NCBI RefSeq assembly: GCF_018304945.1
Contig: NZ_JAGQEE010000001.1
Location: 1,488,001-1,552,000, forward strand
DNA: 64,000 bases
Source: Collimonas humicola
GTDB taxonomy: Bacteria > Pseudomonadota > Gammaproteobacteria > Burkholderiales > Burkholderiaceae_D
Direction of reading: 5' to 3'
Shown: positions 1-64,000 of the stretch, one piece after another
Layout of the letters: each line of letters starts with the position of its first letter
Numbering within the stretch: the first letter of the stretch is position 1
The notes under the pieces: model-generated
What the model saw: the letters and a program-made list of their open reading frames with translations, nothing else
What the model was told of the DNA's origin: nothing
The model's database searches: none
Program-made: the position numbers and the translations under genes

Positions 1-1
1 C

Positions 2-1732
2 CAGCACGTCATCCAGCTGTACATGGATAGCGCCGGCAGCAGCGGTGCGGTCGGCAACTTCAACTGGCTTGTCGTCAGCAGCGCCGGCGCCGCGCCCGAC
101 TTCGGTCCCAATGTGCTGATCTTCGATCCCGGCATGTCGGCCGCCGCCATCCAGGGCCGGCTCAATACAGTGTTCAGCCAGCAGCAAAGCAACCAGTTCG
201 GCAACGCCCGCTATGCACTGCTGTTCAAACCCGGCGCTTATAACGTCGACGTCAATGTCGGTTTCTATACCCAGGTGCTCGGCTTGGGAAATTCGCCCGA
301 CGACGTCAACATCACCGGCGCGGTGCACGTCGAAGCCGACTGGGACAACGGCAACGCGACGCAGAATTTCTGGCGCGGCGCCGAAAACATGGCGGTCAAT
401 CCGAGCGGCAGCCTGGACCGCTGGGCGGTATCGCAGGGCTCGCCATTGCGCCGCATGCATATCAAGGGCAACCTGGCGCTGGATGACGGCGGCTGGTCCA
501 GCGGCGGCTTCCTGGCAGACTCCAAGGTCGACGGCCAGGTCCAGTCCGGCGGCCAGCAGCAATGGTTCACCCGCGATTCGCAAATCGGCAGCTGGAGCGG
601 CGCCAACTGGAACATGGTGTTCGCCGGGGTCGACGGCGCGCCCGGCGGCGTGGTCTGGCCGAATCCTCCCGACACTGTGCTGGCGACCACGCCGCTGGTG
701 CGGGAAAAGCCTTTCCTCACCATCGACGCCGGCGGCAACTATAACGTCTTCGTTCCCGCGCTCGCCAGCAACAATCACGGCGTCAGCTGGACCAGCGGCG
801 CCGCAGCCGGCCAATCGCTCTCCATCAGCAGTTTCTATATCGCCAAGGAAGGCGTTGATACCGCCGCCAGCATCAACGCCGCCCTGAGCCAGGGCAAGAA
901 CCTGATCCTGACGCCGGGCGTCTACCATCTCAACGACACCCTGCGCATCGCCCGCGCCAACACCGTGGTGCTGGGCCTCGGCCTGGCGACGCTGCTGCCC
1001 GATAACGGCGTGGCCGCCATGTCGGTGGCCGACGTCGACGGCGTCAAGATCGCCGGCATCCTGTTCGATGCCGGTCCGCTCAGCTCGCCTGTCCTGCTGG
1101 AAGTCGGACCGACAGGAAGCAGCGCCAGCCATGCCGCCAATCCGACCTCCCTGCACGACCTGTTCTTCCGCATCGGCGGCGCAACCGTGGGCAAGGCCGC
1201 GGTCGGCCTGAAAATCAACAGCAGCGACGTCATCGGCGACGATTTCTGGATCTGGCGCGCCGACCATACCTACGGCGTCGGCTGGAGCAGCAACACCGCC
1301 ACCAACGGCCTCATCGTGAACGGCGCCAATGTCACTATCTACGGCTTGTTTGTCGAGCACTTCCAGCAATACCAGACGCTCTGGAACGGCAACGGCGGCC
1401 GTGTCTATTTCTACCAGAGCGAACTGCCCTACGATGTGCCGGACCAGGGCAGCTGGATGAACGGCGGCAAGAACGGCTACGCCTCCTACAAGGTAGCCGA
1501 CTCGGTCGCCAGCCACCAGGCATGGGGAGTCGGCATCTACTGCTACTTCAGCAGCAACAGCAGCGTCAAGGTATCGAGCGCGATCGAAGCGCCGGCCTCC
1601 GGCTTGAACGGCGCCATGTTCCATAACATGACGACGGTCTCGCTGGGCGGCGTCGGTGAGATCACGCACGTCATCAACCAGTATGGCAATAGCGCCAACG
1701 CCGGCTCCAGCGTAGTCAGGCTGGCGAAATAA
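2..1732 (+). CDS. Secreted right-handed beta-helix protein, 5'-truncated by the window edge
   Basis: The reading frame is open back to base 2 (QHVIQLY precedes the first Met at 23), so the gene begins outside the window. About 577 residues are visible. The protein is rich in Gly, Asn and Ser with beta-helix-like repeats (for example the stretch reading NLILTPGVYHLNDTLRI and the following VVLGLGLATLLPD), typical of pectate-lyase-fold proteins. Relatives are often labelled 'coagulation factor 5/8 type domain' or, wrongly, 'adenylyl cyclase'. It most likely acts outside the cell on a polysaccharide. The next gene is a secreted chitosanase, which fits a glycan-degrading pair. I see no catalytic motif that fixes the substrate. 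The fold is fairly safe; the activity is not. Confidence 0.7.
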   Translation, partial: QHVIQLYMDSAGSSGAVGNFNWLVVSSAGAAPDFGPNVLIFDPGMSAAAIQGRLNTVFSQQQSNQFGNARYALLFKPGAYNVDVNVGFYTQVLGLGNSPDDVNITGAVHVEADWDNGNATQNFWRGAENMAVNPSGSLDRWAVSQGSPLRRMHIKGNLALDDGGWSSGGFLADSKVDGQVQSGGQQQWFTRDSQIGSWSGANWNMVFAGVDGAPGGVVWPNPPDTVLATTPLVREKPFLTIDAGGNYNVFVPALASNNHGVSWTSGAAAGQSLSISSFYIAKEGVDTAASINAALSQGKNLILTPGVYHLNDTLRIARANTVVLGLGLATLLPDNGVAAMSVADVDGVKIAGILFDAGPLSSPVLLEVGPTGSSASHAANPTSLHDLFFRIGGATVGKAAVGLKINSSDVIGDDFWIWRADHTYGVGWSSNTATNGLIVNGANVTIYGLFVEHFQQYQTLWNGNGGRVYFYQSELPYDVPDQGSWMNGGKNGYASYKVADSVASHQAWGVGIYCYFSSNSSVKVSSAIEAPASGLNGAMFHNMTTVSLGGVGEITHVINQYGNSANAGSSVVRLAK

Positions 1733-1768
1733 AGATACGCAGGCTTACCTGCTCGGGAATTGTTCTAG

Positions 1769-1797
1769 TTGACAAATGTTTGGCTTACAAATTAATC
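1769..1797 (+). promoter_or_regulatory. Candidate sigma70 promoter of the chitosanase gene
   Basis: A consensus TTGACA at 1769-1774 is followed after 17 bp by TTAATC at 1792-1797. It lies in the short AT-rich gap between the beta-helix gene and the chitosanase start at 1829. The -10 match is only moderate. Confidence 0.4.
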
Positions 1798-1828
1798 AAC
1801 CACGACATCATTCATTCTGGAGAATACT

Positions 1829-2926
1829 TTGCCTAATTTACCCATGAAGACAATATCGAAAGCCCTGCTGCTTTCCTGCGGCCTGCTGGCCTTGTCCCTG
1901 AACGCCGGGGCGCACGGCCTGGCGGCCGGCAGCCAGGCCAGGCTGGACGCCAGGGTCGCCCCCTGCGACGCTGCCTGGGTCGACGGCGCCGTTTACACCG
2001 CTGGCGACAAGGTCAGCTACGGCGGCGTCAACTACAGCGCTGTCTACTGGACCCAGGGGAACAATCCGGCCAGCAGCAGCGGCGCCATTGCAACGGCGCA
2101 GCCATGGATCAGCGGCGCCAGCTGCCAGCAGGCCAAGGCGGCAGCCAACGACCATGATGCGAATTTCTCTCCGGCCACGCTGCAATTCCTGAAAGCCAAT
2201 ACCGGCCTGGACGGCGAGCAGTGGGACAACATCATGAAGCTGATCAACAAGCCGGAACAGGATTCGCTCAACTGGACCAAATACTACGGCTACTGCGAAA
2301 ACATCAATGACGACCGCGGCTACACCATCGGGATTTTCGGCGCCACCACTGGCGGCCCCAACGATGAAGGTCCGGACGGTCCGGCGCTGTTCAAGGAATT
2401 CGACGCCGCCAGCGGCGCCGCCAACCCTTCGATCGCAGGCGGCCTGGCGCGCGCCGGCGCGCATGGCAACATGCAAGGCGCGATCCTGAAGATCACCGAT
2501 AGCAAGGCGGATTTCTACAAGAAGATCGGGGCGCTGCAAAACAACCCGGCATGGCGCGAAGCCATGTGGCATACTTTTTATAATGTCTATATCAAGTACA
2601 GCCTGCAGCAGGCGCGCCAGCGCGGCTTCACCTCGGCGCTGACCATCGGCTCGTTTGTCGATACGGCGCTGAACCAGGGCGCCAGCGGCGATTCCGGCAC
2701 GCTGGAAGGCGTGCTGTCGCGTTCGGGCAAGAGCACCGATGAAAAAACCTTCATGACCAGTTTCTACGCGCAACGCAGCAAGATCGTCGATACCAATCAG
2801 TACAACCAGCCGCCTAACGGCAAGAACCGGGTGAAAGAATGGAGCACCCTGCTGGGCCTGGGAGAAACCGACCTCAAGAATGCCGATGCGGACGTGGTCA
2901 AGGTGACCAACTGGACCATGAAGTAA
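1829..2926 (+). CDS. csn: Secreted GH46 chitosanase with N-terminal carbohydrate-binding module
   Basis: Endo-acting glycoside hydrolase of family 46, expected to cleave beta-1,4 bonds in chitosan outside the cell. A Sec signal peptide (KALLLSCGLLALSLNAGA) is followed by a CBM5/12-type chitin-binding module at about residues 46-95 (AWVDGAVYTAGDKVSYGG), then the GH46 domain. The GH46 catalytic pair is recognisable: Glu143 in the PEQDSLNW stretch and Asp161 in NDDRGYT, 18 residues apart as in Streptomyces N174 chitosanase (Glu22/Asp40). The first start is a TTG at 1829, 6 bp after a GGAG. An ATG at 1844 (MKTIS) also leaves a normal signal peptide but lies about 20 bp from the GGAG. The neighbouring beta-helix protein suggests a role against fungal or other glycans. 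Confidence 0.9.
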   Translation: MPNLPMKTISKALLLSCGLLALSLNAGAHGLAAGSQARLDARVAPCDAAWVDGAVYTAGDKVSYGGVNYSAVYWTQGNNPASSSGAIATAQPWISGASCQQAKAAANDHDANFSPATLQFLKANTGLDGEQWDNIMKLINKPEQDSLNWTKYYGYCENINDDRGYTIGIFGATTGGPNDEGPDGPALFKEFDAASGAANPSIAGGLARAGAHGNMQGAILKITDSKADFYKKIGALQNNPAWREAMWHTFYNVYIKYSLQQARQRGFTSALTIGSFVDTALNQGASGDSGTLEGVLSRSGKSTDEKTFMTSFYAQRSKIVDTNQYNQPPNGKNRVKEWSTLLGLGETDLKNADADVVKVTNWTMK

Positions 2927-3025
2927 GCCTGGGGACGCCTGGGCCGTGACCGGCCCGGGCGCGATGCGCAGATCCGGGGCTAGTTGATGTCGATGTCGAT
3001 GCAGCATCACCATCAGGAGATAGCG

Positions 3026-3514
3026 ATGAAACTCAAGGGATCCTGCCATTGCGGCGCCGTCCGCTTCAGCCTGGAAAGCGCTACGCCCTACCCTTACCAG
3101 CGCTGCTACTGCTCGATCTGCCGCAAGACCCAGGGCGGTGGCGGCTACACCATCAATATCGGCGGCGACGCCGGCACCCTCAAGGTCACCGGCCGTGACG
3201 ACGTCAGCGTCTACCACGCCAAGCTCAAGCGCAAGGGCGAGCGCCGGGTCCATACCAGCACCGCGCAACGGCATTTCTGCCGGCGCTGCGGCAGCGCCTT
3301 GTGGCTGTTCAGTCCGGAATGGCCGGAGCTGGTGCATCCGTTTGCCTCAGCCATTGACACGCCGCTGCCGACGCCGCCTGAACACACCCATCTGCTGCTC
3401 GCCTACAAGGCGCCCTGGGTGGAAGTCAAGGCCGGCCGTAAAGACCAGCAGTTCGCCGAATTCCCGCATGAGTCATTGGCGGATTGGCATGAGCGGCTAG
3501 GGCTGCTCACATAG
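3026..3514 (+). CDS. GFA/CENP-V family zinc protein
   Basis: Small cytoplasmic protein of the glutathione-dependent formaldehyde-activating (GFA) fold, 162 aa. The zinc ligands expected for the family are present: CxC at Cys7/Cys9, CYCSIC at Cys27/Cys29/Cys32 and CRRC at Cys85/Cys88. The ATG at 3026 is chosen because AGGAGA at 3015-3020 precedes it directly and the Cys-rich start of the fold follows at once; upstream in-frame Met codons add only a Met/His-rich stretch. Members bind glutathione or unknown thiols, and most are not true formaldehyde enzymes, so no substrate is assigned. It stands alone between the chitosanase and a minus-strand gene. Confidence 0.85.
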   Translation: MKLKGSCHCGAVRFSLESATPYPYQRCYCSICRKTQGGGGYTINIGGDAGTLKVTGRDDVSVYHAKLKRKGERRVHTSTAQRHFCRRCGSALWLFSPEWPELVHPFASAIDTPLPTPPEHTHLLLAYKAPWVEVKAGRKDQQFAEFPHESLADWHERLGLLT

Positions 3515-3574
3515 TTCTGTTCTGTCATTCGCGCCTCCACCTTGCGCCTAGACGGAGCTTTTAGAAAGCGGCGC

Positions 3575-3742
3575 TCAATTTTCTGCCGGCTCAGCTGCCA
3601 AAGCGGCGTCGAACACATTGATCAAGGTGATCAGATAATCCATGCGGGCCCGCTCCCGCATGGTGGTTCTCCGCCCCCATAAGAAATCAAACTCAGCCAC
3701 GATGCGCAGATATTCCTTTTCGCAAATGACAGGTGTATCCAT
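3575..3742 (-). CDS. Orphan 55-aa protein resembling the N-terminal segment of HigA-type antitoxins
   Basis: The ATG at 3742 has a good GGAGGA a few bases upstream, which decides the start over an upstream Met. The 55-aa product begins MDTPVICEKEYLRIV and continues with a region like the acidic alpha-helical N-terminus found before the helix-turn-helix in some HigA-like antitoxins (pattern 'xxYxxxLxExxxLW...R.DxLxTLIxxF'). The helix-turn-helix itself is absent because the ORF stops. It could be a truncated antitoxin or an independent small protein. No partner toxin is visible next to it. Low certainty on family. Confidence 0.45.
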   Translation of the reverse strand: MDTPVICEKEYLRIVAEFDFLWGRRTTMRERARMDYLITLINVFDAALAAEPAEN

Positions 3743-3800
3743 TTCTTCCTCCGGCATAATCGCACTTCGATTTTCCTGCCCTGGCAGACAGACTTGAGCG

Positions 3801-4832
3801 TCAGGCGTCCTGCTCGCGCCACCAGCGCCGCCCGGCCTGGGGCGCGGCGACGCTCAGCATTTCACCCATCTGCGGCGTGCTGACCGGAACTCCCTGCTCC
3901 CCAGCGAGCGCGACGATGCGCTCGAACGGGTCTTGCCACAGATGCAGGGCAAGGTCGAAGGTGCCGTTATGCACCGGCAGCAAATGCTTGCCGCCCAGGT
4001 CCAGGTGGGCTTGCAGCGTCTGTTCCGGCTGCATGTGGACGTCCGGCCAGTCATGGTCGTAGGCGCCGGTTTCTATCATGGTCAGGTCGAATGGGCCGTA
4101 GCGCCGGCCGATCTCCTTGAAGCCGTCGAAATAGCCGCTGTCGCCGCTGAAGAACAGGCGCAGATCGTCATCGATGATCACCCAGGAGGCCCACAGCGTA
4201 CGGTTGCCGTCAGTCAGGCCGCGTCCGGAAAAATGGCGCGCCGGCGTCGCCGCCAGCTGCAAGCCGCCGACCCGGGTGCTTTGCCACCAGTCCAGCTGCT
4301 GCACCTTCTCCGCCGGAATGCCCCACTTGATCAGCGTGTCGCCCACGCCCAGCGGCGTCAGGAAGTGCTTTACCTTGCCGGCCAGCTGCAGGATCGCAGC
4401 GTGATCCAGATGATCGTAATGGTCATGCGACAGGATCACACCCTCGATAGGCGGCAAATCGGCGATGCCGATCGGCGGCTGGTGGAAGCGCTTGGGACCG
4501 ATCCACTGCAGCGGCGAAGCGCGCTCGGAAAACACCGGATCGGTCAGCCAGAATGCGCCGCGCAGCTTCAGCAGCATAGTTGAATGGCCGAGGCGGAACA
4601 GCGAACGGTCGGGCGCCGCCAGCAGCTGCGCCGTGCTGATCGCCTGCACCGGGATCGGCCGCGCCGGCACCGTTCCAGCCGGCTTGTCGAAAATGAAACG
4701 CCACAACACTTGCAAGGTCTTGCGCAAGCCGTTCTTGTGCATCGGCTGGCGGTTCCTGAACTTGCCGTCGCGCCGCATTGAATATTGGATGGGGAGAGCC
4801 GTATCAAAAGCCTCGAGGGTTTCGCTTGCCAT
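3801..4832 (-). CDS. Metallo-beta-lactamase-fold hydrolase (UlaG/NAPE-PLD-like)
   Basis: 343-aa MBL-fold hydrolase. The zinc-binding signature SHDHYDHLDH places His136, His138, Asp140 and His141, with the further ligands His200, Asp231 (FFSGDSGY) and His288 (LPVHNGTF). The order and spacing match the UlaG/N-acyl-phosphatidylethanolamine phospholipase D-like branch. An N-terminal extension of about 75 residues without a signal peptide suggests a cytoplasmic enzyme. The substrate is unknown: relatives act on lactones or phosphodiesters. Its promoter region carries a 15-bp palindrome and faces a broken AraC-family regulator, so its original regulator may have been lost. Confidence 0.85.
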   Translation of the reverse strand: MASETLEAFDTALPIQYSMRRDGKFRNRQPMHKNGLRKTLQVLWRFIFDKPAGTVPARPIPVQAISTAQLLAAPDRSLFRLGHSTMLLKLRGAFWLTDPVFSERASPLQWIGPKRFHQPPIGIADLPPIEGVILSHDHYDHLDHAAILQLAGKVKHFLTPLGVGDTLIKWGIPAEKVQQLDWWQSTRVGGLQLAATPARHFSGRGLTDGNRTLWASWVIIDDDLRLFFSGDSGYFDGFKEIGRRYGPFDLTMIETGAYDHDWPDVHMQPEQTLQAHLDLGGKHLLPVHNGTFDLALHLWQDPFERIVALAGEQGVPVSTPQMGEMLSVAAPQAGRRWWREQDA

Positions 4833-4895
4833 GCTGGTTGTCCTGTCCGGATATCGGTTATTTGATGATTTCTGCTGAAAACTGAAATATATTAC

Positions 4896-4910
4896 ACTAC
4901 ACAGTGTAGT
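4896..4910. promoter_or_regulatory. Perfect 15-bp palindrome, candidate operator
   Basis: ACTACAC-A-GTGTAGT, 7-bp arms around one base, in the AT-rich gap between the MBL hydrolase and the AraC remnant. TATAAC-like sequence flanks it. The size and symmetry fit a TetR-type dimer site; no TetR gene is in view. Confidence 0.5.
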
Positions 4911-4931
4911 TTATAACATAAAAAAGTAAAC

Positions 4932-5261
4932 TTGGCAGTGCAAATAAATCCTATCCGGGGCATGGCAGCCATGGCGAGCGCCGGTGAATCGGCCAGCGCG
5001 TTCATCACCTGGCTCAAATCCAACTACGGCGAGCAGCTGCGCATGGCGGAACTGGCGCAACGCGCAGGCATGAGCGTGTCGTCGCTGCGGCATCACTTCA
5101 AGGCAGTCAGCGCCATGACGCCGGTGCAGGATCAGACCATGCATGCCGACAGACGCTTATGTCTGATCGGCCTGTGTTTTGGCAATGAACGGCTGCGTTT
5201 CTCTGATATTGTTTCGGCTGCGCGTGCGCTGCAGGGGCTCCGGGTAGTTTCCGTGACCTGA
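4932..5261 (+). pseudogene. AraC-family regulator remnant
   Basis: The ORF encodes only the first of the two AraC helix-turn-helix motifs (FITWLKSNYGEQLRMAELA, then RAGMSVSSLRHHFKAVSAM). The usual N-terminal sensor domain is missing. After MTPVQ the expected QYQKxLRLxEAR continuation is replaced by unrelated sequence (DQTMHADRRLCLIG). Both ends are therefore lost and the protein is unlikely to work as a normal AraC activator. It is divergent from the MBL hydrolase, which an intact ancestor probably controlled. Confidence 0.6.
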
Positions 5262-5306
5262 TGGCGCTCATCACAAACCAGCTTTTTCAATTATTCCCGG
5301 ACCGAG

Positions 5307-5897
5307 ATGCAACATCGCAAATTCTGCAAGACTGCCAGCATGTTTTTCAAATTCGGATTGCTGGGAATATTCAGCCTGGGTTTGCTGACGGCCGTGACGA
5401 TCGCCGCTGTCGGACTTTCCGACCGTATTGAGGCAAGTGATGTAGCAATTGTCTTCGGCTCCAAGGTCAACCCCGACGGCACCGCCTCTCCGCGCCTGGC
5501 TGCACGCCTGGACAAGGCTGGCGAATTGTACAAGTCAGGAGTAATTACGCATTTAATCGTCAGCGGCGGCACCGGCAAGGAAGGCGTGGATGAAGCAGTC
5601 GCCATGAAAAACTATCTCGTTGCGCGGCAAGTGCCGGCTGCATCGATATTGGTTGACAGCCATGGCGACACAACGGCTGACACAGCAAAAAACAGCACTG
5701 CGTTGATGCATCTGCATGGCTACAAGAGCGCTTTGCTTGTGTCCCAGTATTTTCACATTGCGCGGGCGCGCCTCGCCTTTAAGCAATGCGGCATATCGCG
5801 CCTTTACAACGCCCATCCTGTTTTTTTTGAATGGCGTGACATATATTCGCTGGCCCGGGAAGTTATCGGATTCTATGCCTACGCCTTGCACTACTGA
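5307..5897 (+). CDS. DUF218 (YdcF/SanA-like) membrane-anchored protein
   Basis: 196-aa protein with one N-terminal membrane segment (about residues 12-36) followed by a DUF218 domain: DVAIVFGSKVNPDGTASPRL, a GG-T loop (VSGGTGKEGVDEA) and the D-HGDTTADTAKNS stretch typical of the family. The domain would face the periplasm. SanA relatives affect envelope integrity and vancomycin tolerance; the biochemical role is unsettled. It stands alone, with a hairpin 60 bp downstream. Met12 is an alternative start. Confidence 0.8.
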   Translation: MQHRKFCKTASMFFKFGLLGIFSLGLLTAVTIAAVGLSDRIEASDVAIVFGSKVNPDGTASPRLAARLDKAGELYKSGVITHLIVSGGTGKEGVDEAVAMKNYLVARQVPAASILVDSHGDTTADTAKNSTALMHLHGYKSALLVSQYFHIARARLAFKQCGISRLYNAHPVFFEWRDIYSLAREVIGFYAYALHY

Positions 5898-5959
5898 GCG
5901 ACGTCGCCGTCAAAACCCTGACCATTCTCCAAAAATTGTCCACACCGTCCTGAGACTGC

Positions 5960-5988
5960 GCTTCATCAAGATAAAGTTTTGATGAAGC
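5960..5988 (+). terminator. Inverted repeat downstream of the DUF218 gene
   Basis: 10-bp arms GCTTCATCAA / TTGATGAAGC around a 9-nt loop, 60 bp after the stop codon. There is no clean T-tract after it, so it may be a weak terminator or an RNA 3' end structure. Confidence 0.35.
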
Positions 5989-6120
5989 CCTCGTTTATAA
6001 AAAGCAATAAGTAAAAATAAATGGCTTAATATATTGCCAATCGTGGCCGGTTCCCGGTGACCGACTGCTCTGCTAACACATGCTACCCCGCCACCAATCA
6101 TCCCAAAATGGAGTCCGACG

Positions 6121-7140
6121 ATGAATGCACGCAGCATTCTTGATCACTGGCAGGACAGCGGCGCGCTCGACCAGCCGGGCTATCGGCGCGCGCTGCTGGC
6201 TTTGCATCTGGCGCCTGACGCCGAGCGCTGGCGCCGGCTGGCGGCATTGCTGCTGTTGATCAGCGGCGCCTTGTGCCTGCTGGCCGGCACAGTGATGGTA
6301 TTCGCTTCCAATTGGCTGACCTGGCCGCGCCTGGCGCGGGTCGGCGTCGCCGAAGCCGGCTGGCTGGCGCTGCTGGCATGGGCTTTCCTGGCCCGGCCTG
6401 ACAGCGACGGCCGGCGCTGGGCGCTGTTTGCCGTGGCTGCCATGTCCGGCATCTGGCTGGCGGTGATCGGGCAAACCTACCAGACCGGCGCCGATGCCTG
6501 GCAGCTGTTTGCGCTATGGGCGGCGCTGGCCTTGCCATGGGCGCTGCTGGCCGATTTCGCGCCGCTGTGGGGCTTGTGGATCGTCATTGCATCGCTGGCG
6601 CTGCAGCTGTGGCTGCCGCATGCGCCGTGGCGTCCGGCGCTGTCGTCCTGGGGCCTGTTCGATGAAGCCAACCTGCCCTTGATCGGCTTCTGGCTGGCGG
6701 CGCTGGCCCTGGCCGAACGGCTGCAAAGCGCGGCGGCGCCATGGACCGCGCGCATCCTGCCACGCCTGCTGGGACTGGGATTGGCGCTGCTGCTGACGAT
6801 CCAGGCCAGCATGGTGCTGGCCGGCGCGCATCAGCATGTTTTCGGGCTTTCGGCAGCCAGCAGCAACCCTGTAATCCTGATCTTGTGGCTAGCCTGCGTG
6901 GTTGCAGCGCTCTATTTTTATTTACAGCGGCGCGATCTGTTGCTGCTGGCGCTGCCTTTGTTTTCTGTCTGGGTCGCCGTGCTGGCCTGGGTGATCGGTT
7001 CCGCCCATGGCGACAACTGGCTGTATCCGGTTTCCATACTGGCGATCGGCGGCCTCGGCGCCATCGGCTGGTGGCTGCACGCCCGCCACCAGCAATGGCA
7101 AGCCGCGTCGCAGCCGGCATTAATGGAGGCGGCGCAATGA
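6121..7140 (+). CDS. DUF2157 polytopic membrane protein
   Basis: 339-aa inner-membrane protein. A short cytoplasmic N-terminus (residues 1-38, MNARSILDHWQDSGALDQPG, helix-rich) is followed by about ten hydrophobic segments. The N-terminal part with WRRLAALLLLISGALCLLAGTV and the later VIGQTYQTGADAWQLF stretch are characteristic of DUF2157. It is the first gene of a four-gene run in which each stop overlaps the next start by the ATGA tetranucleotide. The DUF2157-DUF4401-GDYXXLXY order is a recurrent trio in proteobacteria, of unknown function but envelope-located. Confidence 0.85.
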   Translation: MNARSILDHWQDSGALDQPGYRRALLALHLAPDAERWRRLAALLLLISGALCLLAGTVMVFASNWLTWPRLARVGVAEAGWLALLAWAFLARPDSDGRRWALFAVAAMSGIWLAVIGQTYQTGADAWQLFALWAALALPWALLADFAPLWGLWIVIASLALQLWLPHAPWRPALSSWGLFDEANLPLIGFWLAALALAERLQSAAAPWTARILPRLLGLGLALLLTIQASMVLAGAHQHVFGLSAASSNPVILILWLACVVAALYFYLQRRDLLLLALPLFSVWVAVLAWVIGSAHGDNWLYPVSILAIGGLGAIGWWLHARHQQWQAASQPALMEAAQ

Positions 7141-8225
7141 GCCAGCCAAGCAACCAGATTGCCGACTGGGACGGCGTGATCGCCGGCTTGCGCGAGAGCG
7201 GCGCGCTGCGCCAGGACGCTGCCTTGCCCGGGCGCGATGATGCCCTGCCCTGGTCGGTCATGATCCTGCAAACCATCGCCGCCTGGATTGCCGCTGCCTT
7301 GCTGGTGGCGGCAGTGGTAGTGCCGGCCTTCATCGCCAGCAACGAAAGCGCCTGGATCGTTTGCGGCGTGCTGCTGATAGCCGTTGCGACAGCCGTGATG
7401 CGGCTCAATCGGCAATCGTTTTTCCTGCCGCAGATGGCGGTGCCGGTAGCGATTGCCGGCGCCGTGCTGGTCGGCGCCGGCCTGAAGCCGGATTCGTGGG
7501 AACTGCCGGCCTTCGTGCTGGCGCTGATACTGTTCGCACTGTCCGGACACCGCCTGCTGCGCTTCATTGCGGCCGGCGTCATGCTGGCGGTGCTGTGGTA
7601 CTGGATGACGCCATGGCTGGGGCGTTACAACTACGGCCTGCGAGAGCACGCCACGTGGATGTGGCAACTGGCGCCGCTGCGCAATCTGCTGTTTTCGCTG
7701 GCGCTGTGGTGGCTGTGGACTCACCCGCTGAAACTGTCCGGCCTCGGTCCGGCGGTCTGGCAACCGGTGCGCCATGCCCTGCTGTGGTTCTGGCTTGGCG
7801 CGCAGGTATGGCAGGCCATTGGCTGGCACGAATTATTCGTGGCGCCGTCCGATGCCGATCAATGGCTGGCGCCAAATGGCCTCTGGCTTGCCTACCGGCT
7901 GCTAGACCTGCTGCCGTTACTGGTTGCCGTATTCATGACGCTGCGCCGTAACCCCGGATTGGCCGCCAGGATCTTGCCGCTGGCGGTGCTGTTGCCGCTC
8001 TGCGTCTTGTCGCCGGCGTTAGCGACGGCGGCGCTGGTGCTTTGGATCGGCCTGGCCGAAGGCCGCAGCTATCTGACGGCGCTCGGCATTGCCGCTGCAC
8101 TGGCCGGCTTCGGCGCTTTCTATTACAACTTGAACTGGCCCCTGCTGTACAAGGGACTGCTGCTGATGGCGAGCGGCATCGCACTGTTGCTGATGTGGCT
8201 GTCCATGTCGAGGAGAGCAACATGA
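7137..8225 (+). CDS. DUF4401 polytopic membrane protein
   Basis: 362-aa inner-membrane protein starting at the ATG that overlaps the previous stop (ATGA at 7137-7140). A soluble N-terminus (MSQPSNQIADWDGVIAGL) precedes roughly ten transmembrane helices, including WMTPWLGRYNYGLREH and the LRRNPGLAARILPLAVLLPL region. The architecture parallels the upstream DUF2157 protein, so the two may form a complex. An open frame upstream of 7137 is only read-through of the preceding gene. The function is unknown. Confidence 0.85.
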   Translation: MSQPSNQIADWDGVIAGLRESGALRQDAALPGRDDALPWSVMILQTIAAWIAAALLVAAVVVPAFIASNESAWIVCGVLLIAVATAVMRLNRQSFFLPQMAVPVAIAGAVLVGAGLKPDSWELPAFVLALILFALSGHRLLRFIAAGVMLAVLWYWMTPWLGRYNYGLREHATWMWQLAPLRNLLFSLALWWLWTHPLKLSGLGPAVWQPVRHALLWFWLGAQVWQAIGWHELFVAPSDADQWLAPNGLWLAYRLLDLLPLLVAVFMTLRRNPGLAARILPLAVLLPLCVLSPALATAALVLWIGLAEGRSYLTALGIAAALAGFGAFYYNLNWPLLYKGLLLMASGIALLLMWLSMSRRAT

Positions 8226-8773
8226 TGCGGTGGCGCCTGCCTCTTTTCATCATCGCTGCGCTGATCACCCTGCTGTTCCTGAACGGCATCGTCTGGCGGC
8301 ACGAACAAACCCTGGCGCAGGGCCGCGCGATACTGCTGCCGCTGCGTCCGGTCGATCCGCGTTCGCTGATGCAGGGCGATTACATGGCGCTTGACTATCA
8401 ACTGACGCAACAGCTGACTAAGCAGCTGGTCGCTGCCAAAACACCCCCGGCGCCAGGTCAGGCGCTCGGCGTAATACTCGGCACCGACGCTGACGGCGTT
8501 GCGCAATTTCTGCGGATGGCCCAGGCCGGCGAACAACCGCAAGCCGGCGAAACCCTGGTGCGCCTGAAATGGGAAGACAATGGCGCACACCTGCCGAGCA
8601 GCAGTTATTTCTTCGCCGAGGGCGAAGGCGCCCGCTTCGCCCTGGCCCGCTACGCAATCTTCCGCGTAGCGCGCGATGGCACAGCCTTGCTGGCTGGCCT
8701 GGCGGACCAGCAGCATCAGGCGATTCCCGACCGCATCAAGAAAACTCCGGTAACTAGCGACAGCAAACAATGA
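8222..8773 (+). CDS. GDYXXLXY-domain membrane-anchored protein
   Basis: 183-aa protein with a single N-terminal membrane segment (LPLFIIAALITLLFLNGIVW), then the motif that names the family: RSLMQGDYMALDYQL. The rest would be periplasmic. It starts at the ATG of an ATGATG that overlaps the DUF4401 stop, so it is probably translationally coupled. It completes the DUF2157/DUF4401/GDYXXLXY trio. No enzymatic motif is seen. Confidence 0.85.
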   Translation: MMRWRLPLFIIAALITLLFLNGIVWRHEQTLAQGRAILLPLRPVDPRSLMQGDYMALDYQLTQQLTKQLVAAKTPPAPGQALGVILGTDADGVAQFLRMAQAGEQPQAGETLVRLKWEDNGAHLPSSSYFFAEGEGARFALARYAIFRVARDGTALLAGLADQQHQAIPDRIKKTPVTSDSKQ

Positions 8774-9360
8774 CATCTCATCTCCTGAAACGCCTGGCCC
8801 AATCAGCCCTGCTGATCCAATTCGCCTTTACACCACATGCGCAAGCGGATACAGGCCAAATGGCCGTCCGCAAGCCAGAATGGGCTCAGGCCGTGGACAC
8901 CTCGGCCAATCTTTATTTGGTCGACAAGAATTTCTATCGCAGCGCCGCCTTGCGGCCACAGGATATCAAGACGCTCAACCAGCTGGGCATCAGAACAGTG
9001 GTCAACCTGCGCTCATTCCACTCGGATGACGGTTTGCTGAAAGATACCGGCATCAAGGCCGTGCATGTCGGCATCAACACCTGGGAAATCAACGATCAGA
9101 ACGTGATCGATGCCTTGCGCGCGATACGCGCCGGCGCCAAGGAAGGCCCGGTCTTGCTACATTGCTGGCATGGCGCCGACCGGACCGGCCTGGTCACCGC
9201 GATGTACCGCGTCGTATTCCAGGACTGGAGCAAGCAAAAGGCGCTGGAAGAGCTGACTGACGGCGGCTACGGATACCACTCGCTGTGGAAAAACATTCCG
9301 AAATACATGGATGCCGTAGACATTGAAAAAATCCGCGCGGGTGTTGAGAGCAATGGTTGA
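8770..9360 (+). CDS. Secreted dual-specificity-type protein phosphatase
   Basis: 196-aa protein with an N-terminal signal peptide (cleavage expected after PHAQA) and a DSP/PTP fold. The catalytic P-loop HCWHGADRTG is intact, with Cys132 as nucleophile and Arg138 binding phosphate. The general-acid loop should lie in the GINTWEINDQN region. A periplasmic phosphatase of this Siw14-like group could act on phosphoproteins, inositol phosphates or envelope phosphoesters. It starts inside the stop of the GDYXXLXY gene (ATGA), so it belongs to that operon; the partnership is less usual than the preceding trio. It converges on the histidine kinase gene. Confidence 0.85.
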   Translation: MTSHLLKRLAQSALLIQFAFTPHAQADTGQMAVRKPEWAQAVDTSANLYLVDKNFYRSAALRPQDIKTLNQLGIRTVVNLRSFHSDDGLLKDTGIKAVHVGINTWEINDQNVIDALRAIRAGAKEGPVLLHCWHGADRTGLVTAMYRVVFQDWSKQKALEELTDGGYGYHSLWKNIPKYMDAVDIEKIRAGVESNG

Positions 9361-9400
9361 GCAACGTTCTGCCGCATCCCTTGCTCCAGCCTGCGTCCAA

Positions 9401-11467
9401 TCACACCCGCTGCAACCCCAGTGAAAACACCACCCCATCCGCCACATTTTGCGCGGTGATGGTGCCGCCCATCTTGGCCATATAAGTCTTGGCGACAAAC
9501 AGCCCCTGCCCCCGGCTGCCGTTGGCGCCGGCGTCAAGCTGGTCGGACACGCCGTATTCGAAAATCTTGTCGATCAGTTCACCAGCGATATTCGGCCCGT
9601 AATTATGAATGGCGATGGTGGCCGCGGTTTCAGTGGTTTTCAGGTCGATGGAAATCATGGTGCCCGGCAGGCGGCAACGATCGGCATTGCGCAGGACGTG
9701 AGTTACCACATCCTCCAGCGAATAATCATCCGCCCTGACCATCACGCCCTGCTGCCCGCCGGAGAAGCTGACGTCCGCGATGCCGACCAGCGGCGCATTG
9801 TCCGCGACGTTGCCGAGAAAAGCACCGATGTCGATGGCCGTCACCTGCAGCACCGTGGACTGGAACGCCTCGCTGGGAGAGGCGCTGCCATACAGCACCC
9901 GCACCGCTTGCTGCATGCGGTTGATGTAGCGGCTGCTCTGGCTTTCGGCGGCGCCGTGCAGGGCCATCAAAGACTGCAGCGGCGACATGATTTCATGGCC
10001 CACCGCATGCCACATTTCCTTTTCCTGCTCGGCGCGGATTTCCTCCCGCTCGAGGTCTTCCTTGACGCGCCTGAGCAGGTCGTGCAGGCAGCTTGCCAGT
10101 ACGCCAAGCTCGTCGGCGCCGCGCAGGTCGGTCAGGTCGAACTGGTCGAGCCCGCCCGAACCCTTGACGATCTTGGACACCTTGGCGGCGCGCCGGGTCA
10201 GCAATGTGATGCGGCGAATGATGCCGATCTCGATGATCAGCCAGGCGACGAACAAGGCCAGCAGCATGGCGCCGACAAACCACGATACCCGCGCAGCCAC
10301 CACGCCCAGGCTGCGGTTGACGCTGCGCTCGTCGCCCGTCAAGGTCACATCATAGATTCCCGCTGCCGTCACCACAGATTCCCGGCTGTCGTTCGGCGGA
10401 CCGACTTCGTCCACCGGCAGGCGGCGCACCAGGCGGCTTAGCAGGCGCGAGCTGTCGTCCGGATGATCTTCGGCCCCGCTCAGGCTGACCAGGTCAGCGC
10501 CGCCTGCCGCGCCGCGCTTCCTGATGCGCAAGCTCTCGCCCGGCAACAGCAGCGAAGCAAGGTCGCTCACGGCAAATGCCCGCGCTGCGCTCGCGCTTTT
10601 GCTGTCAAGAAGCAGCGGGCCGTCGCCCGGAGGCAAGACCTCGATGCGCACCTCGATCTTGTCCAGGTCGGCGGGCGGCCAAACCGGATTTTTTTCCTGG
10701 AACAGGGCATCCTGCAGGACGCCTATCGGCAGGCGCAACGAGAAAAACGAACTGCGCGGGCAATCGGCATCGCCCTGCCCGGGCTTGCTGCATAAGGTGC
10801 TTTGCCAGATCCAGCCGCGGAAATCCTTGACCGGCCTGGCTCCCACCCGGCCGCTATCGTCATCGAGAAAACCGGTCAGGCGGCCATGCGCGCCACGCGT
10901 TTGCACGGCATTCGGATCGCCGTTCTTTTCGAACGGTGCAATCCAGCGGTAGGTCTGTCCGCGCAGCGTTACCGTCACCCGCAGGCGATGCGCGTCGCCG
11001 ATATCCTGTTCGCCGCGCTGGTGCGGCACCAGTTCATCGCTGACAAAACTGCCGGCCGCATAAATGAAGCCGCCGGCCCAAGGGTTGTTGCCGACGGCCA
11101 CGCAGAGCGCGCCGTCATCCCCATACTGCACCAGGCAGCCGGACATGGTGATGGCCTGCCGCACCTTGTTCTGGTCGTCGAAATCGAGCGAGGGAAACGG
11201 CAGCAATACCGGATGCAGCGCGGCTGCGCCGCCATTTTCGGCGCGCGGATTCAGCAGCGCCAATTGCCCGGCGGGATGACGCAAGGTGGCCAGGATCTGG
11301 TCGCTGGTCTTGCGGAAGCTGGCCTGGTAATTCTTGTAACTCAGCTGCTTTTCCTGCTGCAGCACATACAGCGCCAGCGCCACCGTAGCCACCGCCAGCA
11401 GCAGGAAGGCGCCCCGGAACAGGATGCGCAGGCGGTATTGGGCGAGATTCGGAAAGCTGATCTTCAT
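9401..11467 (-). CDS. Membrane sensor histidine kinase
   Basis: 688-aa kinase with two membrane segments, at about residues 14-38 and 393-418, enclosing a large periplasmic sensor of about 350 residues with no recognised domain. A HAMP-like linker follows (RRITLLTRRAAKVSKIV ... ADELGVL). The dimerisation/H-box reads WHAVGHEIMSPLQSLM, with His491 the likely phosphoacceptor. The HATPase part has a weak N-box (VLRNADRCRLPG), DKIFEYGVSD and the G-box GSRGQGLFVAK. It is the second gene of a regulator-kinase operon, 34 nt after its response regulator. The signal is unknown. Confidence 0.9.
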   Translation of the reverse strand: MKISFPNLAQYRLRILFRGAFLLLAVATVALALYVLQQEKQLSYKNYQASFRKTSDQILATLRHPAGQLALLNPRAENGGAAALHPVLLPFPSLDFDDQNKVRQAITMSGCLVQYGDDGALCVAVGNNPWAGGFIYAAGSFVSDELVPHQRGEQDIGDAHRLRVTVTLRGQTYRWIAPFEKNGDPNAVQTRGAHGRLTGFLDDDSGRVGARPVKDFRGWIWQSTLCSKPGQGDADCPRSSFFSLRLPIGVLQDALFQEKNPVWPPADLDKIEVRIEVLPPGDGPLLLDSKSASAARAFAVSDLASLLLPGESLRIRKRGAAGGADLVSLSGAEDHPDDSSRLLSRLVRRLPVDEVGPPNDSRESVVTAAGIYDVTLTGDERSVNRSLGVVAARVSWFVGAMLLALFVAWLIIEIGIIRRITLLTRRAAKVSKIVKGSGGLDQFDLTDLRGADELGVLASCLHDLLRRVKEDLEREEIRAEQEKEMWHAVGHEIMSPLQSLMALHGAAESQSSRYINRMQQAVRVLYGSASPSEAFQSTVLQVTAIDIGAFLGNVADNAPLVGIADVSFSGGQQGVMVRADDYSLEDVVTHVLRNADRCRLPGTMISIDLKTTETAATIAIHNYGPNIAGELIDKIFEYGVSDQLDAGANGSRGQGLFVAKTYMAKMGGTITAQNVADGVVFSLGLQRV

Positions 11468-11501
11468 GGGCAGTCATTCCCGCTGTCGAAGTGGCCGCGC
11501 A

Positions 11502-12218
11502 TCATTTTTCCTGGTCGACCCAGCGAAAGCCGCGCATCGGGATATTTTCAATGCAGGAGAACTCGGCATCGACCTCGCGAAACGCATCGCGGATGGTGCT
11601 GACATGCTTGCGGATATTGTCGCGGTTGCGCCCGCTCTTGACCACCTGGAACAGCTGCTCGTAGGTCACCACCTGGCCGCGGTGCTCGTACAGCGCCGCC
11701 AGCAGGCGTTGCGCCGTCAGCGGCAGGTTGATGCGTTGCGCGCGCCAGATCGGGGTCTTCTGGCGCAGCGGGTCGATCGACAGTTCATTGCTGCTGGCCG
11801 TGGGCATGCTCTCCTTCGCGCCGTTGCGGTCCTTGGCGGCGCGCAGGATCTCCAGGAAGGTATCGATGAAATCGGATTCCTCGAAGGTCGCCTTTTGCAG
11901 GTAATCCCAAGCGTCCAAGGCCTTCATGATGCTGCGGTAGATGGTGGCCGGCATGGCCGACACCACCAGCACCGGCGTCGCCTGGCCCTTGTTGATGGCA
12001 TTGATGATGGCGACGCCGGCATGCCGTTCGCGGCCCAGCTCGATGTCGAGCACCACCAGGTCGTAATTTTCACGCGCCAGCGCCGCCTCGGCGTCATCGC
12101 GCGTGTACCACTGGTCGACGTGGATGCCGGGCTTGGCCGCCTCGATCCAGCCCTTGAGCTGGTTGCTGGTCGGGATGTCGTCTTCGATCACCGCTACTTT
12201 TTGTGCCTGCTTTGACAT
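11502..12218 (-). CDS. Response regulator, REC plus winged-helix DNA-binding domain
   Basis: 238 aa. The ATG at 12218 is chosen because a GGAG lies just upstream and the receiver domain starts immediately (KVAVIEDDIPTSNQLKG); a longer open frame upstream is not needed. The phosphoacceptor is Asp58 (LVVLDIELG). The C-terminal domain (residues about 145-238) is OmpR/PhoB-like in layout, with the putative recognition helix in NRDNIRKHVSTIRDAFREV and the wing near IPMRGFRWV. It is cotranscribed with the kinase and divergent from the SPFH gene, which is an obvious candidate target. Confidence 0.88.
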   Translation of the reverse strand: MSKQAQKVAVIEDDIPTSNQLKGWIEAAKPGIHVDQWYTRDDAEAALARENYDLVVLDIELGRERHAGVAIINAINKGQATPVLVVSAMPATIYRSIMKALDAWDYLQKATFEESDFIDTFLEILRAAKDRNGAKESMPTASSNELSIDPLRQKTPIWRAQRINLPLTAQRLLAALYEHRGQVVTYEQLFQVVKSGRNRDNIRKHVSTIRDAFREVDAEFSCIENIPMRGFRWVDQEK

Positions 12219-12519
12219 TTTTTCTCCGCTGCTTCCACTATCGATGACGCACCTGCAATGAGAAGAACCTGCTTGCAAGAGTAAGGATTCATGAAAGTAT
12301 CCACGCTTTCCCATGAAAAGTCTGCGCCGCGCTGTGAGTATTTCTTCACACGGCTTACCGGACTGCGACGTTGCGGAGCATTCACCACCCCCGGATAACG
12401 CGACTGCCCCTGCCTGCCCATTGTTACTTCCGCCGCCTGGAGCGCAAGATTCTTCCCAGGGAAAAGCACTGCATGCCGCTCCCGACCATCGGATTACCAC
12501 ATCAACCAGGGGAAATATC
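12219..12519. other. Divergent intergenic region between the response regulator and the SPFH gene
   Basis: About 300 bp without a convincing gene. Each flanking gene has its own ribosome-binding site here. I see no strong palindrome or consensus promoter. Confidence 0.4.
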
Positions 12520-13785
12520 ATGTCTGAACGGCTCGAATCACTGCTGCAAGGTCTGCTTGCACTGCTCACCACAACCATTTCTGCAATCGGCGCCACGCTG
12601 GCCGGCCTGGGCCGTGCCGCGCGGCGCGCCTGGATGCTGTTGCTGGCAATCGGGCTGATAGGCGGCGCCGGCTACGAACTGATCACCCATCCGCCGTTCA
12701 AGACCCTGGAGCCCGGCGAGGTCGGCATCCGCTCCAACAAGCTCACCGGCGGCACCGCCGAGGTCAAAGACGGCCTGGTCGTAGTCATCCCCGGCCTGCA
12801 TGAATTGCGGCGCTACTCGCTGCTGGACCAGGTGTATCGCCCGGTGCGCAGCAGCAAGGCCAATGGCGAAGCGCCGTTCCAGTCGATCGAGGGCCTGTCG
12901 CTGGGCGTCGACCTGACCATACGCTATGCCATCGATCCGGCCAGGCTGGCCGGCATCGCCAAGGAACTGCCTGCCGACATCAACGGCGAGATCGTCGAGC
13001 CCATGGTGCAAGGCGTGATCTACAAGTCTTTCACCCGCTATTCGGTGCGCGACATCTTTTCCACCAAGCGCGGTGAAATCCAGAAAGAAATAGAAAACGA
13101 GTTGAAACCGAAACTGGCGGCCGACGGCATCATCCTGCGCGGCGTGCAGATGGGTCAGGTCGACCTGCCGCCGGAATACCGCCAGGGCATGGAAAAATTG
13201 CTGGCCGAAGAGCTGGAAAGCGAAAAAATGAAATACACGCTGGAGCTCAAGAGCAAGCAAGTCCAGCAAACCGAACTGGAAGCTGAAGCCGAGAAGGTCA
13301 AGCGCGAAAAATCGGCCGAAGCGGCCGGCAACGAGCAAATCATCGCCGCCAAGGCCCAGGAAGAAGCCATGAAACACGTGCTGCCGTTCAAGCAAAAGCA
13401 GATCGAGCAGCGCCAGTATGAAGCCGAAGCAGAAAAGGTATCGCGCATCAAGACCGCCGAAGGCAGCGCAGAAGCGCGCCGCATCGAGGCCACCGGCGAA
13501 GCCGATTCGCGCCGCAAACTGGCCGACGTCGAAGCCTATCGCCTGGAAACGGTCGGCAAGGTCACCAGCGCCCAGCTGGAACGCGATGGCGCGCTGATCA
13601 CCAAGAATCCCTTGCTGATCCAGAAAACCATGGCCGACAAGCTGTCCGACAAGATTTCGGTAATCATCGCTCCGCCCCCAGCCAGCGGCGGCTTCATCGG
13701 CTCGGCCCTGCTCGGCAGCACGCAGGCAACCGCCTCCCAAAACCCGCAAACCAGCGCTGCCGCTGCTGAGGAGACACAACAATGA
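12520..13785 (+). CDS. SPFH/prohibitin-family (band 7) membrane protein
   Basis: 421 aa from the ATG at 12520, preceded by AGGGGAA. One membrane segment (about residues 36-56) is followed by an SPFH domain (LEPGEVGIRSNKLTGGTAEV ... YSLLDQVYRPV) and a long Ala/Glu/Lys-rich coiled coil at about 220-360 (LEAEAEKVKREKSAEAAG). Such proteins form flotillin- or HflK/C-like membrane scaffolds. The domain order and the tail (IIAPPPASGGFIGSALLGS) fit the family. Its stop overlaps the start of the next gene by 4 bp, so the two are coupled. It is divergent from the two-component system. Confidence 0.88.
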   Translation: MSERLESLLQGLLALLTTTISAIGATLAGLGRAARRAWMLLLAIGLIGGAGYELITHPPFKTLEPGEVGIRSNKLTGGTAEVKDGLVVVIPGLHELRRYSLLDQVYRPVRSSKANGEAPFQSIEGLSLGVDLTIRYAIDPARLAGIAKELPADINGEIVEPMVQGVIYKSFTRYSVRDIFSTKRGEIQKEIENELKPKLAADGIILRGVQMGQVDLPPEYRQGMEKLLAEELESEKMKYTLELKSKQVQQTELEAEAEKVKREKSAEAAGNEQIIAAKAQEEAMKHVLPFKQKQIEQRQYEAEAEKVSRIKTAEGSAEARRIEATGEADSRRKLADVEAYRLETVGKVTSAQLERDGALITKNPLLIQKTMADKLSDKISVIIAPPPASGGFIGSALLGSTQATASQNPQTSAAAAEETQQ

Positions 13786-15191
13786 TGCTCGCCGCCCTGG
13801 CCCTGGTCGCCATCGTCACCCAGGATAACGCCGCCCTGCGCGCCGCGCCGCGCGAATCCGCCCAGCAGCAGGCCGTGCTGTGGCAAGGCGACAGCCTTGA
13901 AGTGCGCGGCGAGAAGATGGATTACCTGCAGGTCTACGACCACCGCCGCGAACACGGCGGCTATATCCGCGCCTCGCAAGTGCGCACCCAGTCCCTGGAA
14001 CCTAAGGACGCGCCCGACCTGCTGGCCGTCGTGCGCTTCCTGCGCGACACGCCGGGCGCCGAGGCGCTCGGCATCAGCTACGCGGCGGCCTACCTGAAAG
14101 CGGCGCCGGCCGAAGCCATCGGCCCTGAACCGTTCGATGCGCTGGGGACCATGGCGGACCGCCTGGCGCGCCGTGCTTCCGCCAAAAGGGGCAAGGCCGA
14201 CGACACCGTATTGTCGGCCCATCTTGAAGTGGCCTCCAGCTATGGCATCGGCATGCAGGGCTTCGAGCGCGACGGTCGCGTGCAGTTGTGCTACAACGGC
14301 GAAGCCTTCCGCCGCGTGCTGGCCATGAAATCGAACGACGGCCAGCGCGCCCGCGCCGCCCTGGCGCTGACCCGGCCCGAATGCGTAGACCCGAACATCA
14401 CACCCACCGAGCGCAACAGCCTCGACGCCTGGCGCGCCGACGTCCTCGACCGTGTGCAACTGACCAACTTGCCCGAATACGAGAAAAACCGCCTGCGCCT
14501 GCGCCGCGCCAGCGTCTGGGCCAGCATCGCCTTCGAGCGCACCAGGCAGCATCAGCCGGCGCAGGAAGCCGCCAACCGCGCCTTGCAGGAACTGGCTGGC
14601 GTCAACAAGGAAGAAATCGCCGAACCGGACGCGGCCGCTTATACCGACGCCGCTGTGCGCGTCGCCGCCTCGCGCTGGGCGGCGGAACCTGAACCCGTCA
14701 GCGCCGGCAACGGCCTGGCCGTCGTCACCACGCCCGGTGAAAGCGGCGAAACCTGCGTCGCGCTGATAGACGCCAAGCACGATCAAAAAAATCCGCTCGT
14801 CAAGCGCTGCACCTACGGCCTGGTCTGGAAAGCTTCGGCCAGCGTCAACGCCCAGCAAAGCGCGCTGGCGCTGGCCGTGCAGCCGCTCGATTCATGGCGC
14901 GAGCTGTGGGTATTCCATCAGGGAGAAAAAGGCTGGACCATCGACATCCTGCCGCCGGCCGCCAACGCGCCCGATGTCGGCTACCTGGAATTTGCCGGCT
15001 GGGTGCCAGGCAGCGCCAAGATGCTGGCGGTGCGCGAAGCGCGCGTGGACGGGCGTTTCAAGCGCAGCTTTGAAGTGATACGGATGGATACCATGGATGT
15101 CGAAAAACAGGCCGACAATCCGCGTTCGCTGAGCCTGTTTTATCGGTGGCAGGATCCGGCCTGGAAGCGCGGGACTCTGAGTATGCGGTGA
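13782..15191 (+). CDS. Uncharacterised protein with N-terminal SH3b-like domain, partner of the SPFH protein
   Basis: 469 aa starting at the ATG of ATGATG overlapping the SPFH stop. Residues about 10-65 look like a bacterial SH3 domain (NAALRAAPRESAQQQAVLWQ, then GDSLEVRGEKMDYLQVYDHR and GGYIRASQV). The middle is helical and repeat-like, and the C-terminal 170 residues have a beta-propeller flavour (AVVTTPGESGETCVALI, MLAVREARVDGRFKRSFEVI). A short hydrophobic start (MMLAALALVAIVTQ) may be a signal. The translational coupling suggests a complex with the SPFH scaffold, possibly in the periplasm. I do not recognise the family. Confidence 0.7.
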   Translation: MMLAALALVAIVTQDNAALRAAPRESAQQQAVLWQGDSLEVRGEKMDYLQVYDHRREHGGYIRASQVRTQSLEPKDAPDLLAVVRFLRDTPGAEALGISYAAAYLKAAPAEAIGPEPFDALGTMADRLARRASAKRGKADDTVLSAHLEVASSYGIGMQGFERDGRVQLCYNGEAFRRVLAMKSNDGQRARAALALTRPECVDPNITPTERNSLDAWRADVLDRVQLTNLPEYEKNRLRLRRASVWASIAFERTRQHQPAQEAANRALQELAGVNKEEIAEPDAAAYTDAAVRVAASRWAAEPEPVSAGNGLAVVTTPGESGETCVALIDAKHDQKNPLVKRCTYGLVWKASASVNAQQSALALAVQPLDSWRELWVFHQGEKGWTIDILPPAANAPDVGYLEFAGWVPGSAKMLAVREARVDGRFKRSFEVIRMDTMDVEKQADNPRSLSLFYRWQDPAWKRGTLSMR

Positions 15192-15326
15192 TGGCGGCCA
15201 GATAGAGAATACGGGTTCGCAATTGTGCGGCGGGCGCACCTGAAACGCCCGCGACTCCCCAGCGCCCGTCCTGCAAGAGCCGCTGCATAAAGACAACCGG
15301 ATAGGTTATCCATCGTGGAGAGCAAG

Positions 15327-15533
15327 TCATTTGCGGTGGTCAATCATCCATTTGACCTTGCGCTTAGCTTCGCTAAACGCTGTCTCTTCGCTGTCCAGGA
15401 GCAGGTCCTTGCACTTGCGGACCGGCCCATCCTGAATTTGATATGACCAGGTCCATCCGCCATTTCTCACTTCCAAAACATCAATCGAATAATGGATGCC
15501 TTTGTATTCAAATTGATGCGTCATGTTCGCCAT
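15327..15533 (-). CDS. Small protein, paralogue of the next gene
   Basis: 68 aa (MANMTHQFEYKGIHYSID...). It belongs to a small-protein type common in Burkholderiales with the pattern 'F-x-Y/H-K/R-G-x-x-I-x-V ... WTWSYxIxxGPxxxxKDxxxxSxExAxxEAKxxxKxxID'. There is no signal peptide or known function. The Met at 15533 is chosen by alignment with relatives; an upstream in-frame start would add 13 residues. It is similar in layout to the product of 15594-15794, suggesting tandem duplication. Confidence 0.55.
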   Translation of the reverse strand: MANMTHQFEYKGIHYSIDVLEVRNGGWTWSYQIQDGPVRKCKDLLLDSEETAFSEAKRKVKWMIDHRK

Positions 15534-15593
15534 GCTACCCGGAAAAGAGTACGTGCACAGCCAGCCTTGCAAGATCGTGATGACAGCATGGAA

Positions 15594-15794
15594 TCATTTA
15601 CCGGTGTCGATCAGATGTTTTGCGAACGCCAATCCTTGATCGCGGGCGTCGCGCCATGTATTGGACGGATCGAGCACCGGCGCTTGCTGCAATACCCCGT
15701 CTATCAAAACGGCCCAGCAATACTTCCCGCCTCGGGCAATCGTGCTGGTGACTTTGATCACACTTCCTTTATGCTCCGTCTCGAATTGCGGCAT
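15594..15794 (-). CDS. Small protein, paralogue of the previous gene
   Basis: 66 aa (MPQFETEHKGSVIKVTSTI...CWAVLIDGVLQQAPV...AFAKHLIDTGK). It shares with its downstream neighbour the pattern of an N-terminal beta-rich half, a central 'W-x-x-x-I-x-D/G-G' and a helical end 'A-x-x-x-A-K-x-x-I-D'. The ATG at 15794 has CGGGAAA upstream; a TTG further up is less likely. Both genes point toward the SPFH operon. The function is unknown. Confidence 0.55.
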   Translation of the reverse strand: MPQFETEHKGSVIKVTSTIARGGKYCWAVLIDGVLQQAPVLDPSNTWRDARDQGLAFAKHLIDTGK

Positions 15795-16032
15795 GTATTT
15801 CCCGTAGATAGTTTTCAAAAGGAAAATCTACCATGTCAAACAGACACTTCATACTGGTAAAAATACAAGCTATTGCTGCCGAAAGCGGCGCCGATTGCTG
15901 TTCTCGCCGCTTTCCTGGGTTTAAACAGATGACAAACGTGATCCCAGGACGCGAGCAAACGGAAAATGGATTGGGACGACAAGCGCCAAGGTCCGGATCA
16001 TCAATTTCATGTCTCATTAGAATCATGCTTAT

Positions 16033-16063
16033 TAAAAAAAATGAGCGTCCAAGGACGCTCATT
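16033..16063 (-). terminator. Rho-independent terminator of TAA1
   Basis: A perfect 11-bp stem AATGAGCGTCC / GGACGCTCATT with a 2-nt loop at 16040-16063. On the minus strand a run of Ts follows directly (the A-run at 16034-16040). It lies 30 bp after the TAA1 stop codon. Confidence 0.92.
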
Positions 16064-16092
16064 CGAAGCACAATTAAAAAGCTAGCTTACCG

Positions 16093-19000
16093 TTACCATG
16101 AAAAGCCAACTCCAGCATTGATTAATGTGCGCGTACCGGAAGTTGTGCTGACGCCGAACTTGATGACAGTATTCGGATTGACGCGAGCACTGGCGCCGAG
16201 GGCCAGAGCCGTGTAACCAGCATAACTGCCGATGCCGGCGCCCAACGCAAATGTCTTGCCGCTATCGACTTGCGGAAGACCGGCCAAGGCCCCAGCCATC
16301 GCCACGCCGCTAAAGGCGATGCGCTGAACATCCCCGACCTGGTTTTGCACGGCCGACAATTGCGAGACATTCACCGCATCGGTTGGATCGACGCCGGCCG
16401 CCACATTGGTGATCCGGCGCTCGCTGCCAGGAGCTCCGACAGATACGGTATTGGCTTGATCCGCTATCGAACCGGCGCCCAAGGCCACCGCATTGTTCCC
16501 GGTGGCTTGCGCCCCCGCCCCTGTCGCCACGGAGTTATTCCCCGAGGCCAGCGAATTCTGCCCAATCGCGACAGTAGGATCGCCAGTCGCCTGGGCATTG
16601 TTACCAATCGCCACCGATCCGGCCTGCGACGCCAAGGCGCGGAAGCCCACGGCAGTGGTATTGGCGTCGGTTGCCTGCGCGTTGGAACCGAATGCCGTTG
16701 CGCCGTCTTTGGTGGCCTGCGCACACAAGCCGGAACCGGTCGCATCGACACCCTTCACTGTGGTACAGGTTGCCGGCGTCACATTGTTGATCACCGCACC
16801 GCTGGTTCCACGCGTCTGCACCGTGCCATCGCTGTTGGCGCCGCCGATCGTAGTGGAACCGATCGTCGAACCATTCGCAGCAGCGGCAGCAGAGGCGTCC
16901 GCCAGCGGTTTCAGCGACGTCGACAATGAGCCGACACCGACCAGGCTTGTTGAGAGCGTGGTCAGTTGTCCCAGCCCGGTTGATATCGACGCAACGCCGG
17001 TTGACAAGGAATTGATGCCACTCGCCGCGGTGCTCAAGCCGCTTGAAGTTGAGGTCGACAGCGACGATACATTGCTGTTCGTGGTGCTCAGGCCGGTGGA
17101 CAGCGAACTGATGCCGCTTGCCGCCGTGCTCAAGCCCGTCGAAGTCGATGTCGATAACGCCGACACATTGCTGTTGGTCGTACTCAGCCCCGTTGACAGC
17201 GAATTTACGCCGCTCTGCGCCGTACTGATCCCTGTCGACGTCGAGGTCGACAGCGATGTCACGTTGCTGTTAGTCGAGCTCAAGCCGGTTGACAGCGAAT
17301 TGATGCCGGCCGACGTCGAAGTGGACAAAGACGATAACTGACTGAAGTTCACAGCATCGGTTGGCTTCACACCGGCAGCCACATTGGTCAGCGTCACCGG
17401 CGTTGTCGCGCCAACTCCTCCCAAAGTAACGCTGGTGTGGCCAGGGTTGTCATATTGAACCGAGTTGGCAACCCCTGTCGACAAGGAACCCACATTGCTA
17501 TTCGTTGTACTCAGGCCAGTGGACAGCGAATTTACACCGCTTTGTGCCGTGCTGATGCCTGTCGAGGTCGAGGTCGACAGCGATGTCACGTTGCTGTTGG
17601 TGGTACTGAGCCCCGTTGACAGCGAACCGATATTGCTAGCGTTGGTGCTGATGCCGGTCGAGGTTGAAGTCGACAGCGAAGTCACGTTGCTGTTGGTTGT
17701 GCTCAGGCCTGTCGACAAGGAGCCAACATTGCTGTTAGTTGTACTCAACCCAGTCGACAACGAACCAATGTTGCTAGCGTTGGTGCTGATGCCGGTCGAG
17801 GTCGACGTCGACAACGAAGTCACGTTGCTGTTGGTCGTGCTCAACCCAGTCGACAGCGAGCCGATATTGCTGGCGTTGGTGCTGATGCCCGTTGAGGTCG
17901 AAGTCGACAACGATGTCACGTTACTGTTTGTCGTGCTCAGCCCTGTCGACAGTGAACCAATATTGCTGGCATTCGTGCTGATGCCGGTCGAGGTCGACGT
18001 TGACAGCGACGTCACGTTGCTATTGGTTGTGCTCAGACCAGTCGACAACGAGCCGATATTGCTGGCGTTGGTGCTGATGCCGGTCGAGGTCGAGGTCGAC
18101 AGCGATGTCACGTTGCTGTTGGTTGTGCTCAGCCCGGTCGACAGCGAACCGATGTTGCTTGCGTTGGTGCTGATACCGGTCGAAGTCGACGTTGACAGCG
18201 AGGTCACATTGCTGTTGGTCGTGCTCAGGCCAGTCGACAGCGAACCGATGTTGCTGGCGTTGGTGCTGATGCCGGTCGAGGTCGACGTTGACAACGACGT
18301 TACGTTGCTGTTGGTCGTGCTCAAGCCGGTTGACAACGAACCAATGTTGCTGGCATTCGTGCTGATGCCGGTCGAAGTCGACGTTGACAACGACGTCACG
18401 TTGCTATTGGTAGTGCTCAGACCGGTCGACAATGAGCCGATGTTGCTAGCGTTCGTACTGATGCCAGTCGAGGTCGACGTCGACAGCGAGGTCACATTGC
18501 TGTTGGTTGTGCTCAGACCTGTCGACAGCGAGCCGATATTGCTGGCGTTCGTGCTGATGCCGGTCGAGGTCGACGTCGACAACGAAGTCACATTGCTGTT
18601 GGTCGTGCTCAGGCCAGTCGACAGCGAGCCGATATTGCTGGCGTTGGTGCTGATGCCCGTTGAGGTCGAGGTCGACAGCGATGTCACGTTACTGTTTGTC
18701 GTGCTCAGCCCTGTCGACAGTGAACCAATATTGCTGGCATTCGTGCTGATGCCGGTCGAGGTCGAGGTCGACAACGAGGTCACATTGCTGTTGGTCGTGC
18801 TCAAGCCGGTCGACAATGAACCAATGTTGCTGGCATTGGTGCTGATGCCGGTCGAAGTCGACGTCGACAGCGACGTCACGTTGCTGTTGGTCGTGCTCAG
18901 GCCAGTCGACAGCGAGCCCACATTGCTGTTCGTTGTGCTCAGACCGGTGGACAACGAATTCACGCCGCTTTGTGCTGTACTGATACCGGTCGAAGTCGAG

Positions 19001-22000
19001 GTTGACAGCGAGGTCACGTTGCTATTGGTTGTACTCAGCCCTGTCGACAGCGAACCGATATTGCTGGCGTTGGTGCTGATGCCGGTCGAAGTCGAGGTCG
19101 ACAGCGAGGTCACATTGCTGTTGGTTGTGCTCAGGCCAGTCGACAGCGAACCGATGTTGCTGGCATTGGTACTGATGCCAGTCGAGGTCGACGTCGACAA
19201 CGACGTCACGTTGCTGTTGGTCGTGCTCAAGCCGGTCGACAACGAACCAATGTTGCTGGCGTTGGTGCTGATGCCGGTCGAGGTCGACGTCGACAGCGAA
19301 GTCACATTGCTGTTGGTCGTGCTCAGGCCAGTCGACAGCGAACCGATATTGCTGGCATTGGTGCTGATGCCGGTCGAGGTCGAAGTCGACAACGATGTCA
19401 CGTTGCTGTTGGTCGTGCTCAGGCCAGTCGACAAGGAACCGATATTGCTGGCGTTGGTGCTGATGCCGGTCGAGGTCGACGTCGACAGCGAAGTCACATT
19501 GCTGTTGGTCGTACTCAGCCCGGTCGACAGCGAACCGATGTTGCTGGCGTTGGTGCTGATGCCTGTCGAAGTCGAAGTCGACAGCGACGTCACATTACTG
19601 TCGGTGGAGCTCAAGCCGGTCGACAGCGAGCCAATATTGCTGGCGTTCGTGCTGATGCCGCTCGAAGTCGAAGTCGACAGCGACGTCACGTTGCTATTGG
19701 TTGTGCTCAGCCCTGTTGACAGCGAGCCAATATTGCTGGCGTTCGTGCTAATGCCTGTCGAGGTCGACGTCGACAGCGAGGTCACGTTGCTATTGGTCGT
19801 GCTCAGGCCAGTCGACAATGAACCTACATTGCTGTTGGTTGTGCTCAGCCCTGTTGACAGCGAACCAATGTTGCTGGCATTGGTACTGATGCCAGTCGAG
19901 GTCGACGTCGACAACGACGTCACGTTGCTATTGGTCGTGCTCAGGCCAGTCGACAATGAACCTACATTGCTGTTGGTTGTGCTCAGCCCTGTTGACAGCG
20001 AACCAATGTTGCTGGCATTGGTACTGATGCCAGTCGAGGTCGACGTCGACAATGACGTCACGTTGCTGTTGGTCGTGCTTAGGCCAGTCGACAGCGAGCC
20101 CACATTGCTATTCGTCGTACTCAGCCCAGTGGAAAGCGAATTCACACCGCTTTGTGCCGTGCTGATGCCGGTCGAGGCTGACGTCGACAGCGAAGTCACA
20201 TTGCTGTTGGTCGTGCTCAGGCCAGTCGACAAAGAGCCAACATTGCTGTTCGTTGTACTCAGGCCAGTAGATAGCGAATTCACACCGCTTTGTGCCGTGC
20301 TGATGCCGGTCGAGGCTGACGTCGACAGCGATGTCACATTGCTGTTGGTCGTGCTCAGGCCAGTCGACAAAGAGCCCACATTGCTATTCGTTGTACTCAA
20401 ACCTGTGGACAGCGAATTCACACCGCTTTGTGCCGTGCTGATGCCGGTTGAAGTCGACGTCGACAGCGAGGTCACGTTGCTGTTGGTCGTACTCAGCCCG
20501 GTCGACAGCGAACCCACATTGCTATTCGTTGTACTCAGTCCAGTGGACAGCGAATTCACACCGCTTTGTGCCGTGCTGATACCAGTCGAGGTCGAAGTCG
20601 ACAGCGAAGTCACATTGCTGTTGGTGGAGCTCAGCCCTGTCGATAGCGACCCTACATTACTATTCGTGGTGCTCAGCCCAGTGGACAGCGAATTCACACC
20701 GCTTTGTGCCGTGCTGATACCAGCCGAGGTCGAAGTCGACAGCGAAGTCACATTGCTGTTGGTGGAGCTCAAGCCGGTCGACAACGAACCCACATTGCTA
20801 TTCGTTGTACTCAGACCAGTAGACAGTGAATTCACTCCGCTTTGTGCCGTGCTGATGCCCGTCGAAGTCGAGGTTGACAACGATGATACGCTGCTATTGG
20901 TCGTACTCAAACCCGTCGAGGTCGAAGTTGACAGCGACGACACGTTGCTGTTGGTTGTGCTCAGACCTGTCGATAGCGAATTCACGCCGCTCTGTGCTGT
21001 GCTGATGCCCGTCGAAGCCGAGGTTGACAACGATGACACGCTGCTATTGGTCGTACTCAAACCCGTCGAGGTCGAAGTTGACAGCGACGACACGTTGCTG
21101 TTGGTTGTGCTCAGGCCTGTCGATAGCGAATTCACGCCACTTTGCGCTGTGCTGATACCCGTCGAAGTCGAGGTTGACAACGATGACACGCTGCTATTGG
21201 TCGTACTCAAACCCGTCGAGCTCGAAGTTGACAGCGACGACACGTTGCTGTTGGTTGTGCTCAGGCCTGTCGATAGCGAATTCACGCCGCTCTGTGCTGT
21301 GCTGATGCCCGTCGAAGTCGAGGTTGACAACGATGACACACTGCTATTGGTCGTGCTCAGACCGGTTGAGGTCGAAGTCGACAACGATGTCACGTTGCTG
21401 TTGGTAGTGCTCAGACCTGTTGAGGTCGAGGTCGATAACGATGTCACACTGCTGTTGGTTGTGCTTAGGCCTGTAGATGTTGAAGTCGACAACGAACTGA
21501 GTTGACTGAAATTCACTCCGTCAGTTGCTACTGTACCTGCCGCGACATTAGTAAGCTTATTTCCAGCCAAGCTGGCTCCGCCGGAAAATGTCGCAAGACC
21601 GCTACTGGAAAATGTCCCAGTTACGGCGCTATTGCCCTTTAGATTTATACCTGTAGGGCCGTAAAGCATAATACTTCCAGCTGGATTGTTTCCTGTACCA
21701 CCAATATACATGTACGCCGACGTAGCACTAGCCGTCCCACCGTTTCCCGAATTATTTTCTGATATTACTACCCCCGTTCCTTGTGTAGCCGAAGGACCGC
21801 AATTTCCTTCCCCAGCTGCCCCTGCATCATTCATACCCTGCCAACCCGTCGATGTTACCCCTACCAAAGTCCAAGAGTTAAGGGTCGGGCCGGCACAATT
21901 TCCTATATACCCAGCCCACGCTATATCTGTAAAAAATCCCAATAAAAAAATAGCAGCAATGTTTTTAGCAATAGTCTTTGCAGAAAAATTCCGCCCCTCT

Positions 22001-22122
22001 GCTTCGGTGACCTGTGACACCGAGACATTGCCCTTCCCCTTGCAAGCATTTTTTGCCAATTCCCCCACTACGCAATAATCACCAGAGGTTTTATTCCAGA
22101 TGACTCGGTAAACCTTATTCAT
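16093..22122 (-). CDS. TAA1: giant trimeric autotransporter adhesin with Ser/Thr repeat stalk
   Basis: About 2,009 aa, type Vc secretion. It starts with an ESPR (MNKVYRVIWNKTSGDYCVVG) and a hydrophobic signal segment (IAAIFLLGFFTDIAWA). The ATG at 22122 is preferred over a TTG eight codons upstream because the ESPR starts exactly there after GGGGAT. Next comes a short unusual head (residues about 55-180) and a neck (NKLTNVAAGTVATDGVNFSQL without its first Met). Residues about 205-1550 are the stalk of 32-residue repeats. A second neck, YadA-type head motifs (AVAIGNNAQATGDPTVAIG) and a YadA anchor ending GVGFSW complete it. It should form a trimeric surface fibre. A 41-bp element lies 165 bp upstream, and HilA-like regulator R1 is the next upstream gene. 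Confidence 0.95.
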   Translation of the reverse strand: MNKVYRVIWNKTSGDYCVVGELAKNACKGKGNVSVSQVTEAEGRNFSAKTIAKNIAAIFLLGFFTDIAWAGYIGNCAGPTLNSWTLVGVTSTGWQGMNDAGAAGEGNCGPSATQGTGVVISENNSGNGGTASATSAYMYIGGTGNNPAGSIMLYGPTGINLKGNSAVTGTFSSSGLATFSGGASLAGNKLTNVAAGTVATDGVNFSQLSSLSTSTSTGLSTTNSSVTSLSTSTSTGLSTTNSNVTSLSTSTSTGLSTTNSSVSSLSTSTSTGISTAQSGVNSLSTGLSTTNSNVSSLSTSSSTGLSTTNSSVSSLSTSTSTGISTAQSGVNSLSTGLSTTNSNVSSLSTSTSTGLSTTNSSVSSLSTSASTGISTAQSGVNSLSTGLSTTNSNVSSLSTSTSTGLSTTNSSVSSLSTSTSTGISTAQSGVNSLSTGLSTTNSNVGSLSTGLSSTNSNVTSLSTSTSAGISTAQSGVNSLSTGLSTTNSNVGSLSTGLSSTNSNVTSLSTSTSTGISTAQSGVNSLSTGLSTTNSNVGSLSTGLSTTNSNVTSLSTSTSTGISTAQSGVNSLSTGLSTTNSNVGSLSTGLSTTNSNVTSLSTSASTGISTAQSGVNSLSTGLSTTNSNVGSLSTGLSTTNSNVTSLSTSASTGISTAQSGVNSLSTGLSTTNSNVGSLSTGLSTTNSNVTSLSTSTSTGISTNASNIGSLSTGLSTTNSNVGSLSTGLSTTNSNVTSLSTSTSTGISTNASNIGSLSTGLSTTNSNVGSLSTGLSTTNSNVTSLSTSTSTGISTNASNIGSLSTGLSTTNSNVTSLSTSTSSGISTNASNIGSLSTGLSSTDSNVTSLSTSTSTGISTNASNIGSLSTGLSTTNSNVTSLSTSTSTGISTNASNIGSLSTGLSTTNSNVTSLSTSTSTGISTNASNIGSLSTGLSTTNSNVTSLSTSTSTGISTNASNIGSLSTGLSTTNSNVTSLSTSTSTGISTNASNIGSLSTGLSTTNSNVTSLSTSTSTGISTNASNIGSLSTGLSTTNSNVTSLSTSTSTGISTAQSGVNSLSTGLSTTNSNVGSLSTGLSTTNSNVTSLSTSTSTGISTNASNIGSLSTGLSTTNSNVTSLSTSTSTGISTNASNIGSLSTGLSTTNSNVTSLSTSTSTGISTNASNIGSLSTGLSTTNSNVTSLSTSTSTGISTNASNIGSLSTGLSTTNSNVTSLSTSTSTGISTNASNIGSLSTGLSTTNSNVTSLSTSTSTGISTNASNIGSLSTGLSTTNSNVTSLSTSTSTGISTNASNIGSLSTGLSTTNSNVTSLSTSTSTGISTNASNIGSLSTGLSTTNSNVTSLSTSTSTGISTNASNIGSLSTGLSTTNSNVTSLSTSTSTGISTNASNIGSLSTGLSTTNSNVTSLSTSTSTGISTNASNIGSLSTGLSTTNSNVTSLSTSTSTGISTNASNIGSLSTGLSTTNSNVGSLSTGLSTTNSNVTSLSTSTSTGISTNASNIGSLSTGLSTTNSNVTSLSTSTSTGISTAQSGVNSLSTGLSTTNSNVGSLSTGVANSVQYDNPGHTSVTLGGVGATTPVTLTNVAAGVKPTDAVNFSQLSSLSTSTSAGINSLSTGLSSTNSNVTSLSTSTSTGISTAQSGVNSLSTGLSTTNSNVSALSTSTSTGLSTAASGISSLSTGLSTTNSNVSSLSTSTSSGLSTAASGINSLSTGVASISTGLGQLTTLSTSLVGVGSLSTSLKPLADASAAAAANGSTIGSTTIGGANSDGTVQTRGTSGAVINNVTPATCTTVKGVDATGSGLCAQATKDGATAFGSNAQATDANTTAVGFRALASQAGSVAIGNNAQATGDPTVAIGQNSLASGNNSVATGAGAQATGNNAVALGAGSIADQANTVSVGAPGSERRITNVAAGVDPTDAVNVSQLSAVQNQVGDVQRIAFSGVAMAGALAGLPQVDSGKTFALGAGIGSYAGYTALALGASARVNPNTVIKFGVSTTSGTRTLINAGVGFSW
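17465..21505 (-). repeat. 96-bp tandem repeat array in TAA1
   Basis: About 40 units of 96 bp, each encoding an 18-residue block (SLSTSTSTGISTNASNIG or the AQSGVN variant) plus a 14-residue block (SLSTGLSTTNSNVT). Units differ mainly at synonymous positions (for example GTCGAGGTC/GTCGAAGTC). Extra 14-residue blocks and an 18-residue-only zone at the N-terminal end interrupt the period. The array is free of stop codons on the opposite strand as well. Confidence 0.95.
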
Positions 22123-22286
22123 TTTTATATCCCCAGAAATTTTCAACTAACAGGCCAAATCTGCTCTTCCAATCCATATGGGCTTCGCTGAAACAGAAAC
22201 AGCCGCCTCCGCCGCCGCGAAATCGCTGACAACGAATTTGATATTTACTAATGTAGATGGATTTTTATGAGTTGCGACCTCACCAA
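22123..22286. other. AT-rich leader/promoter region of TAA1
   Basis: AT-rich stretch between the TAA1 start and the 41-bp element at 22287. It should contain the TAA1 promoter; I cannot single out one -35/-10 pair with confidence. Confidence 0.4.
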
Positions 22287-22327
22287 ACAATGCTTAACGA
22301 AACCATCAGGAAGCCGTAAGCATTTGT
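22287..22327. promoter_or_regulatory. 41-bp inverted-repeat element upstream of TAA1
   Basis: Left arm ACAATGCTTA, 20-bp conserved spacer, right arm TAAGCATTTGT. The same 41-bp layout occurs at 25038 and 44589. The left arm, read on the other strand, is TAAGCATTGT, exactly the half-site in front of the S gene at 45316. It is a candidate binding site for the HilA-like regulators, or less likely an RNA hairpin. Confidence 0.6.
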
Positions 22328-22616
22328 TGTTTTTGCATCGAATTAAATAAAAAATGACCCGCTGAAAAAGCCATGGCATTGAAAATGCAATGCAAAAAGC
22401 AAATGCCCTTTTGTCGAAAGCGAACCCGGATTAATTGCCCAAAAGAATTGTTTTGAATTTACGGAAGGACGCGAGGAGACCGCTAGCGTCAAGCTATAAA
22501 GCGCCTAGCCATCAACGGCGAAATATTCTTGATATCGACAAAAATGGCCACCCGCAGGAAATTTGGCGTGGTCCCGGCAATCACGGACGATCCATGAATC
22601 ACGCATTGGATGGTGA

Positions 22617-23945
22617 CTAACGAGAAAATATGTGCGCAAGAATGGCCGGGTATTCCGGATGCTGCTTAAGCGCGGAATTTTCAACGAAGCTCAACAAAAT
22701 CGGCAAATGGCCATACCCCGCGCGCACGGCCTCTTTCACTCTAAGCACCGCTTCGTCAACCAGATCCATGGCAATCAAGGCCGCCAGGTGCGTTATGCGG
22801 ATGTTGACGTTGGCCGTTGCCTGTGCGGCAATCAGCTCCAAGGCGCTGTCCCTGTCGCCGCATTGCGCGAGAACATAGGAGATGATGCCGGCAGCGTAGA
22901 TCCAGGAAGAGCGGCTTAACGTTATTTGCCGTGCGGCGTGCGCCAGTTCCGGCTGCGGATCCGCAAACGCCAGCATGCCCAGCAAATACAGATAGACTTG
23001 CTGGCTGTCTGGATGGATGCGATATGCCTCGCGCGCGTGCTCGACAATATCGATGGCGCTTGCGCCGGCAGCGGCCAGGGACCGTGCATGCATGATCGAT
23101 TGTTCAGGCGAGAAGGGATTCAATTCGATGGCGGAGGAGAACGCCGCGACGGCATCGGCAGCTGCGCCCGTCGCCAGCAGATGCAAGCCGTAATTGAAAT
23201 GCGTGACAGGATTTTCCGGCGACAGAAGCAACGCTTGCTTATGCATGAAGCGAGCTTCATTAAACTGCCATTTGCCATCGAGAAGATTGGCCTTTTGCGA
23301 CTGCAAACCCAATGCGCCAGGCTCGGTGCGCTCGATAGACCTCAGTATATTCTGCGCTTCGTCAATCATTTGCAGACCGCATGGCACTCCGTTGATCGCT
23401 CGACTAGCCATGCATTGGGCCAATACCAGTTTCGCCGGAATGTAATCAGGCGCTTGAGAGATGACATCGTTGATAATCGATCCCGCTCGGTCATAAGCCG
23501 CCGGTGAATGGTTCTGCAGCACTTGCTGCGCATAGAAACATGCAGCCGTTACCGAAGGATGCACCTTGACCGTACCGGATTGACGGCCGCGATCCGATGA
23601 CACCAGGACCGATGCATCGGCTTCCTCTGGCTGGATGGTCAGGCGATATCCGAGCCCATACAATGAATCGATTTTTATCATACCAATATGGGACAGCACC
23701 CGCCGCAGTTGCGCCATGCAGCGCGCAAGACTTTCATTAGACATCCGCCCATTCCATACATGCTGGGCAAAATCCTTTTTTGAAACCGATTTCGGCCATG
23801 CGTGAAGCAACAGACTTAATGCTCCCCTCTCTTTGGGCGGCAGATCCAGTATCGCGTTTTTATAAGCCACAAATCCATGTTGATCGACCGTAAATCCAAC
23901 AGATGCGGGAGCAATGCCCGAAATTTTCCGATGCCAGGGCTGCAT
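22617..23945 (-). CDS. R1: HilA-like regulator, winged helix plus TPR
   Basis: 442 aa. Residues about 15-105 form an OmpR/PhoB-type winged-helix domain, with the segment RMSNESLARCMAQLRRVLSH as probable recognition helix and IDSLYGLGYRLTI as wing. The rest is helical with TPR-like repeats (NPVTHFNYGLHLLATGAAAD, AAFSSAIELNPFSPEQ). No receiver domain or membrane segment is present, so it resembles HilA rather than a response regulator or CadC. It lies upstream of TAA1 on the same strand and is the best candidate activator of TAA1. R2 and R3 are full paralogues, and R4-psi next to TAA2 is a broken close relative. Confidence 0.8.
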   Translation of the reverse strand: MQPWHRKISGIAPASVGFTVDQHGFVAYKNAILDLPPKERGALSLLLHAWPKSVSKKDFAQHVWNGRMSNESLARCMAQLRRVLSHIGMIKIDSLYGLGYRLTIQPEEADASVLVSSDRGRQSGTVKVHPSVTAACFYAQQVLQNHSPAAYDRAGSIINDVISQAPDYIPAKLVLAQCMASRAINGVPCGLQMIDEAQNILRSIERTEPGALGLQSQKANLLDGKWQFNEARFMHKQALLLSPENPVTHFNYGLHLLATGAAADAVAAFSSAIELNPFSPEQSIMHARSLAAAGASAIDIVEHAREAYRIHPDSQQVYLYLLGMLAFADPQPELAHAARQITLSRSSWIYAAGIISYVLAQCGDRDSALELIAAQATANVNIRITHLAALIAMDLVDEAVLRVKEAVRAGYGHLPILLSFVENSALKQHPEYPAILAHIFSR

Positions 23946-24193
23946 TTTCTTTTCTTGTAATATTCGAAAACAACTATTGCTTTATCTCTTACTGTCTGAC
24001 ATTTCTCGTCTGCGATCAGCGCCACAGTCAACGACATGGAATTCAATTAAATAATATTGAAAGCCGTTTTATATTCAGTAATTTCTCCAGCTGATTTCAC
24101 TTGGAAAAAATATCGTTTTCTTCCAAATTCTTCCTGGGCTCTTCTCATGCTATCTGCACTTTGAAGCGTTGTAACGACAATACGCCTTAGCTT

Positions 24194-24224
24194 GCCAAAT
24201 CATCATAAAGACGTAATTATTGGT
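24194..24224. promoter_or_regulatory. Degenerate copy of the 41-bp element upstream of R1
   Basis: The 20-bp spacer (GCCAAATCATC...AAGACG) and right arm TAATTATTGGT match the element consensus. The left arm is poorly kept. It lies about 250 bp before the R1 start, suggesting autoregulation. Confidence 0.45.
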
Positions 24225-24243
24225 TGCAATCAGGCCACTGCCG

Positions 24244-24420
24244 TCATGACTCTGACATACCGCTCCACTCGGCGCGGCGTTGCCTGTTTTCTTCCAGCAC
24301 GTCCTCGAGCATTCGGCGCACCTCGACCTTTCTTCTCGCAATTGCCACGAACGTTTCTTCAGTCGGATGTTCAAAAATATTCGTGTCGCGTCCTTCATCG
24401 GCACTCTGAAATTCAGCCAT
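24244..24420 (-). CDS. 58-aa helical protein between R1 and a DUF4096 gene
   Basis: A short ORF with an ATG at 24420 preceded by GGGAGAA at good distance. It encodes MAEFQSADEGRDTNIF... followed by a strongly charged helix (RRKVEVRRMLEDVLEENRQRR) and ends EWSGMSES. It lies 80 bp downstream of the DUF4096 gene on the same strand and may be cotranscribed with it and R1. Codon use and the ribosome-binding site favour a real gene. No family is recognised. The helix could mediate binding to a partner. Confidence 0.55.
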   Translation of the reverse strand: MAEFQSADEGRDTNIFEHPTEETFVAIARRKVEVRRMLEDVLEENRQRRAEWSGMSES

Positions 24421-24500
24421 CAATTTCTCCCGGATCTGTTCAAATCAGACGCACGCACAAATTCTTCCGCCTGCATCCAGAAATTTCACGCCCCAGCTAC

Positions 24501-24941
24501 TTAAGTCGCCCCTACCAATGACAGCCAGTTCACATCCGCCTCGCTTTCCCTATTTTGCTCCGCGCCGTTTCTGAACGGAGTTACAGAGGCGGTATAAATT
24601 TGACGCTCGACTCTTCTGGTTTTTCTTCTGACGGCGCTTTCCGTCTGCTGATCAGCATATTCGGCAACCTTCTCCATCGCGGCGCGCAGCTCCTTCTCTC
24701 CGCCCAGATCTTGCACGATCTGGTGCCAGCAGCCGCTCTGATTCCAGCGCCTGAACCGCATATAAATGGCATTCCATCCTCCGAATTGAGATGGCAACTC
24801 GCGCCAGCAGCAGCGTCCGGATACATGCAGAAGGACTGCCTCGATAAATAAGCGATTATTGCGCCCGCTTGCGCCAGGAGCACCTGGCCTGCCAAGCAGT
24901 AGCGGCTCCAATTTTTCCCATTGATCATCTCGAAGAATCAT
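24501..24941 (-). CDS. Stand-alone DUF4096 protein (IS5-type transposase N-domain) A
   Basis: 146 aa from the ATG at 24941. Residues 1-85 match the DNA-binding N-domain of IS5-group transposases: LRDDQWEKLEPLLLGRPGAP, then NRLFIEAVLLHVSGRCCWREL and PSQFGGWNAIYMRFRRW. At the point where these transposases carry the first catalytic Asp (usually 'MIDST') this protein reads AAMEKVAEY, and the DDE domain is replaced by a basic tail that ends naturally. No terminal inverted repeats flank it. It may be a decayed transposase or a domesticated DNA-binding protein. The paralogue at 25461-25787 shares both the domain and the early stop, which favours domestication. Confidence 0.6.
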   Translation of the reverse strand: MILRDDQWEKLEPLLLGRPGAPGASGRNNRLFIEAVLLHVSGRCCWRELPSQFGGWNAIYMRFRRWNQSGCWHQIVQDLGGEKELRAAMEKVAEYADQQTESAVRRKTRRVERQIYTASVTPFRNGAEQNRESEADVNWLSLVGAT

Positions 24942-25037
24942 GACTGGCACCCACTAAGTAAGAGATATAAGGCAACCGCAACGTGGTCGGCACAGAATGC
25001 AATATATGTGATTCCCCTCTCCGTGTGACATACAAAG

Positions 25038-25078
25038 ACAATGATTAACGAAATCATCAAGAAGACGTAATCATTTGT
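25038..25078. promoter_or_regulatory. 41-bp inverted-repeat element between DUF4096-A and S1
   Basis: Left arm ACAATGATTA, 20-bp spacer, right arm TAATCATTTGT. Relative to the TAA1 copy, the C-to-A change in the left arm is matched by G-to-T in the right arm, so symmetry is kept. It lies about 97 bp upstream of the DUF4096-A start and also upstream of S1. Confidence 0.6.
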
Positions 25079-25190
25079 GGCGTCTATTCACTTGAAGATG
25101 ATGCGATACAAAGATCACTTACGAAGCGCAGTGAAGAGAATGAAATGCATGCTGGCGAGAAAAAGCTTTACCAAACGATATGGAAATTGA

Positions 25191-25248
25191 CAACCATTGT
25201 GAAAGCCCGCGTAAAGGAATGGACTGCCGGCAGATTGCTCTCTAGGAT
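25191..25248 (+). promoter_or_regulatory. S-type promoter of S1
   Basis: Half-site-like CAACCATTGT (25191-25200), then 19 bp, a -35 box TGGACT (25220-25225), 17 bp and a -10 box TAGGAT (25243-25248). The same spacing recurs in front of the other S genes. Confidence 0.6.
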
Positions 25249-25280
25249 GTCAGGCTTGATTACCACGCGTTACAAGCTAT

Positions 25281-25442
25281 ATGGAAATGATCACCGAGGA
25301 CAAAATACTCGATGCATGCATCGATAAAATCTCAAACCTGGCAGCGCTTACGCTTTACGGCATGAATGCTATCGGCCAGGTGCATGTCGCGATCAATGGG
25401 GTGTGCCGCTTTGGGCGGCAGCAGTCGATTAGCCAGACTTAA
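25281..25442 (+). pseudogene. S1: 3'-truncated copy of the S-family gene
   Basis: Encodes 53 residues (MEMITEDKILDACIDKISNL...VHVAINGVCRFGRQQSI). The first 43 align closely with intact S3 at 45316; the C-terminal half (the LLAFKNKL...HPSLPDYRKTLNYAAS region) is lost. The promoter is intact, so a short product could still be made. The truncation point lies 20 bp before the DUF4096-B gene. Confidence 0.65.
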
Positions 25443-25460
25443 ATTATTGCGGGATCGGAG

Positions 25461-25787
25461 ATGTCGATATACGGCGAAAAACTAACTGATGGTCACTGGG
25501 AAAAATTAAACTTCATTTTGTCGCTTCCCAAAGGTGCGCATCATTTCAGAAAAGATAATCGTTTGTTCATTGAGGCAGTATTGTGGGTAGTGCTGAATCA
25601 TGAATCATGGCGCAACCTGCCCTCCAGATTTGGAAAATGGCCTGCCCATTACCTCCGCTTGCTCGACTGGCATCAGCGCAAAATCTGGCGCTCCTTGGCA
25701 AGCAATCAGATTGAAGATCAAGAACTGCAATTCCTTTTGAATCAGATTGTGTTGTTCTGCGAGCGCTTTGATCAAAAAAAGCAGTAA
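25461..25787 (+). CDS. Stand-alone DUF4096 protein B
   Basis: 108 aa. LTDGHWEKLNFILSLPKG, then NRLFIEAVLWVVLNHESWRNL and PSRFGKWPAHYLRLLDWHQ match the IS5-type N-domain. The C-terminal part reads DQELQFLLNQIVLFCERFDQ where a transposase would have its first catalytic Asp, and the protein then stops. No terminal repeats are seen. The core pattern (W-EKL, NRLFIEAVL, WR-LPS-FG-W-A-Y) is shared with DUF4096-A, although the two DNA sequences are clearly different, so they are old relatives. A GGAG abuts the ATG. It converges on R2. Confidence 0.6.
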   Translation: MSIYGEKLTDGHWEKLNFILSLPKGAHHFRKDNRLFIEAVLWVVLNHESWRNLPSRFGKWPAHYLRLLDWHQRKIWRSLASNQIEDQELQFLLNQIVLFCERFDQKKQ

Positions 25788-25820
25788 TGAAACATAGAAT
25801 ATTTCTCCCGCCGGCATCGC

Positions 25821-27158
25821 TCATTCCGGCGGCATGCGGGAAAACACCTTGGCATGCACCTGGGCGTAATCCGGATGCTGTTTCAAGGCAGCGTTTTCTG
25901 GCACGTTGAGTAAAAAAGGCAGGACGCCAAATCCGGTTTCGGCCGCAGCCTTCACTTTTGCCATCGCCTCGTCAAGCATTCCCATGGCAATTAAGGCCGC
26001 CAGATGTATGCCGTGAACGCTGCTATGCTCTGCAATGATTTCCCGCGCTCCCGCATGATCGCCGCAACGCGCAAGTATGTATGCCACGCCCCTGGACGTG
26101 AGGGCGTGCGCATAGCGGTTCTTTTCCACGAAATGACGTGCGGCGTGGGCGAGTTCCGGCTGCGGATCCACCCAGGCCAAGGTATAGAGCAAAACCACAT
26201 AAGCCCAAGGACTATCCGGATGAGAGAGATAGGCGCTTCGTGCTTGCGCCAGTACTTCGGCCGGATCCATGTTTGCGCAAGCGCAGGCGCGCACCAGCAT
26301 AGTGGCGATGTTCGCTGAAAACGGATTGAGTTGCGCCGCGAAACGGAAAGCGTTAACGGCCTCGGATCCGGCATTGGCGTAGATCAGATGATATCCATAG
26401 CGATAATAAGCGACGTCATCGTCGGGAGACATTTGCAAGGCCCGTTCGTGCGCGCCCCTGGCCTCATCGAAATGCCATTTGCAATCGAGAAGATGGCCGG
26501 TCAGCGATTGCAAGCCTTGCAGATAGGGCTCGCTATCCTGGACGATTCTTAGTTGGTCAAGCGCATCGTCGATTTGCGAGCGCTGTATATTCGCATCAAA
26601 AAACCCCCTCTCGGCGACGTATTGCGCGAGCAACAGCTTGGCCATCATATAGTCGGGAGCCTTGGACACGACATTTCTGAGTATTGATTCAGCTTGGGAA
26701 AAGGCATCCTGCGAACGGCGTTCAAGTAATTGCCGGGCGTGGATGCAAGCCTCGATTAGCGCAGCATGGGGCTTTGCCGCATCGGATTTTGGGGGGGAAT
26801 GCGCAATCGCCGGCACGGCGGACAATCGCCGCACTTTATCCGACAAAATCGCCAGGCGATAACCTTGGCCATATAGGGAATCGATCTGCACGACGCCAAG
26901 ATTGGAGAGAGCCCGGCGCAGTTGCGTAATGCAGCGGGCCAAACTTTCGTCCGACATGCGCCCGGCCCATACTTTTTTTGAAAAATCTTCCTTTGAAACG
27001 ACTTTCGGCCACGCATTCAGCAACAGACGGAAGGCTCCGCGTTCTTTTGGAGGCAAAAAGAGAAGTGAGTCTTTGTAAGAAACAAAACCATCCCGGTCTA
27101 TATCGAACCCGGCGGATACAGGATCTATATCGGCAAGTGCGCCTGATGAATTTTGCAT
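25821..27158 (-). CDS. R2: HilA-like regulator, winged helix plus TPR
   Basis: 445 aa when started at the Met (27158) that aligns with the R3 start; an upstream frame adds 22 residues absent from R3, where the matching position is a stop. The winged-helix domain is at about residues 15-105 (PPKERGAFRLLLNAWPKVVS, RMSDESLARCITQLRRALSN, IDSLYGQGYRL). TPR-like helices follow (DDVAYYRYGYHLIYANAGSE, AFRFAAQLNPFSANI). It is very similar to R3 along its whole length, so the two are a recent tandem duplication; R1 is more distant. No clear copy of the 41-bp element lies directly upstream. Confidence 0.8.
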   Translation of the reverse strand: MQNSSGALADIDPVSAGFDIDRDGFVSYKDSLLFLPPKERGAFRLLLNAWPKVVSKEDFSKKVWAGRMSDESLARCITQLRRALSNLGVVQIDSLYGQGYRLAILSDKVRRLSAVPAIAHSPPKSDAAKPHAALIEACIHARQLLERRSQDAFSQAESILRNVVSKAPDYMMAKLLLAQYVAERGFFDANIQRSQIDDALDQLRIVQDSEPYLQGLQSLTGHLLDCKWHFDEARGAHERALQMSPDDDVAYYRYGYHLIYANAGSEAVNAFRFAAQLNPFSANIATMLVRACACANMDPAEVLAQARSAYLSHPDSPWAYVVLLYTLAWVDPQPELAHAARHFVEKNRYAHALTSRGVAYILARCGDHAGAREIIAEHSSVHGIHLAALIAMGMLDEAMAKVKAAAETGFGVLPFLLNVPENAALKQHPDYAQVHAKVFSRMPPE

Positions 27159-27426
27159 TTCCAGTGGCCCAAAGTATTTCATGCCATCTTTACAATCATC
27201 GATAGCCAAATTCGCATCACGCAAATTCTATCTATTATTCGATACCGATTGTGTCTCTTTCCCATTGAATTTGCTCAACTGAAAAATGCTTCCTCTCTCC
27301 TGGAAAACCTCTTTCGTTAAAAAGATAGTTTGCAGAAAAACTCGCTCTCCGGTTGATCCGAATTTCCTGACGCAGATCAATATGCATTTGACCACGAAAG
27401 ACGTTATATTGAGATTGCCGTTAAAT

Positions 27427-28761
27427 TTATTTTCCGGGCATCCTGGAAAATACCTTGGCGTGCACCCGGGGATAATCCGGATGCTGTTTCAACGCGTCGC
27501 ATTCCGGAACGCTGATTGAAAAAGGCAAGACGCCGAACCCGGTTTCAGCAGCGGCATTCACTTTCTCCATCGCCTCGTCGAGCATTCCCATGGCGACTAA
27601 CGCCGCCAGATGTATTCCATGGGTGCTGCTATGCTTCTCAATGATTTCCAGCGCCCCCGCATGATCGCCGCAACGCGCAAGTACGTATGCTACGGCCCTC
27701 GACGAAAGGGCGTGCGCATAGCGGTTCTTTTGCACGAAATGCCGCGCCGCATGGGCGATTTCCGGCTGCGGATCTACCCAGGCCAGCGTGTAGAGCAGAT
27801 TCACATAAGCTGAAGGACTATCCGGATGAGCTGAATATGCGCTTCGCGCATGAACAAGCACGTCGGCGGGATCCATGTTTGCGCAAGCGTAGGCACGCAC
27901 CAGTCCGACCGCCATATTCGGCGAGAATGGATTGAGTTGAACGGCAGAACGCAAAGCGCTGACGGCCTCGGACGGAGCATTGCTGGTCAGCAGGTGAAAG
28001 CCATAACGATAATAGGCGACGTCATCATCAGGCGACATTTGCAGCGCCTGTTCGTGCGCGCCCTTGGCGTCATCGAAATGCCACTTGCAATCGAGGAGGT
28101 AGCCGATCTGTGATTGCAGGCCTTGCAAATATGGCTCGGCATCTTGAACGGATCTTAACTCGCCAAGAGCATCGTCGATTTGCGAGCGCTGTATGTTCCC
28201 ATCGAAAAAGGCTCTGTCGGCCACGTATTGTGCGAGCAACAGCTTCGCCACCATATAGTCGGGGGCCTTGGAGATCACATTTTTGAGTATCGATTCAGCC
28301 TGGGAAAAGGCATCCAGAGAACGGCGTTCAAGCAATTGCCGGGCGTGGATGCAAGCCTCGACTAATGCGGCATGGGGCTTTGCCACATCGGATTTGCGGG
28401 AATGAACCGCCGCCGGCGCAGGTGATAACCGCCGCACTTTATCCGATAAAATCGTCAGACGATAACCTTGGCCATAAAAGGCATCGATCTCCACCACGCC
28501 TAGATTGGAGAGGGCCCGGCGCAGCTGCGCGATGCAGCGGGCCAAACTTTCATCCGACATGCGCCCAGCCCAGACATTTTTTGAAAAATCTTCCTTTGAA
28601 ACGACTTTCGGCCACGCATTGAGCAGCAAACGAAAGGCCCCGCGTTCCTTGGGAGGCAGAAAGAGAAGTGAATTTTTGTAAGAAACAAAACCATCCCGGT
28701 CTACATCGAACCCGGCGGATGCAGGATCTATATCGGCAAGTGCGTCTGATGAGTTATGCAT
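27427..28761 (-). CDS. R3: HilA-like regulator, winged helix plus TPR
   Basis: 444 aa, near-twin of R2 and in tandem with it. The winged helix lies at about 15-105 (wing: IDAFYGQGYRLTI) with TPR-like repeats to the end (DVAYYRYGFHLLTSNAPSE). The upstream non-coding sequence is also alike between R2 and R3 (ATTCTATCTA...GATACCGATTGT versus ATTCTATCTA...ATGCCGATTGT), so the duplication included the promoter. A broken S gene and its promoter lie upstream on the other strand, the same order as R1-S1 and R4-psi-S3. Confidence 0.8.
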   Translation of the reverse strand: MHNSSDALADIDPASAGFDVDRDGFVSYKNSLLFLPPKERGAFRLLLNAWPKVVSKEDFSKNVWAGRMSDESLARCIAQLRRALSNLGVVEIDAFYGQGYRLTILSDKVRRLSPAPAAVHSRKSDVAKPHAALVEACIHARQLLERRSLDAFSQAESILKNVISKAPDYMVAKLLLAQYVADRAFFDGNIQRSQIDDALGELRSVQDAEPYLQGLQSQIGYLLDCKWHFDDAKGAHEQALQMSPDDDVAYYRYGFHLLTSNAPSEAVSALRSAVQLNPFSPNMAVGLVRAYACANMDPADVLVHARSAYSAHPDSPSAYVNLLYTLAWVDPQPEIAHAARHFVQKNRYAHALSSRAVAYVLARCGDHAGALEIIEKHSSTHGIHLAALVAMGMLDEAMEKVNAAAETGFGVLPFSISVPECDALKQHPDYPRVHAKVFSRMPGK

Positions 28762-29197
28762 TTCCAGCGATCCGAATCATTTCATGCGATCTTTACAATC
28801 ATCGACAACCAAATTTGCATCATTCATATTCTATCTACTATTCAATGCCGATTGTTACGCTTTCCCAAGGGATTTGCATGATAACAAGGTCTCCTCTGAA
28901 GTATCTCCCCCGGATGGACAGCCGCAATTTCCCCATTGTCTTTACATGCAATGCGAATGTTAGTATGGCTAAAAAAGCGCTTCAGCCGAGCAAGGCCTAA
29001 TGCGCTGGGAACGGCACATTGAAACGGATTGCCGGGATTATTTGGAAGCGGACTTGCAGATGGGCTGTGGCAAAAGTCATTGCATATGCAGCTTCAAATT
29101 TCAATGCGTCCGGCCCGATCCGGATAGCTTGACTTGACGCTATCGGAGCTTGGCTAGTGCCTGGCACTCCTCCTGAAAGCATGCAAATTATTCGCAA
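28762..29197. other. Intergenic region upstream of R3
   Basis: About 430 bp with only short overlapping frames on both strands and no recognisable protein. The first 100 bp resemble the R2 upstream sequence and should hold the R3 promoter. The rest looks degenerate. Confidence 0.4.
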
Positions 29198-29271
29198 ACA
29201 ATGATGCAATTGATAATCATTGTAAAAACTCTCCGAAAGCTATGGACCGATGGCAGCTTGATCTCTAAGAT
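29198..29271 (+). promoter_or_regulatory. S-type promoter with a perfect palindrome
   Basis: ACAATGAT / ATCATTGT inverted repeat at 29198-29223; its right side is the half-site TAATCATTGT (29214-29223). The -35 TGGACC follows at 29243-29248, then 17 bp and the -10 TAAGAT at 29266-29271. Spacing is identical to that at S1 and S3, although the gene behind it is broken. Confidence 0.6.
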
Positions 29272-29303
29272 TACTTCCTTAGTTGGCAAGCATCATGAAT
29301 CAC

Positions 29304-29403
29304 ATGAAAATGAACAGCGGCGCCTTTAGGTGAGAATGCTATAGGCCACATGCACGTTGTAATAGGCGAGCTTTGCCGCCAAGCCGGCAAACTCCACGGC
29401 TAA
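29304..29403 (+). pseudogene. S-family gene remnant
   Basis: It begins ATGAAAATG like S3 and later encodes GENAIGHMHVVIGELCRQAG, matching GMNVVGQVHVAINEVCRY of S3. The frame is broken by an early TGA, the segment between is deleted, and the C-terminal half is absent. Confidence 0.6.
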
Positions 29404-29665
29404 ATGACTATTCAATTAATTCTTACTGGCGCCGGCAGCATCGGTAACGGCATACTCAAGCTGCTGTCGCGCAGCGACGACTGTTTCCCGACCATGGCTG
29501 ACCGCGATCCGCAACGCCGCCCTGCCGGCCTGCCCTTATTTCCTGGCACCGGTCATCGCAGCAAGGGCCAAGGCCGCCGATTCGCACTATGTCGACCTGA
29601 CCGAAATTGCAGAGAGCACCCGTTTCGTCAAATCGATCGCCCAGGACCCTAGCACCGCCTCGTAG
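29404..29665 (+). pseudogene. Saccharopine-dehydrogenase-like remnant
   Basis: The first codons encode a dinucleotide-binding start (MTIQLILTGAGSIGNGILKLL). After the stretch MADRD the recognisable sequence continues in another frame: NAALPACPYFLAPVIAARAK, then ADSHYVDLTEIAESTRFVK, which is the segment after the Rossmann fold in saccharopine dehydrogenases. The middle of the domain is deleted, a frameshift is present, and a stop at 29663-29665 ends it. Confidence 0.6.
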
Positions 29666-29686
29666 AATCTAGCAGGAAAAACATCC

Positions 29687-30658
29687 ATGCCAAAAGTATC
29701 AGTAGTCATACCGACATTTAATGCGCACCTCCACATTCAGGCGACATTAAATTCAATACTCGCGCAAAAAGACGTCGATTTCGAAGTACTGATACTAGAT
29801 GACGCAAGTACCGATAACACGCTTGATCTAATCGGGGCGGTTGGAGACAAGCGGGTCCGAATTTATCGCCATGAAAATAATCAGGGCCGCATAGCCAACG
29901 CCAATCGCGCTTTCGACTTAGCGCGCGGTGAGTATATCGCTCGCCTGGATCACGACGATCTTGCGGACCCCGAGCGTTTGCTCCAGCAGACACGGTTTCT
30001 TGACACACATCTTGATGTCACGGTTGTCGGCAGCCAGATCCAGCATTTTGGGCTCGAAGAAGGACGCAGTGATTTCCCGCTTGATGATGGGCGTATCAAG
30101 GCCCGTTTCATCAGTGGTAATGCATATCTTGCCAATCCCAGCGTCATGTTTCGCCGCGATTTCGTCCAAAGCCATGCGCTCAGGTACGACCCGAATCTTT
30201 ATATAACAGACGATCTGGGTTTTTGGTTTGATTGCCTGCTGCTGGGAGCGCGGTTTGCCAATTTACCTGGTGCATTGACCTCATACCGCATTCATGGCGG
30301 CATGACCTCACTCAACCTGAATGCGAACCTTCTATATCAAGGCAAAGAGCGGCTGTATGCGCGCATGTTGCCCGCCTTCTTCCCCCGGCTTAGCGGACAT
30401 GACATACGTCACCTGATGCTGCTGTACAAGTACAGATTCGATGCGCCGCTCGAATTGGAATCATTGGGCGCTTTACATCGAGCCGTAGCAGTTGCCTTGC
30501 GCGAAATTGACCCGCGCTGGGGACTGGACGTTGAAGAAACCAAGGCCTGCCTGGTATCGTTGCTGAACCAACGGCGTGCCGAATGGAGTCACGCCAAATA
30601 TCTGGATGTCAAGGATATAGCTGCTCTGGACCGTTTGTTCTATCAAGAGCTTCAATGA
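29687..30658 (+). CDS. GT2-family glycosyltransferase
   Basis: 323-aa GT-A fold enzyme. The N-terminus VSVVIPTFNAHLHIQATL and ILDDASTDNTLDLI bind the nucleotide sugar. The metal/sugar DxD-type motif is RLDHDDLADP (Asp88, Asp90, Asp91). A later segment (DDLGFWFDCLLLGARFANLP) supplies the acceptor side. There is no membrane segment, so it is cytoplasmic. It overlaps the next small ORF by 4 bp and is followed by a methyltransferase, so the three probably form an operon. Possible targets are a surface glycan or the Ser/Thr-rich adhesins nearby; the sequence alone does not tell. Confidence 0.88.
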   Translation: MPKVSVVIPTFNAHLHIQATLNSILAQKDVDFEVLILDDASTDNTLDLIGAVGDKRVRIYRHENNQGRIANANRAFDLARGEYIARLDHDDLADPERLLQQTRFLDTHLDVTVVGSQIQHFGLEEGRSDFPLDDGRIKARFISGNAYLANPSVMFRRDFVQSHALRYDPNLYITDDLGFWFDCLLLGARFANLPGALTSYRIHGGMTSLNLNANLLYQGKERLYARMLPAFFPRLSGHDIRHLMLLYKYRFDAPLELESLGALHRAVAVALREIDPRWGLDVEETKACLVSLLNQRRAEWSHAKYLDVKDIAALDRLFYQELQ

Positions 30659-30822
30659 CGCATCTGCACCGTTCGTTGCAAATATTTTTGATCATTTCTT
30701 ATTTGATTTCCATCGACATGCCAACATCAGAAATGATCAAAAACAATCACAACCAGCTTGAAGAAAACACGCATCAAGCAAATAGCGACAACCTAAATCA
30801 TTTAAGAGTGGAGTATTTATAA
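30655..30822 (+). CDS. 55-aa ORF coupled between glycosyltransferase and methyltransferase
   Basis: Starts at the ATG overlapping the glycosyltransferase stop (ATGA) and ends with a TAA whose last A is the first base of the methyltransferase ATG. It encodes MTHLHRSLQIFLIISYLISI followed by a polar, Asn-rich tail. The first 22 residues could be a membrane anchor. The double overlap suggests either a real micro-protein or a translational coupling sequence. Confidence 0.45.
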   Translation: MTHLHRSLQIFLIISYLISIDMPTSEMIKNNHNQLEENTHQANSDNLNHLRVEYL

Positions 30823-31532
30823 TGCCTATCGCTGACAATGAATTGGCCGAATATTTTTACGGCAATCAAGGACGTTATATGCGGAAATGGTCGCATTATT
30901 TCGAAGCGTACGAATGGCATTTCCAACGATTCAAAGGCAAGCCGCTTCATATCCTCGAAATTGGCTGCTATCACGGTGGATCCCTACAGATGTGGCGGCA
31001 CTATTTTGGTCCACAGATCCATGTGCATGGGGTAGATATCGATGTCCGATGCAAACAATTAGAGGAAGCGGATGTGTCGATCTATATCGGCGACCAAGGC
31101 GATGACAATTTCCTGAATCGGCTTGTCTCGCAATTGCCTCCACTCGACATTATTATTGACGACGGCGGACATTTCATGCATCAGCAAATAAAGTCCTTCG
31201 ACGTCTTGTTCCCACATCTCAAAGATGGCGGCATATATGTATGTGAAGATCTGCACACCAGCTACTGGACCAGCCATGGCGGCGGCTACCGCAAGCGGGA
31301 TACTTTCATAGAAATGTCAAAAGATTTAATCGACCAACTCAATGCATGGCATTCAAAAGATGCGGAGAGCTTCGCGGTCAATGAGCAGACTCGGCATATG
31401 CATTCACTGCACTTTTACGACAGCATGCTGGTTATCGAAAAGCGCGAACGGACACGTCCTATTGAATATGAATCGGGAAAGCGCGTCTTCGATTCGGATC
31501 CTACCGGGCAACCTTATACCAATAAGGTGTAA
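30822..31532 (+). CDS. Class I SAM-dependent methyltransferase (CmcI/macrocin O-methyltransferase-like)
   Basis: 236 aa. Motif I is ILEIGCYHGGSLQMW (residues about 44-58), the acidic end of beta2 is GVDIDVRCKQ, and the LDIIIDDGGHFMHQQ stretch holds the acidic/His residues that bind metal in this group. The family methylates hydroxyl groups of sugars or cephalosporin-like substrates. A GGAG lies 9 bp before the ATG. Being coupled to a glycosyltransferase, it may cap a sugar by O-methylation. Confidence 0.8.
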   Translation: MPIADNELAEYFYGNQGRYMRKWSHYFEAYEWHFQRFKGKPLHILEIGCYHGGSLQMWRHYFGPQIHVHGVDIDVRCKQLEEADVSIYIGDQGDDNFLNRLVSQLPPLDIIIDDGGHFMHQQIKSFDVLFPHLKDGGIYVCEDLHTSYWTSHGGGYRKRDTFIEMSKDLIDQLNAWHSKDAESFAVNEQTRHMHSLHFYDSMLVIEKRERTRPIEYESGKRVFDSDPTGQPYTNKV

Positions 31533-31846
31533 GGAAACCGCAGCGGCCGCGATCTGGCTGGCATTCGCCAGCACCGCGATTCGCTGAAAATCACGCACTA
31601 AAGCCGATGCCGGATCGGATTGCCAGCCGTTGCGATTTCTTTTCCGCGAGCAAGGAGTCGCGCCTCTCCAGGCAGGTAGGCAAGCAATCATGAAACGCGA
31701 TTGTTTCAGATAATTCTTCAGAAGACGCAACGAGACACGGCGAATCCACGTCTGTTCGGCAACGGCAAACCGCGCGATTCTGCATTCCATATGCGTTGAT
31801 TGCGCGTCAAAAGACACACATCATTTTCTATTCATGATGAATTTGA
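31533..31846. other. Region without a convincing gene, between methyltransferase and S2
   Basis: Several short minus-strand frames overlap here (one of 64 codons at 31591-31785, another of 137 codons running into the methyltransferase). None has a recognisable domain or a clear ribosome-binding site. It may be decayed coding DNA. Confidence 0.35.
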
Positions 31847-31904
31847 AAACTCTTGTGAAATGCCGCCCAAGCGAATAGACAGACAGTCTATCTATCCCTA
31901 ATAT
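31847..31904 (+). promoter_or_regulatory. S-type promoter of S2
   Basis: -35 TAGACA (31876-31881), 17 bp, -10 TAATAT (31899-31904): the same layout as the other S promoters with a better -10. The upstream half-site at 31847-31856 (AAACTCTTGT) is only partly kept, so control may differ. Confidence 0.5.
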
Positions 31905-31948
31905 CCTCTTAACTATATCTATGGCAGTTCTGTTTTCTGGAGCAGGTA

Positions 31949-32230
31949 ATGGGCGCTCAGCTCGAAAATTATTTGGACGATGAGTATTTCAAAAAAATTG
32001 AAACGCTGGCAGCCCTGTCGCTCTACGGTCAAAACGTCAAAATCGCGACACATCACATCGTCAAGGATATTTGCCACTTTGCCAGGAACAACGCCGACAA
32101 CCCTAAAGCGTATTTGCTGGCGTTAAAAGACCAATTAAGCACTGCGGCCAAACACACACATCCCAGCATGTCGGGTTACAAATCGACCTTGGAATACGCA
32201 GCTTGGCTGATTGCCATTCATAAGGCCTGA
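31949..32230 (+). CDS. S2: S-family small protein of unknown function
   Basis: 93 aa, helical, cytoplasmic by composition. GGAGCAGGTA precedes the ATG. It shares with S3 the pattern 'D-x-x-x-x-K-I-x-x-L-A-x-L-x-L-Y-G-x-N-V', 'I-C-H/R-Y/F' and 'LL-A-x-K-x-x-L-x-T-x-x-H-x-T-H-P-S-x-x-x-Y-x-x-T-L-x-Y-A-A-x-L-I-x-I'. No known domain is recognised. Family members always lie near the HilA-like regulators and adhesins here and carry the same promoter type, so they are probably part of that system. It may be an adaptor or co-regulator; that is a guess. Confidence 0.65.
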   Translation: MGAQLENYLDDEYFKKIETLAALSLYGQNVKIATHHIVKDICHFARNNADNPKAYLLALKDQLSTAAKHTHPSMSGYKSTLEYAAWLIAIHKA

Positions 32231-32299
32231 CCAGTTGCTGACTGTCCTCGCTACTTCTTCGTATGGCGTTGCCAGGTGCTTTGCAATGTCGAAATAAAA

Positions 32300-32812
32300 A
32301 TGAGATGGGACGCAATGTTTTTTGTAAATTTTCCAGCAGCAATTTTAATGATTGGCTCGTTGTTTATCTCCCTTCCATTGCATGCAGAGGAAATGCTGAC
32401 ATCCACAAGCAATGATTATTGGGAACTGAAGATTTCTCCGTATACCTATCATTATCAATACAGTCCCGAACATAAAGATGTGGTTTTGATCGGCATAGAA
32501 CATCATCGAAGTGATCAATGGTTCATCGGGGGAGCGCTGTTCTCCAACTCCTTTGGACAACCGACAGGTACCGCGTATATGGGCTACACATGGGATCGAC
32601 TATTTGGACAGTCCGCCCTTTATGCCAAATTGGGAGTTGGACTAATGTACGGGTATGTGGGGAAGTACAAAGATAAAGTCCCGCTTAATTACAACGGGTT
32701 ATCGCCGATCCTGGTGCCTGCTGTGGGTTGGAAAATAACGTCAAGGGATGCAGTCGATGTTTCCTTGCTTGGGATAGCCGGGCTTCTATTTTCCTACAAT
32801 CGAAAGTTTTAG
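32300..32812 (+). CDS. PagP-like outer-membrane beta-barrel protein
   Basis: About 170 aa with a signal peptide (FPAAILMIGSLFISLPLHA) and alternating beta strands: WELKISPYTYHYQYSPEHK, VVLIGIEHHRSDQWFIGGAL, LYAKLGVGLMYGYVGKYKDK, then VPLNYNGLSPILVPAVGW. This is the small family often mislabelled 'sn-glycerol-3-phosphate transporter' in Burkholderiales and related to PagP barrels. It probably sits in the outer membrane. The start could be 32300 or 32315; both leave a signal peptide. It follows S2 by 70 bp on the same strand. Confidence 0.7.
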   Translation: MRWDAMFFVNFPAAILMIGSLFISLPLHAEEMLTSTSNDYWELKISPYTYHYQYSPEHKDVVLIGIEHHRSDQWFIGGALFSNSFGQPTGTAYMGYTWDRLFGQSALYAKLGVGLMYGYVGKYKDKVPLNYNGLSPILVPAVGWKITSRDAVDVSLLGIAGLLFSYNRKF

Positions 32813-32922
32813 ATTGACGTGGACCCACTCTCTTGAATATCGCCGCCTGTGAGTTTTTTTTCCTGCGGTATCGGCCCGCTCATTTCTCAAGTCCGCCATC
32901 CAGCGAGCACAGGATAGTTAAA

Positions 32923-33225
32923 TTGAAATATATTGCATGCCCTCACTGCCGCAGATTGATCATACGCGGCGCTAATGTTTGCCGAGGCTGCGCAGCCGAA
33001 GTCGAGTACGGCATGCCATTGGTCGTATATGTCACAGTTGCCACGTTAAGCGTGGCCCTGGAATACAAAATATCAAATATCGTTCCCGGCGAACTGGCAT
33101 TCGTCGCGTGGGGTGTGGGGATAGGAGCTTTCGCGGCGGGCATCATCATCCTGAGAAAAATGTTCAGGCATCGTGTCTTTTTCAAGCGGCTCCCCGCTCA
33201 CAAGAATTCAGACAGACGTCATTGA
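32923..33225 (+). CDS. Zinc-ribbon membrane protein
   Basis: 100 aa from a TTG at 32923 with AGGATAG upstream. The N-terminal zinc ribbon CPHC-(11)-CRGC is followed by two membrane segments (PLVVYVTVATLSVALEY and ELAFVAWGVGIGAFAAGIII) and a basic tail. An upstream TTG would add 30 residues before the ribbon, which is less natural. The function is unknown; similar proteins are common and small. Confidence 0.6.
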   Translation: MKYIACPHCRRLIIRGANVCRGCAAEVEYGMPLVVYVTVATLSVALEYKISNIVPGELAFVAWGVGIGAFAAGIIILRKMFRHRVFFKRLPAHKNSDRRH

Positions 33226-33436
33226 CCCTATGCCCTGTTCATCACATTCTCCAGGGGGACCAGATCGGGCAGCGCTACGCTGGCCAGAGCCATCCAAAAC
33301 GATAGGCCGCAAACCGCCCTATCGTCTCGCCAAGAAAATGACGTCGCCATGGCGATGAACAGCGAAGAACAAAGTCGCCTTCCTGGTCAGGCTGGCGCCT
33401 TGGAACACTAGAGCGCGACACAGAAACCCACCCAAT

Positions 33437-33691
33437 ATGCCAATCGCAAAAAATCCCGGCGCAGCCAAGAACCAAGACGGAACATGGAACCACGCGGCGT
33501 TGAAAGCCGAACACATGGCGCTGATCAATGCCGGCAGCATTGCGCCTACCCGGATGCTATCCAACCGGTATGGCGTTTCCGTAACGACGATAAAAGAAGT
33601 CTTGGCTGAAATTGCCGCGGCAAATGCAAGCAACAATCCCCCGATTCTTCATAGCCATGACCCGTTTGGACGTTGCAAACGTCTAGTTTGA
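33437..33691 (+). CDS. Possible small helix-turn-helix protein
   Basis: 84 aa. The middle reads TRMLSNRYGVSVTTIKEVLAE, a plausible helix-turn-helix ('L-S-x-x-Y-G-V-S-x-x-T-I'). The ribosome-binding site is weak and no family is recognised. It could be a regulator fragment. Confidence 0.35.
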   Translation: MPIAKNPGAAKNQDGTWNHAALKAEHMALINAGSIAPTRMLSNRYGVSVTTIKEVLAEIAAANASNNPPILHSHDPFGRCKRLV

Positions 33692-33968
33692 GCGTCCTTT
33701 TATCAAGCAATGACTCAGAAACTACAACTGATATGAAAACATCGAAGACGGAAAATATGCCCACACCGCAGAAACCAGGTCAAGCCGCGGTGCGGGGATC
33801 GCCAGCCGCTCCCGCTGCACCGCAATTGTTTTCAATGAACTATACGAGGCCGACTTACCGGAGTGCGGTAGAAATCAGCTATTCCTGGGCTTCAAGATCA
33901 GTCCTGGCGGGACTATCAAAGATATGAACCGTTTGGAATCATTCGATATAGAAGAGGCTGACAAATTC

Positions 33969-34406
33969 ATGAAAATATTGACGAAACCATTGCTGTTGCT
34001 TGTGCTGGCATTTGGCGGAAATCAGCTGGCACATGCGGAAGAAGATAACTGGGGCAGCTTGAACAACCAGGCTGTGGCGCTGAGCCAGCAAGGACAGTTT
34101 ACCGCCGCCATCATCGCAGAGAAGGCCGCTCTCCAAGTCATCCAGGGAACAGCCGCCTCGCTGCCTCTGGATGTTGCGGGAATAATGAGTAATCTTGCGT
34201 GGCTATACTCTACCCAAAAACAATATGCACTGGCAGAGCCGCTTCTCAAGCGCGTGCTGGCGATAAAGGAGCTGATACTTGGTAAGGACCATCGAGATAT
34301 CGCCAACACGCTCAGCCAGCTGGCCTTGGTATATCGCCAGACCGGACGAGAGGAAAATGCCGGATACGCCGAAAAACGTGCTGCAGCCATTCTTGCAATG
34401 CCGTGA
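33969..34406 (+). CDS. Periplasmic tetratricopeptide-repeat protein
   Basis: 145 aa from the ATG at 33969, with a signal peptide (KPLLLLVLAFGGNQLAHA, cleavage before EED). Two to three TPR units follow: WGSLNNQAVALSQQGQFTAA, GIMSNLAWLYSTQKQYALAE and IANTLSQLALVYRQTGREE. An in-frame ATG 15 codons earlier would bury the signal peptide, so the later start is used. It is a likely protein-protein adaptor in the periplasm. Confidence 0.7.
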   Translation: MKILTKPLLLLVLAFGGNQLAHAEEDNWGSLNNQAVALSQQGQFTAAIIAEKAALQVIQGTAASLPLDVAGIMSNLAWLYSTQKQYALAEPLLKRVLAIKELILGKDHRDIANTLSQLALVYRQTGREENAGYAEKRAAAILAMP

Positions 34407-34538
34407 TACTCATTTCGGGATACGGTCACGCTCAACTCAGAGCGGTCCGCGTCATCCGCTTTCCATACCGCTCGCTGGCTGGGCGAAATCTGGAAACGGA
34501 TTTCTCAAATCGGAAGAGCGATTCCTTGCTCGTCAAAC

Positions 34539-35090
34539 CTAGCGGTCGCACTGCAGATAACCGTTGATGTTGCTGAAGCTTCCGCTTCTGCAGGAAGAAA
34601 TCGAGACGGATGACTGTACCCTGCGGTTGCCGCTGCCGCCGCAGCTGGCTTCCAGTACGCCGTTACGTACGCCAATATCGCTGCAAGACTGCAGATAGCT
34701 CCCCGGCGGCAAATCCCTGTTGTTGCGGCCATGGTCACGGCCGCCGGCACATTGCAAGTTGCCGTTGATATTTTCAAAATTCCCGCTTCGGCACGAATAC
34801 AGCGCCGTCGATGTACGCACGCTGCCATTACCGTTGCCGCAGGTGGCTTCCAGCACGCCGCGCCGCACGATGATATCGCGGCAAGACTGCCGATAACTGC
34901 CTGGAGGTGCCCAATCGTCGTCGCCGCGCGAGTAGTCCCTGCCATAGCCGCCGCCATATGCCGGAACTGGCGCCGGCGTATAGCCGTAGTTGCCCGAACT
35001 GGAATACTGGCTGTAACCGCCGGAATATGGATCTGCGGCGCATGCCGTCAGCCCAAGCACGACTAGCGCAGCGATTGCAGATCTGAGCAT
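34539..35090 (-). CDS. CVNH-domain (cyanovirin-like) lipoprotein
   Basis: 183 aa from the ATG at 35090, with AAGGAA upstream. A lipoprotein signal ends in LTAC (Cys17). A Gly/Tyr/Ser-rich linker is followed by two tandem cyanovirin-N-homology repeats: PPGSYRQSCRDIIVRRGVLE...CRSGNFENINGNLQC and PPGSYLQSCSDIGVRNGVLE...CRSGSFSNINGYLQC. CVNH domains bind mannose-type glycans. A lipid-anchored lectin could face the periplasm or the surface. A terminator-like hairpin lies 14 bp before the start, separating it from TAA2. Confidence 0.85.
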   Translation of the reverse strand: MLRSAIAALVVLGLTACAADPYSGGYSQYSSSGNYGYTPAPVPAYGGGYGRDYSRGDDDWAPPGSYRQSCRDIIVRRGVLEATCGNGNGSVRTSTALYSCRSGNFENINGNLQCAGGRDHGRNNRDLPPGSYLQSCSDIGVRNGVLEASCGGSGNRRVQSSVSISSCRSGSFSNINGYLQCDR

Positions 35091-35103
35091 CAAAATTCCT
35101 TTC

Positions 35104-35137
35104 AAAAAAATGCCCGCCAACTTCTCAGTTGCGGGCA
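35104..35137 (-). terminator. Rho-independent terminator between TAA2 and the CVNH gene
   Basis: Arms TGCCCGC..AACT / AGTT GCGGGCA with one bulged base, followed on the minus strand by seven Ts (A-run 35104-35110). It lies about 125 bp after the TAA2 stop and only 14 bp before the CVNH start codon, so it may also act as an attenuator. Confidence 0.75.
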
Positions 35138-35261
35138 AAAGGTACATCAGGGATGGGAATACCGTCATAGCATGACGGCGCCAGTATAAAGCGAGATCAA
35201 TTCAATAACATTAAGACAGCATTAAGACAGCATTAATATCGCGTTAATTTCCATGACAGAA

Positions 35262-38200
35262 TTACTTCCACTTAAAGCCATAGCCGATGGTAAAACCTGT
35301 GTTTTTGCCCGTTGTGCTGATTCCGGCTCCCCAAGCACTATTGCCTGTCTTGCTGATGGACTTAAATTGCAATGCTAACGCCCCATATCCTTGGTATGAA
35401 CCGATACCTACGCCAACCCCCTTCTCTCCGGCGTCCAAAGCTGGCATGACGGCTCCCGTCAATGCCATACTCATGGCGATACCGGAATAAGCGATTCGCT
35501 GTACATCACCAATCTGATTTTGCACGGCGTTCAACTGTGAAACATTTACCGCATCGGTCGGATTGATACCCGGCGCCACGTTAGTGATCCGGCGCTCGCT
35601 GCCAGGAGCTCCCATCGATACGGTATTGGCTTGATCCGCTATCGAACCTGCGCCCAATGCCACTGAATTGGTCCCGGTCGCTTGGGCTGCCGCACCGATT
35701 GCGACGGCATTGTTCCCGGTAGCTTGCGCCCCAGCCCCGGTGGCGACAGAGTTATTGCCCGAGGCCAGCGAATTCTGCCCAATCGCGACAGTAGGATCGC
35801 CAGTCGCCTGGGCGTTATTGCCTATCGCCACCGATCCGGCCTGCGACGCCAAGGCGCGGTAGCCGACAGCCGTGGTATTGGCATCGGTTGCCTGTGCGTT
35901 GGAACCGAATGCCGTTGCGCCATCTTTCGTCGCCTGCACGCACAAGCCGGAACCGGTCGCATCGATGCCCTTCACCGTGCTGCACGTTGCCGGCGCCACA
36001 TTGCTGATCACCGTACCGTTGGTGCCGCGCGTCTGTACCGTGCCGTCGCTGTTGGCGCCGCCGATCGTGGTAACGCCAATCGTCGAACCGTTAGCTGCCG
36101 CACCACTTGATGCATCCGCGATCGGTTTCAACGACGTCGACAATGAACTGACCCCCGTCATGCTGGTCGTCAGCGACGTCAGTTGCCCCAGCCCGGTTGA
36201 TATCGACGCAACGCCGGTTGACAAGGAATTGATGCCACTCGTCGCCACGCTCAAGCCGCTTGAAGTTGAGGTCGACAGCGACGATACGCTGCTGTTGGTG
36301 GTGCTCAGGCCGGTGGACAGCGAACTGATGCCGCTTGCCGCCGTGCTCAAGCCTGTCGAAGTCGATGTCGATAACGCCGACACATTGCTGTTGGTCGTAC
36401 TCAGCCCCGTCGACAGCGAATTTACGCCGCTCTGCGCCGTACTGATCCCTGTCGACGTCGAGGTCGACAGCGATGTCACGTTGCTGTTAGTCGAGCTCAA
36501 GCCGGTTGACAGCGAATTGATGCCGGCCGACGTCGAAGTGGACAAAGACGATAACTGGCTGAAGTTCACAGCATCCGTTGGCCTCACACCGGCAGCCACA
36601 TTGGTCAGCGTCACCGGCGTTGTCGCGCCAACGCCTCCCAAAGTAACGCTGGTGTGACCAGGGTTGTCATATTGAAGCGAGTTGGCAACCCCTGTCGACA
36701 GCGACGACACATTGTTATTGGTCGTGCTCAGGCCAGTCGACAACGAGGTCACGTTGCTGTTGGTCGCGCTCAGCCCAGTCGACAGCGAACCAATGTTGCT
36801 AGCGTTCGTACTGATGCCGGTCGAGGTCGAAGTCGACAACGAGGTTACGTTGCTGTTGGTCGTGCTCAACCCCGTCGACAGCGAACCGATGTTGCTAGCG
36901 TTCGTGCTGATGCCGGTCGAGGTCGAAGTCGACAACGAAATCACGTTGCTGTTGGTCGTGCTCAGACCAGTCGACAATGAACCGATGTTGCTGGCGTTCG
37001 TGCTGATGCCGGTCGAGGTTGAAGTCGACAGCGACGTCACGTTGCTATTGGTTGTACTCAGCCCGGTCGACAGCGAGCCAATATTGCTGGCGTTGGTGCT
37101 GATGCCGGTCGAAGTCGAGGTCGACAGCGAGGTCACATTGCTGTTGGTTGTGCTCAGTCCAGTCGACAGCGAGCCAATATTGCTGGCGTTGGTGCTGATG
37201 CCGGTCGAAGTCGAAGTCGACAGCGAGGTCACATTGCTGTTGGTTGTGCTCAGGCCTGTCGACAGCGAACCAATGTTGCTAGCGTTCGTACTGATGCCGG
37301 TCGATGTCGAGGTCGACAGCGAAGTCACGTTGCTGTTGGTCGTGCTCAACCCAGTCGACAGCGAGCCGATATTGCTGGCGTTCGTGCTGATGCCGGTTGA
37401 GGTTGAAGTCGACAGCGACGTCACGTTGCTGTTGGTCGTGCTCAGGCCAGTCGACAGCGAGCCGATGTTGCTGGCGTTGGTGCTGATGCCAGTCGAAGTC
37501 GAAGTCGACAGCGATGTCACATTGCTATTGGTAGTGCTCAGACCGGTCGACAACGAACCGATGTTGCTGGCGTTGGTGCTGATGCCGGTCGAAGTCGAGG
37601 TCGACAGCGACGTCACGTTGCTGTTGATTGTGCTCAGCCCGGTCGACAACGAACCGATGTTGCTGGCGTTGGTGCTGATGCCGGTCGAAGTCGAGGTCGA
37701 CAGCGACGTCACGTTGCTGTTGGTTGTGCTCAAGCCTGTCGACAACGAGCCGATGTTGCTGGCGTTCGTACTGATGCCAGTCGAGGTCGACGTCGACAGC
37801 GATGTCACATTGCTATTGGTAGTGCTCAGACCGGTCGACAACGAGCCGATGTTGCTAGCGTTCGTACTGATGCCAGTCGAGGTCGACGTCGACAGCGACG
37901 TCACGTTGCTGTTGGTCGTGCTCAGGCCAGTCGACAGCGAACCGATGTTGCTGGCGTTGGTGCTGATGCCTGTCGAGGTCGACGTTGACAGCGAGGTCAC
38001 ATTGCTGTTGGTTGTACTCAGACCTGTCGACAGCGAACCGATGTTGCTGGCGTTGGTGCTGATGCCGGTCGAAGTCGACGTCGACAGCGAAGTCACATTG
38101 CTGTTGGTCGTACTCAGCCCGGTCGACAAGGAACCAATGTTGCTGGCGTTCGTGCTGATGCCGGTCGAGGTCGACGTCGACAGCGAAGTCACATTGCTAT

Positions 38201-41200
38201 TCGTTGTGCTCAGGCCAGTCGACAGCGAACCAATGTTGCTGGCATTGGTACTGATGCCAGTCGAGGTCGACGTCGACAGCGAGGTCACATTGCTGTTGGT
38301 CGTGCTCAAGCCGGTCGACAACGAACCCACATTGCTATTCGTCGTACTCAGGCCAGTGGACAGTGAATTCACTCCGCTTTGCGCTGTGCTGATGCCCGTC
38401 GAGGTTGAAGTCGACAACGACGTCACATTACTATTGGTGGAGCTCAATCCAGTCGACAGCGAGCCGATATTGCTGGCGTTGGTGCTGATACCAGTCGAAG
38501 TCGAAGTCGACAGCGATGTCACATTGCTATTGGTAGTGTTCAGACCAGTCGACAACGAGCCGATGTTGCTGGCGTTCGTACTGATGCCAGTCGAGGTCGA
38601 CGTCGACAGCGACGTCACGTTGCTGTTGGTCGTGCTCAGCCCGGTCGAGGTCGAAGTTGACAACGACGTCACGTTGCTGTTGGTGGAGCTCAAGCCGGTC
38701 GACAGCGAGCCGATGTTGCTGGCGTTCGTGCTGATGCCGGTCGAGGTCGATGTCGACAGCGAAGTCACGTTGCTGTTGGTCGTGCTCAGGCCGGTCGACA
38801 ACGAACCAATGTTGCTGGCGTTCGTGCTGATGCCGGTCGAAGTCGACGTTGACAACGACGTCACGTTGCTGTTGGTCGTGCTCAGCCCTGTCGACAACGA
38901 GCCGATGTTGCTGGCGTTGGTGCTGATCCCGGTCGAAGTCGAAGTCGACAGCGAGGTCACGTTGCTGTTGGTCGTGCTCAGGCCAGTCGACAGCGAGCCG
39001 ATGTTGCTGGCGTTCGTACTGATGCCAGTCGAGGTCGAGGTCGACAACGAGGTTACGTTGCTGTTGGTCGTGCTCAACCCCGTCGACAGCGAACCGATGT
39101 TGCTAGCGTTCGTGCTGATGCCGGTCGAGGTCGAGGTCGACAACGAGGTTACGTTGCTGTTGGTCGTGCTCAGCCCCGTCGACAGCGAACCGATGTTGCT
39201 GGCGTTCGTGCTGATGCCGGTCGAAGTCGACGTCGACAGCGATGTCACATTGCTATTGGTAGTGCTCAGACCGGTCGACAACGAGCCGATGTTGCTAGCG
39301 TTCGTACTGATGCCAGTCGAGGTCGAAGTAGACAACGAGGTCACATTGCTGTTGGTTGTGCTCAGACCGGTCGACAACGAGCCGATATTGCTGGCGTTCG
39401 TGCTGATGCCAGTCGAAGTCGAGGTCGACAGCGAGGTCACGTTGCTGTTGGTCGTGCTCAACCCAGTCGACAGCGAACCGATATTGCTGGCGTTGGTACT
39501 AATGCCGGTCGAAGTCGAGGTCGACAGCGAAGTCACGTTGCTATTGGTTGTGCTCAGCCCTGTCGACAGCGAACCGATGTTGCTGGCGTTCGTGCTGATG
39601 CCGGTCGAAGTCGACGTCGACAGTGACGTCACATTGCTGTTGGTCGTGCTCAAGCCGGTCGACAACGAACCAATGTTGCTGGCGTTGGTGCTGATGCCGG
39701 TCGAGGTCGAAGTAGACAGCGAGCCAATATTGCTGGCGTTCGTGCTGATGCCGGTTGAGGTTGAAGTCGACAGCGAAGTCACGTTGCTGTTGGTCGTGCT
39801 CAGCCCTGTCGACAGTGAGCCAATATTGCTGGCATTCGTGCTGATGCCAGTCGAAGTCGAGGTCGACAGCGAGGTCACGTTGCTGTTGGTCGTGCTCAAG
39901 CCGGTCGACAACGAACCAATGTTGCTGGCATTGGTACTGATGCCAGTCGAGGTCGACGTCGACAGCGACGTCACGTTGCTATTGGTTGTGCTCAGCCCTG
40001 TCGACAGCGAACCGATGTTGCTGGCGTTGGTGCTGATGCCGGTCGAAGTCGAGGTCGACAACGATGTCACATTGCTATTGGTAGTGCTCAGACCGGTCGA
40101 CAACGAGCCGATGTTGCTGGCGTTCGTACTGATGCCAGTCGAGGTCGACGTCGACAGCGAGGTCACATTGCTGTTGGTCGTACTCAGGCCGGTCGACAAG
40201 GAACCGATATTGCTGGCGTTCGTGCTGATGCCTGTCGAGGTCGACGTCGACAGCGAAGTCACGTTGCTATTGGTCGTGCTCAGACCAGTCGACAAGGAAC
40301 CGATATTGCTGGCGTTCGTGCTGATGCCGGTCGAGGTCGACGTCGACAGCGAAGTCACATTGCTGTTGGTCGTGCTCAAGCCGGTCGACAGTGAACCGAT
40401 GTTGCTGGCGTTCGTGCTGATGCCAGTCGAAGTCGAAGTCGACAGCGACGTCACGTTGCTGTTGGTTGTGCTCAGCCCTGTCGACAAGGAACCGATGTTG
40501 CTGGCGTTGGTGCTGATACCAGTCGAAGTCGACGTCGACAACGATGTCACATTGCTATTGGTAGTGCTCAGACCTGTCGACAGCGAGCCAATGTTGCTGG
40601 CATTGGTGCTGATGCCGGTCGAAGTCGAGGTCGACAGCGAGGTCACGTTGCTGTTGGTCGTGCTCAGACCTGTCGACAAGGAACCAACATTGCTGTTAGT
40701 TGTACTCAACCCAGTCGACAATGAACCGATATTGCTAGCGTTGGTGCTGATGCCGGTCGAGGTCGAAGTAGACAGCGAGGTCACATTGCTGTTGGTTGTG
40801 CTCAGACCTGTCGACAGCGAGCCGATATTGCTGGCGTTGGTGCTGATCCCGGTCGAGGTCGACGTCGACAGCGACGTCACGTTGCTATTGGTCGTGCTCA
40901 GCCCGGTCGATAGCGAACCGATGTTGCTGGCGTTCGTGCTGATGCCAGTCGAAGTCGAGGTCGACAGCGAGGTCACGTTGCTGTTGGTCGTGCTCAAGCC
41001 GGTCGACAACGAACCAATGTTGCTGGCGTTCGTGCTGATGCCTGTCGAAGTCGAGGTCGAGAGCGAAGTCACGTTGCTGTTGGTTGTGCTCAGCCCTGTT
41101 GACAGCGAACCAATATTGCTGGCGTTCGTGCTAATGCCAGTCGAGGTCGAGGTCGACAGCGAAGTCACGTTGCTGTTGGTCGTACTCAGCCCAGTCGACA

Positions 41201-44200
41201 GCGAACCCACATTGCTATTCGTTGTGCTCAGCCCGGTCGACAAGGAACCAATGTTGCTGGCGTTCGTGCTGATGCCGGTCGAGGTCGACGTCGACAGCGA
41301 AGTCACGTTGCTGTTGGTGGAGCTCAAGCCAGTCGACAACGAACCCACATTGCTATTCGTTGTGCTCAGACCAGTGGACAGCGAATTCACACCGCTTTGC
41401 GCCGTGCTGATACCAGTCGAGGTCGAGGTCGACAGCGAAGTCACATTGCTGTTGGTGGAGCTTAAGCCGGTCGATAACGAACCTACATTGCTATTCGTTG
41501 TACTCAGGCCGGTGGACAGTGAATTCACGCCGCTCTGCGCTGTGCTGATACCGGTTGAGGTCGAGGTCGACAACGAGGTCACGTTGCTATTGGTCGTGCT
41601 CAACCCGGTCGATAGGGAGCCGATGTTGCTGGCATTGGTACTAATGCCGGTCGAAGTCGAGGTCGACAACGACGTCACGTTGCTGTTGGTTGTGCTCAAG
41701 CCTGTCGACAACGAACCCACATTGCTATTCGTTGTGCTCAGACCGGTGGACAGCGAATTCACGCCGCTCTGCGCTGTGCTGATGCCCGTCGAAGCCGAAG
41801 TCGACAACGAAGTCACACTGCTGTTGGTGGAGCTCAAGCCTGTCGACAACGACCCCACATTGCTATTCGTTGTACTCAGGCCTGTCGACAATGAATTGAC
41901 GCCACTTTGCGCCGTACTGATGCCCGTCGAGGTCGAAGTCGACAACGAGGTCACGTTGCTGTTGGTCGTGCTCAGACCTGTCGACAAGGAACCGATGTTG
42001 CTGGCGTTCGTGCTGATACCGGTCGAAGTCGAGGTTGACAACGACGTCACGTTGCTGTTGGTCGTGCTCAAGCCGGTCGACAATGAACCAATGTTGCTGG
42101 CATTGGTGCTGATGCCGGTCGAAGTCGACGTCGACAGCGACGTCACACTGCTGTTGGTGGAGCTTAAGCCAGTCGACAACGACCCCACATTGCTATTCGT
42201 CGTACTCAAGCCTGTGGACAGTGAATTCACACCACTTTGTGCCGTGCTGATACCCGTCGATGTCGAGGTCGACAGCGAAGTCACGTTACTGTTAGTTGAA
42301 CTCAAGCCTGTCGATAACGAACCCACATTGCTATTCGTTGTGCTCAGTCCAGTGGAAAGCGAATTCACGCCGCTTTGCGCCGTACTGATGCCCGTCGAGG
42401 TCGAGGTGGACAGCGACGTCACGTTGCTGTTGGTCGTACTCAGCCCTGTCGACAACGAACCCACGTTGCTATTCGTGGTACTCAGGCCAGTGGACAGCGA
42501 ATTCACGCCGCTTTGCGCCGTACTGATGCCCGTCGAGGTCGAGGTGGACAGCGACGTCACGTTGCTGTTGATTGCGCTCAGCCCTGTCGACAGCGAACCC
42601 ACATTGCTATTCGTGGTACTCAAGCCAGTGGAAAGCGAATTCACGCCGCTTTGCGCTGTACTGATACCCGTCGAGGTCGAGGTCGACAGCGAGGTCACGT
42701 TACTGTTGATTGCGCTCAGCCCTGTCGACAGCGAACCCACATTGCTATTCGCGGTACTCAAACCAGTGGAAAGCGAATTCACGCCGCTTTGCGCCGTACT
42801 AATACCCGTCGATGCCGACGTCGACAATGACGACACACTGCTATTAGTCGTGCTCAATCCGGTTGAGGTCGAAGTCGACAACGAAGATACGTTGCTGTTG
42901 GTTGTGCTCAGGCCAGTCGACAACGAACCCACATTGCTATTCGTTGTACTCAAACCAGTGGACAGCGAATTCACGCCGCTTTGCGCCGTACTAATACCCG
43001 TCGATGCTGACGTCGACAATGACGACACACTGCTATTGGTCGTGCTCAATCCGGTTGAGGTCGAAGTCGACAACGAAGATACGTTGCTGTTGGTTGTGCT
43101 CAGGCCAGTCGACAACGAACCCACATTGCTATTCGTTGTACTCAGACCAGTGGAAAGCGAATTCACGCCGCTTTGCGCCGTACTAATACCCGTCGATGCT
43201 GACGTCGACAATGACGACACACTGCTGTTGGTCGTGCTCAATCCGGTTGAGGTCGAAGTCGACAACGAAGATACGTTGCTGTTGGTTGTGCTCAGGCCAG
43301 TCGACAGCGATGCAATTCCACTTGTTGCTGTACTCAACCCTGTTGACGTCGATGTCGACAAAGAGGTGATATTGGAACCCAGCGTGCTTGCCACGCTATA
43401 CAATTGGCTCCCGTTAATAGCGTCTGTACTACCGGCAGTAATCAGCCCAGCGGCGACATTCTGAATCCGACGCTCTGTTCCAGACGCGCCTACGCTCACT
43501 ACGCCTGCCGCGGCACTGGCGCCAGCGAATCCGCTATAAGTGGCAGTTCCTATCGGAGCAGTACTTATACTGGTTGTACCGCCTGTCGCGGCCGATAACG
43601 TTCCGGTCGTCGTAGCCCCTTTGCCAATCGCTACCGAACCAATGACGCTTGATACAGCGCCATCACCTTCGGCAATGCCATAAGCCGCTGTGACCCCTGC
43701 CCCACGTCCGATGGCAATACCCGAAGTGCTGGTAGCCGACACAGAAGACTGGCCACCTAGAGCTATCCCATCCGAGGCTGCCGAAACTGCAGCGGTAGTG
43801 GCGTTATCACCTATCGCAATAGCGCCGGCTCCGGAAGCATTGGCAAAATTTCCAACTGCAACAGAATAACCACCCGCTGCGTTGGAACTATAGCCAACCG
43901 CAGTAGCACTAGAGCCTGATGCGTTCGCACCGCCACCAATCGCAGTAGCATTACCAACCGCAGTGGTGTACTCGCCAAAGGCCGTTGCATTGGTGCCGGT
44001 AGCATTAGCGCTAGCCCCCACGGCTGTAGTAACTGAGCCATTAGCTGTAGTGTTATCACCAATAGCAATCGCACCAGCTCCAGTTGCTGTGGGGGCTACA
44101 TTGTTATCTCCAATTGCAATTGAAGCGGTAGTCGTGGCATTGCCCCCAGCCACGCCATATCCAGCAGCCTCAGCCCCTCCCTCGCATAGCATTACCACAG

Positions 44201-44318
44201 CTGCGAGAGCTCCCAGGACAACCCTTTTTTTTGACTTTCCGCGAGCAGTCGAATTTTCAGATACGGCGGTCCACACGCCTGTAGCTTCATTCCAGATGCT
44301 CCGATAGTTTTTATTCAC
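35262..44318 (-). CDS. TAA2: giant trimeric autotransporter adhesin with Ser/Thr repeat stalk
   Basis: About 3,018 aa, type Vc secretion. The start is the GTG at 44318, where the ESPR begins (VNKNYRSIWNEATGVWTAVS) after AGAG; a further upstream Met adds unrelated residues. The signal core is VLGALAAVVMLCEGGAEA. A YadA-type head (residues about 50-270; GAIAIGDNTTANG-type repeats) and a neck (RRIQNVAAGLITAGSTDAIN) lead into the stalk of 32-residue repeats (about 316-2545). A second neck and head, nearly identical to those of TAA1, precede the anchor. The anchor differs from TAA1 and ends GYGFKWK, so the usual terminal aromatic residue is followed by Lys. The gene is flanked upstream by the 41-bp element and R4-psi. 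Confidence 0.95.
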   Translation of the reverse strand: MNKNYRSIWNEATGVWTAVSENSTARGKSKKRVVLGALAAVVMLCEGGAEAAGYGVAGGNATTTASIAIGDNNVAPTATGAGAIAIGDNTTANGSVTTAVGASANATGTNATAFGEYTTAVGNATAIGGGANASGSSATAVGYSSNAAGGYSVAVGNFANASGAGAIAIGDNATTAAVSAASDGIALGGQSSVSATSTSGIAIGRGAGVTAAYGIAEGDGAVSSVIGSVAIGKGATTTGTLSAATGGTTSISTAPIGTATYSGFAGASAAAGVVSVGASGTERRIQNVAAGLITAGSTDAINGSQLYSVASTLGSNITSLSTSTSTGLSTATSGIASLSTGLSTTNSNVSSLSTSTSTGLSTTNSSVSSLSTSASTGISTAQSGVNSLSTGLSTTNSNVGSLSTGLSTTNSNVSSLSTSTSTGLSTTNSSVSSLSTSASTGISTAQSGVNSLSTGLSTTNSNVGSLSTGLSTTNSNVSSLSTSTSTGLSTTNSSVSSLSTSASTGISTAQSGVNSLSTGLSTANSNVGSLSTGLSAINSNVTSLSTSTSTGISTAQSGVNSLSTGLSTTNSNVGSLSTGLSAINSNVTSLSTSTSTGISTAQSGVNSLSTGLSTTNSNVGSLSTGLSTTNSNVTSLSTSTSTGISTAQSGVNSLSTGLSTTNSNVGSLSTGLSSTNSNVTSLSTSTSTGISTAQSGVNSLSTGLSTTNSNVGSLSTGLSSTNSSVTSLSTSTSTGISTNASNIGSLSTGLSTTNSNVTSLSTSTSTGISTNASNIGSLSTGLSTTNSNVTSLSTSTSTGISTAQSGVNSLSTGLSTTNSNVGSLSTGLSSTNSSVTSLSTSASTGISTAQSGVNSLSTGLSTTNSNVGSLSTGLSTTNSNVTSLSTSTSTGISTNASNIGSLSTGLSTTNSNVTSLSTSTSTGISTAQSGVNSLSTGLSTTNSNVGSLSTGLSSTNSNVTSLSTSTSTGISTAQSGVNSLSTGLSTTNSNVGSLSTGLSSTNSNVTSLSTSTSTGISTNASNIGSLSTGLSTTNSNVGSLSTGLSTTNSNVTSLSTSTSTGISTNASNIGSLSTGLSTTNSNVTSLSTSTSTGISTNASNIGSLSTGLSTTNSNVTSLSTSTSTGISTNASNIGSLSTGLSTTNSNVTSLSTSTSTGISTNASNIGSLSTGLSTTNSNVTSLSTSTSTGISTNASNIGSLSTGLSTTNSNVGSLSTGLSTTNSNVTSLSTSTSTGISTNASNIGSLSTGLSTTNSNVTSLSTSTSTGISTNASNIGSLSTGLSTTNSNVTSLSTSTSTGISTNASNIGSLSTGLSTTNSNVTSLSTSTSTGISTNASNIGSLSTGLSTTNSNVTSLSTSTSTGISTNASNIGSLSTGLSTTNSNVTSLSTSTSTGISTNASNIGSLSTGLSTTNSNVTSLSTSTSTGISTNASNIGSLSTGLSTTNSNVTSLSTSTSTGISTNASNIGSLSTGLSTTNSNVTSLSTSTSTGISTNASNIGSLSTGLSTTNSNVTSLSTSTSTGISTNASNIGSLSTSTSTGISTNASNIGSLSTGLSTTNSNVTSLSTSTSTGISTNASNIGSLSTGLSTTNSNVTSLSTSTSTGISTNASNIGSLSTGLSTTNSNVTSLSTSTSTGISTNASNIGSLSTGLSTTNSNVTSLSTSTSTGISTNASNIGSLSTGLSTTNSNVTSLSTSTSTGISTNASNIGSLSTGLSTTNSNVTSLSTSTSTGISTNASNIGSLSTGLSTTNSNVTSLSTSTSTGISTNASNIGSLSTGLSTTNSNVTSLSTSTSTGISTNASNIGSLSTGLSTTNSNVTSLSTSTSTGISTNASNIGSLSTGLSTTNSNVTSLSTSTSTGISTNASNIGSLSTGLSSTNSNVTSLSTSTSTGLSTTNSNVTSLSTSTSTGISTNASNIGSLSTGLNTTNSNVTSLSTSTSTGISTNASNIGSLSTGLSSTNSNVTSLSTSTSTGISTAQSGVNSLSTGLSTTNSNVGSLSTGLSTTNSNVTSLSTSTSTGISTNASNIGSLSTGLSTTNSNVTSLSTSTSTGISTNASNIGSLSTGLSTTNSNVTSLSTSTSTGISTNASNIGSLSTGLSTTNSNVTSLSTSTSTGISTNASNIGSLSTGLSTTNSNVTSLSTSTSTGISTNASNIGSLSTGLSTTNSNVTSLSTSTSTGISTNASNIGSLSTGLSTTNSNVTSLSTSTSTGISTNASNIGSLSTGLSTINSNVTSLSTSTSTGISTNASNIGSLSTGLSTTNSNVTSLSTSTSTGISTNASNIGSLSTGLSTTNSNVTSLSTSTSTGISTNASNIGSLSTGLSTTNSNVTSLSTSTSTGISTNASNIGSLSTGLSTTNSNVTSLSTSTSTGISTNASNIGSLSTGLSTTNSNVTSLSTSTSTGISTNASNIGSLSTGLSTTNSNVTSLSTSTSTGISTNASNIGSLSTGLSTTNSNVISLSTSTSTGISTNASNIGSLSTGLSTTNSNVTSLSTSTSTGISTNASNIGSLSTGLSATNSNVTSLSTGLSTTNNNVSSLSTGVANSLQYDNPGHTSVTLGGVGATTPVTLTNVAAGVRPTDAVNFSQLSSLSTSTSAGINSLSTGLSSTNSNVTSLSTSTSTGISTAQSGVNSLSTGLSTTNSNVSALSTSTSTGLSTAASGISSLSTGLSTTNSSVSSLSTSTSSGLSVATSGINSLSTGVASISTGLGQLTSLTTSMTGVSSLSTSLKPIADASSGAAANGSTIGVTTIGGANSDGTVQTRGTNGTVISNVAPATCSTVKGIDATGSGLCVQATKDGATAFGSNAQATDANTTAVGYRALASQAGSVAIGNNAQATGDPTVAIGQNSLASGNNSVATGAGAQATGNNAVAIGAAAQATGTNSVALGAGSIADQANTVSMGAPGSERRITNVAPGINPTDAVNVSQLNAVQNQIGDVQRIAYSGIAMSMALTGAVMPALDAGEKGVGVGIGSYQGYGALALQFKSISKTGNSAWGAGISTTGKNTGFTIGYGFKWK
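36682..43370 (-). repeat. 96-bp tandem repeat array in TAA2
   Basis: About 70 units of the same 18+14-residue design as in TAA1, again differing mostly at synonymous sites. Units at the N-terminal end carry the AQSGVN variant and extra 14-residue blocks; the bulk carries NASNIG. The 3'-flanking 1 kb (35620-36680) is nearly identical to 16440-17465 in TAA1. Confidence 0.95.
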
Positions 44319-44588
44319 GATATTTCTCTTTAGTTTCGATTTTTTCTGTAATCCGACATTCCCGCGCTCGGCAACGATGTTCCAGCGTCCGCAAACATCC
44401 AAGCGCCTCGGGTCGACATTCCAGAATCGATCAAACTAGTTCCTGAGTTTCACTCTTAGTGAATTTGATAGACTCGGTGATCTGGCTTCTGCAAACTTAT
44501 TTGGATGAAATTAATCTGCATTTCATCGGCGCCCCACTTTGGATATTTGCAAATATAGATGCCAAGTTCATTGAAAAAAGGAACTTCA

Positions 44589-44629
44589 ACAATCGTTCAC
44601 CAAACCATCATGAAGCCGTAAGGATTTGT
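44589..44629. promoter_or_regulatory. 41-bp element upstream of TAA2
   Basis: Left arm ACAATCGTTC, spacer ACCAAACCATC...AAGCCG (20 bp), right arm TAAGGATTTGT. Length and spacer match the TAA1 and DUF4096-A copies; the left arm has drifted. It lies 271 bp before the TAA2 start and just downstream of R4-psi. Confidence 0.55.
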
Positions 44630-44646
44630 TGTTTTCACATCAAAAT

Positions 44647-45105
44647 CTAACGAGAAGGGCAAGGACTTCCATCAGAAATTGCCATACCCCACATGCACAC
44701 CCTCTTCACCTTGAGCACCGCTTCGTCAAGCAGATCCAGGGCAATCACCGCCAGATGCGTTATGCGAATGTTGACGCCGGCCGTTGCCTGTAGGGTAGTC
44801 AGCTCTAATGCGCCGCCCCTGTCACCGCATTGCGCGAGAACATAGGAGATGGCGCCGGCAGCGGCCAGGGACCGCGCATGCATGATTGTTTGTTCCTGCG
44901 AAAGGGGGTTCAATTCAATGGCAGAGCGGAACGCCGCAACGACCTCAGCGACTGTGCCAGTCGCGAGTAGATGCTGGCCAAAATTAAAATGCGTGGCAGG
45001 ATTTTTCGGCGACATAAGCCGCTGGCGAGTGTTTCTGGATAACTTGCCGTACGCAAAAACACGCAGCAGTTATTGAAGGGTTCAGCTGGACCGTGCCAGA
45101 TCCTC
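44647..45105 (-). pseudogene. R4-psi: decayed HilA-like regulator
   Basis: Fragments match R1: TVQLNPSITAACF (R1: TVKVHPSVTAACF), then PATHFNFGQHLLATGTVAEV, then AISYVLAQCGDRGGALEL. The whole winged-helix domain is missing, a large part between the first two fragments is deleted, and about 58 residues are missing inside ARSLAAAG/AISYVLAQ. The reading frame near the end is also shifted. It keeps the same place relative to TAA2 that R1 has relative to TAA1. Confidence 0.8.
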
Positions 45106-45125
45106 AAGAAAGCGTAAGCAATGAT
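45095..45125. promoter_or_regulatory. Possible degenerate element copy upstream of R4-psi
   Basis: Spacer-like GCCAGATCCTCAAGAAAGCG followed by TAAGCAATGAT resembles the 41-bp element's spacer and right arm. It overlaps the end of the R4-psi remnant at a deletion junction, so part of the match may be chance. Confidence 0.3.
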
Positions 45126-45226
45126 GGAGTTTCGTCTTCAGCGCAGTGCGCGTAGCACTCGCAAAAAAAGACACGTCGAATGCTTGCCCGTAAGAACCAA
45201 GTATTACCGAATAAGATTGGAATTGA

Positions 45227-45284
45227 TAAGCATTGTGAAAGATCGCACAAAGCAATGGACTGATGGCGGCCTGATGTCTAGGAT
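45227..45284 (+). promoter_or_regulatory. S-type promoter of S3
   Basis: Half-site TAAGCATTGT (45227-45236), 19 bp, -35 TGGACT (45256-45261), 17 bp, -10 TAGGAT (45279-45284). The half-site equals the reverse complement of the left arm of the TAA1 element. It would sit around -60, a class I activator position. Confidence 0.65.
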
Positions 45285-45315
45285 GATTCCTTAATCATCC
45301 TGCGGCATAAATTAT

Positions 45316-45600
45316 ATGAAAATGATCTCTGGCGACAAAGTGCTCGATGAATGCATCGATAAAATCTCAAACTTGGCAACGCTTACGCTTTACGGCATGA
45401 ACGTCGTCGGCCAGGTGCATGTCGCGATCAATGAGGTTTGCCGCTATCTGATTCTGAAAAAATCAGGAGATCCCGAATGCAATCTATTGGCTTTCAAAAA
45501 TAAATTGCTGACCTTGGGCCATCTCACGCATCCAAGCCTTCCGGATTACAGAAAGACCCTCAACTATGCGGCGTCGTTGATCGTTATTGAGGCGCCTTGA
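45316..45600 (+). CDS. S3: S-family small protein of unknown function
   Basis: 94 aa (MKMISGDKVLDECIDKISNL...HPSLPDYRKTLNYAASLIVI). Helical, without signal or membrane segment. It is full length and very similar to the truncated S1 in the first half, and to S2 throughout. The ribosome-binding site is weak; Met3 is an alternative start. It is divergent from R4-psi, as S1 is from R1. No known domain. Confidence 0.65.
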   Translation: MKMISGDKVLDECIDKISNLATLTLYGMNVVGQVHVAINEVCRYLILKKSGDPECNLLAFKNKLLTLGHLTHPSLPDYRKTLNYAASLIVIEAP

Positions 45601-45679
45601 TTTTTCGTTCCGTAGAAAATTCGGGGCATCGTTCGTAACGATAACTGCATATTGACACCACAACGCGAGGCGCTCCCTT

Positions 45680-46018
45680 ATGTCGTATCCAGCAGCAATC
45701 AAAACATCATTAAGCTTATTAGAGGCGACCGGAATTGCGCGCTTCAACTACGCCCCGCCTCCACATCGTTTGCTATGGTGCGTGGGCATTCCAGTGCCTC
45801 CTCCGCATCTTGCTAGCGCCAGATTCAATTTCCTTTTTTTTGCGATATGGTTCGGCGCGGCGTGGGGGACCTTTACTTGGTATTCTCTTTTGTCCCCGGT
45901 TGGAGCACCTATCATGTTTGCCGTGACTATGGCATTTCTGATAGGTGGAGCGTTCGGCTATGGGCTGGCGCTCTACTACCGCCATGCAGCCAGCAAGTAC
46001 AATCTAATCGCGCCGTGA
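45680..46018 (+). CDS. DUF6404-family membrane protein
   Basis: 112 aa. The N-terminal helix (SLSLLEATGIARFNYAPPPH) and RLLWCVGIPVPPPHLA are typical of the family. Two membrane segments follow (FNFLFFAIWFGAAWGTFTWY and IMFAVTMAFLIGGAFGYGLA), with a short cytoplasmic tail. Function unknown. Confidence 0.7.
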   Translation: MSYPAAIKTSLSLLEATGIARFNYAPPPHRLLWCVGIPVPPPHLASARFNFLFFAIWFGAAWGTFTWYSLLSPVGAPIMFAVTMAFLIGGAFGYGLALYYRHAASKYNLIAP

Positions 46019-46088
46019 GTCTCCGTTGCTCGCGGCAATGTAGCTATCCGGCATTTACAATGTCCGCAGAAAAATCTTGGCGGCGCCA

Positions 46089-46784
46089 TTAAAAAGTATC
46101 AAGTGCGGAGCGAGTAAAACGTTCAATAAACTGCATCAATTCGTGCGCCGCTGACACCGCAGCATCGCTATCTTCATTGGCAATGGCATTCAATACGCTG
46201 GCGTGCAATTGCGCACCTTCGACGTAGGCCCGATTATGTCCAATATGGTAGTACCAGAATCGTCTTGATTGCGCGTGGATCGACTGCATGCTGGTAATCA
46301 GCATGCTGTTGTGAGTCGCCAGAACTTCAGCTTCGTGAATCTCACGGCCGACTCGAATCCAATCATCCATATTTTCTTCTTCGGCGGCTTTGATCATCCG
46401 CTGAGCGAGTATTTGCAGATGCGCTCTCTCTTCCGATGTCGCACGCAAAGTGGCGCATCTAACCACCAGTTCCTCGAGCGGACGTCTAACCTCCAGCAGT
46501 TCCAGTTGTTGACGAATGTCGATTCCTGAAACAAGAGTGCCACGACGCGGCAGCATCTCGACAAACCCAATTTGTCGCAATCTCTGAAGCGCCTCTCGGA
46601 TTGGCGTGCGTCCCATCCCTAATTCAACAGAAAGTTGCACCTCCGAAATCATTGATCCGGGAGGAAGGCGACGCGTGATAATCATTTCCTCGATTTGATT
46701 GAATGCCACATCGGTCAGCAGTTGTTCCGGCGCATTCATGAGCTCAGGCTTGGAAGCATCGTTAGCAAGAAGACTATTATTCAT
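46089..46784 (-). CDS. GntR-family regulator, FCD subfamily
   Basis: 231 aa. The N-terminal winged helix (residues about 20-90) contains LTDVAFNQIEEMIITRRLPP, SVELGMGRTPIREALQRLRQ and the wing LPRRGTLVSGI. The C-terminal all-helical FCD domain binds an organic acid, usually with a metal held by Asp/His residues such as those in REIHEAEVLATHNSML. It is the last gene of the minus-strand catabolic cluster but separated from it by 355 bp, so it has its own promoter. It probably controls the transporter and enzymes upstream. Confidence 0.85.
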   Translation of the reverse strand: MNNSLLANDASKPELMNAPEQLLTDVAFNQIEEMIITRRLPPGSMISEVQLSVELGMGRTPIREALQRLRQIGFVEMLPRRGTLVSGIDIRQQLELLEVRRPLEELVVRCATLRATSEERAHLQILAQRMIKAAEEENMDDWIRVGREIHEAEVLATHNSMLITSMQSIHAQSRRFWYYHIGHNRAYVEGAQLHASVLNAIANEDSDAAVSAAHELMQFIERFTRSALDTF

Positions 46785-47100
46785 GACGACATTTTACATT
46801 GAATCAAATTCATTCTTTTAATTTCGAGTGCGTGGAAGATCGATAACAAATGCAGGGCTGGCCAAACGAATACTCAGCATCCATTGAAGAGGCATACAAA
46901 AATGCTTTGAAATATACGTAGAAACCAAATATTGCTATATAAATATGAAGCAACGTTGATATTGGCAAGTGCAATCTGGAAGAATTTTATTGAAATTTTA
47001 TTAAAAAAAAGGGGGACATTATCCCCGCTCCACGCTTGGCAACGTGTGTAAATATCTAACATCTGCTGCTAAATTCCGAGCACTAAAGAATGGATTTTGC
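46785..47100. other. AT-rich region upstream of the GntR gene
   Basis: About 315 bp without a gene. It should hold the GntR promoter; no strong operator palindrome was found in it. Confidence 0.35.
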
Positions 47101-47129
47101 CGAGGCGGCCAAATATTCTGACCGCCTCG
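47101..47129 (-). terminator. GC-rich hairpin after the MFS gene
   Basis: 8-bp arms CGAGGCGG / CCGCCTCG 10 bp downstream of the transporter stop. No T-tract follows, so termination may be inefficient or Rho-aided. Confidence 0.45.
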
Positions 47130-47139
47130 CCCCCACGCT

Positions 47140-48441
47140 CTAGTCCGTTAGCGCATGTGCGGTCTCCACATTCAGATTATCAACAGATGCGGAAGATTTT
47201 CGTGGCAGTCGCACAAAAAAAGCCACCGCAAGCGCGCCAGCCAGCGAAATTCCCCCGGCGAAGAAAAACGCGCTTGTAAAAACTTTGGTCCACTGTACAA
47301 GGAAGCCCGTCAATATTGGGGCAAGAATACCTGCGGTGTTAGCAAGCAGGTGCATGAATCCGCCCACACCGCCCATGCGTGCCGGCTCGACCGTATCCAG
47401 AATGATGGCCCAATACACGCTGAGCGTCAGGTTCATGAAAAATACTGTGATGCTCATCAATGCAACTGCCATGCCGACACTGTTTGCAATTCCGGCCAAT
47501 GCAACACATGCGGCAGCAACCAGCAACCCAACGACAATTACAATTTTGCGCGATTTCAGGGCATTTCCGGTCCACCGAAAAATCAGATCGGAAGTAAAGC
47601 CCCCTAATGCTATCCCCATAAAACCGAGAACCCAGGGTATGACGTTGACGATGCTCATTGAGGCAAGACTCAAGTGCCGCTCCATCATCAGGTAGCTGGG
47701 AAACCAGGAAAGGAAAAAATACAGGATGTAGGCATAGCCAAAATATGCCAGCGAGGTAGCCAAAATTATAGGGCTCTTGAGATAAGCGCTCAATGGCTTG
47801 CGGGGAAGCACCTCTGCTACTTTCCCACTAGCAGCGTCGTCCGAAACCGGCAGCTTCATCGTCCCGCGAATCCATCGATTCCCCTCTGGCCGGTCGCTGG
47901 AGAAGATCGACCACATAAGCACCCACAGCATCCCTACGATACCGATAACGACAAATGGAACCCGCCACCCCCATTTGACCGCCATCAGCCCGATTACCGG
48001 CCCGGCAAGAGCTGCCCCCAACTGCAGACCCGAATTGGCGAATCCAACAGCGGTAGTCTGCTCCCTTCTGTCGAACCAGCCACTGACGATCTTATTGGTA
48101 CAGGTTGCCAAGGGACCTTCCCCGGCCCCAAAAACAACCCGAATGATCAGCAGGCTAATCAGGCCGGAAGCAACTGCAGTCAGGCTACAGAATATAGACC
48201 AGAATGCAATGGCCACAATCAGAACCCGTCTTGCGCCAAAGCGATCGGCTGCATATCCTCCGATAAAACAGAACAATGAATAGCCGACGAAAAATGCACT
48301 AAAAACGATTCCCAGATGCGCCGGATCCAAATTAAAATCCTTGGCGATTAAAGGTGCTGCAACTGACAGTGCCGCACGATCAAGATAACTGATCACACAC
48401 GCAAGAAACAGCATAAAAACAATGAACCAACGAAATTTCAT
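47140..48441 (-). CDS. MFS transporter, anion:cation symporter type
   Basis: 433 aa from the ATG at 48441 with GGAG upstream. Twelve membrane helices. The MFS loop 2-3 motif appears as GGYAADRFGARRVL, with further family features SYLDRAALSVAAPLIAKDF and FGAGEGPLATCTNKIVSGWF. This is the ACS branch that carries hexuronates, phthalates and other organic anions. Genes for a CoA-transferase, an enoyl-CoA hydratase and an FAD oxidoreductase lie just upstream on the same strand, so the substrate is probably an organic acid activated as a CoA ester. Confidence 0.87.
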   Translation of the reverse strand: MKFRWFIVFMLFLACVISYLDRAALSVAAPLIAKDFNLDPAHLGIVFSAFFVGYSLFCFIGGYAADRFGARRVLIVAIAFWSIFCSLTAVASGLISLLIIRVVFGAGEGPLATCTNKIVSGWFDRREQTTAVGFANSGLQLGAALAGPVIGLMAVKWGWRVPFVVIGIVGMLWVLMWSIFSSDRPEGNRWIRGTMKLPVSDDAASGKVAEVLPRKPLSAYLKSPIILATSLAYFGYAYILYFFLSWFPSYLMMERHLSLASMSIVNVIPWVLGFMGIALGGFTSDLIFRWTGNALKSRKIVIVVGLLVAAACVALAGIANSVGMAVALMSITVFFMNLTLSVYWAIILDTVEPARMGGVGGFMHLLANTAGILAPILTGFLVQWTKVFTSAFFFAGGISLAGALAVAFFVRLPRKSSASVDNLNVETAHALTD

Positions 48442-48484
48442 GATTGTCTCCGTCCAAACCATTGCAGGCTGGAATATTTTTATC

Positions 48485-48517
48485 TGCGCGATCTAGACCT
48501 AGATCTAGATACGCGCA
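48485..48517. promoter_or_regulatory. Long palindrome before the MFS gene
   Basis: Arms TGCGCG-ATCTAGA and TCTAGAT-(A)-CGCGCA around a CCTAGA spacer; 13-bp arms with one extra A. It lies 44 bp before the transporter start and 114 bp after the CoA-transferase stop. It may be an operator (possibly for the GntR protein) or an intercistronic hairpin. Confidence 0.5.
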
Positions 48518-48630
48518 TTAGATGAACTAAGGAAGCAATAATCGGGCGATCTCCCCACGGTACGCCGTCAAGTAGGATTTCGCTTGTCGTCACTTTCCCG
48601 ATTGACGAGCAACCTGCCTCATGCGCTGTT

Positions 48631-50271
48631 TCACGCCATAGATGAATCCTTCTCGATCACATCCATTTTTTTACTGAAAAACGGTGGCTGAAAACCCCGA
48701 CCCGGCCTTGGATCAAACAGCGATGCCTCCATTAGCGGCAATGGGTCGAGAATGCGATGCGGTGCAAACGCCATATGCGCAAGGATATCGCGCTGCAAAT
48801 CCACGCCAGGAGCAATTTCGATCAGCACCAATCCCTGCGAGGTCGCTTCGAAAACGGCGCGTTCAGTGATGATCAATGCGCTTTGCCCGCCGGCTACTCC
48901 CTTTCCGACCGAATACGTAATGCTTTGGGCCGTGTTGACGAATTTACTTACTTTCCCCTCTTTCAGAATCGTCATGCGCCCGCCGTCATAAGCGATATCG
49001 AGCCCGCCGGTGGTAAACGAGCCGGTAAACACCAGACGCTGCGCATTCATTGCAATATCGATGAAGCCGCCGGAACCGGGATTCACTTTTCCGAACTTGC
49101 TGACGTTAACGGTGCCATGAGAATCGTACTCGGCAAATGCCAGCGCGGCGAAGCGACACAATCCACCGTCAATCACATCAAACTGAGTAACGCCGTCGAG
49201 AAGCGCCTGCGGATGAAGATTTGCCGAGAACTGCCAGCCGTTCATCACAATGCCTCCATAGGAACCGTGCTCGGTGGTGAACCAGTAGTCGTCTGAACCG
49301 GTTTCTGGATCGATCAGTCCCTGTTCTGCCATCACCAGTGGAACATCAGCCGCGGCGCCAAAACCGAAGATGGACAGTTCATGCTTACGCACTTCCAACG
49401 CAGCGCGTCGAGCGATGACTTTATCCGGGCCGAAGGGAATGTCCGGCAAATGAACGTAGCCGGCACCTGGACGCAAATACGCTTCGTCATATGGCGTATC
49501 GGTGCTCATCATCATGTCAGGCTCAACAACCAATGCGTCAACAAACATGCCCGGCAATCGGACCGAGGTCGCCAATCGTTCCCCGCGCGAAACGATTCTT
49601 CTGACCTGCACAATCACCCGGCCGCCGCTTGCCTTTGCCGCCAATGCCAGCGCCAGGCCTGATGACACCAACGGCTCATCTTCGAATGAAAGATTGCCAA
49701 ACTCGTCGGCGCTGCTGGCGCGAATAATTGCAACATCAATTGGCCAGGTCGGGTAGAACAGGAATTCTTCGTCGTTCAGGCATATTTTCTGGATCAAATC
49801 ATCCTGGCAACGGTTAGTGAACTTTCCTCCGCCGTTGTCCGGATCGGCGTACGTGCCGATTCCAACCCGCGTGATATAACCTGGACTCTTGTGCGCGACT
49901 TCGCGCAGCCAATGCATGGATGCGCCTATCGGCCAGGAATATGCCTCAATCCGGTTCTCTTGAATCAGTTGCATCAGGTCCGGACGTTTGCCGGTATGTG
50001 GATTCACCGGATTGATGTAAGACCCCGAAACAATGCGTTTCATCAGTCCTTCCTGCGCAACGTGGTCCATCCCGCGTATGCCGACAGCATCCCCTGTACC
50101 GCAAGGAAAATAAAACGTCAGATTGCGTGGCGCGCCCGTTTCGCGAAAACGCTTGCCTAGCGCCTCAAGCGTAGCGTCTGGCACCGTCCAGCCGATCACC
50201 CCGACTGAGGCAACGGTTTGCCCGTCCTTGATTGACGCTACGGCTTGTTCTGCAGAGATAATTTTTGTCAC
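48631..50271 (-). CDS. Family I acyl-CoA:carboxylate CoA-transferase (propionate CoA-transferase-like)
   Basis: 546 aa, a fused alpha-beta CoA-transferase. The start is the GTG at 50271, which overlaps the upstream hydratase stop (GTGA) and follows AAGGTG. The alpha half begins VTKIISAEQAVASIKDGQTV. The beta half carries FTTEHGSYGG, whose Glu334 is the expected catalytic glutamate that forms the CoA thioester. It should move CoA from a donor such as acetyl-CoA to a carboxylic acid. Being coupled to an enoyl-CoA hydratase and near an anion transporter, it probably activates an imported acid. Confidence 0.87.
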   Translation of the reverse strand: MTKIISAEQAVASIKDGQTVASVGVIGWTVPDATLEALGKRFRETGAPRNLTFYFPCGTGDAVGIRGMDHVAQEGLMKRIVSGSYINPVNPHTGKRPDLMQLIQENRIEAYSWPIGASMHWLREVAHKSPGYITRVGIGTYADPDNGGGKFTNRCQDDLIQKICLNDEEFLFYPTWPIDVAIIRASSADEFGNLSFEDEPLVSSGLALALAAKASGGRVIVQVRRIVSRGERLATSVRLPGMFVDALVVEPDMMMSTDTPYDEAYLRPGAGYVHLPDIPFGPDKVIARRAALEVRKHELSIFGFGAAADVPLVMAEQGLIDPETGSDDYWFTTEHGSYGGIVMNGWQFSANLHPQALLDGVTQFDVIDGGLCRFAALAFAEYDSHGTVNVSKFGKVNPGSGGFIDIAMNAQRLVFTGSFTTGGLDIAYDGGRMTILKEGKVSKFVNTAQSITYSVGKGVAGGQSALIITERAVFEATSQGLVLIEIAPGVDLQRDILAHMAFAPHRILDPLPLMEASLFDPRPGRGFQPPFFSKKMDVIEKDSSMA

Positions 50272-51014
50272 GATTTCACCTTGAATTTTGATAAAAGTGC
50301 TTGCGCGGTCCCACCTTCGCAATTGCTGGCAAAGTGCTGGGTGGCCACACGGTCGAGTCGCTCGCCATCGTATGTGACGAAAGGTTCGAAGAAACGCTTG
50401 GTGGAAGTGATGGCTTCGGGCGGCAAGGCGGCAAGTCGTTGCGCCAGCGCGAGGGCTTCCTGGTTGGCGCATGCAGGCTCGGTCAAGTAGTCCGCAACGC
50501 CCAGGCGATGCGCTTCAATGCCATTGATGACGTCCGCGGCCCAAGTCAGGATCCGTGCACGAACCGGACCGACGCGAGCTAGCAGCGCCTGCAATCCCCA
50601 TGGCGGCAACCAGCCATTCGGGACTTCAGGAAGATGCCAACGTACATTTGAGGCGGTAACGACGATATCGCAAGAAATTGCGAGAACAAATCCTCCTCCA
50701 AGCGCGAAACCTTCCACCGACGCAATCACCGGCTTGGACAGGCCGGCAATTGATCGCGCCACTTGCGCGGTCTCTAATTCGGAGTCGCACATTTCTTGGA
50801 TCGACATTGCGCTGAGCTCTTTCAGATCGCTGCCGGAGCAGAAAGCCGGCGCCGCGCCGGACAGGACGATGGCTCGGACCGCCGGATCCCGATCGGCGTC
50901 TTGCAACGCTTGTGCGAGTTCTTCGATTGATTTGCTATCCAGAGCGTTACGGCGCGCAGGTCGATTTAATGTCAGATGCCGAACCTGACCTATGTTTTCA
51001 ATGATCATTAACAA
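50268..51014 (-). CDS. Enoyl-CoA hydratase/isomerase family protein
   Basis: 248 aa of the crotonase fold. The oxyanion-hole segments are SGAAPAFCSGSDLKEL and VEGFALGGGFVLAIS. The region WHLPEVPNGWLPPWG, with a Glu, corresponds to the catalytic loop. The C-terminal helix ends near RLDRVATQHFASNCEGG. Its stop overlaps the CoA-transferase start by 4 bp. It likely hydrates, isomerises or cleaves the CoA ester made by that enzyme. Confidence 0.88.
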   Translation of the reverse strand: MLMIIENIGQVRHLTLNRPARRNALDSKSIEELAQALQDADRDPAVRAIVLSGAAPAFCSGSDLKELSAMSIQEMCDSELETAQVARSIAGLSKPVIASVEGFALGGGFVLAISCDIVVTASNVRWHLPEVPNGWLPPWGLQALLARVGPVRARILTWAADVINGIEAHRLGVADYLTEPACANQEALALAQRLAALPPEAITSTKRFFEPFVTYDGERLDRVATQHFASNCEGGTAQALLSKFKVKS

Positions 51015-51047
51015 TTTCTCCTTTTGTCGTTCATCAAATAATTCGTC

Positions 51048-52388
51048 TTACAATAAATGCGCACCATCTCGCTCAAGTGCTGCACGTATTTCCTGCGGGT
51101 CTACCTCACGCGGCTCCAATCCATGACGAATTGCAATGGTCGCCGCGTGTCCTATCGCATGACCGTATGAAAAGCACTGAGCTGTAACCCGCGCCGAAGC
51201 AACCGCTTCATGTTCGGCAGAGAGGCATCGGCCGGCAACCAGCAAGCCCTCGCCATGCGTCGGCACGAAGCACGAGTACGGCACTTCGTAGTAGTCGTCC
51301 AGAATCCACTCTACTTTTGGCCTGGCGCCGCTATGCAATTCAATTGGCCAAGGCGAGCGTGCAATGCCGTCGGAAAACTTACGGGCCGTGACCACATCGT
51401 TATTCATGAGCTTTGCAACACCTTCGACCTGCCGTGTCTGACGCACGCCGACCTGAACGCCGGTGTCATTTATGAAGGCGTTTTCGCATCCAGTCACATA
51501 CTCTCTAAAAAAGCGAGCATACGCGTGCACCTGGCGCCGGCCATTCAACTCGGCTTCAGTGAAGTCGCGATATAAAAGAGGATTGAGCTCGCGCCCGTCT
51601 GTACCGGTTATCCGAGTGCAATTGCACAGCAGCTCTCCGGCGCGGGTTGTTGGGAAAAGCCAGATTTTTGTCCGTGGGAGATCGTCGCCAGCGGACTGGC
51701 GTTCGCGTATCAGGGCTGATACGGCTTCGCCCATGATCGTGTCGTCGCCATAAGCGGCAGTGAAGCGTTCGACGTCGACCCCCTGCAGGCGAAAGATCAT
51801 GGTCGGATTCTGCACACGGCCCTTGTCGCCGACGAAACTATCCAGTCCAGCCATTGCCACCAGATCGGCATCTCCACTGGCATCTACAGTGATCTTGGCT
51901 CGAATCGTCAGAGGTCCTTGTTTGGTCCATGCCTGGACACCTTCGACCCGCTCTTTGCCGTCGAGAAGGGTTCCTGTTGCAACAGCGTGGTAGATCACCT
52001 GGACGCCATTTTCAATCAACAAAGCGTCTGCGGCATCGCGCCATATCAAAGGATCATGAACGCGCGTCCAAGTTTTTCCGTAGCGCAATGGTGCGCCAAG
52101 GCCTCCCCGTGCTTCCAACGCCTTGCAAAATTCCTCCGCAAACCCGAAAACAACCTGCTCCGGTTTCGCGCCAGCGCGGTCGGTTGCAAGATACAGTCCA
52201 CAGACAGTGCCTGACAGCCCAGCTACAGCGCCGCCGCCACAAAATCCATAGCGTTCTAGCAGCACCACATGCAATCCCTGTCGCCGGGCCGTTATTGCCG
52301 TGGCAACTCCAGCTGCCCCACCACCGATAACCAGCACATCACATTGGAGATCTTCAACCGTTCTAACGTCAACCGCCATTTTTTCCAT
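51048..52388 (-). CDS. FAD-dependent oxidoreductase (FAD_oxidored family)
   Basis: 446 aa from the ATG at 52388, 6 bp after AAGGTGG; a TTG further upstream is rejected. The N-terminal FAD-binding motif is VLVIGGGAAGVATAITARRQ, followed by LLERYGFCGGGAVAGLSG. The second FAD-contact motif is ITVDASGDADLVAMAG and the end carries GEGLLVAGRCLSAEHEAVAS. Proteins of this type oxidise or reduce small acids. It is the first gene of the minus-strand catabolic run, 34 bp before the hydratase. Confidence 0.85.
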   Translation of the reverse strand: MEKMAVDVRTVEDLQCDVLVIGGGAAGVATAITARRQGLHVVLLERYGFCGGGAVAGLSGTVCGLYLATDRAGAKPEQVVFGFAEEFCKALEARGGLGAPLRYGKTWTRVHDPLIWRDAADALLIENGVQVIYHAVATGTLLDGKERVEGVQAWTKQGPLTIRAKITVDASGDADLVAMAGLDSFVGDKGRVQNPTMIFRLQGVDVERFTAAYGDDTIMGEAVSALIRERQSAGDDLPRTKIWLFPTTRAGELLCNCTRITGTDGRELNPLLYRDFTEAELNGRRQVHAYARFFREYVTGCENAFINDTGVQVGVRQTRQVEGVAKLMNNDVVTARKFSDGIARSPWPIELHSGARPKVEWILDDYYEVPYSCFVPTHGEGLLVAGRCLSAEHEAVASARVTAQCFSYGHAIGHAATIAIRHGLEPREVDPQEIRAALERDGAHLL

Positions 52389-52421
52389 TTGTCGCCACCT
52401 TGTCGTCAACTGATATGTCAG

Positions 52422-52431
52422 ATGTCGACAT
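52422..52431. promoter_or_regulatory. Short palindrome upstream of the catabolic operon
   Basis: ATGTCGACAT, 34 bp before the FAD oxidoreductase start, preceded by a related ATGTCAG. FCD-type GntR proteins often bind such short palindromes; this is a weak candidate site. Confidence 0.35.
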
Positions 52432-52655
52432 TAATACATCGTGCGAAATGAACTGTCAAGAGGGAGCGCAAAAATTAGAAATGGAATTGATTAAGCCGCC
52501 TAACGGGCTGTTGAGTCATCCCTGCCGCCAGTCTGCGAGTTGGCGTAGGTATACGCTGGGCACAGAGAATCAATGTTCGACTTGGGAACATGCATAAAAC
52601 GGGCGTCATCCAAAATGCGCTGAATGCGCTGAAGTACTGGGCGCTTATGACGCAA

Positions 52656-53021
52656 TCACGATTTGCCGAAGTTTCTATCCAGAAATTTTTCGACGCGAGT
52701 CCAGAAATCGACGTTGTTTTTCTTCAGTCGCCAACCATGCCGCTCTTCGGGATACTGAACCCATTCCACATTTGGATTGGTTGCCCTGACCGCATCACGG
52801 AACTTCGCGCCGCGTATGATAGGGACCCGCAAGTCGGATCCACCGCATGCTAAAAGTAAAGGTTGTGTGATACGCGCGGCATTTGCGAGGGGCGAGGTCG
52901 CTTTCAGTTGGGCCGCATCCTTTTCATGATCGCCGACCAGCACTGACATGCCCTGTTTCAAGCATTCGCCTGAAAGGCCGCGCCATCTCACGAGCAAGGT
53001 CCAAGCTATTGACCTGCGCAT
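52656..53021 (-). pseudogene. C-terminal fragment of an S9 prolyl-oligopeptidase-type hydrolase
   Basis: Encodes the end of an alpha/beta hydrolase: TQPLLLACGGSDLRVPIIRG (catalytic Asp region) and YPEERHGWRLKKNNVDFWTR (catalytic His). The nucleophile Ser and the beta-propeller are missing, and nothing upstream restores them. The N-terminal 25 residues of the ORF look unrelated. Confidence 0.65.
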
Positions 53022-53207
53022 GAAAAATCCGGCCTGATTCAGCCGAGCGACAGGCCCGATATATGCGCTTCAATTACGGCCTGGCAGAATATCCGGACGA
53101 TTGAACATTAGTCCTGCTCACTGTATTGAATAGGATTGTGGCCCGCTGCAACGATGACGTTTCCTGGAGCGCATAGGCTTATCCGTCCAGGCTGACATGC
53201 CGCCGAA

Positions 53208-53732
53208 TCAATCCTTCGGTTTAAGCTTGCGCGCTGTATCGATCGCCTTCAAGACCGGCAAGGTGCGGATGTACGCCACCTCCTCCATCGATACCTCGCT
53301 GGAACGGCGCGCGAATTCCAGCACCGTGCGCAACTGTTCTTCATTGAACTGCGCCCATACGGCTTCGGTACGCCGAGCCAGCCGCTCATAGTAGATACCC
53401 ATCTGACGCACACGCTCTTCGCAGGCAACGACGCGCACCTTGCGGCGGTCGGTGGGGTCGGCTTCGCGCCTGACGAAGCCGGCCTTTTCCAGCCGGTCGA
53501 CCAGCCCGGTGATGGCGCCCGTCGTCAGTCCGGTCGCTGTCGCCAGCTGGCTCGGCGTCAACGCATCAGCGCCAGCCATCACGATGAAGTCCAGACATTC
53601 CAGGTCTGTGCTGGACACCCCCACCCGCTCGGCCACCGCGCCGCTCAACAATACGCCCTGCGCGCTCATGCGGCGAACCTCCAGCCCTAATGCCTGCAGC
53701 AAGGCAGCCTTCCTTGTTTTGACGCTTGACAT
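53208..53732 (-). CDS. MarR-family transcriptional regulator
   Basis: 174 aa. The winged helix (DALTPSQLATATGLTTGAIT, LVDRLEKAGFVRREADPTDR, RRKVRVV) is complete, with the DRR wing motif. Helices on both sides provide the dimer interface. It is divergent from the FAD monooxygenase, and a palindrome lies between the two genes, so it most likely represses both until a small phenolic or similar ligand binds. Confidence 0.87.
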   Translation of the reverse strand: MSSVKTRKAALLQALGLEVRRMSAQGVLLSGAVAERVGVSSTDLECLDFIVMAGADALTPSQLATATGLTTGAITGLVDRLEKAGFVRREADPTDRRKVRVVACEERVRQMGIYYERLARRTEAVWAQFNEEQLRTVLEFARRSSEVSMEEVAYIRTLPVLKAIDTARKLKPKD

Positions 53733-53763
53733 AGTCGCCCCAAATATCTTAGAGTAAAAGTAT

Positions 53764-53776
53764 CTTAGTTACTAAG
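53764..53776. promoter_or_regulatory. MarR operator candidate
   Basis: CTTAGT-T-ACTAAG palindrome between the divergent MarR and monooxygenase genes. The box TATCTTAG occurs twice (53745-53752 and 53761-53768), so a second site is possible. Confidence 0.65.
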
Positions 53777-53842
53777 TAATATACGATCAATTGTATGAAT
53801 GTTACCAGACGGGCGCATTCAACGGACATCCTGGAGAAAAAC

Positions 53843-55042
53843 ATGGCAAATATTAAAACAGCCTTGATAATCGGCGGCGGCATCGCCGGGCCGGTGACGG
53901 CCCTGGCGCTGCGTAAAGCAGGCATCGAAGCCACTGTCCACGAGGCGTACCCAAGCTCGGCGCAGGGCGTTGGAGGCACCCTCATGGTCGCGCCGAACGG
54001 CCTCGACGCACTGCGCATCATCGGTGCAGACGAGGCTGTTCGCGCCATCGGCCTGCCGATTACGCGCATGGTGATGGCAAACGGGCGCGGCAAGTCTGTC
54101 GGCGAGTTTCCCGGCCTGCCCGGCATGCCGCCAAGCCTGCTCATATGGCGCTCCGAGCTGTGCCGCGTGCTGCACCGGCATGCAGCAGCACATGGTGTCT
54201 CCGTTGAATACGGCAAGCGCGTGATTGGGGTCGACCAGACTGCTACGGGCATTACCGCACGATTTTCCGACGGCAGCAACGCCAGTGCGGACGTGCTGAT
54301 AGGCGCAGACGGGATCCGATCCGCAGTCCGCATGTTGATCGATCCGCAGGCGCCAGGACCGCAGTACACCGGCCTGCTTGGATTCGGCGGCCGTGCGATG
54401 GGCAGCGATGCAATTGGCCGCCCTGGCGCCATGCACTTCGTGCATGGAAAGCACGCATTTCTCGGCCATTGGATGGAGCCGGACGGCAGCGCCATGTGGT
54501 TTGGCAATCTGCCGCACCCGACGCCGTTGACGGCGGCAGAGGCAAGGGCCGTGCCGGCGGCACAGTGGCTGGAGACATTGCGCGAGGTCTATCGCTATGA
54601 CGTTCCCGGCGGCGCGTTGCTTGCCCACACGAGTCCCGAACAGTTGCTCGTCACAGGTGCGGGAGAGATACTGCCGCCAGTGCCGCGCTGGCATCGTGGC
54701 CGCATGGTGCTGGTCGGCGATGCCGCGCATGCGCCATCGTCGAGTTCGGGCCAAGGCGCGTCGCTCGCCATGGAGAGCGCCATCCAGCTGGCGCGCTGCC
54801 TGCGCGACCTGCCCGACGTTGCCACGGCCTTTCTCGCCTACGAGCGGCTGCGCCGGCCCAGGGTCGAGAAAGTCGCCGCGGACGCCGCGAGGACCAACAA
54901 TAGAAAGGCCTCCGGGCCGGTGGCCAAGGCAATGTTCAGCCTTTTGATGCCGATTGCGATGAAGACCTTCTTCACACCGGAAAAGATGTTCGGTTCCTTG
55001 CATGGCTATCGCATCGATTGGGACGATGTCGTGACAGCATGA
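53843..55042 (+). CDS. FAD-dependent monooxygenase (PHBH-type)
   Basis: 399 aa from the ATG at 53843 with GGAG 6 bp upstream; an earlier Met lacks such a site. Three family motifs are present: GGGIAGPVTALALRKAG (FAD), IGADGIRSAVR (DG motif) and MVLVGDAAHAPSSSSGQGAS (GD motif). The enzyme should hydroxylate an aromatic or similar compound with NAD(P)H and O2. The divergent MarR gene probably senses the substrate. TetX-like antibiotic inactivation is a remote alternative. Confidence 0.88.
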   Translation: MANIKTALIIGGGIAGPVTALALRKAGIEATVHEAYPSSAQGVGGTLMVAPNGLDALRIIGADEAVRAIGLPITRMVMANGRGKSVGEFPGLPGMPPSLLIWRSELCRVLHRHAAAHGVSVEYGKRVIGVDQTATGITARFSDGSNASADVLIGADGIRSAVRMLIDPQAPGPQYTGLLGFGGRAMGSDAIGRPGAMHFVHGKHAFLGHWMEPDGSAMWFGNLPHPTPLTAAEARAVPAAQWLETLREVYRYDVPGGALLAHTSPEQLLVTGAGEILPPVPRWHRGRMVLVGDAAHAPSSSSGQGASLAMESAIQLARCLRDLPDVATAFLAYERLRRPRVEKVAADAARTNNRKASGPVAKAMFSLLMPIAMKTFFTPEKMFGSLHGYRIDWDDVVTA

Positions 55043-55261
55043 TTGCCGAACGCCCGATTGACGTCGCAATGGCCCGCCCCAACAGTCCTGGATAAAAGAA
55101 ACGCGCAACTCGATGAGATTCCAGGCGCAAGCCGAATCGGTTTCAGCGAACTGAGCAAGCGAAGGCTCCCTTCCCGGGGCGCGCAGCGCCATGGCCGCCT
55201 CGCCATTGCGAGATTTGGCGGCGTGGCTACCGGCAAGGATCAGTCGTCAATGATCGATTGC

Positions 55262-58150
55262 TTACCAGGAGAACCCCGCCCCGGCTCCAATCGATACTGT
55301 GCCGCGTGTCGAGGCAGAGCCGCCCAGGTTCAGAGTCCGCCTCCCTTTATCCAACACACGCTGATAACCCAGGGCAAGCGCTGATTGGCCATTCTGCGCA
55401 CCGATGCCGACACCGAGACGATGAGTGCCCGCCAGACCGGCAGTGGAAAGCGCCATCTGTGCGGCGGCAGTACTCATTGCTCCCATTTCGTCGACGCGCT
55501 TGTCCAGCCGGTCGATACGGCTATTCATGCCGTCCATGCGCTCGTTCACGCCAGCGATGGCGCCGTCCAGCTGACGCTTGTTGACAGCATCGGTAGCTTG
55601 CGTGCCATCGGCCACGTTGGTCAACTGACGCTCGTTGCCTGCAGAACCGAACGAGACACTATTGTCGCGATCCGCCACCGAACCTGCACCGATGGCGACT
55701 GAGTTGCTGCCCGTTGCCGATGCATTGGCGCCCAGCGCCGTACTCTTGTCGCCGGTGGCCGATGCGTCAGCGCCAACCGCTGTGCTGTTGTCGCCGGAAG
55801 CGACCGCGCCGCTGCCGACGGCGGACGAATTACTGCCTGACGCCGAGGCCCCAGCACCGATCTGCGCATTGCCCGCCGGATTGACGCCGGAATCGCCGCC
55901 ACCGCCGCCGATTGAGCCGTCGGCGATGCCAGTTTCAATATTGCCGACGCGGTCGTTAACATCGCCGATCTGCTTGCCTTGATCGGCTACCGTGCCGCTC
56001 AAATCGTCGACTTTCAACTTCAGGTCGGCCAGCGCAACATCTGACGAATCGGCCAGATCCTGCAGCTTCTGATCCCATGCCGCTTGCATGCTGAACAACT
56101 GGCTGCCGTTGACCGCTTGCATGCTGGAGGCCGAGACGATGCCGCTGTTCAAATTATCGATAACAGTCCCGCCAACGCCGCCCAGAGACACCATCGTACG
56201 ATCGGCGTTATAGGTCACCGCCCCTGTCATCGACGAACCCAGGTCCGCCAGCGCACCGTTGATGCTGGTGATGCTGGTTTCAGTGGCGCCGACACGGGCG
56301 TCCAAAGCCGAGACCGCATTGTTGGTGTTAAACAATTGATTACCCGTCACGGCTTCGGCACTGCCTGCTGCGATGTTGCCATCGGCAAGGCCGGTCAAGG
56401 TCCGCACACCGGCGCTGCCGCTGAAGTCCACGAGCGCACCGCCGGTTGCCGCTGCCACAGAGATATTGCCTGAGCCGGCATCCTGCTTGACCAGGCCGAT
56501 GGTGCCGTCGCCGATCTCCACCAATTGTTGCTTGATGCCGCTGATATCGCCTTCGCTCACGGTCACGCGGCCATCGAGAATGCTGATGTTGCTAGTGTTG
56601 TTTGCAATATTGGCTGTGTTCACCGCAATGTTCGTCGTATTGGCGGCAACCTTGGCGTCAGTGGCGTTCAACTGGCTCATGTTCGCCGCGTCCGTGTCGG
56701 CAACGCCGGCGGCAACGCCGGACAACGTACGAGCACCGTCCGTGCCGCTGAAGTCAACGACAGTACCGCCGCTTGCGGCGGCAACAGTGATATTTCTAGT
56801 CGTCGCGTCTTGCTGCACCAGGCCGGCGCTACCGTCGCCGATATCAACCAATTGCTGTTTGATGTTAGTAATATCGCCTTCGCTCACTGCTACACGACCG
56901 GTGAGATTGCCGAGGTTCGTTGTGTTCGTGGCGATGTTAGCAGCATTGGCCGCAATGCTCGTTGTGTTTGCCGCGATGCTCGACGCGTTGGCGGCAACGC
57001 TGGCGTCAGTGGCCTTCAACTGACTCATGTTCACGGCATCGCTATCGTTGACGCCCGCCGTCACGCCTTTGAGCGTTCGTGTGCCGCCGGTACCCATGAA
57101 GTCTACTGCAGTGCCACCGCGAGCGGCCGCCACGGTGATGTCGGCAGTCGTCGCAGCCTGTTGTACGAGACCAATCGCGCCGCTGGCGAGCTGGGTGGTG
57201 AGATTGGTGATGGTGGTCGAGTTGGTGGTGACATTGGCGTTGGTGGCAGTTAACGCCGTATCCAAACCGCTCAGCGCGGCGCCAATGGTGGTCTGGACGC
57301 CGCCGTTGGCCAGCGTGTAGCTGGGACCGGTGACGATACCTGTAATGGCGTCTATCTGCGCACCGCCGCCCAGGGCTGCCACGGCAGGCGCGAGCTGGTT
57401 AACGTTGACTGCGTCGGTGCCGGCGGTACCCGCAGCCATGTTGATGATCTGACGACCGCTGCCTGCTGAACCGACCGCGACCACATTGGCGCGCGCGCCG
57501 GTCGCCGAGCCGGCACCCAGCGCCACCGCATTGACCGCGCTGGCATTCGCGTTAGCGCCGATAGCAATGGCAGAAACTTGCGATGCGTTTGCCAGGTACC
57601 CCGTTGCAATGGTATCTGTCGTAGATGCCTTGGCATACATACCCGTGGCAATACCGCGAAACGCCGTGGCATTTGCGCCAAACCCCATTGCTATCGAGGC
57701 GTGATCACCGGGCGCTCCGACGCCGGAAGAATCGGCTACCGCAGTGGCGCCAATTGCCAAATCGCCGACGCTGCCAGTGCCGGGTTGTGCGTAGCTGCCG
57801 ACACTGACAGCCACGCCACCCGTACCTGGCGTCAAAGCAAAGGTTCCGATTCCGCCAAACGTCCCAATTCCTCCACCGGTCAAAGCGGCATGATTGCCAT
57901 CATCCAGACAAACATCCGGATTATTCACATCCGGTGTAGTACAAAATGGCGCTGTTGTCGCGCCGTTTGGCGACAGTTCGGCGGCGCTGCTGGACAGCGT
58001 CATGCCGCCCCCCAGCACTAGTACGCCAGCAACAGCTGCACGGCGCAGGATACGGCCAAGCGAGCGCTTGCCCTTGCTCTTGGCGGTTTCCGCAACCGCA
58101 GTAAAAGTCCCGGTGGTTTCGCTCCACAGCACACGATGGATTTGGTTCAT
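55262..58150 (-). CDS. TAA3: trimeric autotransporter adhesin, conventional type
   Basis: 962 aa. ESPR MNQIHRVLWSETTGTFTAVA, then a signal core (AVAGVLVLGGGMTLSSSAA). A YadA-type head with AIAIGANANASAVNAVALGA and a neck (IINMAAGTAGTDAVNVNQLA) are followed by three repeated segments of the type GLVQQ-ATT-ITVAAA-GGT-VDF and their necks, with Asn/Thr-rich coils between. A charged coiled coil (LADLKLKVDDLSGTVADQGK), a second head and the YadA anchor ending GAGFSW finish it. Unlike TAA1 and TAA2 it has a diverse, charged stalk and no 96-bp array. No HilA-like regulator is adjacent. Confidence 0.93.
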   Translation of the reverse strand: MNQIHRVLWSETTGTFTAVAETAKSKGKRSLGRILRRAAVAGVLVLGGGMTLSSSAAELSPNGATTAPFCTTPDVNNPDVCLDDGNHAALTGGGIGTFGGIGTFALTPGTGGVAVSVGSYAQPGTGSVGDLAIGATAVADSSGVGAPGDHASIAMGFGANATAFRGIATGMYAKASTTDTIATGYLANASQVSAIAIGANANASAVNAVALGAGSATGARANVVAVGSAGSGRQIINMAAGTAGTDAVNVNQLAPAVAALGGGAQIDAITGIVTGPSYTLANGGVQTTIGAALSGLDTALTATNANVTTNSTTITNLTTQLASGAIGLVQQAATTADITVAAARGGTAVDFMGTGGTRTLKGVTAGVNDSDAVNMSQLKATDASVAANASSIAANTTSIAANAANIATNTTNLGNLTGRVAVSEGDITNIKQQLVDIGDGSAGLVQQDATTRNITVAAASGGTVVDFSGTDGARTLSGVAAGVADTDAANMSQLNATDAKVAANTTNIAVNTANIANNTSNISILDGRVTVSEGDISGIKQQLVEIGDGTIGLVKQDAGSGNISVAAATGGALVDFSGSAGVRTLTGLADGNIAAGSAEAVTGNQLFNTNNAVSALDARVGATETSITSINGALADLGSSMTGAVTYNADRTMVSLGGVGGTVIDNLNSGIVSASSMQAVNGSQLFSMQAAWDQKLQDLADSSDVALADLKLKVDDLSGTVADQGKQIGDVNDRVGNIETGIADGSIGGGGGDSGVNPAGNAQIGAGASASGSNSSAVGSGAVASGDNSTAVGADASATGDKSTALGANASATGSNSVAIGAGSVADRDNSVSFGSAGNERQLTNVADGTQATDAVNKRQLDGAIAGVNERMDGMNSRIDRLDKRVDEMGAMSTAAAQMALSTAGLAGTHRLGVGIGAQNGQSALALGYQRVLDKGRRTLNLGGSASTRGTVSIGAGAGFSW

Positions 58151-58480
58151 GACTGGCTCCTATCTGAATGAAAATTTGATAGGAGCGAGTATGTTGATTA
58201 AGACTTTCCCTATATATTGGACTAGTCTTAAATGTAATTAACAAATGTTAGTATTGGTCATAAAAATGAACATTGGATAACAATAAAACAATATTTTCAT
58301 TGCACGTTGGAAATTTCAACATGGCTTTCATAGCCATTTCAATTGGTGATCCTCCCAGCAGGACAGATATGATTGCCCCACTATCGTCAGGAAAAAAGCC
58401 AGACACACCTTTCCAGAAAGATGTGAACTCCTAGAATGACGCAAAATTGCCTATATCTGCGCGATAGTGAAGTCGACGAA
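58151..58480. other. AT-rich gap upstream of TAA3
   Basis: 330 bp with no convincing gene. It should hold the TAA3 promoter. A short TAACATTTGT, similar to the element half-site minus one base, is present on the minus strand near 58240. An ATGGCT-TTCAT-AGCCAT hairpin lies at 58321-58337. Confidence 0.35.
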
Positions 58481-59080
58481 CTATTTCCTGAAGCAATTAT
58501 CAGCGTCAAGGATTTTCCCTTGCTTGATTGTGTAGTCACACTCGTAGCGTGGCAAATCCACTCCCTTAATTCTGATGACTCGTCTCGTGATTACGTCAGG
58601 ATCATCTGCCTCTACTGCCTTATCAACAAGTTGATCATAAAAGCTCAACTCACATTTTTTCAATTTATAGCGGTTAATGACTTGTTCGCTAGCGCTGGAA
58701 TGCATTGGCTCTACAACAAAATTACTTTCATTGTCAAAACTCAATAGAGAATGCTCCCCAACAAAACAGCTTTTCTTGCCCTCGATTTGAAAATATGCAA
58801 TAGAGGGAATTTGACCGCGATCATCAAGGGTGACCCCAAGCATTCGCGAACCTCCCCAACGCAACCCGCTAACGGAGAAGGATTTTTCCCTAGCTCCTGA
58901 AGATGGCAGCTTTATTTCCTGAACATTTCCATCGAATTTGATCGTCACATTTTTGATGTAGCCGGCTTTCAGGGTGCTATGCAAGACCTCAACATCATTC
59001 TTTTCGACGGCAAAAATAAAATTCGAGAAAAAATACAGAAGAAAAAAAACCGTCACATTTCGAAAATACAATTCTTTCAT
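58481..59080 (-). CDS. Putative periplasmic immunity protein for the adjacent T6SS effector
   Basis: 199 aa from the ATG at 59080, which has GAGGA at the right distance (Met3 of a slightly longer frame). A signal peptide (NVTVFFLLYFFSNFIFA) directs it to the periplasm. The rest is beta-rich with four Cys residues and no known domain. It starts 10 bp after the effector gene and is similarly AT-rich, the usual arrangement of effector and cognate immunity. A peptidoglycan-directed effector needs such a periplasmic inhibitor. The role is inferred from position. Confidence 0.6.
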   Translation of the reverse strand: MKELYFRNVTVFFLLYFFSNFIFAVEKNDVEVLHSTLKAGYIKNVTIKFDGNVQEIKLPSSGAREKSFSVSGLRWGGSRMLGVTLDDRGQIPSIAYFQIEGKKSCFVGEHSLLSFDNESNFVVEPMHSSASEQVINRYKLKKCELSFYDQLVDKAVEADDPDVITRRVIRIKGVDLPRYECDYTIKQGKILDADNCFRK

Positions 59081-59089
59081 CGTCATTCC

Positions 59090-61180
59090 TCAATCTAATA
59101 GCACTTCTTTTGTCTGATGAAATTTATCAAGCCGATCCTCTCGATTAACAGGGGGATAGTCAGGTTCATCCCGTCGGCCGGGCCCTCTGTTAATCACTCG
59201 CCCTACCTCATCGACCACTTCATCTGTAAAGCCTTTGTGCGCAGAGCGGCGTACATCGTTTGACCTCCAGTACCAGCAGGAGGCGGCAAAGGCAAGATAT
59301 GAATCAGAACCTAAAAGCTCCGGATTCGCTACGACATCAACATTTCTAATGTACTTCACCACGTAAGAGTTAAATGCTTTGTAATTTCCCTCAGATGTAA
59401 TTTGTACAAAACCACGGCCCTTATAGTGAGAAGCACTACTTGCATATTTAGACGGGAGTTCTGTCATCAAACTCATCCCCCCCGACTCATGCTCACCCTG
59501 GGCCAAATAATGACTTTGCTCTAATCTGTCAGAAAATCCCCATTGAAGCATTGTCTTATTGAGGCTAAGCGCGTGGGCACTAACTACTTCTGCTTTTGTT
59601 TGTGGCATCAATCTGTAAATTTCCTGATCACTTAACCACATGCATTTGGCCAGTTGTTCAATAAATCTTATCGGGTGTGCATGCCAAACTCCCTTTGCAT
59701 CCGGCAGATTAGGTACATCCTCCCAAAATGCCAGGCGCTCAATATGCTTAGTCAATTTAGCGAACTGTTCTGGTGTCAGTTTTGACGGGCCGAAGGAATC
59801 AGTCGCGACACGGCCAAATCGCTTGGCTATGTCCTGTTTACTCCATTCAGTAGGATGCTTAGTAATAAGGTGCTGTAGTTTTTTCTCGTCCTGCGCCAAC
59901 TTATCTTTACTGGCCTCGGCACGGTCTTTATCGTAGGCTTCCAGGAGTTTCTGCATTCCCTCATCATCAATGAAACCATCGTCACTGTACTGTCCATGCT
60001 CTTCCATTTTTTGAAAATCAGGCCAATCCGCATCGCTGCTATATTTAATTTCTGTTTTTTCAGCCCAATGCAATTTGTTGTTATCAGGAGTAAATATTGG
60101 CACCCAAGTTTTTCCTTCATGCTCTTCCTGAAGAAATTCACCTGATTTCAACAACGGATCTAGCCAGGGTATAACAGGGGTGCCTTTGGCAAGCGTACTC
60201 ACATTTTTTACGGGATCTTTATCATAAACTTGAAGGTTTTTGTCACGAGCTTTATGTTGCGTATGCTTGAGCTTTTTTCCTTTATGCTTCGGATCAGGGA
60301 CTTCAATTTCCTCCGTAGTCAATTGGTCGTCGCTTACCCATAGCGCATGCTTATCATTGAGCAACTTAGTATATCCACCTCCATTTTGACGTTTGTCAAG
60401 AACAAGGGGTTTCTTAGGGTCTACGCTCAAGGTCTGTTTCTTTAGCAATTCGTCTCGCACTTCCAACGAGTCCGTCAAAATGCATTGCCCCCAAACTGTT
60501 TGGCTTGAGTTATCCAAAAATTGGACATCGTTCAACAATATCTCAAAGTGAATACCCCTCGAAGGGGTAGCTAGATTGTCAGGAATGTCGCCGCAGTAGC
60601 CGAGAATATCGCCGCGATTTACCTTTGCATTGCCACTCCCATCGTTGCAAGCCCCGTTTGCAACGGGTTTCAATATATCGACATGAGCTTTGACCATGAC
60701 AGGCTTCTTGTGCTTGTCTAGCACAGGTTTTCCATCTTTATCCGTTTGCGCATGTTCAGGCACGAGTTTTTTAAGAAAGTTTACCGCTTGAGCATCCTTC
60801 TTATCCTTGACCTCATTCCATGCCTGCAAATGCATATACAAGGAGTAAAAGGTCAATCTGCTAGTACCCAGAGTGGTTTGACCCATTACTGTTTCGTGCT
60901 TGAGCAATACAAAGCTGCGTGAATATGGCACTTTGTCAAAAAAATCGTCTTTGGCATCCGCTTCATCATAGCGATAAGCAACCAGCTCGCCATCCGCAAT
61001 GGCGCGGATCGGGATGTTTCTATCAGCAGGATGGATGTGCACTCCACCATGCCAGAACCGGTTCTTCCCCATTGGGAAGGAACCGCTGAGAATTTCACTG
61101 TTGTTGTAAACCGGATCAGGCACAACACGCTGCTCTTTACCAAGGCTGTAAGGTAGCTGAATGGGGTAAGTGATGATCAT
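59090..61180 (-). CDS. T6SS cargo effector with M23-like and GH19-like domains
   Basis: 696 aa. Residues about 35-215 resemble an M23 (LytM) fold: RFWHGGVHIHPADRNIPIRA, ADGELVAYRY, FYSLYMHLQ and RGIHFEI. The usual HxxxD reads His44-x-x-x-His48, and the first His of HxH is Gly209, so endopeptidase activity is doubtful although metal binding by His44/His48/His211 is possible. The C-terminal part (about 540-690) matches GH19 chitinase/lysozyme: YLAQGEHESGGM with Glu565, then YKGRGFVQITSEGNYKAF. It should cleave peptidoglycan glycan chains. It lies 20 bp after vgrG and before a secreted partner. The DNA is AT-rich relative to vgrG. Confidence 0.75.
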   Translation of the reverse strand: MIITYPIQLPYSLGKEQRVVPDPVYNNSEILSGSFPMGKNRFWHGGVHIHPADRNIPIRAIADGELVAYRYDEADAKDDFFDKVPYSRSFVLLKHETVMGQTTLGTSRLTFYSLYMHLQAWNEVKDKKDAQAVNFLKKLVPEHAQTDKDGKPVLDKHKKPVMVKAHVDILKPVANGACNDGSGNAKVNRGDILGYCGDIPDNLATPSRGIHFEILLNDVQFLDNSSQTVWGQCILTDSLEVRDELLKKQTLSVDPKKPLVLDKRQNGGGYTKLLNDKHALWVSDDQLTTEEIEVPDPKHKGKKLKHTQHKARDKNLQVYDKDPVKNVSTLAKGTPVIPWLDPLLKSGEFLQEEHEGKTWVPIFTPDNNKLHWAEKTEIKYSSDADWPDFQKMEEHGQYSDDGFIDDEGMQKLLEAYDKDRAEASKDKLAQDEKKLQHLITKHPTEWSKQDIAKRFGRVATDSFGPSKLTPEQFAKLTKHIERLAFWEDVPNLPDAKGVWHAHPIRFIEQLAKCMWLSDQEIYRLMPQTKAEVVSAHALSLNKTMLQWGFSDRLEQSHYLAQGEHESGGMSLMTELPSKYASSASHYKGRGFVQITSEGNYKAFNSYVVKYIRNVDVVANPELLGSDSYLAFAASCWYWRSNDVRRSAHKGFTDEVVDEVGRVINRGPGRRDEPDYPPVNREDRLDKFHQTKEVLLD

Positions 61181-61200
61181 CGTTGGTCAGAATGGTCAGG

Positions 61201-63660
61201 TTAGGCAGAAAAGATAAATGATCCGTCAGGATCGTGGCCGCCTTGGGTTGGGAGCAGTACCTTGCGATCCAAACTCTTCGGGCCCGGTAAGCTATGCGAA
61301 GCCGCATGCGCCACATAAGCGCCGTTCGTTCCATGCTCAATCCCATCGGCATTGAATTTGACATAGCTGCCGCCGCCGTTAATCAGTACTTCTTCCTTGG
61401 CGGTGATCGTGATGCGATTGGCAGTTTGTGTGATATTTAGTTTTGCCAGGAGGTTGATGCTGTCTGTCAGCGCCTGGACATCGATGTCGCCGGCAGCCGC
61501 CACCATCTTGATGCCCGTCTTTTGCACAAACAGCCGGAAGGTATTCCGGATGCTGGCGAACAGGCTGTCGCCGCTGGCAATGGACAAACTCTTGCCGGTC
61601 GTGATGGCCGTGTTCTGGTCGCTGGCGATATGGGTGCTGCCGCTGGTGGTAGTCTCAATCCCGGCAGGGCTGGCCAGCACGAGATGCGATTGTGACAATT
61701 CCGGGAAACTGCCCTCCTCGCTTGCACCACCTCCCTTGATCGCATCATTCTGCGCCTTCAAGGTTTGCGCGACATCAGCTTGTTGTCCCTGCTTCTCCTG
61801 CGCCCCAGCCTGCTGCGCCGCATCGGCCAGCGACTCATGCTGATCCCGTGCAGCCGTCAGCCGGCTGACCGTCTCGCCCATATCCTTGATATGCGAGCTC
61901 GCATTGCTGCGTGCCTCGGTGGTGATCAGCATGCCCTTGGCCGCACGCGCCACGCCGTGGCCATCCGTGCGCAATTCCCAGCCTTCGCCGCGCGCATCCT
62001 TGCGCCCCGCATTGTCTTCGATGCGACTGATGCTGCCCAGGCTCAGCTGGCTGTGCTGGTGGTCGCTTTTGAGTTGCGCCTGGATCTTGCCGTTGGTGTC
62101 GTCCAGCACCAGGTGGTTGCTCCTGCCGCCGGGCTGGTTGCCGCCGTTGGGCGTCAGTTCGCGGCTCCTGAAGCCCATCAAGGATTGCTGGGTCGCCAGC
62201 TTCCACGGCGGCATGTTGCGCTGGTTGTAGACGCTGCCGGTGACGATGGGGCGGTCGGGATTGCCGTCGAGCCATTGCACCAGGCATTCCGCGCCGACGC
62301 GCGGAATCGATTTGGCGCCCAGCTCGCCGCCGGCCCAGGAACTGGCGACCCGCACCCAGGCCGAGCTGCGCTCGTCGTTGTTGCCGATGCGGTCCCAGTG
62401 GAACTGGACCCGGATGCGGCCGTATTCGTCGGTGTGGACGCTGCCCTGGCCGGATGGGCCGACTACCGTGACGGTTTGCGGAGCTTGAATCTTGGTGTTG
62501 ACGCTATGGTAATTGCGGCCCGGACGCCAAGGGATGGTCTTGCGCAGGCAGGTCAGCGCGTTGCGGTATTCGGCCTTCTCGCTTGCCTGCTGCAGGTAGT
62601 TGTTGCTGGCGATGTGGTGAACGGAAATGATCAGGAATTCATTCTTGCCGGCGTCTTCATGGCTGGCAAACGGGCTGGAAGCAAAATGACCGCTCAGGCG
62701 GTACCAGCGTCCCGGCAGCACGTAGCGGTTGTTGCCTACCGCTGTAAAGTGCTTGCCTGCCGCTTCGATCTCTTCCATGCGCAGGCGCGACAGCTTGTCC
62801 GCATCCTGGACGCCCTTGACGCCATAGGCGCCGGCATATTCGTAGGATTCGACATCGAGCACATTGCCCTGCTTGTTCAGGGTCGGCACGCCGGCATGGA
62901 TCGGCACCGGGCTCTTGAAGTTGAAGCCGGACAGCGACACGGAACCGGGCACGATCTGGCGCACCGGGGAGAATTCGCCGATGCCGTCTTCCTCTATCGC
63001 GCCGCCATGGCGCTGGAAGCGAATTTCCTCCCCGCCGTCGATGGGCGCGGCCTGGGTGGAGTCATCGGTGATGATGAGCTTATGGCCCTTGTCGGTATGT
63101 TCGTAGTAGTACAGCAGGCCGGCCGCTTCCAGCCGGCGATGGAGATAGTTATGGTCGCTTTCGTCGAACTGGATGGCGTCCGTCATGACCGGGTCGGCGC
63201 TGCTGACGCGGAAATCCCAATCCGGCAAGGTGCCGTAGTCGGCGCAGATGCTGTCGATCTGCTCGCGCAGGGTCTTGCCGTGGAAGATGTAGTTGTCCTT
63301 GCGCAGGCGCAGGTAGTGGGTCCAGGGCCCTAGTTTGGCCTGGTAGAAGGCGATATTGCCGTCGGTGCGCACGAGGCGGAATTCGAAGCAGTAGCCGGAG
63401 AAGTAACGCAGGCTGCCGTCGCCACGCACCAGTTCCACGCAGAACAGCTTGCCTTGCAGATCCTTCAGGGCCAGCTCGGCGTCATCGGACAGCAATTCCA
63501 CGGTGTAGTCAAAATCGCGCGACAGGCTTTCGACGGCGTTGAACTTGTTCACCAGCAGCTGGGCGTGCGGGCCGTCGTCGTGGGGGAAAGACAGCCGAAG
63601 AATACGGTTGTTCTGCCGGCCTTGGATCAAGGCGGACAGGGATTGAAACAAGCTACTCAT
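61201..63660 (-). CDS. vgrG: Type VI secretion tip protein VgrG
   Basis: 819-aa spike protein. The N-terminal gp27-like part (VNKFNAVESLSRDFDYTVEL, FDESDHNYLHRRLEAAGLLY) is followed by the gp5-like OB domain (DEYGRIRVQFHWDR, SSWAGGELGAKSIPRVGAEC) and the DUF2345 beta-helix segment (SLGSISRIEDNAGRKDARGE through AKEEVLINGGGSYVK). The end is a short tail without an extra catalytic domain, so the toxin is supplied by the next gene. It heads a vgrG-effector-immunity cassette. No other T6SS core genes are in view. Confidence 0.95.
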   Translation of the reverse strand: MSSLFQSLSALIQGRQNNRILRLSFPHDDGPHAQLLVNKFNAVESLSRDFDYTVELLSDDAELALKDLQGKLFCVELVRGDGSLRYFSGYCFEFRLVRTDGNIAFYQAKLGPWTHYLRLRKDNYIFHGKTLREQIDSICADYGTLPDWDFRVSSADPVMTDAIQFDESDHNYLHRRLEAAGLLYYYEHTDKGHKLIITDDSTQAAPIDGGEEIRFQRHGGAIEEDGIGEFSPVRQIVPGSVSLSGFNFKSPVPIHAGVPTLNKQGNVLDVESYEYAGAYGVKGVQDADKLSRLRMEEIEAAGKHFTAVGNNRYVLPGRWYRLSGHFASSPFASHEDAGKNEFLIISVHHIASNNYLQQASEKAEYRNALTCLRKTIPWRPGRNYHSVNTKIQAPQTVTVVGPSGQGSVHTDEYGRIRVQFHWDRIGNNDERSSAWVRVASSWAGGELGAKSIPRVGAECLVQWLDGNPDRPIVTGSVYNQRNMPPWKLATQQSLMGFRSRELTPNGGNQPGGRSNHLVLDDTNGKIQAQLKSDHQHSQLSLGSISRIEDNAGRKDARGEGWELRTDGHGVARAAKGMLITTEARSNASSHIKDMGETVSRLTAARDQHESLADAAQQAGAQEKQGQQADVAQTLKAQNDAIKGGGASEEGSFPELSQSHLVLASPAGIETTTSGSTHIASDQNTAITTGKSLSIASGDSLFASIRNTFRLFVQKTGIKMVAAAGDIDVQALTDSINLLAKLNITQTANRITITAKEEVLINGGGSYVKFNADGIEHGTNGAYVAHAASHSLPGPKSLDRKVLLPTQGGHDPDGSFIFSA

Positions 63661-63911
63661 GCGGGGGCCCCCGGGAATTGAACTGCCAGCAGCAAAATAT
63701 CATTTCAACAATATTTTTTGCTGATGTACTAGTTGGTAAAATCTCATTCAATCATACCCGCTGGCGGCTTTAATTGCCAAAAGGAAATTCCCAAGGCAGG
63801 CGAATTTTGCAAGAATTAACACTGTTGTGGGCGTTTTGAGACGCGGCGGGCGGTTGTGAGGCCGGCTGGGCGGCGCCGTGGAATGGGCGCTTGAGCTTGT
63901 TGCAGCCGTCA

Positions 63912-63981
63912 TTCCCGCGAACGCGGGAATCCATTTTCAATAGCTTATTAAGCAACGTGGATCCCCGCGTTCGCGGGGATG
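63912..63981. repeat. REP doublet (REPIN-like)
   Basis: Two GC-rich palindromes in inverted orientation: ATTCCCGCGA/ACGCGGGAAT at 63912-63931 and ATCCCCGCGT/TCGCGGGGAT at 63962-63981, each with a CCA/TGG flank, 30 bp apart. This is the layout of REP pairs mobilised by RAYT transposases. The preceding 250 bp after vgrG (63661-63911) hold the vgrG promoter region and no gene. Confidence 0.75.
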
Positions 63982-64000
63982 GCGGAGCTGCGGTGCGGGC

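Follow-up and report, generated by a model that had tools for sequence, protein, structure and literature searches.

In Salmonella the regulator HilA controls SiiE, the giant adhesin of SPI-4 (PMC6272769), and in enteroaggregative E. coli EilA affects eaeX, adherence and biofilm (PMC4210603). EilA and YgeH are HilA-like regulators that lie in an island and have targets both inside and outside it (PMC4210603). The 64,000-nucleotide stretch of Collimonas humicola DNA that we have analysed (the window) resembles these systems in that a HilA-like regulator, R1, is encoded in an island with putative targets inside and outside, and in that a HilA-like activator and giant adhesins are predicted to be co-regulated with other island genes. 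By analogy the system may work like HilA/EilA adhesin control, although SiiE, as described in PMC6272769, is type I-secreted whereas the adhesins here are trimeric autotransporters. R1 probably switches on the adhesins, its own gene and several small genes together. Our search of the literature on HilA with trimeric autotransporters or Collimonas, which mostly covered papers outside subscription journals, found no description of such a regulon. The genes concerned are as follows.

22617..23945, minus strand: R1, HilA-like regulator (winged helix plus TPR), the proposed activator
25821..27224, minus strand: R2, paralog of R1 (47%)
27427..28761, minus strand: R3, paralog of R1 (48%)
44695..45103, minus strand: what is left of another R-family gene, immediately upstream of the TAA2 site
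16093..22122, minus strand: TAA1, trimeric autotransporter adhesin, with its start codon 164 bp downstream of its site
35262..44318, minus strand: TAA2, trimeric autotransporter adhesin, with a GTG start codon 270 bp downstream of its site
24501..24950, minus strand: DUF4096-A, stand-alone IS5-family N-terminal domain protein
25461..25787, plus strand: DUF4096-B, behind S1, identified from an alignment and from the Pfam match of the G197 ortholog
25281..25442, plus strand: S1, shortened S-family gene whose first 44 residues match S3
31949..32230, plus strand: S4, S-family gene
45316..45600, plus strand: S3, S-family gene coding for 94 aa with a predicted all-helical fold
32276..32812, plus strand: 178-aa protein behind S4, signal-peptide-like start by eye, no family hit

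The N-terminus of R1 is an OmpR-type winged helix of the HilA type (NF009037, E 2.1e-25, matched in two stretches of which the best covers residues 18-104), with PF00486 above cut-off, and its C-terminus matches PF14559 (TPR) above cut-off. HilA itself carries TPRs. Over its full length R1 reaches 89 bits with the HilA/EilA equivalog and 30.5 bits with the YgeH model, far below the cut-offs of 589 and 800, and because the first of these scores lies below the curated equivalog cut-off we describe R1 as HilA-like and do not file it as HilA/EilA. The structure model (mean pLDDT 85.9) has a winged-helix-like N-terminus and helical repeats, and the 50 Foldseek matches listed are mostly TPR proteins. 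The DNA-binding domain is HilA/EilA-like and matches PhoB-type regulators of known structure. As with OmpR/PhoB-type operators, there is a PF00486 winged helix and a site that may be readable as tandem 11-bp units (compare the PhoP-DNA structure, PMC4832192); unlike them, inverted symmetry is the stronger here, and the domain scan found no receiver domain in R1. The predicted recognition helices of R1, R2 and R3 are nearly identical, so that R1 is not distinguishable from R2 or R3 as the binder on this ground. The regions upstream of R2 and R3 hold no profile match pointing at either gene, the S2 site being 422 bp from the R3 start and oriented away from it, and no site was seen in the stretches around R paralogs (∼47% identity) elsewhere in the window's genome (two loci), G130 and G014.

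Eight copies of a 41-bp element lie within one 23-kb island and fall into two classes, T and S, according to the promoters at which they are found.

22287..22327, minus strand: T-class site of TAA1, 41 bp, predicted -10-like TACATT at 22250-22255
44589..44629, minus strand: T-class site of TAA2, 41 bp, predicted -10-like TATATT at 44552-44557
25038..25078, minus strand: T-class site of DUF4096-A, 41 bp, predicted -10-like TATATT at 25001-25006
24184..24224, minus strand: degenerate T-class site of R1, predicted -10-like TAGCAT at 24147-24152
25160..25200, plus strand: S-class site of S1, predicted -35 TGGACT and -10 TAGGAT at 25243-25248
29183..29223, plus strand: S-class site of the S2 remnant, predicted -35 TGGACC and -10 TAAGAT at 29266-29271
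31816..31856, plus strand: S-class site of S4, predicted -35 TAGACA and -10 TAATAT at 31899-31904
45196..45236, plus strand: S-class site of S3, predicted -35 TGGACT and -10 TAGGAT at 45279-45284

An initial annotation had placed the copies before TAA1, DUF4096-A and TAA2 exactly where we find them, along with a degenerate copy before R1 that is present but best placed at 24184-24224 rather than 24194. The motif TAA(G/T)CATTGT, which it had reported as a half-site at 45227 and 29214, occurs exactly there; both occurrences turn out to be the ends of full-length sites, those of S3 and S2, and the full sites of S1 and S4 were absent from its list. The R1 site retains its promoter-distal 28 bp (1 mismatch to the core pattern) with a degenerate promoter-proximal end, and is in better shape in G197 and G014 than in the window. 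A degenerate T-like stretch at 45085-45125 on the minus strand, without a -10 at +31, was not counted as a site.

The 41-bp element is real. Its core pattern, with up to 3 mismatches allowed, occurs four times in the 5.62-Mb genome, in every case within the window, and the reversed control gives 0. A 41-position profile, trained partly on the window's own sites, has 8 matches in the 5.62 Mb at E<=0.05, 8/8 of them in the island, and a smaller profile search at E<=0.01 recovered the identical eight. With a matrix for which three other genomes supplied 21 sites, themselves originally found by starting from the window's sites, the window's eight take ranks 1-8 of 127,920 positions and the score drops from 20.0 to 4.4 bits between them and the next position.

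In the T class (TAA1, TAA2, R1, DUF4096-A) a -10-like hexamer starts 31 bp downstream of the site and the -35 is poor, with 2-4 of the 6 bases of TTGACA (13 sites), while in the S class, mostly S genes, the hexamer starts 42 bp downstream and the -35 is good (4-5 of 6 bases, 10 sites), a difference that would be predicted for T promoters dependent on an activator. The two spacings differ by 11 bp, one helical turn. Averaged over 15 T sites the -10 score has its maximum at +31 (4.27 bits; next best offset -0.26) and over 7 S sites at +42 (5.40; next 1.43), and a TAnnnT hexamer stands at the expected offset in 16/19 T sites and 10/10 island S sites. A strong match in G014 (C27:46691) has no -10 at +31 and no recognised adhesin behind it, and at the G197 site 4575072 the best -10-like hexamer in the 20-59 bp scanned downstream is at 53, not 42. 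A matrix made solely of T sites places S4, S3 and S2 at ranks 5, 8 and 9 of 127,920 window positions, so the two classes are related.

From these data we infer binding at the sites, an activating effect, and R1 as the binding protein. The element would be the binding site of a transcription activator seated just upstream of RNA polymerase, which at T-class promoters, where the site ends 31 bp before the -10, would substitute for the missing -35 box and at S-class promoters would sit 11 bp farther from the -10, with a recognisable -35 in between. The T-class activator is most likely R1, the gene of which lies immediately upstream of the TAA1 site and has a site of its own, suggesting autoregulation. 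Activation of the T class by R1, with autoregulation, is the best explanation that the sequences offer and one that we consider likely. The C-terminal YadA anchor (PF03895) is above cut-off at C11:1504096 and C11:1523268, the ends of TAA1 and TAA2. It counts against the explanation that a T site precedes just 2 of the 13 YadA-anchor matches in the window's genome, a third such gene within the window (55262-58150) having none.

Between the window and G014, a member of another genus, the 41-mer is 86% identical over 5 promoters and the three 20-bp blocks upstream 20, 42 and 46%; the corresponding values for G197 (5 promoters) are 87% and 44, 41 and 46%. Conservation extends beyond the 41-mer, to the 31 bp downstream (68-86% on average) and, at the TAA1 and TAA2 sites, to the 20 bp upstream (75-80%), and the S1 41-mer is conserved less (71-83%). 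Part of the likeness among sites is descent, since TAA1/TAA2 and the S genes are paralogs. That the copies are nothing but recent duplications of promoter DNA, devoid of regulatory meaning, is nonetheless very improbable and largely refuted, as genomes agree better on average in the 41-mer than in the DNA that precedes it, and genes with no kinship to each other (the adhesins, DUF4096, R1 and a sedolisin-type gene in G197) have the element at one and the same distance.

Symmetry tests favour inverted ends, with a tandem 11-bp reading possible, so that the binder may be dimeric, as the initial annotation had suggested, but need not be. The inverted centre has p 0.0015 for 15 T sites and is reached in 0/2000 shuffles for 22 sites, the 11-bp direct period has p 0.0035 for the T class and 0.009 for the 22 sites together, all uncorrected for 43 offsets, and the arms match at >=9/10 positions in just 5/22 sites. 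The initial annotation had further noted that a base change in one arm is matched in the other. This is real for the TAA1/DUF4096 pair and ambiguous over 29 sites because these are related to each other: 4/10 arm pairs are changed on both sides, compared with 3.8 in shuffles, while the covariation score is reached by 2/500 shuffles and the number of paired cells by 5/500. A hairpin or riboswitch acting in RNA would account for the inverted arms and for a covariation score above most shuffles; we give it almost no credence, as arm pairs changed on both sides are no commoner than in shuffles and the element precedes the predicted -10 at almost all sites, which would leave it out of the transcript from that promoter.

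Inverted ends would also suit binding by the stand-alone DUF4096 proteins, domesticated IS5-type transposase N-terminal domains that would bind the element in the way in which they formerly bound the ends of a transposon. DUF4096-A has a T site and is retained in the window's genome, G197 and G014 under purifying selection (dN/dS 0.18-0.25), and DUF4096-B has a dN/dS of 0.11 (two genomes compared). The profile's genome matches are, however, promoter-type sites at a fixed spacing to a -10-like hexamer, and we regard a DUF4096 binder as improbable. Searches of PDB sequences gave best E values of 0.76 for DUF4096-A and 0.099 for the 178-aa protein, and a structure search with the S protein no match at E<=0.001.

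Among the genomes examined, T-class sites were seen in four (G000, the window's own, and G014, G130 and G197), and only these have an R1-type HilA-like gene. In a 195-genome family sample, matches at E<1e-4 are confined to G000, G014 and G130, which have R1 itself or matches of 53-76% identity; weak profile matches in eight further family genomes (E 0.018-0.05) were treated as chance. Of 15 genus genomes, G000, G130 and G197 combine sites at E<=0.01 with R genes at E<=1e-30, and the other 12 have neither. The order site-R1-site-TAA1 is found in G000, G014 and G197, and the G197 sedolisin-type gene also has its site at the common distance. Three G130 sites are near R2-type genes, not R1-type. 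Two G130 sites reach only E 0.003 and 0.009. The four genomes being related, a single inherited island might account for the co-occurrence.

A genome-wide scan, as the initial annotation had proposed, confines matches of the 41-bp profile to the island, but a later S-promoter profile picks up diverged S-type sites elsewhere in the same genome.

C11:759711 and C11:1303354: S-type sites outside the island, strong matches to the S-promoter profile
C22:194179, C11:1012375 and C20:300342: S-type sites outside the island, weak matches to the S-promoter profile

Twenty S genes outside the island were scanned and 5 have a clear site, with TAAGAT (TAnnnT) at +42 in four and TATCCT in one; one more keeps the promoter-proximal half with TAAGAT at +42, three have a weaker site with the hexamer shifted or unclear, and at 11/20 the scan saw no site, the later profile weakly matching 2 of these. 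S-type promoters are found as well in G196 (held out, E 2.5e-17; assembly 86% complete), in G153 (two, both of which had been used to train the model) and, with weak scores, in G117 and G195, genomes where a HilA-like gene was not found and the R1 search gave only OmpR-type matches (E 2e-7 to 4e-6). S-class sites are a related, apparently older type, present also where an R gene was not found, and another factor may therefore act there, alone or beside R1. These promoters and the kinship of the two classes would fit an element whose main binder is a regulator with its gene elsewhere and a wider distribution in the genus, one that also controls S genes in genomes without R, with R1-R3 merely co-inherited neighbours or targets. 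We consider this unlikely, if the most serious of the alternatives, given that T-class sites are found only alongside R1-type genes, that island S sites are closer to T sites than other S sites are (p 0.0075 for 10 sites compared with 11), which would fit adaptation to a factor of the island, and that no site was seen at the S genes of G061, G143, G164 and G175, which have no R gene.

Strong support for the initial proposal, a single regulon whose members share a site, comes from the confinement of the profile, the fixed -10 distance and conservation in two genera and a held-out genome. Its candidate binder, a HilA-like regulator, is favoured for the T class by co-occurrence with R1-type genes and by gene order; for the S class this evidence is insufficient. 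Returning to activation by R1, a tentative extension is that site-R-site-adhesin forms a cassette, portable and regulating itself, into which an older type of promoter was drawn, nearby S promoters having been reshaped toward its operator with the site kept one helical turn further upstream; one activator would then serve two geometries, with the DUF4096 proteins (domesticated transposase domains) as co-regulated helpers.

A study of Collimonas pratensis on a mineral reports adhesin autotransporters to be among its most induced genes (PMC12542777). Beyond the enteric bacteria, the island provides a HilA-like protein connected to giant adhesins with a candidate operator and regulon. It also contains two naturally occurring promoter geometries that differ by one helical turn on related sites, and it is predicted to connect adhesin expression with stand-alone DUF4096 proteins and with S, a family of small proteins that is uncharacterised.

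The three 41-bp copies that the initial annotation had placed at the trimeric autotransporter adhesin genes TAA1 and TAA2 and at DUF4096-A lie exactly where it put them, and a degenerate copy is indeed present before the HilA-like regulator gene R1, best placed at 24184-24224 and not at 24194. The half-sites reported at 45227 and 29214 proved to be gene-proximal ends of full-length sites, and two further full sites were found. All eight point toward the gene they precede:

22287-22327, copy at TAA1
24184-24224, degenerate copy before R1
25038-25078, copy at DUF4096-A
25160-25200, further full site
29183-29223, full-length site ending in the supposed half-site 29214
31816-31856, further full site
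44589-44629, copy at TAA2
45196-45236, full-length site ending in the supposed half-site 45227

Read toward the downstream gene, the three originally listed copies give the approximate consensus ACAAAT..TTACG.CTTC.TGATG.TTT.GTTAA.CATTGT, from which the TAA2 copy deviates at several positions.

The whole-genome motif scan that had been proposed, using a 41-position profile built from 18 sites including the window's own, returned eight sites at E<=0.05, all within C11:1510287-1533236 (contig coordinates), and a smaller profile search at E<=0.01 gave the identical eight. With up to 3 mismatches a 28-bp core matches four times in the 5.62-Mb genome, always inside the window, and the reversed core pattern not at all. 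Because the profile contained the window's own sites, we repeated the ranking with a matrix from 21 sites of three other genomes only; the eight sites take ranks 1-8 of 127,920 positions (scores 59.8 to 20.0, next 4.4), a result not wholly independent since those 21 were found starting from the window's sites. In ungapped comparisons of orthologous promoters, five per genome pair, the 41-mer is 86% conserved between the window and G014, from another genus, against 20, 42 and 46% for three upstream 20-bp blocks; for G197 the values are 87% against 44, 41 and 46%. The 31 bp downstream are also kept (68% for G014, 81% for G197), and so, at 75-80%, are the 20 bp upstream of the sites at TAA1 and TAA2; the least conserved 41-mer is that of S1 (71-83%).

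The sites fall into two promoter classes, T (adhesin genes, R1, DUF4096-A) and S (mostly small S-family genes), according to the predicted -10 element. Scored with a generic -10 matrix, T-class sites (n=15) have their mean maximum exactly 31 bp past the site (4.27 bits, next best offset -0.26) and S-class sites (n=7) at 42 bp (5.40, next best 1.43), a gap of 11 bp or about one helical turn. A TAnnnT hexamer occupies the expected offset, G197 included, at 16 of 19 T-class sites and at all ten S-class sites of the island, the 23-kb region holding the eight window sites, and of its counterparts in other genomes; the T-class exceptions are ATAATT (G014 TAA2), AATATT (G197 sedolisin-type gene) and CGATAC (G014 C27), and at one G197 S-class site a different hexamer scores higher, at 53 bp. 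S-class promoters (10 sites) have predicted -35 elements such as TGGACT or TAGACA, separated from the -10 by a 17-bp spacer; in the T class (13 sites examined) only poor ones are present.

In G197, held out of profile training, the profile matches seven sites, all in one region, one each at TAA1, R1, DUF4096-A, S1, an S4 gene, an S2-type promoter and a protease gene. The protease gene (Pro-kumamolisin/sedolisin type, L104 6544-8880) bears a T-class site whose promoter-proximal end is lost. Among four inspected G014 and G130 matches from outside the training set, three (G014:C22, G130:4325373, G130:2346830) each lie upstream of an adhesin gene with a -10 at +31, and G014:C27:46691 has neither. 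A search within 1.5 kb of 12 T-class sites found adhesin repeats or an adhesin start motif at 11 of them. YadA-anchor matches number 13 in the home genome G000, 14 in G130 and 6 in G014; a third such gene in the window (55262-58150, minus strand; C11:1543265) has no 41-bp site.

Each of R1, R2 and R3 combines an OmpR-type winged helix with TPRs. Against the HilA/EilA model R1 reaches E 2.1e-25, most strongly over residues 18-104, though its full-length score of 89 bits is far under the cut-off of 589; the confident predicted structure (mean pLDDT 85.9) displays the winged helix and TPR architecture, and part of the family profile (residues 16-120) matches structurally characterised regulators of the PhoB family. 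In the family sample R1 is matched at E<=1e-40 in 6 of 195 genomes, and profile matches below E 1e-4 fall exactly in G000, G014 (R1 match 76%) and G130 (54 and 53%); G025, G082 and G100, with R1 matches of only 31-39%, fall outside the 11 genomes that gave a site match. Of the 15 genomes of the genus, G000, G130 and G197 contain sites at E<=0.01 together with R genes at E<=1e-30, and the other 12 contain neither. A sparse order-wide sample of 399 genomes, into which G014, G130 and G197 were presumably not drawn, has R1 (E<=1e-30) in G000 only. The order site, R1, site, TAA1 is common to G000, G014 and G197, and G130 has an R gene, then a site, then an adhesin. Directly upstream of the TAA2 site lies a broken fourth R-family gene (44695-45103, minus strand), accompanied by a T-like degenerate stretch at 45085-45125; this suggests that TAA2 once belonged to a module of site, R gene, site and adhesin like that of TAA1. 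G000, G014 and G130 also have R paralogs (~47% identity) at other loci, and the stretches examined around these hold no site match, favouring R1-type genes as site partners; the matches G130:2346830 and G014:C27:46691 lie ~10 kb from such paralogs, beyond those stretches. In G130, however, sites 2332664, 2335435 and 2346830 are in the vicinity of R2-type, not R1-type, genes.

The inverted ends ACAA...TTGT beat column shuffles (p 0.0015 for 15 T sites, 0/2000 for 22 sites), and direct repetition every 11 bp does so less strongly (p 0.0035 and 0.009), all uncorrected for 43 offsets. Direct repeats are the binding sites of OmpR/PhoB response regulators (PMC4832192), and R1 may bind either as an inverted dimer or as a tandem array.

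S-family proteins (94 aa, four predicted helices) gave no match in family searches, and their genes are present in 10 of the 195 genomes of the family sample, some without any HilA-like gene found. Seven of the ten S-class sites in the island are followed by an S gene; window S2 has a remnant, and behind G197:4578306 and G014:C7:12215 no S gene was found. Among 20 S genes inspected outside the island, a clear S-type site precedes 5, including both in G153; the same scan gave none for those of G061, G143, G164 and G175. An S-promoter profile of 89 positions has 23 matches, spread over 7 of the 15 genus genomes, 20 with an S-family gene beginning just downstream; 12 had been training sites, and 10 of the remaining 11 precede an S gene, a weak G195 match being the exception. 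Outside the island G000 carries five S-type sites, two of them strong and three weak, and the held-out G196 (no R match; assembly 86% complete) a strong one (E 2.5e-17). Since S-type sites thus occur outside the island and in genomes without an R match, the S class is more widespread, and probably older, than R1-R3. A T-only matrix ranks window S4, S3 and S2 as 5, 8 and 9 of 127,920 positions, with S1 below rank 14, and island S sites are more T-like than others (10 against 11; p 0.0075 by a one-sided Mann-Whitney test, optimistic because the sites are related). Two of the ten S-family matches in G000 (C11:1303034, C11:759390) each have another YadA-anchor match ~2 kb away, a hint that S genes and adhesins may be linked more generally.

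Several neighbours share the region. DUF4096-A (24501-24950) and DUF4096-B (25461-25787) are stand-alone IS5 transposase N-terminal domains from which the catalytic part is absent; the former is retained in G000, G197 and G014 (dN/dS 0.18-0.25; 42% relative in G130), the latter in G000 and G197 (0.11), and both look like domesticated transposase domains. Located behind S-class sites, the interval 29687-32812 encodes a GT2 glycosyltransferase, a 178-aa protein whose start resembles a signal peptide and a methyltransferase-like protein that falls slightly short of its Pfam cut-off; they might modify the Ser/Thr-rich adhesins.

From these patterns we infer binding at the 41-bp site, activation and the activator's identity. 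In the closest precedents, HilA controls the giant adhesin SiiE, and EilA controls eaeX and adherence. The best reading is that an autoregulated HilA-like activator, which would control its own gene and the adhesin genes, drives adhesin expression from the upstream 41-bp site, a site type shared by a wider class of S promoters.
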